Virus record (IMG/VR): IMGVR_UViG_3300014502_000024
Location: 1-30,863 of that record
Origin: a virus
Length of the DNA stretch: 30,863 nt
Direction: 5' to 3' (one strand)
Shown here: positions 1 to 30,863 of the stretch, piece after piece
How positions within the stretch are numbered: position 1 is the first letter of the stretch
Layout of the letters: each line of letters opens with the position of its first letter
Program-made: the position numbers and the translations under genes
Notes under the pieces: model-generated
Database searches by the model: none
What the model saw: only the letters and a program-made list of their open reading frames with translations
Told to the model about the DNA's origin: nothing

Positions 1-84
1 CGCGGCCCTCGCCTTGTCGAGCGCGGCCCTCGCCTTGACGTACGCGGCACCGGCCTTGTCGTACGCGGCCCTCGCCTTGACGTA
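1..84. repeat. 21-bp tandem repeat, four units, inside a gene
   Basis: Four consecutive 21-bp units occupy 1-21, 22-42, 43-63 and 64-84. Each begins cgcggc and carries the core ccttg near its middle. Units 2 and 4 are identical. Units 1 and 3 differ at a few positions. The period is a multiple of three, so each unit codes for one heptapeptide of the leftward protein. The array reaches the window edge, so its true copy number is unknown. Confidence 0.85.
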
Positions 85-261
85 CGCGGGGATTGTGGAC
101 ACGTCTGCCAGCTGAAACAGCCGATTGCGCTCGGGTCGTTCCACTTCGGGCTTGTTGCTGTTGATGAACTTCGAGCGCCGTCGAGCCTCGTCGGCAGTCA
201 TGTACCACAACGGCCCGCCCTGGTGCCACGGGTGCCAGTAAAAACCGTCCTGGAACTCCAT
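1..261 (-). CDS. Hypothetical protein with C-terminal heptapeptide repeats (3' end cut by window edge)
   Basis: An open leftward frame starts at ATG 261-259 and runs off the left edge, giving 87 visible codons. It has an AAGGA ribosome binding site about seven bases upstream. The N-terminal part (MEFQDGFYWHPWHQGG) is aromatic and fairly compact. From about residue 60 it becomes an Ala/Lys/Arg/Tyr-rich run of seven-residue repeats (AYVKARA, AYDKAGA, AYVKARA, ALDKARA) encoded by a 21-bp DNA repeat, which probably continues beyond the window. Such repeats predict a long charged helix. I do not recognise the family and assign no function. It is the last visible gene of the leftward cluster, downstream of a strong hairpin at 313-366. 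Confidence 0.75.
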   Translation of the reverse strand, partial: MEFQDGFYWHPWHQGGPLWYMTADEARRRSKFINSNKPEVERPERNRLFQLADVSTIPAYVKARAAYDKAGAAYVKARAALDKARAA

Positions 262-279
262 ACGTGATCCTTTCATGCT

Positions 280-789
280 TCAGTTTGCCGGATGCCGTCT
301 GGCGTCCGCTCCTGCCGGGGAGACGTCGGATCGGGGAGGTGAACCGATCCGGTACGTACCCCGGCAGGCGTGGAATGCAGAACGAGCGCTAAGCGTACAC
401 CTCGAACGGGATCGTTTCGCGGCCCGTGGCATGCCACGGCAGACCAAACCACCCCAGCGGCCCGGGACGGCGGCCTCGATCATAACGACCTCGCCGGTTG
501 GGCGGTAGCCCTCGGCGACAAGTGCCGCGCGGACGTGGCCCATGAGCTTGGATGTGGTCACGCTGTACTTGCGGGTCGTGAGCGCGATCCGCGCCTGCCC
601 GTGGCAGTCATCAGCGAACCGATGCGCCACGATGGTGCGGTACGAGTACAGATCGTACTCGCCGGGGTTGTCCACGTCAGGGACAGAGTCCACGCGATAG
701 CCGCCGGGAACCGGGGCTTTCGCGGTGTGCATGCTGCGACCTTCGATGAATGCGCGGATGACTTCATCCGTGGTGCCGACGTGCTTCAT
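280..789 (-). CDS. Hypothetical phage protein, probable frameshift near its 3' end
   Basis: The start ATG (789-787) overlaps the stop of the preceding leftward gene as ATGA, so translation is coupled. The open frame is 169 aa, but only the first 113 or so residues look like protein (for example RVDSVPDVDNPGEYDLYSYR and GHVRAALVAEGYRPTGEVVM). After that it turns into Ser/Arg/Cys-rich sequence typical of a wrong frame. Adding one base in the CCCC run at 452-455 (GGGG on the coding strand) switches to a frame reading GLPWHATGRETIPFEVYA followed by TAG at 391-389. That would give a product of 133 aa ending at 389. I therefore think the real gene ends at 389, and that either the assembly has a one-base error or the gene is truly broken. 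The family is not recognised. Confidence 0.6.
   Translation of the reverse strand: MKHVGTTDEVIRAFIEGRSMHTAKAPVPGGYRVDSVPDVDNPGEYDLYSYRTIVAHRFADDCHGQARIALTTRKYSVTTSKLMGHVRAALVAEGYRPTGEVVMIEAAVPGRWGGLVCRGMPRAAKRSRSRCTLSARSAFHACRGTYRIGSPPRSDVSPAGADARRHPAN
313..366 (-). ncRNA. Large intergenic hairpin with an anti-Shine-Dalgarno loop
   Basis: Two nested perfect stems are visible: 313-320 with 359-366 (8 bp) and 327-334 with 344-351 (8 bp), separated by a small internal loop. The terminal loop is 335-343. Read leftward, in the direction of the flanking genes, the loop is TTCACCTCC. Its TCACCTCC part equals the conserved 3' end of bacterial 16S rRNA and is complementary to the GGAGGT boxes used by neighbouring leftward genes. 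Read rightward the loop is GGAGGTGAA. It lies between the likely true end of the upstream gene (389) and the next start (261). There is no T-tract, so it is not a classical intrinsic terminator. A regulatory role is inferred only. Confidence 0.55.
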
Positions 790-1061
790 GCGTCACCAGC
801 CTCGTTCATCATGGCGGCAATCTCGGCCCAACGGCAAAAGCGCAGTTGCGCACCGTCGCGGGTCACTGATCCCATCCATGCCGACGCGAACCGGCGCGCC
901 TGTGCGGCCGTTACGCGGTGGGCGAGCCGGTTCGCTTCTGCGACCATCGCCCAATACAGTGGCTCGTCATTGCCGAGCCATAGCGCGACGTTCCAGGTAG
1001 TCCAGTTGGCCCACCCGTTAAACGTCTCGTCGTTCCTAGACTCCCGAGCGGAGACTGCCAT
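786..1061 (-). CDS. Small phage protein with NWTTWNVALWLGND motif, function unknown
   Basis: This is a 91-aa product with ATG at 1061-1059 and a GGAGG box nine bases upstream. Residues 19-32 read NWTTWNVALWLGND. This NWxTWxVxLWxxND signature recurs in many short phage proteins of unknown function, and I recognise the signature rather than a named, studied gene. The rest is a predicted helical domain (YWAMVAEANRLAHRVTAAQARRFASAWMG) with several Trp and Arg residues. The stop overlaps the start of the next leftward gene by four bases, so the two are co-translated. It is probably an early accessory protein, but nothing in the sequence gives its activity. Confidence 0.8.
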   Translation of the reverse strand: MAVSARESRNDETFNGWANWTTWNVALWLGNDEPLYWAMVAEANRLAHRVTAAQARRFASAWMGSVTRDGAQLRFCRWAEIAAMMNEAGDA

Positions 1062-1152
1062 TACTCAGAACCTCCGTGTCCCGACCGGGTTGACGGGCGG
1101 GCTCGTGGCACCATTGTCGCATACGCGTCAAGTGGCGCCACGGGTCCGGCTG

Positions 1153-1545
1153 TCAGCTGGCGGCCTTGCTAGGCCACATCGTGACGCATTCGCACCAGTC
1201 GGCCGAGTGTCGGCCGTGCCATTCCCGCCCGCCGGGCGCAACGGCCGTGATCGCCACGAGTCGGCCGATGTTGCCACGGTAGACTCGGCGCGACACTACG
1301 CGCATGAGCGGCATGGTGCCCGCTAGGGTCAGCTTTGGAGCGGTCCAGTTGAGAGTACCCAGACCGATGCGCGTCGGCGTCTCGCCCGTGTCGTACAGCA
1401 TGACCGGGCCGGTCCCGGCCGCTATGTCTGCCGCTATAGCGGCATCGGCGCACGCGTCGCACATGCTCGGGCCGCCATTCGGTGCGTGCCATATGCCCGG
1501 CACTAACGAGTCCGGCCGTGCCGGTTCGTGTCCACAATCTAGCAT
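1153..1545 (-). CDS. Hypothetical zinc-ribbon-like phage protein
   Basis: A 130-aa product starts at ATG 1545-1543 with a GGAGG box nine bases upstream. The N-terminus has Cys4 and His6 (MLDCGHEP), then Cys29 and Cys32 (MCDAC), a likely zinc-binding knuckle. The following region (TGPVMLYDTGETPTRIG) and the Gly/Trp-rich end (GGREWHGRHSADWCECVTMW) look like a small beta domain. Actinobacteriophages and related metagenomic phages commonly carry short accessory proteins that begin LDCGH. Their function is unknown to me. It shares a 15-of-16-base leader motif with the next gene upstream. Confidence 0.8.
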   Translation of the reverse strand: MLDCGHEPARPDSLVPGIWHAPNGGPSMCDACADAAIAADIAAGTGPVMLYDTGETPTRIGLGTLNWTAPKLTLAGTMPLMRVVSRRVYRGNIGRLVAITAVAPGGREWHGRHSADWCECVTMWPSKAAS

Positions 1546-1669
1546 TATCGCGTACCTCCGACGTATGCCACGAGGTGTGGCTTTCGAGTATCGTTGTGAT
1601 ACTCGCCCCTGCCGTCATGCGCTCCCGACGTATGGCGGCAGGTGTGAGGATCAGCTTTCGCCTAGTGGC
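1546..1669 (-). promoter_or_regulatory. Intergenic leader with stem-loop and repeated CCGACGTATG motif
   Basis: This 124-base gap has no convincing gene. It contains a perfect inverted repeat at 1585-1592 and 1598-1605 (half-site CGAGTATC) around a 5-base spacer, which could be an RNA hairpin or a protein operator. The motif CCGACGTATG (plus strand) occurs at 1558-1567 and 1625-1634, and again inside the next gene at 2105-2114. The segment 1553-1568 next to the ribosome binding site matches 1888-1903 at 15 of 16 bases. No clear promoter boxes are seen. Confidence 0.5.
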
Positions 1670-1879
1670 TCAGAGTGCGAATTCACCTCCACAGCGCAGG
1701 CATGTGCGACCGACAAACTCGTCGTCGCGGCCCCACTGACTCGCGGGGAGTTTGGGATACTGGCAGTGGCACTCGGGCCGGTCTGCCGCGACCGCCTCAC
1801 TGTACGCTGTCTGTCGCGCCAGCTGCGCGGCCCTTTGGGAGTCGGCCGTACGTGTGGCGGAACCGTCACGGAATTGCAT
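1670..1879 (-). CDS. Small putative zinc-finger protein
   Basis: A 69-aa product starts at ATG 1879-1877 with a GGAGG box ten bases upstream. The N-terminal half is a predicted Ala/Arg-rich helix. The C-terminal half carries Cys37-x-Cys39 (CHC) and Cys60-x2-Cys63 (TCLRCGGEF), which would fit a single zinc ribbon. Length, position and motif fit the small accessory proteins typical of phage early regions. The family is not recognised. The final residues GGEFAL run straight into the stop, so the zinc knuckle is the C-terminal element. Confidence 0.75.
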   Translation of the reverse strand: MQFRDGSATRTADSQRAAQLARQTAYSEAVAADRPECHCQYPKLPASQWGRDDEFVGRTCLRCGGEFAL

Positions 1880-1931
1880 GGTAGATGTACCTCCGATGTA
1901 TGCGGTGCTCGTCGCAACGTATGCGGCGAGG

Positions 1932-1951
1932 TATGGCGTTTTGGCGCCATA
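1932..1951 (-). repeat. Intergenic hairpin
   Basis: TATGGCG (1932-1938) pairs with CGCCATA (1945-1951) across a 6-base loop in the 86-base gap between two leftward genes. The same gap carries repeated TATGCGG words. A role as an operator or in mRNA processing cannot be told from sequence. Confidence 0.5.
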
Positions 1952-1965
1952 GTGTGAGCAGACGT

Positions 1966-2304
1966 TTAGACCTGCACCTCCTTGGCGGCGCCAAAGTCCC
2001 AGACTGCCAGTTGGTGAGTCTGCCGCGCCAAGTACAGCGCGGCTGCGAGGTTTGGCACGACGGCGACCGGATCGACGTGCACCACGTCATCCTTGATCCA
2101 TGTCCCGACGTATGCGCACCGGAACCGTGCCGCGACCTTGCGGACTGCCACTGCCAGCCGTGCCACGTCTGCCAGTGGCAGCTGCGCGGCCGTGCCGTCT
2201 GCCAGACCGACCGCGTAGCCTTGACGCGGGCTGTACGGCCGGAGCGTGACGGCATCGAACGTGCCCCCACCATCGCGCGCCGTGAGTGTGGATATCGTGT
2301 CCAT
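1966..2304 (-). CDS. Conserved phage protein of unknown function (AYVGTWIKDD.VHVDPV family)
   Basis: A 112-aa product starts at ATG 2304-2302 with a GAGGT box about six bases upstream. I recognise the pattern from many actinobacteriophage and prophage-like proteins. It has an N-terminal DGGGTFDAVTLRPYSPRQGY segment, a central helix (LADVARLAVAVRKVAARF), then YVGTWIKDDVVHVDPVAVV and a C-terminal helix ending in LAVWDF. These proteins lack a known biochemical role but are widespread in actinobacterial mobile elements, which is one of the better host hints in the window. Both the glycine-rich N-terminal turn and the GTW motif are intact, so the gene appears complete. Confidence 0.8.
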   Translation of the reverse strand: MDTISTLTARDGGGTFDAVTLRPYSPRQGYAVGLADGTAAQLPLADVARLAVAVRKVAARFRCAYVGTWIKDDVVHVDPVAVVPNLAAALYLARQTHQLAVWDFGAAKEVQV

Positions 2305-2318
2305 TGGCGTTACCTCGT

Positions 2319-2397
2319 GCTATCGTCGATCCGGCTAGACTGCCGGCTGTAGGGCCGCGACTGGCGCGGCCCTACCGTCGCGAGTCTAGCCGATAGC
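2319..2397 (-). ncRNA. Long multi-stem palindromic element between two genes
   Basis: Three nested inverted repeats are visible. The outer one is GCTATCG (2319-2325) with CGATAGC (2391-2397). The middle one is GGCTAGACT (2333-2341) with AGTCTAGCC (2383-2391). The inner one is TAGGGCCGCG (2350-2359) with CGCGGCCCTA (2365-2374) around a 5-base loop. The outer and middle arms share base 2391. The right edge overlaps the stop codon of the preceding leftward gene (2388-2386). There is no T-tract. It could be a terminator-like or processing structure on the leftward transcript, or a cruciform-forming DNA site. Confidence 0.6.
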
Positions 2398-2757
2398 GTA
2401 CAGGATACCGGGATCGGTGACAGCTGAGCCGTGAGTCCAGTTGACGAGCGGCAGACTATCATTCTCGGGCGTACGGGCGAGATATCTCTTGCACGTCTGG
2501 CAGACGTACAGATAGCGCCCGATGATCCACAGCGGGCGTACGTCATGGTCGGTACGTTCGGTCGCCTCGTCTCGTGCGTTGAGGGGATGCACGCCGACGC
2601 CCCGGCGCGAGGTGTACGGCCGGGCGGGCGACGGCTCGTCGCGCGCTTCCTCGATGGTAAACGCGGACCGCTCAACATCGGTCGGATTGACGATAGCGTG
2701 ACTCCAATGGGCGCAGCCTACGCCGTCGCAGTCTAGGGCGTGAAAGGTTATGTTCAT
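2386..2757 (-). CDS. Hypothetical protein with four-cysteine zinc-binding pattern
   Basis: A 123-aa product starts at ATG 2757-2755 with GGAGG about seven bases upstream. Cys10 and Cys15 (ALDCDGVGCAHW) and Cys86-x2-Cys89 (VCQTCKRY) are spaced as two halves of a zinc-binding site. The middle (SPARPYTSRRGVGVHPLN) is Arg/Pro-rich and probably disordered. His6, His17 and His20 are extra possible ligands. The protein is not recognised. Its leader contains tandem palindromes (2800-2828), and its stop lies inside the large stem structure at 2319-2397, so its expression may be tightly controlled. Confidence 0.75.
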   Translation of the reverse strand: MNITFHALDCDGVGCAHWSHAIVNPTDVERSAFTIEEARDEPSPARPYTSRRGVGVHPLNARDEATERTDHDVRPLWIIGRYLYVCQTCKRYLARTPENDSLPLVNWTHGSAVTDPGILYAIG

Positions 2758-2799
2758 GGTAGATACCTCCGCTGTCGGTCGGATCGGTTTGACGGTCCG

Positions 2800-2828
2800 C
2801 TCCAGCGCTGGAGGGTGCCAGCGCTGGC
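2800..2828. promoter_or_regulatory. Tandem CCAGCGCTGG palindromes
   Basis: Two perfect palindromes, 2800-2813 (14 bp) and 2817-2828 (12 bp), share the core CCAGCGCTGG with a 16-bp centre-to-centre spacing. They lie between leftward genes. Because each copy is also the complement of the other, they can form a 10-bp hairpin with a 6-base loop in RNA. Paired dyads one and a half helical turns apart suit a dimeric repressor. A stem-loop at the 3' end of the upstream mRNA is the alternative. Confidence 0.55.
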
Positions 2829-2836
2829 GTGGTACG

Positions 2837-3181
2837 TCAGACGTTGCGCAGTATCTCCAAGGTGAGCTCTAGCGCAACGGTAAAGTCGGCGTCAGCGGCC
2901 GGACCGACTGCCAACATTAGCGCTCGTGTGTTGCCGTTCCACTGAACATCCCCGAATGCCTGACAAACGCGGCGCCGGTCATCCTCGGAGGGTGGGTACT
3001 GGCCCGTCGCCCATGGGGAGCTTGACGCCGTGTTGAGTAGCACCTCCACGAGCCGCCGCTGGCGGGGAGTTAAGTCCCGATCCGCCGAACCGGCTCGCAC
3101 GTCGCGAGCATAGGTGCGAATGATGGACTGATAGGTAACGGTTCGGATCGTTCGGCCGGTCTGAACGTCTGTCTCTTGCAT
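2837..3181 (-). CDS. Hypothetical helical phage protein, first gene of the leftward cluster
   Basis: A 114-aa product. I choose ATG 3181-3179 (MQETDVQTGRTIRTVTYQSI) because a GAGGT box sits eight bases upstream. A longer frame to 3226 has no such signal and would cover a GGCGCC stem-loop. The sequence is mostly predicted alpha-helix (LTPRQRRLVEVLLNTASS, FTVALELTLEIL) with a conserved-looking DVQWNGNTRALM stretch. The family is not recognised. Being closest to the control region, it is likely the first translated gene of the leftward transcript. Confidence 0.7.
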   Translation of the reverse strand: MQETDVQTGRTIRTVTYQSIIRTYARDVRAGSADRDLTPRQRRLVEVLLNTASSSPWATGQYPPSEDDRRRVCQAFGDVQWNGNTRALMLAVGPAADADFTVALELTLEILRNV

Positions 3182-3202
3182 CGGATCGTACCTCGTTCGG
3201 TC

Positions 3203-3218
3203 GGCGCCGTTCGGCGCC
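3203..3218 (-). repeat. GGCGCC stem-loop upstream of the first leftward gene
   Basis: Two copies of GGCGCC (3203-3208 and 3213-3218) are separated by four bases and can pair with each other. They lie about ten bases upstream of the GAGGT box of the gene that starts at 3181. This is a possible 5'-UTR hairpin on the leftward mRNA. Confidence 0.4.
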
Positions 3219-3309
3219 TGCAACAATCATAGGGCTGCGTGCCCGTCGTGCGCGGCGCCGAAAGTACCAAAGGCATAGGACGTTCGTACTGTTCGGCGTG
3301 TTGTCGGCA

Positions 3310-3416
3310 GTCGTGCGCTGTCGTGGCATGGTACAGGGTAGACGGCGTGTCCGCCCATTGCATGCCCAACACGCCATACTGTTTAGTAAACGTTTAGTAA
3401 ACAGACAGCGCACGAC
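3310..3416. repeat. 13-bp inverted repeat pair
   Basis: GTCGTGCGCTGTC (3310-3322) is the exact reverse complement of 3404-3416. The right arm is followed at once by a second, overlapping ACGACAGCGC copy. Inside lie a 9-bp arm CAACACGCC (3367-3375), complementary to 3295-3303, and most of the 26-bp palindrome. Confidence 0.7.
3379..3404. promoter_or_regulatory. 26-bp near-perfect palindrome, two GTTTAGTAAAC units
   Basis: The 26 bases form a palindrome in which 12 of 13 base pairs are complementary; only one symmetric pair (G/G) fails. It can also be read as two adjacent copies of the odd palindrome GTTTA-G-TAAAC (3381-3391 and 3392-3402) around the centre TAAACGTTTA. It is an AT-rich island in GC-rich DNA. 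The symmetry is typical of a repressor or initiator binding site. On the leftward strand it overlaps a weak TTTACT-N17-TATGGC promoter-like pair. Confidence 0.7.
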
Positions 3417-3490
3417 AGCGCTGTTGCGTCATACATGCATGCTGCGTTCGTGCTCAACACGAGGGGCGCGCGGTCCGGTTTGGAGCGATA

Positions 3491-3504
3491 CCCACCCGGG
3501 TGGG
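3491..3504. repeat. 14-bp palindrome
   Basis: CCCACCCGGGTGGG is a perfect palindrome just before the direct-repeat array. It could be a protein site or part of the structured region. No more can be said. Confidence 0.5.
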
Positions 3505-3542
3505 GAGTAGGTTTCGTGGCGCGGGTGGTGCGGGCGGACAGT

Positions 3543-3653
3543 CCGGGTCCACCCCTGCCGGGCAACAACCTTCCGTGACCCCGGGTCCACCTTCCGTGAC
3601 CCCGGGTCCACCTTCCGTGACCCCGGGTCCACCCCTGCCGGGCAACAACCTTC
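3543..3653. repeat. Nested repeat array: 31-bp direct repeats flanking three 21-bp units
   Basis: Identical 31-bp copies lie at 3543-3573 and 3623-3653, each ending with GGGCAACAACCTTC. Between and partly overlapping them are three perfect copies of a 21-bp unit (3569-3589, 3590-3610, 3611-3631), each containing CCGTGACCCCGGGTCC. CCCGGG and GGGTCC words recur throughout. The frames through it (heptapeptides such as PSVTPGP or WTRGHGR) look low-complexity and lack a ribosome binding site, so I treat it as non-coding iteron-like DNA. An origin role is inferred. Confidence 0.75.
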
Positions 3654-3695
3654 ACGTGAACGTCAAGGTTGTGGCACCCGCCATCGGCAGAAGTC

Positions 3696-3709
3696 GTCAG
3701 CCGGCTGAC
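3696..3709. promoter_or_regulatory. Palindrome GTCAGCCGGCTGAC (first of two related copies)
   Basis: This is a perfect 14-bp palindrome. Its 10-bp core CAGCCGGCTG recurs at 3894-3903, 196 bases away. The two copies alternate with the two TCGTATACGA palindromes ahead of the first rightward gene. Confidence 0.5.
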
Positions 3710-3780
3710 GGGTTTAGCCCCGGAATTGAGCACAAACTGACGGGATGACGGGTTCCGCTTTACCCTCCTACTGAACGGAC

Positions 3781-3794
3781 TATCGTATACGATA
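3781..3794. promoter_or_regulatory. Palindrome TATCGTATACGATA (upstream operator copy)
   Basis: This is a perfect 14-bp palindrome. Its core TCGTATACGA is repeated at 3936-3945, where it overlaps the -10 box of the first rightward promoter. A shared binding protein at both sites is a reasonable inference. Confidence 0.55.
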
Positions 3795-3893
3795 TGTGGC
3801 TCTACGAAGCTACAATATAGGGAAGGTAGTCAGGGTCGTCAGGAGCCCGAAATCCCCTCGTGGATGTTGGGGTCTTGTGCGGTAAAGGGTAGT

Positions 3894-3903
3894 CAGCCGG
3901 CTG
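3894..3903. promoter_or_regulatory. Palindrome CAGCCGGCTG (second copy)
   Basis: This repeats the core of the palindrome at 3696-3709 just upstream of the TTGACA box at 3918. It is a likely partner site. Confidence 0.45.
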
Positions 3904-3917
3904 GTCGGGGCCGTCAG

Positions 3918-3946
3918 TTGACACGAATCTAACGTTCGTATACGAT
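3918..3946 (+). promoter_or_regulatory. Strong SigA-type promoter for a leaderless gene, with operator over the -10
   Basis: The -35 box TTGACA (3918-3923) is a perfect consensus. It is followed by a 17-bp spacer and the -10 box TACGAT (3941-3946). The ATG begins at 3954, only seven bases past the -10, so transcription should start at or next to the start codon and the mRNA would be leaderless. No Shine-Dalgarno sequence is present. The palindrome TCGTATACGA (3936-3945) overlaps the -10, so a protein bound there would block the promoter. Confidence 0.8.
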
Positions 3947-3953
3947 CCTGGGT

Positions 3954-4208
3954 ATGGACCTGGATACCGCCGAACAACTGCACCGCTTTGCCGTTGAAGC
4001 ACTGGCCGAAGACGTCGCTGGCCGGGTCACGCCGGCTGAGCTATACAGGGCGTATGTGGCTTGGTACCACTCCAAGCCGAGAAAGCTCTGGGTGCTGGAG
4101 ACGCCGAACCAGCTGGGTCGCTGGATGACAATGAGGTACACCCGCCGCCGAGGCGCCACGGGATCGGTCTACCGGGGCATCAAACTGCTACCGGCAAGGG
4201 TTGGTTGA
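3954..4208 (+). CDS. Small winged-helix protein resembling the D5 helicase C-terminal domain; possible regulator
   Basis: An 84-aa product from a leaderless ATG. Residues 25-55 (VTPAELYRAYVAWYHSKP...LGRWM) and the end (TRRRGATGSVYRGIKLL) follow the pattern of the winged-helix domain found at the C-terminus of D5-like phage primase-helicases. The helicase in this window has the matching segment VSAGTLWSAYQEWC...RAAFGLALGRKF. Here the domain stands alone with no ATPase. As the first gene after the control region, with a palindrome over its own -10 box, it could be an autoregulated DNA-binding regulator or a replication accessory factor. The fold call is by pattern. The regulator role is inference. 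Confidence 0.7.
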   Translation: MDLDTAEQLHRFAVEALAEDVAGRVTPAELYRAYVAWYHSKPRKLWVLETPNQLGRWMTMRYTRRRGATGSVYRGIKLLPARVG

Positions 4209-4234
4209 CACTAGTTGACAACCCGTGATATAGT
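4205..4234 (+). promoter_or_regulatory. Second rightward promoter
   Basis: TTGACA (4205-4210, overlapping the stop of the previous gene) is followed by an 18-bp spacer and TATAGT (4229-4234). A second TTGACA at 4215-4220 has no -10 at the right distance. Transcription would start near 4241 and give a leader of about 80 bases before the GTG at 4323. This leader is rich in GCCGGC words and can form stems (for example GGGCA/TGCCC at 4244-4255). Confidence 0.6.
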
Positions 4235-4322
4235 TCGGGAGATCGGGCAACTGCCCACAGACACCAACGCCGGCAGCGCCGGCAGTTCAGCCGGCTCGGC
4301 CGGCGGAAAGGGATTCAACACC

Positions 4323-4796
4323 GTGGGTTTCACGCTTCCTACCCGAACAGCAGGCGCCGGAGCGCCGGAGATCGAGGACGGGCTCCAGCTGGCTCGCTTC
4401 GATGACCTGAAGATCGTCAAGCACCCCGACTGGGCAGGCATCGACGACTACGGCCACAACGACGACGGCCAGCGCTATCACTTCCAGTTCACCATGCTCG
4501 ACAAGGACGACCCGAACCATCCCGTCCTGGATGACTCATCCAGCGAGGGCGACCCGCTCGAACTCGAAGCGCTGACCCGTCTGGCTACAGGCGCACGGTC
4601 CGGCTTCCGTAAGCATCTCTCCAAGCTCCTGACGCCGGCTGAGTTGGCTGCCTACGACGCTGCCACTCCCGAGGATCAGTTCAAGGCGGACTTTCTGCCT
4701 GGTCGGATCGTCCACGTCTCCGTCACCCATAGCAAGGGTGGCTGGCCGCAGATCGAGTCTGTCGTCGGCATCTTCAACCCGAAGGCGGCGAAGTAG
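4323..4796 (+). CDS. Putative phage ssDNA-binding / replication accessory protein
   Basis: I choose GTG 4323 (GFTLPTRTAGAG...) because a GGAAAGG box precedes it, giving 157 aa. A longer TTG start at 4215 would lie in the -35 region and add a low-complexity leader. Visible segments are GLQLARFDDLKIVKHPDWAG, RYHFQFTMLDKDD, LTRLATGARSGFRKHLSKLL and PGRIVHVSVTHSKGGWPQIE. This mix of a beta-rich core, an LT..A helix and a late GGWP.IE strand resembles OB-like single-strand binding proteins encoded in phage replication modules. I cannot name the family firmly. The position before the replication genes supports such a role. Confidence 0.75.
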   Translation: MGFTLPTRTAGAGAPEIEDGLQLARFDDLKIVKHPDWAGIDDYGHNDDGQRYHFQFTMLDKDDPNHPVLDDSSSEGDPLELEALTRLATGARSGFRKHLSKLLTPAELAAYDAATPEDQFKADFLPGRIVHVSVTHSKGGWPQIESVVGIFNPKAAK

Positions 4797-5033
4797 ATGG
4801 CCTTCACGCCTGCCGAGATTTCTCGGCGCTTCACACATCGGCCACCCAAGAACGAACGTATCGCGGCACAACACCGCGAAGTTCGCAGCACAATGAAGTT
4901 GGCGGCTGACGTCATCTTGCTCGCTCTTCCTGACGGACGCGAAGCGTCGCTCTGCGCAACAGCCATGGAAGAAGCTCTGTTCTGGGCCAACGCCGCCATC
5001 GCGCGGCAGGAAGGAAACAACCCCGATGAGTGA
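4797..5033 (+). CDS. acb2-like: Acb2-like cyclic oligonucleotide sponge (anti-CBASS)
   Basis: A 78-aa product whose ATG follows the previous stop directly. It matches the small helical-hairpin Acb2 family. It has an N-terminal RRFTHRPPKNER loop, a central helix with REVRSTMKLAADVILLALP, then DGREASLCATAMEEALFWANAAIARQ. The signatures are the (R)F-T-x-x-P-P opening, the GRE/SREASL turn and the MEEAxxWANAAIAR helix. Known Acb2 proteins form hexamers that sequester cyclic di- and trinucleotide signals and so stop CBASS effectors. One oddity is that the usual Tyr of the FTY opening reads His here (FTH), which may alter ligand choice. The identification is from motif memory, but the fit is strong. 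It is expressed in the early rightward operon, as expected for an anti-defence protein. Confidence 0.8.
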   Translation: MAFTPAEISRRFTHRPPKNERIAAQHREVRSTMKLAADVILLALPDGREASLCATAMEEALFWANAAIARQEGNNPDE

Positions 5034-5430
5034 CATCGTCCGCATCAACGGCCGGGCCTACACCCGATCCCGTGCCATCGCTCTCGGACTGATTTCCGAG
5101 GCGGGCACAACGGCCAAGGAGTTCGTGGTCGTTCCGCCAGCCAAACCGACGAAGTTGGGCCGGCCGAAGGGTTCGGTCAACAAGGTTCGTACCCCCGGCC
5201 CGATCCTTTCCCAGACCGATCCCGTAGACGACATCATCGCCTCCATACCGGTTCTGCCGCCAATCAGGCCGACCAAGAAGATCAAGCCGCTCGTTCCACA
5301 GAACGTCGATGCCGGCGTGCCGATCACCGACCCCGACACCCTCGCCGAGATCGTGGCGCGGACCAACGAGATTGAAGCGGCGCGACTCGCGAAGCTCGCT
5401 TCCGCTGACGGCACCGCCAGCGGCGAGTAG
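5026..5430 (+). CDS. Hypothetical protein with an AT-hook-like GRPKGS motif
   Basis: A 134-aa product overlapping the previous gene by eight bases, with an AAGGA-type box ten or so bases upstream of ATG 5026. Residues 45-53 read GRPKGSVNK, the core of an AT-hook or similar minor-groove-binding element. The surrounding sequence (VVVPPAKPTKL, VLPPIRPTKKIKPLVP) is Pro/Lys-rich and likely extended. The ends are short helices (RAYTRSRAIALGLISEAG, LAEIVARTNEIEAARLAKLA). It probably binds DNA non-specifically or tethers another protein to DNA. The family is not recognised. Confidence 0.75.
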   Translation: MSDIVRINGRAYTRSRAIALGLISEAGTTAKEFVVVPPAKPTKLGRPKGSVNKVRTPGPILSQTDPVDDIIASIPVLPPIRPTKKIKPLVPQNVDAGVPITDPDTLAEIVARTNEIEAARLAKLASADGTASGE

Positions 5431-5433
5431 CCG

Positions 5434-5598
5434 ATGAGTCCACAACACGCACCCGTCTTCGAGCGCTTCGGTGCCATGCACTGTTCGGTCTGCGGTCGGA
5501 TAGCGACGTTCGTACTCTCATACTTCAAGTGGGACTTCGAGTTCAACACCTGGAGACCGTGCGGGTACTGGCGTCATCGTCCGAAGGGTAGGGTGTAG
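5434..5598 (+). CDS. Small zinc-ribbon-like protein, 54 aa
   Basis: This short gene starts at ATG 5434, three bases after the previous stop, and ends at TAG 5596-5598, one base before the next ATG. Translation gives Cys17-x2-Cys20 (HCSVCGRIA) and a late Cys43 with nearby His (RPCGYWRHRP), a pattern that fits a treble-clef or ribbon zinc site. The middle is aromatic (LSYFKWDFEFNTW). The tight fit between its neighbours and the intact motif argue that it is real despite its size. Function unknown. Confidence 0.7.
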   Translation: MSPQHAPVFERFGAMHCSVCGRIATFVLSYFKWDFEFNTWRPCGYWRHRPKGRV

Positions 5599-5599
5599 C

Positions 5600-5809
5600 A
5601 TGAGCACCTACGAAATCCCGGTCGGCGCGACCAAGCCGAAGACGCTCTCGGAGTGGGCCAGGTTTCTTGGCTGCTCCGTCGAGACACTTCGCCGGGCCTA
5701 CCGACGCAAGGAGCTTCTCGCCACACGTCAGCCGCTCGCCCCAGGACGAACCCTGGAAGCGACACCGGCAGACATGAGAGCGTTCCTGGAAAAGCGCAGG
5801 GCGCGCTGA
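5600..5809 (+). CDS. Excisionase-like / MerR-type HTH DNA-binding protein
   Basis: A 69-aa product. Residues 15-50 (KTLSEWARFLGCSVETLRRAYRRKELLAT) have the HTH_17 pattern seen in phage excisionases and small MerR-like regulators: a helix, a turn with GCS, and a recognition helix with LRRAYRR. It is followed by a short wing (APGRTLEATPADMRAFLEKRRA). The ATG lies one base after the previous stop. A TAGGGT element five bases before the ATG resembles the leaderless -10 boxes elsewhere in this window but could be chance. Since no integrase is visible, a regulatory or replication-control role is as likely as excision. Confidence 0.75.
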   Translation: MSTYEIPVGATKPKTLSEWARFLGCSVETLRRAYRRKELLATRQPLAPGRTLEATPADMRAFLEKRRAR

Positions 5810-5816
5810 CGCGTCA
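5807..5816. promoter_or_regulatory. Palindrome TGACGCGTCA at the end of the HTH gene
   Basis: This perfect 10-bp palindrome overlaps the stop codon of the small HTH gene and precedes the triple-hairpin segment. It may be an operator for that protein. Evidence is limited to symmetry. Confidence 0.35.
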
Positions 5817-5825
5817 AACCATATG

Positions 5826-5908
5826 AGGCCAATGGAGACTTGGCCTTCCCCGGTGGTCTCCTCCGGGGTTTGGGGGAGCCCGAGCGCACGCGTTGTCTCG
5901 GGCTCCCC
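5826..5908 (+). ncRNA. Three consecutive hairpins upstream of the primase gene
   Basis: Hairpin 1 pairs AGGCCAA (5826-5832) with TTGGCCT (5840-5846). Hairpin 2 pairs CCCCGG (5848-5853) with CCGGGG (5863-5868). Hairpin 3 pairs GGGGAGCCCGAG (5873-5884) with CTCGGGCTCCCC (5897-5908), a perfect 12-bp stem. Gaps between them are one and four bases. No T-tract follows hairpin 3, so a simple intrinsic terminator is doubtful. The AAAGGA box of the primase gene begins ten or so bases later. It may be a regulatory leader, an attenuator or a stable small RNA. Confidence 0.6.
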
Positions 5909-5925
5909 GTCAACTGAAAGGACAC

Positions 5926-6804
5926 ATGCCACATCTAGGCGACGCCGCCCTCACATACCTGCGACTCGGCTACCACCTCCTGGCCCTCAACGGCAAGCGG
6001 CCCCATCGGATACACGGCGGGTCGTGGTCCTGGGAGAACTCCATACATGGTGAGCCCGATAACCAAGTCGATCTCGCCGCACTGCGCGGTGTCTTCGATG
6101 ACAACGAGACTGTGACCGGCATCGCCATCCTGGTGCCCGAGCACATCCTCGTCGCCGACCTGGACAGCGAGCAGGCAGCTGCACTGTTCATGCACCTTGC
6201 CGGTTCCGAGCCGGACACAGTCATTGCAATGAGCCATCACGGGCTCCATGCCTGGTTTCTGTCGCCTGGCGCCGAAGCCAATCGCTGGCTGGACGGACAG
6301 ACCTTGCTGTTCAAGGGGTTCGGCGGCTACGTCGTCGCGCCGCCATCGGCGTTCGCCCCCTGCGATGACTCCCCGTGCCTGAAGTGGCACTCCCCGTACG
6401 ACGTTTACACGTGGGTCGATCCGCTCGGCGCCCCGATGGCGTGGCTGCCGGACGGCATCGCCGCCCGGCTGAAGCTACTCGCCGACGCGCCGGCAGTGGA
6501 GAAGGCCAAGGCGTACGAGAAGTCCGACTTCTCGGTAGCACACATCGAGCTTCTTCCCGGCGGCGGGTTTCGATCATGGCAGGTGCATAATCTGTCGGGG
6601 TTGGTGAATACTATTCGCATAACCCCGCCGGGAAACAGGAATAACGTACTGGCCTGGTGTGCGTTGACGGCAGCGGAGGAAGGAGTAGCATTGGCAACTG
6701 TGCAATCTGAGCTAGGTACGGCGGCGGTTGCCGCTGGTTTGACAGAGAGAGAAGTGCAGACGACGATCCGCGCCGCCTACCGCCGGGTGCGCGCCCGTGG
6801 ATGA
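5926..6804 (+). CDS. Bifunctional DNA primase-polymerase (prim-pol domain)
   Basis: A 292-aa product from ATG 5926, behind an AAAGGA box. I reject an upstream TTG at 5893 because it lies inside the hairpin. The archaeo-eukaryotic primase motifs are in order: the catalytic D-x-D pair in LVADLDSE (Asp78, Asp80), HHGLHAWF (residues 104-111, the conserved His-containing strand), and GGYVVAPPS (133-141). This is the PF09250-type prim-pol that makes primers and can extend them. The C-terminal part (from about residue 190) is helical and resembles the primase C-terminal domain (TTAEEEGVALATVQ-like segment before REVQTTIRAAYRR). It works with the separately encoded helicase downstream. The usual single fused protein is split here. 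Confidence 0.9.
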   Translation: MPHLGDAALTYLRLGYHLLALNGKRPHRIHGGSWSWENSIHGEPDNQVDLAALRGVFDDNETVTGIAILVPEHILVADLDSEQAAALFMHLAGSEPDTVIAMSHHGLHAWFLSPGAEANRWLDGQTLLFKGFGGYVVAPPSAFAPCDDSPCLKWHSPYDVYTWVDPLGAPMAWLPDGIAARLKLLADAPAVEKAKAYEKSDFSVAHIELLPGGGFRSWQVHNLSGLVNTIRITPPGNRNNVLAWCALTAAEEGVALATVQSELGTAAVAAGLTEREVQTTIRAAYRRVRARG

Positions 6805-7090
6805 CCCCCTTGAAGCGGTCCGTGTCGCGAGCCGACGAGCGCAGGTAGCGGCTGGTGTTACCTCAACTGTTGCGGTACCGGCACAGTTGATAGGACAACC
6901 CTGTCCGCATTGCGGCGAGACTGATGGTCATTTGACCAAGTGCAAGTTCTGGATGCTGACCCCCGAACAGCTGGAGATTCTCTACGGCTATCCCGTCTGC
7001 CGATGTCATGGGCTGCCGGAGAGCGAGGAGCGTCGGGTGCTGCATCTCCGGGAAACGCTGAGCAAGGTCCGGGAGGACCTGATGCCGTGA
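6797..7090 (+). CDS. Small zinc-binding protein between primase and helicase
   Basis: A 97-aa product from GTG 6797, overlapping the primase by eight bases. Cys36-x2-Cys39 (CPHCGETDGH), a following TKCKFW Cys and CRCHG (about residues 68-72) give a possible zinc site. The C-terminus is a charged helix (ESEERRVLHLRETLSKVRED). Some fused phage primases carry a zinc ribbon, so this could be a detached one that helps template recognition. That link is inferred from position. The start is uncertain because there is no ATG or clear ribosome binding site. Confidence 0.65.
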   Translation: MDDPLEAVRVASRRAQVAAGVTSTVAVPAQLIGQPCPHCGETDGHLTKCKFWMLTPEQLEILYGYPVCRCHGLPESEERRVLHLRETLSKVREDLMP

Positions 7091-8571
7091 CCAAAGCCCA
7101 CCCACTGACCACTCGCGACGACAACCTGGGTGATCTCCTGGCCGCGCCAACGCCGTTGGGGTTCGGCGACATCGTCAGGTTCGATCATCTCCGGCAGCGG
7201 TGGCTGATCTGGAATGGAGTGCGCTGGCGGCCGGATCACCAACGGGCGGTCTACGATCTGATTCGACTTCGGGTGCAGTCCTGGTGGCGGGCCAGTAACG
7301 AGGACGTGACGCCGGACTCAACCGGCAACGAGGATCAGCAGATGTGCGCCCTGCTGACCGACGCCGGCTGGTTCAACACCGGACACGGCGAGTTCCGCAA
7401 GGTGGTGCTGCCGGTCTTCGATACCGGCAAGAAGGAGTCGATCCTGAAGGGCCTGTCGGCGCGTGAGGGGATCGCGATGGCGGGCGATGAGTGGGACACC
7501 GACCCGTATCTAGTCGGTTTCGACAACGGCATCATGGACTTCCGCGCCGGCCGGTTCCATGAGCACCCCGACCCGAACATGCTGGTCTCCAAGACGGTCG
7601 GCTGTGACTGGGACGTTGATGCTGAGTTCCCCGAGGATCGTGGTTTCGACTGGTTCCTGAAGGACATCATGGATGGTGACCTCGAACTCGTCGCCTACCT
7701 CCGGCGGCTGATGGGCTACTGTCTACTCGGCCTCCAGTCGGAGCAGAAGTTCTGGATGTGGGTGGGGCGCGGGTCGAACGGCAAGGGCGTCTTGGCGAAG
7801 ACTATCGTGACGGCGCTCGGGGAGTATGCCGACACGCCGACCGACACCCTCTACATGAAGACCCGGTTCGGTAGTACCGCGTCATCAGCTGCCCGGCCGG
7901 ACCTGATGCGGCTGCAATCCCTGCGGTTCACGTACATGTCGGAGCCGCCGGGCGGCGCGTTCAACGAAGCTCTCCTGAAGGCGCATACCGGTGAAGACAT
8001 GATTCTGGCGCGAGACCTCTACGCGAAGTCGGAGGCGATGGCGCGGTTCCCGCCGACACACAAGATCGTCTTTCTGACGAACGATCCGCCAAAGACCGAC
8101 GACGTCGGCGTGTCGATGCGGCGCCGGGTGCGAGTGGTGCAGTTCCAGCGGGACTACAGCGCCAACCCGGACGTGATGATGGAGGAACATCTGCGGACCC
8201 AGAAGCAGGCCATCCTGAAACTGATGGTCCTGGAGGCAATCGGCTGGCTGACAAAGGGGATGCCCGAGCCGAAGGCCATCACGGAGTGGTCAGACCAGTA
8301 CATCAGCGAGAATGACCCCATCACGCAGTTCGTGATGGAGCGCTGCGTGACCGATAGCAACGCCCGAGTCTCGGCCGGAACTCTATGGTCCGCCTACCAG
8401 GAGTGGTGCGCCAAGAATCGCACCGAAACGATGTCCCGGGCGGCGTTCGGGCTCGCTTTGGGGAGGAAGTTCAACAAGAAACACGCTGAAACGGGCACTT
8501 GGTATGACGGATTGCGCGTCAAGTCCGCGATGGATTTCGCTGAGGAGGCAAATGACGACACCGAAGGCTGA
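7087..8571 (+). CDS. D5-like SF3 replicative helicase (phage/plasmid primase C-terminal family)
   Basis: A 494-aa product from GTG 7087, which overlaps the previous stop (GTGA). The N-terminal D5_N-like region holds GFDNGIMDFRAGRF (about 144-157). The ATPase follows: Walker A GRGSNGKG (227-234), an acidic strand FTYMSEPP (281-288), the sensor strand IVFLTNDPP (327-335, Asn332) and the RRRVRVVQF arginine motif (345-353). The C-terminal winged helix (VSAGTLWSAYQEWC) ends the protein. It unwinds DNA at the fork as a hexamer and partners with the prim-pol encoded just upstream. All key residues are present and the length is normal. Confidence 0.92.
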   Translation: MTKAHPLTTRDDNLGDLLAAPTPLGFGDIVRFDHLRQRWLIWNGVRWRPDHQRAVYDLIRLRVQSWWRASNEDVTPDSTGNEDQQMCALLTDAGWFNTGHGEFRKVVLPVFDTGKKESILKGLSAREGIAMAGDEWDTDPYLVGFDNGIMDFRAGRFHEHPDPNMLVSKTVGCDWDVDAEFPEDRGFDWFLKDIMDGDLELVAYLRRLMGYCLLGLQSEQKFWMWVGRGSNGKGVLAKTIVTALGEYADTPTDTLYMKTRFGSTASSAARPDLMRLQSLRFTYMSEPPGGAFNEALLKAHTGEDMILARDLYAKSEAMARFPPTHKIVFLTNDPPKTDDVGVSMRRRVRVVQFQRDYSANPDVMMEEHLRTQKQAILKLMVLEAIGWLTKGMPEPKAITEWSDQYISENDPITQFVMERCVTDSNARVSAGTLWSAYQEWCAKNRTETMSRAAFGLALGRKFNKKHAETGTWYDGLRVKSAMDFAEEANDDTEG

Positions 8572-8983
8572 AAAGCCCATTTGCCCGTCATGTGGGAAGC
8601 AGATTACGCATCGGGAGGGCCTCGGATGGTGCGTTGACCATCAAATGAGCGAGAAGACCCTCCAGGACCGGGTTCGTGCGCGTGCCAAGGGCCGTAAATG
8701 GAGGGTGGCGCATGCCGGCCGGGGCTGGGTGGGTGATCTGGAGACCGGTGAAGGGCAGTGGGTAACGCAAATGCCCGATGGGTGGCCGGATTTGACACTT
8801 GCGAAGCCCGGCCACAGACTGATCTTCATGGAGTTGAAGAAAGAGGCCGAGGAGCCAACCCCGGCGCAAGTCGAGTGGCTCCAACTGTTGAACCAGTGCG
8901 GCGCAAAGGCTGTTGTGGTCAAGCCCAGTGATCTCAGGGAGGGACGTGTAAACGCCATTCTCAATACCGGGAGCCCGCTGTGA
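8552..8983 (+). CDS. VRR-NUC domain nuclease with N-terminal zinc finger
   Basis: A 143-aa product from ATG 8552 with GGAGG just upstream, overlapping the helicase end by 20 bases. The N-terminus has Cys11-x2-Cys14 (CPSCGKQITH) and Cys27/His30 (WCVDH), a likely zinc finger. The VRR-NUC core follows: GWPD (Asp80), IFMELKKE (Glu94-x-Lys96) and the Gln of AQVEW (Gln106), ending with KAVVVKPSD. This is the PD-(D/E)XK-type fold common in phage replication modules, where it resolves or trims branched DNA. The added zinc finger is less usual and may aid DNA binding. Confidence 0.9.
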   Translation: MTTPKAEKPICPSCGKQITHREGLGWCVDHQMSEKTLQDRVRARAKGRKWRVAHAGRGWVGDLETGEGQWVTQMPDGWPDLTLAKPGHRLIFMELKKEAEEPTPAQVEWLQLLNQCGAKAVVVKPSDLREGRVNAILNTGSPL

Positions 8984-9564
8984 ACCTCCCCAATTGCGTC
9001 ATCTGCCGCGCGCCTGAGCGCGCCCGGCTCATTGAAGCCGACTGGGCCGGGGGTCTTTCGGCGACGGCCATCGCCGCTACCATGACTGAAGCCGGTTGGC
9101 CGATCACGGCGGCAACAGTGCTGTCGCACCTGAAGAAGCACGTGCCGTACGCCGCTACACGCCAGAATGTGCCGGCGGGGTTGTCCCGGCGCGACACAAC
9201 GGTGTTCATCCAGACCCGCATTCTCGATGAGGTCGAGCTTCGCGAGAAGGCGTTTCGTATGGCGCTGGAGGAGGCCGGCGACAACGAGGAGGCGATCAAG
9301 GAGGCAATGCGCAACCGGCCGAACATCCTCGACAAAGACATCCAGCCGGCGCTGAACACTGCCCTGAAGGCTGAAGCCATTATCGTCAAGCGCGAGGACA
9401 ACACGGCACGGCGAAAGATCGACCTGTTCCAGTTGATGCTAGGGGGCGCTGACGGCAAAGGGATGCTGGCGCCGCAAGGTCTGATTGGCTCGGGGCAAGA
9501 GGAGGAGGATGAGGACGCCACCGAGGGAGAGTTCGAGGAGGTGCCGGATGGCGAAGCCACCTAA
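8980..9564 (+). CDS. terS: Putative terminase small subunit
   Basis: A 194-aa product from GTG 8980, overlapping the nuclease stop by four bases. The N-terminus has a zinc-knuckle-like CVICRAPERARLIEADW followed by a helix-turn-helix (LSATAIAATMTEAGWPITAATVLSHLKKH), suited to recognising the packaging start site. The middle is a long helix set (LREKAFRMALEEAGDNEEAIKEAM) and the C-terminus is very acidic (EEEDEDATEGEFEEVPDGE), a usual place for contact with the large subunit. The assignment rests on this architecture and the overlap with the large terminase gene. Sequence alone would not prove it. Confidence 0.75.
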   Translation: MNLPNCVICRAPERARLIEADWAGGLSATAIAATMTEAGWPITAATVLSHLKKHVPYAATRQNVPAGLSRRDTTVFIQTRILDEVELREKAFRMALEEAGDNEEAIKEAMRNRPNILDKDIQPALNTALKAEAIIVKREDNTARRKIDLFQLMLGGADGKGMLAPQGLIGSGQEEEDEDATEGEFEEVPDGEAT

Positions 9565-11260
9565 AGGCTGGGAGAACCTGAAGCCGTCAGCTGAGGAGTT
9601 TCAGCGCGGTCGCTGGGACTTCAAGCGTTGGTGCTGGGTCTACTTCGGTGTGCTCATCAACCCCGGCCAGGATCGCATGGGCGATCTCTACCTGCGGCGC
9701 ACGGATTCCCGCTGGCGAGCGTTCTTCCTCTGGCTGATGATTGCGGCCGGCAACCGTGCCGGCAAGACGCTGGGCCTAGCGCTCATCATCGCCCACTCTT
9801 GCACCTACCGTATGGGTCTTCAGCCTCCCGACGACATCACCGATGCGGCGCAAGTGGAACACTGGGGACACATCCCCTATCACTGGTGGCACTTTGCGGT
9901 CGAGCAGGGGCCGGCCGAGCAACTGTTCAACGAGCTAGCTCTGCTCTGGGGTGGCGTTCACCCGGCACAGAAGCACGGCTGTCCCTGGTCGGATCAGGTT
10001 GGTGGTGCCGACAAGATCGTGACCCTGACCGATACGGGCCTCGGACCGTGGTGTACTGGGGCGAAGGAGCGTGGCGAGTACGTTTGGATCAGGTTTGCGC
10101 CGGAGTTCGGCGGCGCCGAAATCCACTTCCGGTCCACCAAAGCCAAGGCCCTCTCGTCCATTGGTCAGAACATGCACGGTGTGTCGTTTGACGAGGCTGG
10201 TCTGGAGAGCAACTTGAACTGGCTCATCAGTGAAGTGCTGCATGCTCGCCGATTGGGAACTGGCGGTCAGTTCATCCTGATCTCGACGCCGTCGATTGAG
10301 ACGAGCGTGGACTTCCAAGACCTGTGGGCCACGGGCGACCCCGAGGACCCGTTTCGGGAGAGGTACCGCGCCAGCATGAGGATGTCGTCCCGGGAGAACA
10401 TCGGCTATGGTTTGGACGAGGAGACGTTCGACCGGATGATCGAGGGGCAGTCGGAGGACTGGATCGCTCAGAATATCGACGGCAAGTTCATCCAGGCCGC
10501 TCTTGCCTGGTTCCACACCCAGTCGGTAGACGCCATCTTCAACCCCAATTTGCCTGTCGAGGAGGCCCCCCAGCCCGGCGCCGTCTACATTCACGCGCTG
10601 GACCCGGGGCTGAAGGACAAGTGCTGGAGCATGGTGGTCAAGGTACTGCCGAGCGGGAAGGCTATCGGTGTATCGCTGACGCGCCAGAGCGGAAAGCAGA
10701 CCGCGCGAGGAATCGTCCTGCTCGGGAAGCGCGACCACCACAAGTACGCACAGGGCGGCAAGTCGTGGATCGAGACGGGCGTAGACACGACGGCGCTAGG
10801 CGGACATATGTTCCGCGACTTGCTGGAGGACGACGACGAGAACTACCCGGGCATCCCAGTCAGGACGGTAGAGTTCGGCGGGGTGTCTCAGGTCAAGCGC
10901 AAGATGCTGTCCGACGCCCGCACTGCCATTGAAGACATGCGGATCGAGTTTCCGACAGGGGGATACTGGCCTGAGGTTCGCAAGCAGTTACGCAACTACA
11001 AGCTCCTCGACCGGAAGATCGAGCAGGACTTGGTCATGGAGGTTTCCATTGTCGTGAAGCTCCTGCGGGCGGCGCCGACGCAAAGCGAGCGAGTGCCGGC
11101 CCGGTTCGAGTACGGTGTCCCCGAGCCAAAGGCGAACGATGGGCTCAATTCGGCGGGGCTGAGGCGGTCGATGACCGCTCACCGACTAGCCAAAAGGGCG
11201 GCGGTTGCCGCCGCGTTGACGGACACGGAGGACGCATCTACACTGAGACGCGATGGCTGA
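9548..11260 (+). CDS. terL: Terminase large subunit
   Basis: A 570-aa product from ATG 9548 with a GGAGG-type box upstream, overlapping the small subunit by 17 bases. The ATPase has Walker A AAGNRAGKT (66-74), Walker B HGVSFDEAG (Asp215, Glu216) and the coupling motif LISTPS. The RNase H-like nuclease has HALDPG (Asp352), VDTTALGGH (Asp413) and a later acidic region. It cuts concatemeric DNA and pumps it into the prohead through the portal. Length and motif order are normal. A TACACT promoter element for the portal gene is embedded in its last codons. Confidence 0.93.
   Translation: MAKPPKGWENLKPSAEEFQRGRWDFKRWCWVYFGVLINPGQDRMGDLYLRRTDSRWRAFFLWLMIAAGNRAGKTLGLALIIAHSCTYRMGLQPPDDITDAAQVEHWGHIPYHWWHFAVEQGPAEQLFNELALLWGGVHPAQKHGCPWSDQVGGADKIVTLTDTGLGPWCTGAKERGEYVWIRFAPEFGGAEIHFRSTKAKALSSIGQNMHGVSFDEAGLESNLNWLISEVLHARRLGTGGQFILISTPSIETSVDFQDLWATGDPEDPFRERYRASMRMSSRENIGYGLDEETFDRMIEGQSEDWIAQNIDGKFIQAALAWFHTQSVDAIFNPNLPVEEAPQPGAVYIHALDPGLKDKCWSMVVKVLPSGKAIGVSLTRQSGKQTARGIVLLGKRDHHKYAQGGKSWIETGVDTTALGGHMFRDLLEDDDENYPGIPVRTVEFGGVSQVKRKMLSDARTAIEDMRIEFPTGGYWPEVRKQLRNYKLLDRKIEQDLVMEVSIVVKLLRAAPTQSERVPARFEYGVPEPKANDGLNSAGLRRSMTAHRLAKRAAVAAALTDTEDASTLRRDG
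11216..11244 (+). promoter_or_regulatory. Leaderless promoter for the portal gene
   Basis: TTGACG (11216-11221), a 17-bp spacer and TACACT (11239-11244) lie inside the end of the large terminase gene. The portal ATG starts at 11253, eight bases after the -10, so an mRNA from here would begin at about the start codon. A GGAGG in the spacer is too far upstream (over 20 bases) to serve as a ribosome binding site. Confidence 0.6.
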
Positions 11261-13265
11261 CCGGAACTATGCTGATCTGACCCTGACGGGGGCGCTTGCC
11301 CTGATGGCTCCGGACGACGACGTTTCGCTGCAAAGGAAGCTGGCGGAACGCATTTCTTCGATTGCCACTGAGCAGGACATCTTCAAGGCTTTCTGCGACC
11401 GGTTCGATGAATTGTACTTCACGACCACCGTGGGTGGCACGGCGAACGGAGGCCAGGGCTGGGGGGCCGATCTCTGGGCTGATGACCCCTCTGCGAGTAC
11501 CCCGGGTCGATCCCACATCTCGATCAACACTCCCTCGGTCTACGTGGATGTGCCGGCGTCGCTCCAGGCGGTTGAGCCGGTAGAGGACATGGCGCCCACC
11601 AAGGATTCGATAGAGGCTCGTCACGCCGCAAACGACCTGGAGAGGGTTCGCAAGGCGTGGAAGAACGAGTATCGCTGGCAGATGAAGCGTCATAAGGCCG
11701 CTACCGTCAAGGCGCTGTACGGCCGGACCGCGTCGTACGTCTACTATGACCGCGACGACAAGAAGCCGAACGCCAAGATCGTTGAGAACCCCCGCAATCT
11801 ATACCTGGGCTACAAGAGCGATGACCACGAGGACTTGGAATGGGCTGCTCGGGTGGAGCTTGTGGACCCGCAGTCCTGCGTGGAGCGCTTCAGCGTAGTA
11901 CTTGGGGACAAGGAAACCCCGTCAGGGCTGCACATGCCATGGGTGGTGGGTCTGGGGGATCAGATTGCCGATCTGCCGCATCCCGAGTTCAACTACGGGC
12001 CGGCCAAGATTGAGGTCTGGGACTACTGGTACCGCAAGCCGACCAAGATCGGCAAGGGTGGTCAGCCGACCAAGATGGAGACCTGGAACATCGTGGTCGC
12101 TGGCAACTTTGTAGTGCGTGGCCCTACGAAGTATGTTGAGTACGAGGGTGTCATCCCGTACATTCCGCTCTACAACACGTACATCCCTGGCACGCCGACC
12201 GGACGCTCAGAGCTTCATGACATGGAAATCCTGATCCGCGAGAAGATGACGCGGGTAACGGCTGGCGCGCAGATGATTGCGCGAGCCACGGCGGGCGACT
12301 ATTGGCAGTTGGTGGGACCGGACGCATCAAAGGTGGATGCGGGCGCGAAGCCGAAGCTCAACGAGGTGGTTGCCCCTGGTGCCGGCAACCGCATCGAGGC
12401 GATCACCCCGTTCGTGGCCCAGTTCCAGCTGGAGCAGTTTCTCGGCCGAATAGACCGCGAGATGGCGATTGTGTCGGGCCTCAACGATTTGCTGTTGGGG
12501 CTGGCGCCGGCTGCTGTCCTGAACTCCTCGAAGGCCATCAATGCCCTGATCGCCAACTATGAGAGCCGTATCAGCATGCGGCGCCTGCTGTTCTACACCT
12601 GGGACAACGCGACCTGGAAACTCGTTCTGAAGGTCTGGGCCAAGAAAGACGAGACTGTGCGCGCCGTTCTCGCCGCAGGTGGGGGCACGCTCCAGATTAC
12701 TGATCCGTCTCTCTCGCCAAAGGACGAGATGGAGACCGCCCAGCGCGCCATCAACCTCGTCAACAGCAAGCTCTGGAGCCTGGAGCGGGGCATGGGTGCT
12801 GTAGGCGTCGAGGACCCGGAGCAGGAGCAGGAGCTTATCCGCATCAACCAGACCGACGCGACACTGAATCCGGCCAGCGTTCAGGTGATGGCCCAGCTGA
12901 TGGGCGCTCTCCAGGCGCTCGGTCTCCAGGCTCCGCAGGGAGTTCAGAAGCAAGTAGCGGGCCAGCAGGCATCGGGTACTGAAGCGCTGCGGAATGCTCT
13001 TGGAGCGGCTACGCCAACAGGTACGGTCGGTTCGCAGGGTCCTGGAAACCAGGGTATCACGCCTCCGATCCCGGGCGCTCCGTCTGAGGCTGGCGGACCT
13101 TCGACATCTGGCGGCCCTGGCGGCGAGGTAAGTTCGGCGCCGTTTGCGCAGCCACAGCCCGGTGCGGCCGGCACGCCGCAGTATCAGGCCCAGATGCAGG
13201 ATTTGATGCAGGGTGGTCAGTCGAGAGGCCGGATAATGACCACCCGTAACTTGGGACGTAGGTAA
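11253..13265 (+). CDS. Portal protein with Gly/Pro-rich C-terminal tail
   Basis: A 670-aa product overlapping the terminase end by eight bases. Portal-type features include the N-terminal helical region, SHISINTPSVYVDVPASLQAV, GRTASYVYYDRDD, MEILIREKMTRV, and FVAQFQLEQFLGRIDREMAIVSGLNDLL. The last is the long helix region before the crown. It forms the dodecameric ring through which DNA enters and leaves the head. Residues from about 560 on are Gly/Pro/Ser/Gln-rich (TPTGTVGSQGPGNQGITPPI) and end with an MQDLMQGG helix. That tail is longer and less ordered than in most portals and may face the head interior or bind the next gene products. Confidence 0.9.
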   Translation: MADRNYADLTLTGALALMAPDDDVSLQRKLAERISSIATEQDIFKAFCDRFDELYFTTTVGGTANGGQGWGADLWADDPSASTPGRSHISINTPSVYVDVPASLQAVEPVEDMAPTKDSIEARHAANDLERVRKAWKNEYRWQMKRHKAATVKALYGRTASYVYYDRDDKKPNAKIVENPRNLYLGYKSDDHEDLEWAARVELVDPQSCVERFSVVLGDKETPSGLHMPWVVGLGDQIADLPHPEFNYGPAKIEVWDYWYRKPTKIGKGGQPTKMETWNIVVAGNFVVRGPTKYVEYEGVIPYIPLYNTYIPGTPTGRSELHDMEILIREKMTRVTAGAQMIARATAGDYWQLVGPDASKVDAGAKPKLNEVVAPGAGNRIEAITPFVAQFQLEQFLGRIDREMAIVSGLNDLLLGLAPAAVLNSSKAINALIANYESRISMRRLLFYTWDNATWKLVLKVWAKKDETVRAVLAAGGGTLQITDPSLSPKDEMETAQRAINLVNSKLWSLERGMGAVGVEDPEQEQELIRINQTDATLNPASVQVMAQLMGALQALGLQAPQGVQKQVAGQQASGTEALRNALGAATPTGTVGSQGPGNQGITPPIPGAPSEAGGPSTSGGPGGEVSSAPFAQPQPGAAGTPQYQAQMQDLMQGGQSRGRIMTTRNLGRR

Positions 13266-15802
13266 TGGCCCGCAGAGCTACGTTCGGCCATCTTCCGGTG
13301 GCGCAGCCGGACATCAGCAGCACGCTGGTGTCGATTGCGCATGAGATGCAGTCGCAGAACGACTCGAACATCATGGATGCCTGGAAGAACGGCGGTGAGT
13401 TCCAAGGCCAACAGGCGACTGATGACGTCGTGCTGGCCTACTGGCAGAAGCGCATGGCGAAACTCGACGCGAAGGACCCGCTGTACGACACGTACAAAGA
13501 CCAAGTGATGCAGCTGCAATACGGCATCGAGCAGTCCAAGCAGGATTTGCTGCATGTCCAGGGTGCGATTGACGATACCCAGTATGCCCAGTTTTTCCTC
13601 AACTGGGCGCAGAAGGTGCCGCCGAACTCGGAGTTCTGGCGCGTGCTTCAGAAGGATGCGGCGCAGTTGATTGAGTCCGCCAAGCAGAAGTCTTCGGCGG
13701 GGGCGGAAGCGTCCAAGACGCGGTCCTTCAACGCGTTTGTTGCCGATCAGAACAAGACGATCAACGTCGGTTCTGCCCTGACCGACGCCATCACCCAAAT
13801 GTCGAAGGACACCGGACTGGGGATCGACAACAACGGTGACCAGATACTCACACTGCTGTCGCAGGACTACCAGGCCCATCCGGACAAGTACCGGGCGTTG
13901 AGTGATGCGCTCAGTGTTGCCGATCCTGGGTTTGCCGGAGATTTCTCACACGATTTCGTGGCGACGTGGATCAGCAATGCCGAGCAGGGCTACAGCAATG
14001 TGGCGACGCGCGCCAACGCTGACGGCTACACCTCGCAGTATTCTTCGGCCGCCAAGGGTCAGTCGGACATGTCGGCATGGGGGACCAACCTGAAGGTATG
14101 GCCCGTGGCGACGGCGTACGACAAGGCGTACACGCAGTTCGAGTCTGTTTGGAAAGACGCCAACGCCTCCGAGCAGGACAAGTACCAGGCTGCCCAGCGG
14201 TTTGCCGGAGTGTGTGGCACCCTTGCCGCGCAACCAGGGCTCGAAACGGCCTCCGCGAAGATGCTTCAGGCGGATCAGATGCGGGCCATGGGCTATGACG
14301 CGGGGGATAGCCCGTCGTTCGGCTCGGCGATGTTGGGCCATACAGGGATCACGACCGACATACAGGCGACGGTGGCGAATGCCGACATGGGGCAGCAGTT
14401 GATGAATCAGGCGCCGGATCAGTACGTCCTGGCGTCCAAGGACGCTAAGGGCCAGTTTGACCCGACAGGGCAGAGTCCGGTGGGTGTTGTGCTGAAGGCG
14501 TCCCTGCCGGCCGATGCGTTGGCGGTGGCCCAGCCTGGCCTGGACGGCTTGGCACACGCCATCTATGTCGAACCTCGGCCGGTCTACGTGGATGATCCGA
14601 ACAATCCCACCGGCAACCCGGTGGCGGTAGGGGCTTCTGTGACCTACGCGACAGGCGGCAAAACAACCACCCTGTACGGGTACCAGGACGGGAACGGAGT
14701 ACAGCAGTGGTCTCAGTCCTCGCCGTGGGTGGATACGGCGACGGCGACTGTGGATTCCAAGGGCAACTTGCATCTCCAGCTGCCGACCCAGACGCCGGAC
14801 GCTAATGCTGCTGCCATTGACGCTACGTTGCGCAAGGCAGGCTTTGCGGACGCCAATGTGGCTGGTGCGATCAAGGACACGCCGCCCAACGAGGCGGTGT
14901 CTGCCCTCTACTACAATCGAGACCCGCTCACGACGCAAGTTCTGGGGCGTGTAAACGTCACGTACAAGGACGGGACCTTTTCGGCGACTCAGACCTCGAT
15001 GACGTATGGCCCCGCTGGTCTCACGGACGGGACCACCAAGCCGCTTCAGTTGCCGGTCTACGGTGGTGTTGATACCGCCGAGGGATTGCGTCAGGCTGCC
15101 ATTGCTCCGTCTCGACTAGCGGTGGGTAGCATTCCGGGTGTGACCTTCAGCACTCCGGCTGAGGCGTCGGCTGCGACTGTCGCTGCGACGTCGTCTGGTG
15201 CTCAACTGGCTGCGCTCTACAAGGACCCAGCTTTCCAGCAGGAGTTTGTGCAGCAGACGATGAACTCTCTGGGGATTGTCGATCCTGCCGATCCGCAGAT
15301 TGCAACGAAGTGGAGTGCGTTGACCAATACGCCCGATCAAGCCTATCGGGATTACGCTGCGGGCAAGCGTACCTATAGTGGGCCTGGTGGCGAAAAGCCG
15401 GGTCTGACATACCCTGGATCGGTGCCGGACCTGAAGTACAATGGGGTGAATATCAGCATGGCGGGTCAACTGAAGGTGCCCTCTGTGCCGCAGATTGGGG
15501 TTACCACCCTCGATGAAAGCCGACGTACGGCGGTGCCGTTGGTTGCCCCAGTCCAGTCGCCGAGCGGTGGTCCGATGGGTGTGGCGGGGATCAGCCAACC
15601 GCCGACGCCAACTGTGATTCCAACTCCGACGCTGACCACTACCCCGTTGACGCCGGCACTGACGCCGCTTTCATCTTCGGTGCCGCCGACGCCGGCCATC
15701 ACCCAGATTCGCACTGTGACCCAGCCAGGTCAGTCGTCTCAGGACGTTTCGGTGAGCAGCCGACCGCCGTTGCCGAAGCAGCCGACTAGGCGGACCGTCT
15801 GA
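13265..15802 (+). CDS. Large virion-associated protein of unknown function (845 aa)
   Basis: The ATG overlaps the portal stop (TAATG). The N-terminal half is helical, rich in Gln and Ala (SIAHEMQSQNDSNIM, DQVMQLQYGIEQSKQDLLHV, AEASKTRSFNAFVADQNK). The middle (about 400-620) is beta-rich with repeated strands such as YVDDPNNPTGNPVAVGASV and TTLYGYQDGNGVQQW. The last 110 residues are Pro/Thr-rich (PPTPTVIPTPTLTTTPLTP). I recognise no catalytic motif. The position between portal and the giant gene, with the same coupled overlaps, suggests an internal head protein or ejected protein. That role is inference. Confidence 0.8.
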   Translation: MARRATFGHLPVAQPDISSTLVSIAHEMQSQNDSNIMDAWKNGGEFQGQQATDDVVLAYWQKRMAKLDAKDPLYDTYKDQVMQLQYGIEQSKQDLLHVQGAIDDTQYAQFFLNWAQKVPPNSEFWRVLQKDAAQLIESAKQKSSAGAEASKTRSFNAFVADQNKTINVGSALTDAITQMSKDTGLGIDNNGDQILTLLSQDYQAHPDKYRALSDALSVADPGFAGDFSHDFVATWISNAEQGYSNVATRANADGYTSQYSSAAKGQSDMSAWGTNLKVWPVATAYDKAYTQFESVWKDANASEQDKYQAAQRFAGVCGTLAAQPGLETASAKMLQADQMRAMGYDAGDSPSFGSAMLGHTGITTDIQATVANADMGQQLMNQAPDQYVLASKDAKGQFDPTGQSPVGVVLKASLPADALAVAQPGLDGLAHAIYVEPRPVYVDDPNNPTGNPVAVGASVTYATGGKTTTLYGYQDGNGVQQWSQSSPWVDTATATVDSKGNLHLQLPTQTPDANAAAIDATLRKAGFADANVAGAIKDTPPNEAVSALYYNRDPLTTQVLGRVNVTYKDGTFSATQTSMTYGPAGLTDGTTKPLQLPVYGGVDTAEGLRQAAIAPSRLAVGSIPGVTFSTPAEASAATVAATSSGAQLAALYKDPAFQQEFVQQTMNSLGIVDPADPQIATKWSALTNTPDQAYRDYAAGKRTYSGPGGEKPGLTYPGSVPDLKYNGVNISMAGQLKVPSVPQIGVTTLDESRRTAVPLVAPVQSPSGGPMGVAGISQPPTPTVIPTPTLTTTPLTPALTPLSSSVPPTPAITQIRTVTQPGQSSQDVSVSSRPPLPKQPTRRTV

Positions 15803-18800
15803 TGTTGAACATGCCAGGGTCCAAGCCTGGCTCGGGAGCTACACCCGCTCCGATTGGTACGGGTCAGCAGCCCGGGTTTAGCATGCCTGACATTCAGCCC
15901 GTGGCGCCGGCCGTCGATCCCGGTTCGCACCCCAACGAAGCTCCGTGGGATACCCTCGGGCGGGTGTTGTGGGGCTCGGGGTCTGAAGGCGGCACACTGG
16001 GACAGATACCTCTCGTTGGGGACGTTGCGCGCTTCCCCGGAGAGGTGGTGCGGAATGTAGCAGCGACGGGCTTGGGCGTGCCCGAGGTGATGAACGCTGC
16101 CTCGAACCTGCTCGGTAACCTTCCGTCCCCGGGTACGGACACTGGCAACGTCAAGAACGTAGCCGCCAACCAGTCGGCCAAGGGGATCAACCCGCTCGAT
16201 ACCAATCGATACCCCAAGACGCCGGACGGTGCGATGGCGTTCGTGACGGACATCCACAAGGAGAACATTGCGACCCAGTTTCAGTTGCTCGGGGAGTGGC
16301 AGAAGGTGAATGACCCGGAGGCGTATGCCGAGTGGCAGAAGACGCTGGCGGACGCCCAGAGCAAGATCGTTGAGTTCGGTCCTCTGGAGCTTCAAGCGAA
16401 GGCTGCCGAGACCCTGTCGAATTACGTGCGGCAGGAATCGGTCAGATACGCCGACACGACGACGGAGGGCGTGCAGGGTCTCTATGATATCGCCCCCGAA
16501 CTGGCGTTCGGCGGGGAGGGATCGCTGGGCCAGGGCTTCTCGGACGCCCTGACGCACCTCCTGATTCCCCAGCGCAAGGCTGAGGAGGGGCTGTCGTTCT
16601 TGTCGGGTCGCCAGGGTGGGTTGTTTCAGCCGTTGTACGACCTGTCGTCGGGTCTGCCCTCCAACTTGGGATCACGACTCAACAACCTGCTCTCGGTGCC
16701 GTTCGACAAACTGACTCCGGTTGAGCAGCAGGTTGTGACCGGCATGAAGGAACAGGGCTGGACGAACAAGCACGCCTACAACTTCCTGGTGTCTCACGGT
16801 CAGGGGTTCTCGTCTGACCCTGGTTCGGAACTCGCCATGTCGGTCTCTCTGGACCCGCTTCAGGTTGCGATGTTGGGTTCGTCGGCGGCGGCTGCTATCC
16901 CTGCCCGAATCGCTGGCATCACCAACGACGCTCGGTCAGCCAATCGGATCATGCGGACGATCCAGGAGGCGGCTGACGCCCTTGGAACGACCGTCTCGAA
17001 GGTTCGGGATGACCCGGTGATGGGGCCGAAGTTCCGGGTTGCCCGGCAGGTATTGAACTTCGGTATTCCGAGCGGTGGTCCGAGGGTGGCTGCGAAGCTC
17101 GACGCCACGGCGGCTGTTGGTATCGAGGGCTTCAGGCTGGGCATGGGGCCAACGGCAGTCAAGGACGCTGCGAGTCGTGCGGCTCGTCTTGACGTATCCA
17201 AGGAGGCTCTTGACACCGCAGAGGGCGTGTCGGCGATGAACAACGTACGCAAGTGGGGCATGGAACAACTGGTCAAGGAGGGGATGGGCAAGACCATCTT
17301 GCCGGGTGATGTCGTGTCGGAGGAGCAACTGCAATTCGCTTTGCACAACGCGGCGGCGGACACCAAGACGCGCATTGCTGAGTACACACAGAAGAACCGA
17401 GAGTTCTTCCTCACGCAGTCGGGCCAGGATGCGCTTGCTGAGCGCTTCGCGAAGTTCATTCAGCGTCCCATCGCCGAGGCCAAGACTGAGGTTGCGCAGA
17501 TGTCGCGCGACGAGCAGGCGTACTGGCATTACCTGACCTTCAGTCAGGCCGATTCGGCGTTCCGCAACGTAGTGTCGGGCATCGCTCCGGAAGCGTGGGG
17601 GAACTTCGCCAGCAAGGTCGGAGACCTGGCGCTCCTCAACCCGCAGGAGTTGGATCGGGTGGCGGCCCAGAACCTCGTATCGGCGATCCAGAAGGCTACG
17701 CCGGAGGAGGCGCTGCGTCTCTGGAATGAGGCGGCCGGCCAATACAGTCTCGTGGATAGCATTGGCCGTGTGACCACAGGCGGTACTCACATGCTGGACC
17801 GTCGGGTGAATCAGTTGCAGAATATCATCGAGCAAGGGCGTTTGCACTCCGCACTCGATGTCTCGGAGATGAAGTCGCTACCGGCCCAGTTCAAGCGTCA
17901 GTTCCTTGACGCTTGGGTGGACAGTGAGGGCAACCCGATCTGGCGCCTGGGCTTCAAGCCAACAACGGATCAGGCTACAGGACTGATGATGGATGCGGAC
18001 GGCAAGTTGACGATGGCCTACGCGCCAATGGTAGACAACGTTTCGGACGCGATCCCTCATCAAGTAGGTCGGGTGCGTATGCTAGTGGACCCACTGGGTC
18101 GGGCCATTCCGCAGGCCGTCAAGGATTCTCGATTGGCGAAGGCTGCCGGTCAGATGGGTGACGCGATGGAGGTGCTGCATCAGACCGCCATGGACCGCAT
18201 CTCCGGCGAGAGAATGATGGTGTCGATGGAGCAGTCGTTCCGCCGGCAGTTGCGGTCATACGAGGGTGCGGCCATCCCGGACTCAGTCGCCAAGCGTGTG
18301 TTCCGGCTCTCCCGGGAATACAGTCAGGACCACAGCTTCACCATTGCGGGCATGAGCCCCGACGATTTCTGGCGGGCTTCGGAGGCGGAACTGAAAGACC
18401 TTGTCGGCGCCAATGTCGGCAAGCGTGACATCTACACCATGCTGGCGAAGGCAGCTGGCGGGGACGTGCGCACGCTCGGTCTGTCCAGCTGGACAACGCA
18501 GCGCATTCGCTCCTCCTTGATCGCTCGGGGACTGGACCGCAACAACTACCTCGGGGCCGTGACGATCAAGCTCTACAACTCGTTGCGGTATGCCCTGAAC
18601 CCGTTGTTCTTCATTCAAGCTGAGTTCGACGCGCCGTGGTTCAATATGTATCGCGGCGTGATCCCGGACCTGTTGGGTCGTGCGCCGAAACCGGGCACAC
18701 CTGAAGCTGAGATGGCGAAGGTCATGCACACGATGGGGCACACAAGTCTGGCGCGTGATCTCCAGATGGACTTCACCGAGCGCATCACCAATATCGGCTG

Positions 18801-21783
18801 GCAGCGCGCTTTACAGGAGGAGCTTGCTTCGCTCCCCGGCTACGAGCGCAACCTTGGCGAGAAGTTCAAGCGCTGGTCGGGCCAAATGGTCATCAACAAC
18901 GAGTTGAAGTACATCAACTCGCAGGCGGGCCAGATGGTCTTCGATGCGCTGGGGACGGTGCGCAAGATGGTAGAGGACAAGATCGCCAACGCCGCTTCGG
19001 ACGCGGAGCGCGAGGTGTGGGTCAACGTGCGTCAGGATCAGGTGCCGATGCTCAGTTACTTGCGCGAGGAGGAGTCGAAGCGCCTGGGCCGGCTGGCAAC
19101 AGACAACGAGGTGGGCCTGCGGTACCTGACGGAGATTCTCGATGACGCAATGGCTGAGGACCGTACGCCGGAGGGGATGCTGAGCTATCAGAAGCAGTTT
19201 ACGAAGGCTGAGTACCACAAGCCGACCGACATCGGCGAGTTGCGCCCACTGGGGCTCGACGGTGGCGCCGCCTCTCTGGGCCTGCCGAATGTCAGTTCGG
19301 CCGCGACGCTGCGTGCGGCGCTCGGACGCGGGGCGTACACCCTTGGGGACGTATCCGACATGATGAAGACGCTGGGCTATCACCCCGACCACATCAAGCG
19401 TTTCACGACAGCCCTGATGTTCAACTGGCGCGACTACTTCGACGGTCTGGCGTCCGATCTGGGCATGACGCGGACTGAGATGCAGGGCGTCGAGACCATG
19501 ATCTTCAAGGCGGCCAAGCTCCAGAAGATGCCGGCCGTGGACTATCTCACCCAGGTTATGCCGATGACTACCGCCAAGGGCATTGACAGCGAGATGAAGT
19601 TCACGCTCGACGTGATGCGCGCCGCCAAGAAGGGTGAGGCCGGGATGGACCAGATGACCAAGCTGGTGACGGGCCACCTTCAGCCGTCGATGAAGGCGCG
19701 GCTGCTTGACCACTTCCTGGAGCGGATCACTGGCCCCAACGGGCTGATTGAGACGGCGATGGCGGCCGGCGACCATCAGACGGCCCAGAGCTTGAATCAA
19801 GTGGCCGAAGACCTAAGGGGTGGTTGGGGGCCGACTGCTGACAATCAGTTCCGTGACCTCGTGATTCGACGTGCCGGCGGCGAGACGGGTGTGGCTGGCG
19901 CTTCGGTGGCGGCTGTGCCGGAGGGGTTCACGACGAACGCCATGGAGATCAACGGGGGCCTGGCGTATCCCGCTGGTCTGAAGCGCGAGGGGTTCTTCCA
20001 CGCCACGACGAACATGCCAGCGGTGCTGCGAGATGGGCTGAAGTCGTCAGATGAACTGCCGGCCGGCACTCGCGGTCTTGGGTCGGCGGGCGACCGCAAC
20101 ATGATTGGTCGCACTCCGTTGGTGCAGGACCGTGCCGTGGCACAGGAGATGGCTGATCGTCTGAAGTTGACGTCTCAGATTGCGAAGGGCGAGGTCAACT
20201 ACGACCAGATGTTGGACGCTTTCCGACCGGCCTATAAGGAGGCTTTCGGGGACGGAGCCGAGGCTGAGATGCAGAAGGCGCTCGCCGCTCAGGCACCTGT
20301 TGATACTGTTGGTCTGGGGAAAGTCAGTGAAGCTACGACGGAACCCGGCTATGTGTATCACACGACCGGTGCAGACAATGCTACTGACATCTCGACGGAC
20401 AAGCTCCGGCCTCAATCGACTCGCTATCGTGACGAGCAGGCGGCATGGCCTGATGGCGGAACTGGTAAGCGCATTTACTGGAACCGTAACGCTAAGGCGG
20501 TCGAGAAGTTCCAGCCGGAAGGCAAGACGGCCATTCTGCGAGCCAGGGAGGCCGATGTTTCGGGATTGACTGATGAGCGGTATACAGGTGACAGCTTCTC
20601 CAATAAGGCTCTGTCACCCAACAAGCTCGAAGTTCTCGGAGGAGATGGTCAGTGGCATCCTCTGGATGAGTTCTATCGTGTCGCTGTCCCTACAGCAACT
20701 GACCCGAAGGAGATTTGGGCAGCCGCCCATCAGCTTGATAGTCAGCTGCCGGGCTTCAAACACGTCACTATGAACCCAGACTTCGAGACGGCTAAGAACT
20801 GGGTAACTGAGGACATCGGCGTGGTCAATGCGGCGGTCAAGAAGTCGTTTGGCCTGGACGTGAAAGAGGGGATGGACACAAGCAAGGGTGAGTTGGACTT
20901 CTTGACGAAGGACGTTCGGGTTCTTGCGCCAGGGGCCGTTCGGGAGATCGCCGAGCCCGAGGTGGAGCGCGCTGCCCGCTACTTCAGTCAGTGGATGCAG
21001 GAGGTCGGCCCGCAGTTCCAAGCCGGCGAGGTGCTGAAGGGGATCGCGCAGAACATCCCCAAAGATGGCGCGTCGCCATACGACTTCACGCAGGCGGCGA
21101 TGCTGCACGTGCTCTCGAACAACTTGCGTCTGACGGAGACGGACGCGTTCCGGCTCGCCAACATCAACCCACAGCGCACGGTGCTGGAGCGGTCGTTGAA
21201 CCACCCGTTCTTCGCGATGTACCCCAGTTCGTACTTCTGGGGCAAGGTGGTGCCGGAGACCATACGGTTCCTGGCCTACGAACCGTTCGGGATTCGCACT
21301 GGGGCGATGCTTGACCAATACTACAAGGTGCAGCAGAGCATCGCGCTTCAGTCGCAGTACGACCCGCGCATCAAAGACCTGTGGGACAAGGTCGGCAAGA
21401 GCGCCGTGATGGGGCTGCTGTCGTACATGTCGCCGTCTTTCCCGTGGGAGGACATGAAGTCCAGTCTGCCGCCGTGGGTGCGAGCTATGGCAAAGCATCA
21501 GGACTTCTCCACGATGCTCGACTCCGAGTACAACCTGTTCAACCCGAAGCGCTGGACGGATCGGTTCCTTGAAGCGGCCGGCGAAGCGGGCCAGGCGTAC
21601 TCGGCTGTCAACCCATTGACGTCGAAACAACAACAGCAGTTGCAGCAAGTGAGCGCAACGCCGAGTACGGCGACGCCGACACAGGCTGCACCTGACCTCA
21701 CACAACCGGTACAGGGAACTCAGTTGGGGCCGACTCTGGAGAGTCAGCTTCAGCAGTTGCAGCAAGTGTTGCGGAGCAGATGA
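15802..21783 (+). CDS. Giant internal virion / polyvalent-type protein with two ART-like segments
   Basis: A 1993-aa product whose ATG overlaps the previous stop (ATGA-type). It occupies the slot between portal and scaffold where MuF-type proteins and ejected effectors lie. The first 1390 residues are mostly helical with no motif I can name (for example YALNPLFFIQAEFDAPWFNM near 930-950). Residues 1394-1500 (EGFFHATTNMPAVLRDGLKS, then VQDRAVAQEMADRL) and 1514-1621 (GYVYHTTGADNATDI, KRIYWNRNAKAV, LSPNKLEVLGGDGQWHPL) both have the pattern of ADP-ribosyltransferase-like domains: an early His-x-T strand, a middle aromatic strand and, in the second, a late LEV strand. A further helical region (SLNHPFFAMYPSSYFWGKVV) and a Gln-rich tail follow. 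It is probably packaged and injected to act on host proteins early. The ART call is by pattern only. Confidence 0.8.
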   Translation: MLNMPGSKPGSGATPAPIGTGQQPGFSMPDIQPVAPAVDPGSHPNEAPWDTLGRVLWGSGSEGGTLGQIPLVGDVARFPGEVVRNVAATGLGVPEVMNAASNLLGNLPSPGTDTGNVKNVAANQSAKGINPLDTNRYPKTPDGAMAFVTDIHKENIATQFQLLGEWQKVNDPEAYAEWQKTLADAQSKIVEFGPLELQAKAAETLSNYVRQESVRYADTTTEGVQGLYDIAPELAFGGEGSLGQGFSDALTHLLIPQRKAEEGLSFLSGRQGGLFQPLYDLSSGLPSNLGSRLNNLLSVPFDKLTPVEQQVVTGMKEQGWTNKHAYNFLVSHGQGFSSDPGSELAMSVSLDPLQVAMLGSSAAAAIPARIAGITNDARSANRIMRTIQEAADALGTTVSKVRDDPVMGPKFRVARQVLNFGIPSGGPRVAAKLDATAAVGIEGFRLGMGPTAVKDAASRAARLDVSKEALDTAEGVSAMNNVRKWGMEQLVKEGMGKTILPGDVVSEEQLQFALHNAAADTKTRIAEYTQKNREFFLTQSGQDALAERFAKFIQRPIAEAKTEVAQMSRDEQAYWHYLTFSQADSAFRNVVSGIAPEAWGNFASKVGDLALLNPQELDRVAAQNLVSAIQKATPEEALRLWNEAAGQYSLVDSIGRVTTGGTHMLDRRVNQLQNIIEQGRLHSALDVSEMKSLPAQFKRQFLDAWVDSEGNPIWRLGFKPTTDQATGLMMDADGKLTMAYAPMVDNVSDAIPHQVGRVRMLVDPLGRAIPQAVKDSRLAKAAGQMGDAMEVLHQTAMDRISGERMMVSMEQSFRRQLRSYEGAAIPDSVAKRVFRLSREYSQDHSFTIAGMSPDDFWRASEAELKDLVGANVGKRDIYTMLAKAAGGDVRTLGLSSWTTQRIRSSLIARGLDRNNYLGAVTIKLYNSLRYALNPLFFIQAEFDAPWFNMYRGVIPDLLGRAPKPGTPEAEMAKVMHTMGHTSLARDLQMDFTERITNIGWQRALQEELASLPGYERNLGEKFKRWSGQMVINNELKYINSQAGQMVFDALGTVRKMVEDKIANAASDAEREVWVNVRQDQVPMLSYLREEESKRLGRLATDNEVGLRYLTEILDDAMAEDRTPEGMLSYQKQFTKAEYHKPTDIGELRPLGLDGGAASLGLPNVSSAATLRAALGRGAYTLGDVSDMMKTLGYHPDHIKRFTTALMFNWRDYFDGLASDLGMTRTEMQGVETMIFKAAKLQKMPAVDYLTQVMPMTTAKGIDSEMKFTLDVMRAAKKGEAGMDQMTKLVTGHLQPSMKARLLDHFLERITGPNGLIETAMAAGDHQTAQSLNQVAEDLRGGWGPTADNQFRDLVIRRAGGETGVAGASVAAVPEGFTTNAMEINGGLAYPAGLKREGFFHATTNMPAVLRDGLKSSDELPAGTRGLGSAGDRNMIGRTPLVQDRAVAQEMADRLKLTSQIAKGEVNYDQMLDAFRPAYKEAFGDGAEAEMQKALAAQAPVDTVGLGKVSEATTEPGYVYHTTGADNATDISTDKLRPQSTRYRDEQAAWPDGGTGKRIYWNRNAKAVEKFQPEGKTAILRAREADVSGLTDERYTGDSFSNKALSPNKLEVLGGDGQWHPLDEFYRVAVPTATDPKEIWAAAHQLDSQLPGFKHVTMNPDFETAKNWVTEDIGVVNAAVKKSFGLDVKEGMDTSKGELDFLTKDVRVLAPGAVREIAEPEVERAARYFSQWMQEVGPQFQAGEVLKGIAQNIPKDGASPYDFTQAAMLHVLSNNLRLTETDAFRLANINPQRTVLERSLNHPFFAMYPSSYFWGKVVPETIRFLAYEPFGIRTGAMLDQYYKVQQSIALQSQYDPRIKDLWDKVGKSAVMGLLSYMSPSFPWEDMKSSLPPWVRAMAKHQDFSTMLDSEYNLFNPKRWTDRFLEAAGEAGQAYSAVNPLTSKQQQQLQQVSATPSTATPTQAAPDLTQPVQGTQLGPTLESQLQQLQQVLRSR

Positions 21784-21793
21784 CTTCGCGGGC

Positions 21794-21822
21794 TTGACAA
21801 ATCCGTGTAAACGGTGTAGAAG
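21794..21822 (+). promoter_or_regulatory. Candidate late promoter for scaffold and capsid
   Basis: A perfect TTGACA (21794-21799) is followed by a 17-bp spacer and TAGAAG (21817-21822). The -10 keeps TA and two A residues but lacks the usual last T. It sits in the 49-base gap before the scaffold gene, a sensible place for a strong head-gene promoter. The leader would then include the AAAGGA ribosome binding site. Confidence 0.4.
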
Positions 21823-21832
21823 AAAGGAAGTC

Positions 21833-22378
21833 ATGGGAAACGACGCAAATGACGCAAGCAACGATCAGGTAGCGACCCCCGAAGGTGAGGGCTCTCCCGT
21901 TGAGACCCCGAAGCCAGAGGGCTCGGACCCGGCCGCTGAAATTGCCTCGATGCGCAAGCGCCAGGCCGGCGCAGAAGCAGCGCGCAAGATCGCTGAGGAC
22001 AAGGCCAAGGACCTAGCTGCCAAGCTCGTAAAGTACGAACTGGCAGAACAGACCGAGGCCCAGAAGGAACTCACCGAGACGGCGCGACTGACGGCGCAGG
22101 TCGCATCCGAGAAGAAAAGGGCTGACGAAGCGGAGGAGAAGGCCAACGGCCGGATTCTTGACGTCAAGTACCCGAACGCTCGGAAGGAATTGCCGGAACT
22201 GACCGATGAGGTCCGTCTGGCAAAGTTCGAGGCCATGCTGAGTGACGGAGAGCCAATCACTCCCCTTCAGCACAGCGAGTCCAGGGGAACAGCTGGGGCG
22301 GCCCAGCCGAAGGAGGAGACGGCGGCAGAAGTCCGCGCTCGCCTCCTGAAGATGCCGCTTCCGGGATACCCCGCCTGA
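21833..22378 (+). CDS. Capsid scaffolding protein
   Basis: A 181-aa product from ATG 21833 with an AAAGGA box six bases upstream. The composition is classic for a scaffold: an acidic, disordered N-terminus (EGEGSPVETPKPEGSDPAAE), then a long charged coiled coil (about residues 38-105: RKRQAGAEAARKIAEDKAKD, AEQTEAQKELTETARLTAQV). A short C-terminal helix ends in a basic patch (VRARLLKMPLPGYPA) that usually binds the capsid protein. It lies directly before the major capsid gene. It guides prohead assembly and leaves or is cut before DNA fills the head. No protease gene is visible nearby. Confidence 0.88.
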   Translation: MGNDANDASNDQVATPEGEGSPVETPKPEGSDPAAEIASMRKRQAGAEAARKIAEDKAKDLAAKLVKYELAEQTEAQKELTETARLTAQVASEKKRADEAEEKANGRILDVKYPNARKELPELTDEVRLAKFEAMLSDGEPITPLQHSESRGTAGAAQPKEETAAEVRARLLKMPLPGYPA

Positions 22379-22384
22379 TAGCCA

Positions 22385-22404
22385 GCCCCGAGGCTTAGAG
22401 GGGC
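22385..22404 (+). repeat. Short hairpin before the capsid ribosome binding site
   Basis: GCCCC (22385-22389) pairs with GGGGC (22400-22404) across a ten-base loop in the 41-base gap between scaffold and capsid genes. Such 5' stems often stabilise capsid mRNA. That role is inferred. Confidence 0.4.
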
Positions 22405-22419
22405 ACCTGAAAGGCATAC

Positions 22420-23427
22420 ATGCCCGACGCCGTCTTCAGTACGGACACGTCGAACTTCGACAAGACCGTGCAAACGCTCATCAGCAAGACCCTGGAGGAA
22501 TTGCTGCGGGCGCCCCTTCCCTACCTGACTCCAGGCAACTTCATCAGGGCCGAGCATGTCGCTGGGTCCAAGGGCACGATGCGCTACCTCAACTATCCCG
22601 ACATCGTCGTTGACGATGCCGAGTTGGCGGCTTCGCTCGTCGTGACCGAAGGCGAGCCGAACGACGTGGACTCCCTCGCCGTTGGATACGAGGAGTTCAG
22701 CACCAGGCAGCGCATGAAGACTCTGAAGATCACCGACGTGGCGCTTCTCCAGAGCCCTCAGCGTCTTATGGCGATCAACGCCGAGCGCCTTGCTCGGTGG
22801 GTCGAAGCCGTTGCGGACAAGGTTGCGGCCAACGCCGTCGCGCTTGGTACCAACGTGATCGCTTCCGGCACCGGCAACACCGTTGTCGGAGACGTTGGTA
22901 CGGGCGACGTTCTCGCCTCATCGGACATCAAGAAGGGCGTTGCCCTGCTTGAAGGTGGCTCGGTGCCGCGCTTCAACGGCAGCACCTACCGTGGCATCCT
23001 CCATCCGTACGTCAAGTTCGACGTCGAGATGGACGACGACGCGGGCGGCTGGCTGGATGCGAACCGGTACGCAGGCGCGCAAGCCCTGTTCTCCGGCGAG
23101 CTTGGTCAGTACGCGGGTGTCCGGTTCATGTCGTCTCCGAACGCCCATGTGGCGGCCGGGGCCGGCACGGACAGCATCGACGTCTACCTGACGTCGATCT
23201 TCGGCCCCAACTTCTTCGCGGTCGGCGACTTCGGCAACAACGAAACGTTCGTGACGATGCCGGGCGGCCACGACGATCCGGCCCACCAGTCCGCGCTCAT
23301 CTCCTGGAAGGGATGGCTCGATGCCGTCCTCGTCGGCGAGATGGATGTTCAGGGGTCTCTGAGCGATACCGGTGGTGTCGTCTCCGAGCCCAGGTACATC
23401 AACATCTTGTCGGCGTCGTCCCTGTAG
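22420..23427 (+). CDS. Major capsid protein (N4-gp56-like, HK97 fold)
   Basis: A 335-aa product from ATG 22420 behind a GAAAGG box. The order of segments fits the N4-gp56-type major capsid group. An N-terminal helix (TSNFDKTVQTLISKTLEELL) is followed by PYLTPGNFIRAEHVAGSKGT, the strand-turn GYEEFSTRQRMKTLKITDVA, and the helix LARWVEAVADKVAANAVALG. Next come GILHPYVKFDVEMDDDAGGW, the beta-hairpin LGQYAGVRFMSSP and GPNFFAVGDFGNNETFVTMP. It builds the icosahedral shell. The gene follows its scaffold and is followed by two hairpins that likely end the head transcript. Confidence 0.9.
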   Translation: MPDAVFSTDTSNFDKTVQTLISKTLEELLRAPLPYLTPGNFIRAEHVAGSKGTMRYLNYPDIVVDDAELAASLVVTEGEPNDVDSLAVGYEEFSTRQRMKTLKITDVALLQSPQRLMAINAERLARWVEAVADKVAANAVALGTNVIASGTGNTVVGDVGTGDVLASSDIKKGVALLEGGSVPRFNGSTYRGILHPYVKFDVEMDDDAGGWLDANRYAGAQALFSGELGQYAGVRFMSSPNAHVAAGAGTDSIDVYLTSIFGPNFFAVGDFGNNETFVTMPGGHDDPAHQSALISWKGWLDAVLVGEMDVQGSLSDTGGVVSEPRYINILSASSL

Positions 23428-23432
23428 CAGCC

Positions 23433-23452
23433 CTGGCGGTTCTGTCCGCCAG
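23433..23452 (+). repeat. Hairpin after the capsid gene
   Basis: CTGGCGG (23433-23439) pairs perfectly with CCGCCAG (23446-23452) around a six-base loop, five bases past the capsid stop. It precedes the stronger terminator hairpin and may protect the mRNA 3' end. Confidence 0.55.
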
Positions 23453-23456
23453 CCCG

Positions 23457-23489
23457 AGACCCCCGGTGTGCAAGCGCCGGGGGTCTTGC
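23457..23489 (+). terminator. Intrinsic terminator-like hairpin after the capsid gene
   Basis: A perfect 10-bp GC-rich stem, AGACCCCCGG (23457-23466) with CCGGGGGTCT (23477-23486), has a ten-base loop and is followed by a short TTGC. The T-tract is weak, as in many high-GC hosts. It would insulate abundant capsid mRNA from the tail genes, whose own promoter starts at once downstream. Confidence 0.65.
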
Positions 23490-23495
23490 TATACT
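23467..23495 (+). promoter_or_regulatory. Leaderless -10 promoter for the Dit-like tail gene
   Basis: TATACT (23490-23495) is a near-consensus -10 only six bases before ATG 23502, with no ribosome binding site. At 17 bp upstream the -35 would be TGTGCA (23467-23472), a weak match inside the terminator loop. Despite the weak -35, this gene has no other visible initiation signal. Confidence 0.5.
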
Positions 23496-23501
23496 GCTCG
23501 C

Positions 23502-24410
23502 ATGGACCAGAACGAAGACATCGAGTACCGAAGCTACCTCCTGAACGACAAAGACGTTGCAGCCAATGCCGAGGCTGGCAGGGTGACCGGCTCGACGGTG
23601 GAGACGGTTGATTTCAGCGACGTAGACGTGGTTCAGTTCACAGAGAAGCGGTCCGAACAAGACGGTATGGATGCCGGCGATGTCTTCCTGGGGGCACGTC
23701 GAGTCAACATGACGGGTACCCTGTACGGCAAGACGCGAGCCCTGCTGTACGACGAGTACCGCGCCTGGTCGGCGGCGCTGAGTCCGGTGTTGGCCCAGAG
23801 GGAGAGTCCGGCCGACAAGGGCTTCCGGCCCCTCTATTTCAAGATGCCCACGGCCGACACGGTGAACTACCCCGACCTCCTGATTCCGCTCCAGGTCTTC
23901 GCGTTGCCGCGCGCCAAGAAGGTGACGTGGGCCAGGAAGCAGCAGGGCGGCAAGGATACCGACGCCCTGGCGATCCCGTGGGCTGCGACCCTGCTCCAGA
24001 AGGACCCCGGCATTTACGGTCGGGACGCCCAGAACTACGCCCTGACGGCAGGAGGCCAGATATTCGGCAACCTCGTCAATCGCGGAACGTACATCGCTCG
24101 TCCCAACATCATCGTCACGGTCGGTGCAACTGCCGGCGCCATTCTGTTGCAGATCGGTGGTTCTGCCATGACCATCAACGTGCCGGCCTCATCGGGCAAC
24201 CGGATCATTCGCTACAACGGTCAGGAGAAAGTGCTGACGGTCGAGGAGAACAATGCTGAGAATCCCCGGTTTGACATGCTGGACCTGGGGTCTTCCGAGG
24301 CGCATCCCGTTATCCCGCCGGGGACGTCGGCGTACGAGGTGGCCTTCTCAACGGGAGTAACCCCGCAGGTTGGAAGCCGTCTCTGGTTCTACGAGGCGGT
24401 GGCCGGCTGA
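23502..24410 (+). CDS. Distal tail (Dit-like) protein
   Basis: A 302-aa product from the leaderless-type ATG 23502. The early segment SDVDVVQFTEKRSEQDGMDA and the later GARRVNMTGTLYGKTRALLY match the N-terminal strands of siphovirus distal tail and related tail proteins. There a G-x-i-x-x-x-G-x-l strand pair precedes the RALLYDEYRAW helix. The C-terminal part (FGNLVNRGTYIARPNIIVTV, NRIIRYNGQEKVLTVEENNA) is a beta-sandwich as in Dit galectin-like domains. It would link the tail tube to the hub encoded downstream. The family call is by pattern. Another tail-tip protein is the alternative. Confidence 0.7.
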   Translation: MDQNEDIEYRSYLLNDKDVAANAEAGRVTGSTVETVDFSDVDVVQFTEKRSEQDGMDAGDVFLGARRVNMTGTLYGKTRALLYDEYRAWSAALSPVLAQRESPADKGFRPLYFKMPTADTVNYPDLLIPLQVFALPRAKKVTWARKQQGGKDTDALAIPWAATLLQKDPGIYGRDAQNYALTAGGQIFGNLVNRGTYIARPNIIVTVGATAGAILLQIGGSAMTINVPASSGNRIIRYNGQEKVLTVEENNAENPRFDMLDLGSSEAHPVIPPGTSAYEVAFSTGVTPQVGSRLWFYEAVAG

Positions 24411-24411
24411 G

Positions 24412-25851
24412 ATGATACCGCCGATCCTACACCGCGTTGCCATTGGCACGCCCCCGCCCGACGCTGAGCGCTGGTGGGCCAAGTTTGCCAAGCTCCACCC
24501 GACCTGGCAGCTGATTACCCACACTCCCGAGCCAGAGAAGTTCCCGCGCACCGCTCCTCTATGGCCGAAGTGCGCGAGCCTGGCGCAGCAGGCAGACTTC
24601 ATGCGGTATGAAGTCCTGGCCCGAGATGGTGGCGTGTACGTCGATTGGGACGTAGAGCCCTATCAGTCATTCGATCCCCTGCTCGGCCTGAAGGGTTTTG
24701 CGGGCTGCGAAGCGCCGGATCGCACCGGCAACGCCGTGATGGGATTCGAGCCAGGTCATCCTGCGGTGGAGGCAATCCTGACTGTGGCCGTCGCGGAACT
24801 GGAGAAGCCTCGGCCGGACGCGATGTCGATTGGTCCGTTGGCTGTTTCTCGGGTCTGTATGGGGCGCGACGACGTGCTGATCCTGCCCCCGGGAACGTTC
24901 TATCAGATGCCGTGGGAGGAGCGCCAGAAAGCGGAGGACGGGGGCTATGTGCGTCCGTGGGTGTACGCGGTACACCGCTGCCACCATTCCTGGGGCCTGC
25001 CGATTACGACTCGGCCGCCTCGGCAAGAGCCACAGCGAACGTCGCTGACCTGGCGACAGCGGCAGGGGTTGGACCCAGGCCCGGCCAAAGCGACCTCTGT
25101 TCCTCTCGGGAAGATCGGAGCCGTGATCCCGACACGGTTTCATCCGAAGCAGCTGGAACCGCTGTGCCAAGTGCTCAAAGAAGACGGCGTTGAGGTGATT
25201 GTTCAGGAGAGTGAGGACTTCGGCCACAACATCCACAAGATGTGGAACGATGGCGTGGCTCGACTGCGGGCGGCCGGCTGTACCGTCGTCGCGATTCTCA
25301 ATGACGACATCGAGATGGCGCCAGGCACGCTGGCGTTCATGGAGAAGGCTCTGCGTGCTACTCCGAAGACGGGCGTGATCTGCTGCGACACGTCGCCCGG
25401 CCGACTTCGGATCAAGTCCAGGCAACGACCCCAGGTCCCCGACCGCATTCGGGTATCGCTATCCATGAAGGGCACCAACATCAACCAGGAGGGCTTCGCC
25501 TTTCTGTACGACCCAACAGACCCCGACGTGCCGATCTTCGATGAGACCTACCATATCTGGCACGGCGACATCAAGTTCTTCGACACCCTACGGTACCGGG
25601 GTCGCGCGGTCGGCACGGCGATGGGCCTGGTGATTGTCCACGAGACGAGTCACTCCACCAAGCGCGTGCTGAAGACGGACAACATCTGGGGCGATCTGAA
25701 CGAACAAGTAGCTGCTGGGAATGCCGACGCGATTCCGTTCCTGGAGGATGTACAGAGAGCCCATCTGGAGCGTTACCCGGAGGAAGTCCGAACACCTCAG
25801 AACGACGTGATCGACGCAGTAGCAGTTGCGTCAGCCCCATCGAGCGCCTAG
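24412..25851 (+). CDS. Two-domain glycosyltransferase in the tail module
   Basis: A 479-aa product whose ATG follows the previous stop by one base. The N-terminal domain begins IPPILHRVAIGTPPPDAERW and includes ADFMRYEVLARDGGVYVDWD, with Asp78-x-Asp80. This is the sugar-binding DXD pattern of the Gly_transf_sug (OCH1-like) family. The second domain begins near residue 240 (IGAVIPTRFHPKQLEPLCQV) and has VVAILNDDIEM (Asp298, Asp299), the GT-A family 2 DXD-like motif, plus a late IWHGDIKFFDTLRYRGRA. Two sugar transferases in one protein imply a disaccharide addition or two linked steps. Likely targets are the phage's own tail or capsid, or host surface glycans. The target is not shown by sequence. 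Confidence 0.85.
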   Translation: MIPPILHRVAIGTPPPDAERWWAKFAKLHPTWQLITHTPEPEKFPRTAPLWPKCASLAQQADFMRYEVLARDGGVYVDWDVEPYQSFDPLLGLKGFAGCEAPDRTGNAVMGFEPGHPAVEAILTVAVAELEKPRPDAMSIGPLAVSRVCMGRDDVLILPPGTFYQMPWEERQKAEDGGYVRPWVYAVHRCHHSWGLPITTRPPRQEPQRTSLTWRQRQGLDPGPAKATSVPLGKIGAVIPTRFHPKQLEPLCQVLKEDGVEVIVQESEDFGHNIHKMWNDGVARLRAAGCTVVAILNDDIEMAPGTLAFMEKALRATPKTGVICCDTSPGRLRIKSRQRPQVPDRIRVSLSMKGTNINQEGFAFLYDPTDPDVPIFDETYHIWHGDIKFFDTLRYRGRAVGTAMGLVIVHETSHSTKRVLKTDNIWGDLNEQVAAGNADAIPFLEDVQRAHLERYPEEVRTPQNDVIDAVAVASAPSSA

Positions 25852-25854
25852 ACT
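25826..25854 (+). promoter_or_regulatory. Leaderless promoter for the connector-like gene
   Basis: TTGCGT (25826-25831), a 17-bp spacer and TAGACT (25849-25854) lead to ATG 25861 six bases later. The TAG of TAGACT is also the stop codon of the glycosyltransferase. No Shine-Dalgarno sequence is present. Confidence 0.55.
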
Positions 25855-25860
25855 ACAGGC

Positions 25861-26541
25861 ATGGCGACGACCTACTCGCAACTGCAAACCAAGCTCGCCC
25901 GCGTGCTGTCGGACCCGGACAAGACTACGTTCCAGGCAGACACACTGAAGGACATGATCGCTGCGGCGTGGGCAGACGTCAGCGACATCACGCCGATGCG
26001 GTTCACCGAAGACATCACGCCCATCGCCGACACGTCGTCATACTTGCTGCTAGGAGACGTCTTCGGTGGTCCGGTGGATGATGTTTCTGTCGTGAACGTC
26101 GAACTGTGGCGGGGGGTGCCGACGAAGAAAGCCTGGCAACAGCTGGAGCCGATGTCGAAGCATCCGACCGGGCTGACCTACTCGCAGGCAGGGTGGTACT
26201 TCTGGGCCGGCTACTTGATGCTGCCAGACCGCTACATGGACCTGATCGACCCGGCGCGGGACATGATCCGGGTCCGTGGATACTGCCCGTGGCCGCCGGT
26301 CTCTGGCGACAATGACTACCTGCCGTTTGGCGCCCAAGTGGAGGAAGACATCATCCTGGTCTGTCGGATCGAGGCTCTGCGACGGCTGACCGGCAGCCGT
26401 GCGTTGTTTACACAGTGGCAGACGCGGACGAACAACACTGACGTCTCGATGGCTTCCCTGGACAGCAATCTCTCCGTGGCCATCCAGGAGTGGATGCGCA
26501 AGAGCAACCGCCACCGCATTATCCGAGAGGCACCTGGGTGA
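25861..26541 (+). CDS. Head-tail connector-like protein
   Basis: A 226-aa product from ATG 25861. The N-terminus (YSQLQTKLARVLSDPDKTTF, then LKDMIAAAWADVSDITPMRF) is the two-helix opening usual in head-completion and connector proteins of the gp6 type. The middle is beta-rich with a tail-like strand (LIDPARDMIRVRGYCPWPPV). A helix (EEDIILVCRIEALRRLTGSR) and a basic C-terminus (EWMRKSNRHRIIREAPG) follow. It probably joins the portal to the tail. It lies unusually far downstream, after a tail protein and a glycosyltransferase, rather than next to the capsid gene. The call is by pattern. Confidence 0.65.
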   Translation: MATTYSQLQTKLARVLSDPDKTTFQADTLKDMIAAAWADVSDITPMRFTEDITPIADTSSYLLLGDVFGGPVDDVSVVNVELWRGVPTKKAWQQLEPMSKHPTGLTYSQAGWYFWAGYLMLPDRYMDLIDPARDMIRVRGYCPWPPVSGDNDYLPFGAQVEEDIILVCRIEALRRLTGSRALFTQWQTRTNNTDVSMASLDSNLSVAIQEWMRKSNRHRIIREAPG

Positions 26542-29500
26542 GCCAGACCAAGGTTTGGTCTGCGAGTCGAAGCACGGTTGTCGTCTACGCGCCGGGCCTT
26601 CAGGCAGGCTGCGGCGGCAACACCCGTCTGTGCGCGGGGCATGGGGGCGCCGACCGACCCTACGTTTATCAGTCGTTCGTGGACTTCGATGCGGACTGGC
26701 TCGATGTGGGCAAGGTCGTCAGTGCCATCCTGACCTTGACGACGGACAATGGTGGGGGCCAGCAGATGTCGGGCGCCATATCGGCCCACCCGACGATCTC
26801 CGCTCGGCGCCTGACGAGTGCCTTTGTTCAGGGGGCGAGCGCCGACGATGTGTTCGTAGGGGACGACTGGACCGACCCCTCCTATTCCACGACGGACATG
26901 GTTGGCGCCACTCCAGAGCGGGTAGCCGGCGGGCTGGTCAACATCGACGTCACCGCCATGGTGCGGGCTTGGGCGCCGGCTTCGGTGCTCGGTGGCGGGC
27001 AGGCACCCAACTATGGCATCGGCATCTACGGCACCATCGATCCCGACACGCGGTGGACGGGATGGAGTGCTGAGGCCGCCGAGGGGTTGCGCCCGTATCT
27101 GACGGTGACCTACGAACTGGGGCCGACCAAGCCAAACGTGCCGACCAACCTTACCCCTGTTGGCGATACGGCAGTCGTCTCGGCGTTCGAGGGCGACTTC
27201 AGTGACGTCAAGGAAGGGGACACCATCGCCAGGATCGAAGTCGCCGTTTACACAGACGTCGCCGAGGCGACGCCGCTCGGTGTGCTGCCGTACGATGAGA
27301 ACATTCGTCTACTGGACTCGAACGATCTGGCAGTGGTGCCAACCCAGCACGTGTACGCCCTTGGTGACGCCGTCGCCATCCCGGGGCACAGCGAGGTGGG
27401 TGAAGACACCAGCCCGGCTCATGTAGTGACCCAGGACGGCCGCGAGCTATATCTCCTGGACCGTAATTTCACGGAGGCATGGTCATCTCCGGTTCCAGCG
27501 CAAATCGCGGTGTTGGACCTGGACCCCAACATCCGACTGATTACTTCGGGTCCTGTGCCCGATCTCCCGGTGGTTCCTGCCCATCGCACCTACTTGCTGG
27601 GTGCGGCTGTCACCATCGCTGGGCACAGTGTCATCGGGGAGAGCACCAGTCCTGCGCATGAGGTGGTACAGGACGGCCAAACCCTGTACGTCTTGGATCG
27701 CAACTTCACCCTGTCGCAGCCGGTAGCCGTACTACTGCACGACCCCGGTATCCGTCTGCTGACTGCGGGCGACACCGCCGTGCTGCCCACTCACCGAACC
27801 TACAGTCTGGGTCCGGCGATCACCGTGCCGGGCCACAGCGTCACCGGAGAGGCGACAAGCCCGGCCCACATCGTCAATCAGGACGGCCAGGACTTGTACC
27901 TGCTGGACCGCAACTTCATTGCCTCGCCGACGAACATGCTGGTGTGGAACACGTCCCGGATCGCGTCCGACACCGAGAAGGTGACGGCTCACTTCAGTGT
28001 CGTACCGGAGAACCTGACTCTAACGGCGGACACGACCTACAAGTGGCAGGCGAGGTACTACGATCAGGAGGGAGAAGTCTCCGAGTGGACTGCCCTGATG
28101 GCGGTCAAGGTGACCTGTCCGACCCTGAGCGCGCCCGTCATTGCCCCATACGAGGCTACCCTTGACACCCTGGCCGGTGTCGTCTTCAAGGGAGATCAGC
28201 AGGTAGGCAGCGACTACGATCTTCAGGCGTATCAGATCGAGATGGCGCTCTACAACCAGATCGTGACCGATGCGCACTGGAAGACGCTGCCGCTCAGCTG
28301 GTGGGCCAACGACCATACGGAGGAGTTCAACGCGGAGCCGGCGGACTGGAAGCTGGTTGGCTTTGACGATAGCGCCTGGAGTCCGGCGGAAGTGGTTACG
28401 CATCCCTGGTGGCCGGTCATTCTTGCAGGCCCGTCCTGGCTGTGCGACAGGACGATCTATTCGACCCCTGCTCTCCTCTCCGCAATCTACTTGGCCCGAA
28501 CCGAGTTCAGCATCGGCAGCCTGCCGTCGTCTCCTGTGACCCTGCAGTACGGGGCCGACAACGCCTTGGAGATATGGCTGAACGGGGTGCTCGTGGCGTC
28601 AACAGCCATCAACGGTAACGCCCCAGTCGAGATCAACCCGTCTGCCTTTGTTGAGGGCATCAACAGTCTGGCGATCCGAACGATCAACGGACCCAACGAC
28701 CACGATTATGAGAACATCTGGGCTGGCGGGTACGCCTCTGACCCGACAGGCTTCTGGGCTATGCTCGACCTAGCGAATGGCGCTAGCCCCTGGCCTGAAG
28801 ACATGGGGGAGGCTGCCCCAGCTACCGTGTGGAACACGGGCAAGAAGTTCCTGCCGGGTGGTTCCAAGTCCTGGGCCACCCTGTACGGGGGAAAGGCTTG
28901 CGTGGCCGGGAAGTATTCGCTGCGCATGCGGTATTGGGCTAAGCCGGGTTGCGAGGCTCCGTGGGCCTACACCTATCTGATCCTGACTCACGACTTCAAC
29001 CCGGGCAGCAGTGACGACGAGTCCCGCATTCAGCTGACACCGCATTCGCCCTGGCGCATTCGGATCATGGAAATGGATCGAGTGAACGGTCGAGGCCCGG
29101 GCAAGATCATCGCGCAGTTCGAGCATCCCAAGAGTGTCGGTGCGAGCCTCGTGTTCAATAGCGGAGGGGAGGCCCACTTCACGTTGCCAGTAGACGATCC
29201 ACAGGTCTCTCTGATCGAGCCCCGGCAGGTTCACTACGCCATCGACTTCTACGACAACGATGGCTGGCGCGAGGTGTTCGCCGGGTTGATCTGGGATTAC
29301 GACGCCGATCAGAACTCAGCTGTGTTCCAGGGCATCGACTACCTGGCTCTCGCCAACACTGTCGTGGACGAGCGCTATGATCCCAGCGACATCGACAAGA
29401 CCTATGCCAACGGTGGCTCCAAGTACACGGACATGACGATCCACGACATCATCGTGAACCAGATAGATCGAGCCATCGGCCTGACGGATAGCCCCGTGGG

Positions 29501-30632
29501 CTTCATCACCCGGGGTCCTATCGCCGAGATGAATGAGCGGGTGACGATCTACAGCACGATGAAGCACCTGATCGACCTCTCGACGGGTCTCATCGACAGT
29601 CACCGACAGGGTACTGGAAAGCAGACGCGTGTTGAGGTCAGGCGCAATTCGGACGGCACCTATTCCTTCGTCGTGACGGACAACCCCGGGGTCGTGCGCG
29701 ACAACCTGCGGTTGAGGTACGGCGAACTGGTGCAGGGCTACCGGGTCATCCCGTTTGGCAAGCAGTGGATGTCCGTGATGCATATGATCGGCCGCTCCAT
29801 AGACGGCCTGAAGGTGCGCTACAAGACGGTGTCGGCGCCCGGCATAGACCAGTCGGTGTGGGGACGCATTTCCCAGGTCCAGTTGGTGGATAACGTTGAG
29901 GACGAGAACGATCTGGAGCGTCGGGCCAGGGAAGCAGCCCTTCAATACAGCAAACTCGGGAGGAGCATGGGGCTGGCGCTTCGGTCTGGCATGCTCTCAC
30001 CGCGCAGTGGCTACGATATCTGCGATCAGTTCCCGGTCAGCATCAAGCATGGCATCGTTGATACCTCCCGGTTCGGGTCCGGCTATTGGGCCGCAATGGC
30101 TATCGCCTGGGAGGCCAGCGATGACGGCAACCAGAACACCGTTCTGACCCTGCTGCCGCGCGAAGACACCACAGCACCCAGTAATGATCTGATCGGGTCT
30201 CAGCCCTTCAGCACGCAGAAGGAGTGGCAGGTTGGCTGGGGTGATCCCGAGATATTCTTCCAGCCTGGCGTGCCCACAGCCACGAACTACCTCGATCAGT
30301 CTACGGGAACGACCTGGACCCAGCAGATCAGTTATACCCCTGACGGACACGGGGGTTTCACTCAGACAATCACATACGTGCCGGTCAACGAGGGTCATGC
30401 CCATACGCACGTCTGGGGAGAGTCTCCTGCGGGCAACATCAACGGCACCAACGCCGTCTTTACCCTGGCTCACACGCCATCGCCGGCCACGTCGTTGCTG
30501 CTATTCCGGGACGGTCTCTTGATGAGGGTCGGTGCCGGGAACGACTTTACACTGGCAGCCAACGTGGTAACATTCGAGACAGGCAATGAGCCCGGTCCAG
30601 ATGCGAGTCTGGTGGCAAGCTACACGACGTAG
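26538..30632 (+). CDS. Giant tail hub / minor tail protein with interrupted FN3 domains
   Basis: A 1364-aa product from GTG 26538, overlapping the previous stop (GTGA). In order: a CBM96/DNRLRE-like beta domain (residues 1-198, FVDFDADWLDVGKVVSAILT, ending YLTVTY). Next is an FN3-like domain (about 202-525) cut after TDVAEATP by three tandem repeats (249-311, 325-390, 398-460, each ending LDRNF) and resumed at TNMLVWNTSR. A second FN3-like unit (about 532-805) is cut by a galactose-binding-like jelly roll (about 580-755, with ADNALEIWLNGV). A hub domain follows (about 836-1260, GREVFAGLIWDYD-like strands and FQGIDYLALANTVV). The C-terminal beta tail begins with EGHAHTHVWGE. It likely forms the tail tip and binds host glycans. 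Confidence 0.85.
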   Translation: MSQTKVWSASRSTVVVYAPGLQAGCGGNTRLCAGHGGADRPYVYQSFVDFDADWLDVGKVVSAILTLTTDNGGGQQMSGAISAHPTISARRLTSAFVQGASADDVFVGDDWTDPSYSTTDMVGATPERVAGGLVNIDVTAMVRAWAPASVLGGGQAPNYGIGIYGTIDPDTRWTGWSAEAAEGLRPYLTVTYELGPTKPNVPTNLTPVGDTAVVSAFEGDFSDVKEGDTIARIEVAVYTDVAEATPLGVLPYDENIRLLDSNDLAVVPTQHVYALGDAVAIPGHSEVGEDTSPAHVVTQDGRELYLLDRNFTEAWSSPVPAQIAVLDLDPNIRLITSGPVPDLPVVPAHRTYLLGAAVTIAGHSVIGESTSPAHEVVQDGQTLYVLDRNFTLSQPVAVLLHDPGIRLLTAGDTAVLPTHRTYSLGPAITVPGHSVTGEATSPAHIVNQDGQDLYLLDRNFIASPTNMLVWNTSRIASDTEKVTAHFSVVPENLTLTADTTYKWQARYYDQEGEVSEWTALMAVKVTCPTLSAPVIAPYEATLDTLAGVVFKGDQQVGSDYDLQAYQIEMALYNQIVTDAHWKTLPLSWWANDHTEEFNAEPADWKLVGFDDSAWSPAEVVTHPWWPVILAGPSWLCDRTIYSTPALLSAIYLARTEFSIGSLPSSPVTLQYGADNALEIWLNGVLVASTAINGNAPVEINPSAFVEGINSLAIRTINGPNDHDYENIWAGGYASDPTGFWAMLDLANGASPWPEDMGEAAPATVWNTGKKFLPGGSKSWATLYGGKACVAGKYSLRMRYWAKPGCEAPWAYTYLILTHDFNPGSSDDESRIQLTPHSPWRIRIMEMDRVNGRGPGKIIAQFEHPKSVGASLVFNSGGEAHFTLPVDDPQVSLIEPRQVHYAIDFYDNDGWREVFAGLIWDYDADQNSAVFQGIDYLALANTVVDERYDPSDIDKTYANGGSKYTDMTIHDIIVNQIDRAIGLTDSPVGFITRGPIAEMNERVTIYSTMKHLIDLSTGLIDSHRQGTGKQTRVEVRRNSDGTYSFVVTDNPGVVRDNLRLRYGELVQGYRVIPFGKQWMSVMHMIGRSIDGLKVRYKTVSAPGIDQSVWGRISQVQLVDNVEDENDLERRAREAALQYSKLGRSMGLALRSGMLSPRSGYDICDQFPVSIKHGIVDTSRFGSGYWAAMAIAWEASDDGNQNTVLTLLPREDTTAPSNDLIGSQPFSTQKEWQVGWGDPEIFFQPGVPTATNYLDQSTGTTWTQQISYTPDGHGGFTQTITYVPVNEGHAHTHVWGESPAGNINGTNAVFTLAHTPSPATSLLLFRDGLLMRVGAGNDFTLAANVVTFETGNEPGPDASLVASYTT

Positions 30633-30643
30633 AAAGGGATCGC

Positions 30644-30863
30644 ATGAGCGCAACACGGATCACCAAGCAAGACCTCGGAACGAGTGTCTTTGCTGCGCCG
30701 GGCATCACGCTCGGCACCTCCAACGTTGCCGGGTCGAGCGGTCAGGCCCCCGCCACCGATGCCACCATCCTTGCTTTTGACGCCACTGCTCCGACTACAG
30801 CAGCGTCAGGAGATGCAGCTGCTGTTGGTACGGCTACCGTTGCTGCTCGACGTGACCACAAGC
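30644..30863 (+). CDS. Fibre-like protein, 5' part only (runs off the right edge)
   Basis: ATG 30644 follows an AGAAAGG box and the stop of the hub gene by 11 bases. The 73 visible codons (MSATRITKQDLGTSVFAAPG, then GSSGQAPATDATILAFDATA and AVGTATVAARRDHK) are Ala/Thr/Gly-rich. The ARRDHK end resembles the repeated R-x-DHxHG strands of tail fibre and receptor-binding proteins. The likely role is receptor binding at the tail tip. The C-terminal part that would confirm this is outside the window. Confidence 0.65.
   Translation, partial: MSATRITKQDLGTSVFAAPGITLGTSNVAGSSGQAPATDATILAFDATAPTTAASGDAAAVGTATVAARRDHK

Follow-up and report, generated by a model that had tools for sequence, protein, structure and literature searches.

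Gene order and candidate promoters of the window

The window analyzed here is a stretch of 30,863 bases from an IMG/VR virus record, with a GC content of 62%. Its first 3.2 kb consist of leftward genes. On the + strand, early and replication genes (prim-pol, D5 helicase-like) precede terminase, portal, and two large proteins; these are followed by a putative scaffold, the major capsid protein, a tail-like protein, a glycosyltransferase-like protein, a 226-aa protein, and a large structural protein. The terminase and portal have no tblastn match among 50,697 phage records. Similarity of the capsid protein to isolates is distant only, to Streptomyces phages, and the isolate matches of the VRR-NUC protein, also distant, are to Arthrobacter phages. 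The presumed host of the phage family, one that translates leaderless messages well, is probably a high-GC actinobacterium. The promoters, genes, and structured elements considered below are as follows.

3918–3946, + strand: promoter TTGACA-N17-TACGAT, 7 nt before the ATG at 3954
3935–3946, + strand: palindromic TTCGTATACGAT overlapping the -10 box; candidate operator
3954–4208, + strand: gene for an 84-aa protein that opens the rightward early operon, predicted to be leaderless; no Pfam or PHROG match
4205–4234, + strand: leadered promoter TTGACA-N18-TATAGT of the Shine-Dalgarno (SD)-led gene at 4323; a contrast case
11216–11244, + strand: portal promoter TTGACG-N17-TACACT, located in the last part of the terminase gene, with 8 nt to the ATG
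11253–13265, + strand: portal protein gene (PHROG portal, E 7.6e-5; relatives 50–60% identical)
21794–21822, + strand: scaffold/capsid-operon promoter TTGACA-N17-TAGAAG, 10 nt before the ATG at 21833; homologous site in relatives
21833–22378, + strand: putative scaffolding protein gene (weak PHROG scaffold match, E 0.016; position ahead of the major capsid gene; relatives)
23455–23488, + strand: stable, GC-rich hairpin of 15 bp behind the stop codon of the major capsid gene; likely terminator (fold; two-sided covariation of the homologous stem)
23487–23495, + strand: extended -10 TGC-TATACT immediately behind the hairpin; the ATG at 23502 follows after 6 nt
23502–24410, + strand: tail-like protein gene, predicted leaderless (PHROG minor tail, E 2e-4; orthologues 46–50% identical)
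25826–25854, + strand: promoter TTGCGT-N17-TAGACT, 6 nt before the ATG at 25861 (counterparts in contigs L049 and G011)
25861–26541, + strand: 226-aa virion-region gene, predicted leaderless (weak SU10-type adaptor similarity, E 0.014, below the Pfam cut-off)

A preliminary description of this DNA had reported promoter boxes shortly before four ATGs (3954, 11253, 23502, and 25861), and all four sequences lie exactly where it put them. The site at 3954, with TTGACA at 3918, is the best promoter by consensus; those at 11253 and 25861 carry TTGACG (at 11216) and TTGCGT (at 25826), respectively. The weak -35 reported for 23502 is likewise borne out: TATACT (at 23490) stands 6 nt before the ATG with no TTG at a spacing of 16–18 and TGTGCA at 17. 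Three of the four sites combine a TTGACA-like -35, a 16–18 bp spacer, and TANNNT, with an extended -10 taking the place of this combination at 23502. The first T of TANNNT lies 12–14 bp upstream of the start codon at the four sites. The start codon is ATG at all window sites, and ATG or GTG in relatives.

The same description had found no SD sequence at these four starts, and none of at least 4 bases occurs at a usable distance, save a meaningless GATC at 3954. Its observation that the leftward genes nearly all use GAGGT boxes also stands (GGAGGT or GAGGT in 6 of 8, AAAGGA in one, stop/start coupling in one). It did not record that most other rightward genes likewise possess an SD or an overlap with the stop codon before them; the four sites are therefore exceptional relative to both strands. 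TTG-N16-18-TANNNT-N5-9 precedes only 3 of the 845 ATGs on both strands of the window, and all three are predicted gene starts; a Markov model of the window gave a mean of 0.195 such matches and reached three in 1 of 400 runs. Because this chance figure is post hoc, the pattern having been defined from these very sites, the relatives provide the independent test.

In the early region, gene 3954 has no homologue among the relatives found. Its -10 box overlaps the palindrome at 3935–3946, of which a perfect copy, ATCGTATACGAT, occurs upstream at 3782–3793; this repetition suggests that the 3954 promoter is under repressor control, with the palindrome as candidate operator. The neighboring promoter at 4205 lies about 85 nt from the GTG at 4323, which has an AAAGG SD, and the orthologues of gene 4323 in relatives are SD-led with a leader. 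Early promoters use TTGAC at the -35.

Spacing and distance across the phage family

Relatives were gathered with portal, capsid, and tail-protein queries, yielding approximately 35 IMG/VR contigs and two contigs from metagenome-assembled genomes (MAGs). The latter two are binned as Myxococcota, but the sequence surrounding the match looks phage-like and the binning may be wrong. For 34 sequences, taken whole or in long pieces and totaling 768 kb with the window included, TTG-N(sp)-TANNNT-N(d)-ATG was counted for every ATG on both strands, with no gene calling.

Enrichment is confined to a spacing of 17 with distances of 6–11, where 39 matches remain after removal of two near-duplicates; the other ten spacings give 1–7 matches each, and longer distances at spacing 17 give 4–6. 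The Markov expectation for the enriched cell is 3.15 (sd 1.68, maximum 7), an excess of about twelve-fold, and the map together with this control leads us to reject a chance origin of the boxes. Ordinary leadered promoters would predict an excess at distances of 13–24, but the 34-contig map has none there. Clustering at 90% identity resolves 40 matches into 36 clusters; as judged from this divergence, the enriched matches are not one sequence copied repeatedly, although their ancestry is still common to related phages.

The preliminary description had staked its claim on the boxes being conserved in relatives, and this was borne out for the 11253 and 23502/25861 regions. For each of the three sites (11253, 23502, and 25861), relatives carry a corresponding promoter, but the leaderless layout does not always fall on the same gene. 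Orthologue-by-orthologue conservation does not extend to every noted site: the gene at 3954 lacks a homologue, and at 25861 such conservation generally fails.

Predicted promoters at the heads of late units

The best-conserved site of the family, the scaffold start, was missing from the earlier list. TANNNT-N6-11-ATG occurs there in 21 related lineages, 15 of which have TTG at exactly 17; the -35 at that spacing is mostly TTGCAA or TTGACR, and a palindromic ATTGCAAT often lies within the site. The window's own version has a degenerate -10 and overlaps an SD-like AAAGGA. Scaffold starts are SD-led in the distant relatives L050, L051/L052, and L058, and also in L066, which indicates that the initiation mode changes at a conserved promoter position.

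The portal promoter was initially read as not conserved, a reading reversed for one subclade once closer relatives were added. Counterparts occur there in G001, G015, G016/G017, G018, G019, G020, and G022, at distances of 8–15 (12 and 15 in G001 and G019) or ahead of a short ORF. In G016/G017, G018, and G022 the promoter precedes a 4-codon mini-ORF and not the portal start itself; in G016, G018, and G022 the box stands 9 nt before the GTG of this mini-ORF, whose stop codon runs into the start of the portal gene (TAGTG). TAGACT contributes its TAG as the stop codon of the terminase gene in five contigs (box offset 0).

At the capsid/tail junction, a hairpin follows the capsid gene in 20 of 20 compared contigs and is absent after the capsid gene of more distant ones. 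Among the same 20, TANNNT lies 6–12 nt before the tail-gene start codon in 17, and TTGC lies in the hairpin loop in 11, with the hexamer beginning there exactly 17 nt from the -10; placement of the -35 in the loop is a feature of one subclade. Two-sided covariation is seen at many stem positions in both loop registers, and the loop-to-box distance stays constant despite the variation in stem and loop register. In the window and G019, whose -35 is out of register, the -10 is extended (TGC-TATACT and TGC-TATCAT, respectively). Only a few T (TCTTGCTATACT) stand at and after the stem end of the window's hairpin, and the terminator scan made no call. Between box and ATG, some relatives have an SD-like GGAG, and apparent SDs are present in G002–G004. 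Judging by its fold and covariation, the hairpin is probably the terminator of the capsid unit, with the promoter of the next unit built into it.

At 25861, the TAG of TAGACT doubles as the stop codon of the gene at 24412–25851. The orthologue in L049 has TAGACT-N6-ATG, and the gene after the tail gene in G011 has TACACT-N7-ATG; further matches lie at other ORFs in G001, G015, G016, G019, and L065. In the majority of relatives that have an orthologue of 25861, that gene is not leaderless.

Proposed leaderless initiation and alternative readings

A bacterial -10 box 6–7 nt before a start codon places the transcription start on the codon, and one at 8–11 nt leaves 1–5 nt. We therefore favor, with a probability of roughly three in four, the reading that sigma-70/SigA-type promoters give leaderless or nearly leaderless messages (about 0–5 nt) at unit heads. 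Transcription would begin on the initial codon of each unit's leading gene, or about 0–5 nt from it, a 5′ end predicted from the -10 position. The late unit heads so served would be those of the portal, the scaffold and capsid, the post-capsid tail gene, and the next virion genes, and one early gene of the window would be headed by the same type of promoter. Genes inside each unit would be SD-led or coupled through overlapping stop and start codons. The hairpin after the capsid gene would end one unit while containing the promoter of the next. The comparative evidence supports such unit starts as a family trait; that the messages are translated in leaderless form assumes a host that translates them well.

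The two initiation modes proposed in the preliminary description are upheld, since leaderless-type promoters conserved in relatives adjoin SD-led and coupled genes. Its assignment of the leaderless mode to early and structural genes is not: the sites mostly head late (virion) units, and the early 4323 orthologues are SD-led and leadered. It had also suggested that the second mode perhaps keeps these genes active when normal initiation is altered, an idea that the analysis does not support. A simpler reading is that units start compactly in a host with efficient leaderless translation. Saving space, by setting promoters inside the ends of genes and by using stop codons a second time as -10 bases, accounts for the data equally well if the host is permissive.

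It is also conceivable, though we consider it unlikely, that the promoters are real but start slightly upstream or variably, producing leaders of 5–15 nt with short-leader, SD-like, or coupled initiation, in which case "leaderless" is overstated. Distances of 8–12 nt in many relatives do represent short leaders and not strictly none, and the portal distances in G001 and G019, the GGAG-like purines at the tail site, and the AAAGGA at window 21833 fit such leaders. However, the distances are sharply confined to 6–11 with no tail, and there is no room for an SD after the box at the sites with 6–7 nt (window 3954, 23502, and 25861, and L049, G002, G003, G013, and G011).

There is a very small chance that the TTGC-type late boxes are a phage-specific class requiring a phage activator or modified polymerase and not host SigA, which is itself compatible with leaderless messages. 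Among 36 distinct matches the fourth base of the -35 is C in 21 and A in 7, early promoters use TTGAC, and the recurrent palindrome of the scaffold sites could be read likewise. The spacing of 17 and TANNNT are nevertheless ordinary sigma-70 features, and no phage sigma factor or polymerase was recognized in the 1993-aa protein or the 78 genes of three relatives, with 25 of 53 PHROG families covered. Equally improbable, and largely refuted already, is the idea that the boxes are chance AT-rich matches near short junctions, with expression by a long late read-through transcript and translational coupling: the portal ATG overlaps the terminase stop, so that coupling is possible, and two of the boxes share bases with coding sequence or a stop codon, but the excess at a single spacing and distance, the conservation at non-coding junctions, and the constant 17-nt link between hairpin loop and -10 all oppose it.

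With considerable doubt, we raise the possibility that a phage-specific late class (TTGC-N17-TANNNT, 6–11 nt ahead of the start codon) launches leaderless messages for one virion unit after another, and that at the capsid/tail boundary the terminator of one unit and the promoter of the following one form one element, with the -35 as the hairpin loop, so that termination and re-initiation would set the capsid-to-tail expression ratio.

Leaderless (TA-led) genes are known in Actinobacteria and Deinococcus-Thermus (PMC3160421; PMC4633059), and in high-GC bacteria they are identified by a TANNNT some 12 bp ahead of the start codon (PMC3160421). In mycobacteria, an ATG or GTG at the 5′ end suffices for translation, whereas in E. 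coli such expression is about 10% of leadered expression; these mycobacterial results apply to messages that open directly with the start codon (PMC4633059). The sites described here resemble TA-led genes in the TANNNT about 12 bp upstream, the lack of an SD at most sites (though not at window 21833), and the ATG or GTG start. They differ in belonging to an uncultured phage family, in mainly heading late virion units, and in the -35 partner at exactly 17 bp. Leaderless phage promoters are a known kind, having been predicted in Cluster O mycobacteriophages (PL1, PR2, and PL2; PMC4351075). Those genomes are unrelated to the window, with no terminase or portal match, and unlike theirs, the arrangement here recurs at scaffold, portal, post-capsid, and next virion genes, in one case combined with a hairpin. 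The family offers a signature for predicted leaderless expression of late virion genes, capsid assembly genes included, that is conserved throughout this group of uncultured phages. It makes testable whether highly expressed phage genes use leaderless initiation and whether this depends on host type, and it may aid start-codon annotation, as SD-based gene callers can misplace such starts.

The message of the lambda cI repressor is a leaderless phage mRNA, likewise beginning at the start codon; cI, however, is a maintenance gene of an enterobacterial phage, and the present case is a set of late structural units. Intrinsic terminators also occur next to downstream promoters, with a GC hairpin after a highly expressed gene and then a new promoter, as at the capsid/tail junction. 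For a promoter embedded in a terminator, the literature searched held nothing relevant, which is weak evidence of absence; late genes sharing such a conserved, fixed promoter layout, with a -35 inside the loop of the hairpin before it, appear to be undescribed in the open-access literature. Unlike the usual arrangement, one subclade has its -35 in the hairpin loop, fixed 17 nt from a -10 that lies 6–12 nt before the start codon, which points to a compact fused terminator and promoter.

Mini-ORFs and a leftward gene behind promoter-like boxes

Several related contigs carry mini-ORFs or leftward genes that start 6-9 nt behind promoter-like boxes (contig coordinates):

G016 5272, G018 16517 and G022 14429 (L107, L110 and L115): 4-codon mini-ORF GTGAGTnnnnnnTAG
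L023:13903-13929 (G001): TTGCAG-N17-TAGACT-N9-ATG, start of an 8-codon mini-ORF
G001 28200 (-) and G015 944 (-): leftward genes, alike by eye (MAQQRSLPEK / MANQRSAQEK)

In the first three contigs, the mini-ORF starts 9 nt downstream of a TAGACT or TACACT box and overlaps the GTG of the portal gene; it may be a module for leaderless re-initiation. The 8-codon frame of G001 overlaps a 100-aa gene at 13922, judged by eye to be holin-like. Both leftward genes have a promoter-like box 6-7 nt ahead of their ATG and may represent a leaderless leftward gene.

The 3954 promoter and the early region

The palindrome CGTATACGAT, a candidate operator for a phage repressor, occurs twice in the window (3782-3793 and 3935-3946), and one copy covers the -10 box of the promoter preceding ATG 3954. 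The intergenic repeats at 3543-3653, three tandem 24-nt copies with a period of 21, bordered by two 31-nt copies, are possibly iterons for an origin or for regulator binding.

4797-5033: 78-aa protein, above the cut-off for PF24729, the hairpin domain of Acb2/Tad1 (E 1e-13)

This product is likely a cyclic-nucleotide sponge that counters CBASS/Thoeris-type defence.

Proteins of the virion region

15802-21783: 1993-aa ORF, residues 1512-1624 matching one PHROG family whose function is unknown (E 7e-14)
24412-25851: DXD-type glycosyltransferase protein (E 2.7e-8 to PF04488)

The 1993-aa ORF is kept in relatives and gave zero matches against Pfam. The glycosyltransferase gene sits as an insertion between the tail gene and the adaptor-like gene; at the equivalent position, the related contig G003 carries another glycosyltransferase-like ORF, as judged by eye.

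Follow-up and report, generated by a model that had tools for sequence, protein, structure and literature searches.

A tandem array of repeats in a loop of an FN3-like domain of a probable phage tail protein

In lactococcal skunaviruses, insertion of carbohydrate-binding domains into the evolved Dit protein (evoDit) restores adsorption to, and infection of, exopolysaccharide-bearing lactococci; some phages carry one such domain and others two, and the long form contains internal insertions while its termini align with the short form (PMC10688798). CrAss-like phages carry tandem BACON repeats in tail-associated proteins, the copy number of which varies among phages, partly by duplication (PMC6949934). 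The hubs of lambda (gpJ) and T5 (pb3) contain FNIII domains, and whole beta-sandwich or FNIII domains are nested there between strands of other domains (PMC10721106). In the K1F endosialidase, the beta-barrel (PF12195) is a sialic-acid binding site (PMC12632334).

The phage protein described here shares features with each of these systems. As in evoDit, an internal insertion is absent from relatives whose sequences align on both of its sides, and the type of insert differs among phages. In contrast to evoDit, where inserts occur in one or two copies, the insert is present in three copies, the carrier belongs to a different protein and is FN3-like, and the repeats match no known carbohydrate-binding family; no match of the protein to Dit families was found in Pfam or PHROGs. 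Like the BACON arrays, the repeats are tandem, probably tail-associated and predicted to be beta-domains, and copy number varies among phages, but Pfam does not identify them as BACON domains, and they sit inside a loop of another domain instead of forming a free chain. The arrangement also recalls gpJ and pb3 in that a domain is inserted between strands of another; there, however, FNIII is itself inserted or lies at a terminus, whereas in the present protein the FN3 domain receives the insert. Only the single module of L028, one of the relatives, resembles the endosialidase beta-barrel, and weakly so; the repeats themselves do not match it.

The protein and its three repeats

The stretch analysed (the window) is a whole IMG/VR virus record of 30,863 bases, with genes for a terminase, a portal, a major head protein, and several tail-like proteins. 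The annotated head proteins resembling those of this phage include proteins of Streptomyces podophages. The last ORF of the record (1364 codons) starts with a GTG at 26538, which overlaps the stop codon of the upstream gene and fits the residue numbers given in an earlier note on this DNA. Its parts are:

26538..30632, + strand: ORF of a multi-domain probable tail protein, 1364 aa; relatives lie in the same gene order
26538..27119, + strand: N-terminal domain, residues 1-194; conserved in relatives, no Pfam match
27120..27275, + strand: first half of FN3-1, residues 195-246, strands A-B-C (model strands 9-14, 22-26, and 36-46, pLDDT 65-78; alignment)
27276..27479, + strand: repeat R1, residues 247-314 (pairwise alignment, profile)
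27510..27716, + strand: repeat R2, residues 325-393 (pairwise alignment, profile)
27720..27926, + strand: repeat R3, residues 395-463 (pairwise alignment, profile)
27930..28121, + strand: second half of FN3-1, residues 465-528, strands C'-E-F-G (model strands 272-281, 291-294, 305-315, and 327-331, pLDDT about 74-85; weak Ig_Rha78A_N match)
28122..28262, + strand: first half of FN3-2, about residues 529-575 (model strands 345-348, 355-359, and 368-377; alignment)
28263..28808, + strand: second insert, in FN3-2, about 180 residues (about 576-757), galactose-binding-like (alignment; weak matches)
28821..28997, + strand: second half of FN3-2, about residues 762-820 (model strands 569-572 to 616-622, pLDDT about 71-85; alignment)
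29043..30209, + strand: conserved C-terminal domain (51-58% identical to that of relatives)

The presence of three tandem repeats in this ORF, claimed in the earlier note, was borne out. The repeats are ~68 residues long, and 60-67% of the residues are identical between copies (39-44 of 64-66 aligned residues per pair); pairwise alignment scores were between 192 and 212, ~4 times that of the best shuffle (maximum of 55, 2000 shuffles per pair). A profile built from R1-R3 matched at R1-R3 and nowhere else in the record (E-values of 1e-41 to 1e-44). The motifs that had been named are present with small variations: THRTY.LG reads TQHVYALG in R1, AHRTYLLG in R2, and THRTYSLG in R3, and both GHS..GE.TSPAH and LDRNF are kept. 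DNA identity between copies is about 61-65%, that of third codon positions is 34-45%, and dN is about 0.30-0.36 versus a dS of about 1.5-2.5 (NG86). The repeats are constrained coding sequence under purifying selection. The low third-codon identity, together with a dN well below dS, indicates that the duplications are old and that the array is not an assembly artefact. A search for direct repeats at the DNA level did not reveal the array, as expected from the age of the duplications.

The protein had also been labeled a tail hub, which is plausible. Judging by its position, the C-terminal domain may be hub-like; an 11-sequence profile had no match in the PDB and none of note in Pfam or NCBIfam, and matches in PHROGs were scattered and to single members. 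The last 140 residues (30210-30629) are without clear counterpart in the closest relatives and weakly match a Methylophilales phage tail fibre (tblastn, E=0.1). Within the tail-gene region, a 493-residue glycosyltransferase-like ORF (24370-25851; Gly_transf_sug, E=2.9e-8) is found in none of 20 related records. Between the portal and the scaffold/head genes lies an ORF of 1993 residues (15802-21783) which is related to a 2316-residue ORF in G023, and the sole firm match of which is phrog_3147, of unknown function.

The insertion site in relatives and in the structural model

Direct searches did not lead to relatives of the window protein: tblastn against 50,697 phage records gave nothing at E 1e-5 and, with the limit raised to E 10, no more than matches at chance level, and scans of IMG/VR and GTDB with short peptides of the window protein by itself were equally negative. 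The route to relatives was a terminase search (16 IMG/VR loci, with the protein in two of those records), followed by a whole-record search and by alignment scans of IMG/VR, after which 10 relatives (L026-L035) were at hand. A GTDB scan with the alignment yielded nothing.

The insertion site is located between a strand of the 'EVxVYDxG' type and the strand which, in the window, reads TNMLVWNTS. In four of the 10 relatives (L027, L033, L034, and L035), it holds only a short loop, and the FN3-like domain is uninterrupted; in the other six (L026 and L028-L032), it holds one module of ~65 residues and of the 'HGL..G..V.F' type. Three repeats at this site occur in the window only. The FN3-1 block comprises 132-133 residues in the empty-site relatives versus 346 in the window, which is thus ~214 residues longer at the site, and both flanks of the window sequence align with the empty form. 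The earlier note had proposed that the strand ending in TDVAEATP resumes at TNMLVW once the repeats are removed; these segments correspond to residues 239-246 and to the residues from 465 onward, beyond the repeats, and the comparison with relatives agrees with this proposal. Copy number at the site does vary among relatives (zero, one, or three), but the single module is apparently unrelated to the window repeats. On a tree of the C-terminal domain, in which the window is weakly placed, on a short branch, the states of the site need at least three changes.

An AlphaFold2 model of residues 195-830, made with seven sequences, contained three strands before the insert and four after it (pLDDT about 65-85 on both sides), which together is the strand count of one FN3 domain, while the insert itself had a pLDDT below 50. 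The model is read here by strand count. Its best Foldseek matches were mostly receptors with tandem FN3 domains, at low TM-scores, as most of the model is unfolded. Ig_Rha78A_N of Pfam matched window residues 468-523 below the cut-off (E=0.003) and the protein of L029 above it (E=4.5e-8). The flanks shared with the empty-site relatives and the strand count of the model make an array inserted into the loop of one FN3-like domain a well-supported reading. That there is no split FN3 domain, and that complete small domains follow each other in series, is compatible with the poor pLDDT of the modeled insert; with an uninterrupted, alignable domain in four relatives and too few strands in either half to make an FN3 domain on its own, such an arrangement is very improbable.

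The second FN3-like domain of the window is interrupted as well. In the model, ~180 extra residues follow strand 368-377, with three strands of FN3-2 before them and the rest after. Because each insert follows three strands of its FN3 domain, the two inserts occupy equivalent loops of successive domains. The second insert is absent from all 10 relatives. It weakly resembles the galactose-binding-like part of alpha-L-rhamnosidase-type proteins (PF08531, Bac_rhamnosid_N, E=0.042; tblastn to a Nonomuraea ORF of the rhamnosidase type, E=1e-3).

Identity and mobility of the inserted modules

The HGL-type module is not restricted to the FN3-1 site. It also occurs within a loop of the C-terminal domain (L032, L033, and L035), and L033 carries it in a C-terminal extension as well; its recurrence at a second and a third site indicates that it moves between sites of the same protein gene. 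The module of L028 weakly matches the endosialidase beta-barrel family (PF12195, E=0.0023), and endosialidase 4hiz was the second PDB match of the HGL-module profile (E=0.56). Matches to Enterotoxin_a (one relative's module, E=0.029), Invasin_D3, and AbfS_sensor were taken as chance. The identity of the module is uncoupled from that of the C-terminal domain: L029 and L030 are 86% identical in the C-terminal domain versus 43% in the module, while the outlier L032 (C-terminal domain 51-54% identical to the others) has a module identity of 39-53%, which matches that of pairs within the close group. Module exchange between phages is suggested by these values, short of proof, since the FN3-1 flanks also diverge fast and weak constraint across the whole region may be at work instead.

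The window repeats themselves have no Pfam match, with no known carbohydrate-binding family (CBM) detectable, no match of note in a PDB sequence search, and no phage or plasmid relative found. Patterns derived from the repeat profile revealed no relative of the repeats in IMG/VR; a scan with GHS..GE.TSPAH yielded none either, and one with the DG..LY.LDRNF-type pattern yielded two, of which one may be related. On another contig, a phage ORF of peptidase-like type (L047:682-2023) ends with DGRTVYLLDRNFTLA, nearly the last motif of the repeat. Related phages encode, at L050-L054 (loci in G017, G019, G020, G021, and G023), a conserved protein whose C-terminal domain is SH3_3-like, the match of the G023 protein (E=5e-5) being under the family cut-off. 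When R3 was modeled with AlphaFold2 (together with R1 and R2), an all-beta fold with six strands was predicted (pLDDT 65), which is perhaps SH3b-like.

Whether the repeats derive from a known kind of module was considered in two ways. They could be remote, triplicated descendants of the HGL-type module, given that both occupy the same site with ~65 residues per unit and that short motifs occur in similar order when inspected by eye. Yet hhalign found no match between the two, and an HMM of ten HGL modules, run without filters, listed no match to the window protein even at an E-value limit of 1000, so that descent from this module is distinctly unlikely. Alternatively, the three repeats could be divergent bacterial SH3 (SH3b) cell-wall-binding domains. 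Their layout, NIR..(L)..LG..V.I.G...(Y/H).V..DG...Y.LDRNF, resembles that of SH3b by eye, an SH3_3-like domain is present in the protein of related phages mentioned above, the R3 model has a six-stranded all-beta character, and among its viral Foldseek matches the one listed with the highest probability is an amidase (prob 0.66, TM 0.55); the peptidase-like phage ORF of G025 ends in a similar domain, but that match was chosen by motif and is significant over the last 17-19 residues only. Moreover, the repeats match neither SH3_3 nor related Pfam profiles, profile-profile comparison with the SH3b-like domains of related phages was no better than with shuffled columns, and the Foldseek E-values of the R3 model were about 0.3 or worse, that is, not significant. 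The repeats are therefore unlikely to be SH3b domains, although this reading deserves more weight than descent from the HGL-type module and is kept as a lead.

Possible role of the inserted modules

The results are best explained by an array inserted into the C-C' loop of FN3-1, the guests being displayed and most likely binding a host polymer; this explanation as a whole is considered probable, with an appreciable margin for error. The C-C' loop tolerates insertion: other phages of the group leave it empty or fit it with a single module, and the window has there a different module, in three copies that arose by old duplications. The loop thus looks like a socket for exchangeable domains at the virion surface, which would work much as the carbohydrate-binding inserts of evoDit do and may help to choose the host. 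The FN3 carrier would stay folded and hold the inserted domains out at the virion surface, where they could bring new affinity for a host surface polymer or alter an existing one, presumably by glycan binding, and three copies could add avidity or reach. An effect of the array on host range, which the earlier note had considered plausible, would follow from such binding.

It could also be that the repeats are structural, acting as spacers or as beta-domains by which the tail tip is stiffened, lengthened, or glued, and that they confer no receptor specificity. In line with such a role, all three copies are under strong purifying selection and retain GHS..GE.TSPAH and LDRNF; for many phage Ig-like domains, no binding role is known. 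However, four relatives have nothing at the site and six have an unrelated module there, which means that no particular insert is needed for assembly. A purely structural role is thus considered unlikely, if by no means negligible, and binding of a host polymer by the displayed guests is preferred.

A more far-reaching reading is that the FN3 C-C' loop is a standing socket in this phage group: two successive FN3 domains would take unrelated guests, singly or arrayed, the guests would be exchanged more freely than the carrier, and the guest in the window would represent a family without described relatives. This is put forward tentatively, as we lean slightly against it. The analysis has also yielded a small family of conserved domains that lacks annotated relatives, together with a natural series at one loop (empty, one guest, and three guests) and a second filled socket in the next domain. 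With this series it can be tested which tail FN3 loop accepts cargo, and whether more copies change adsorption.
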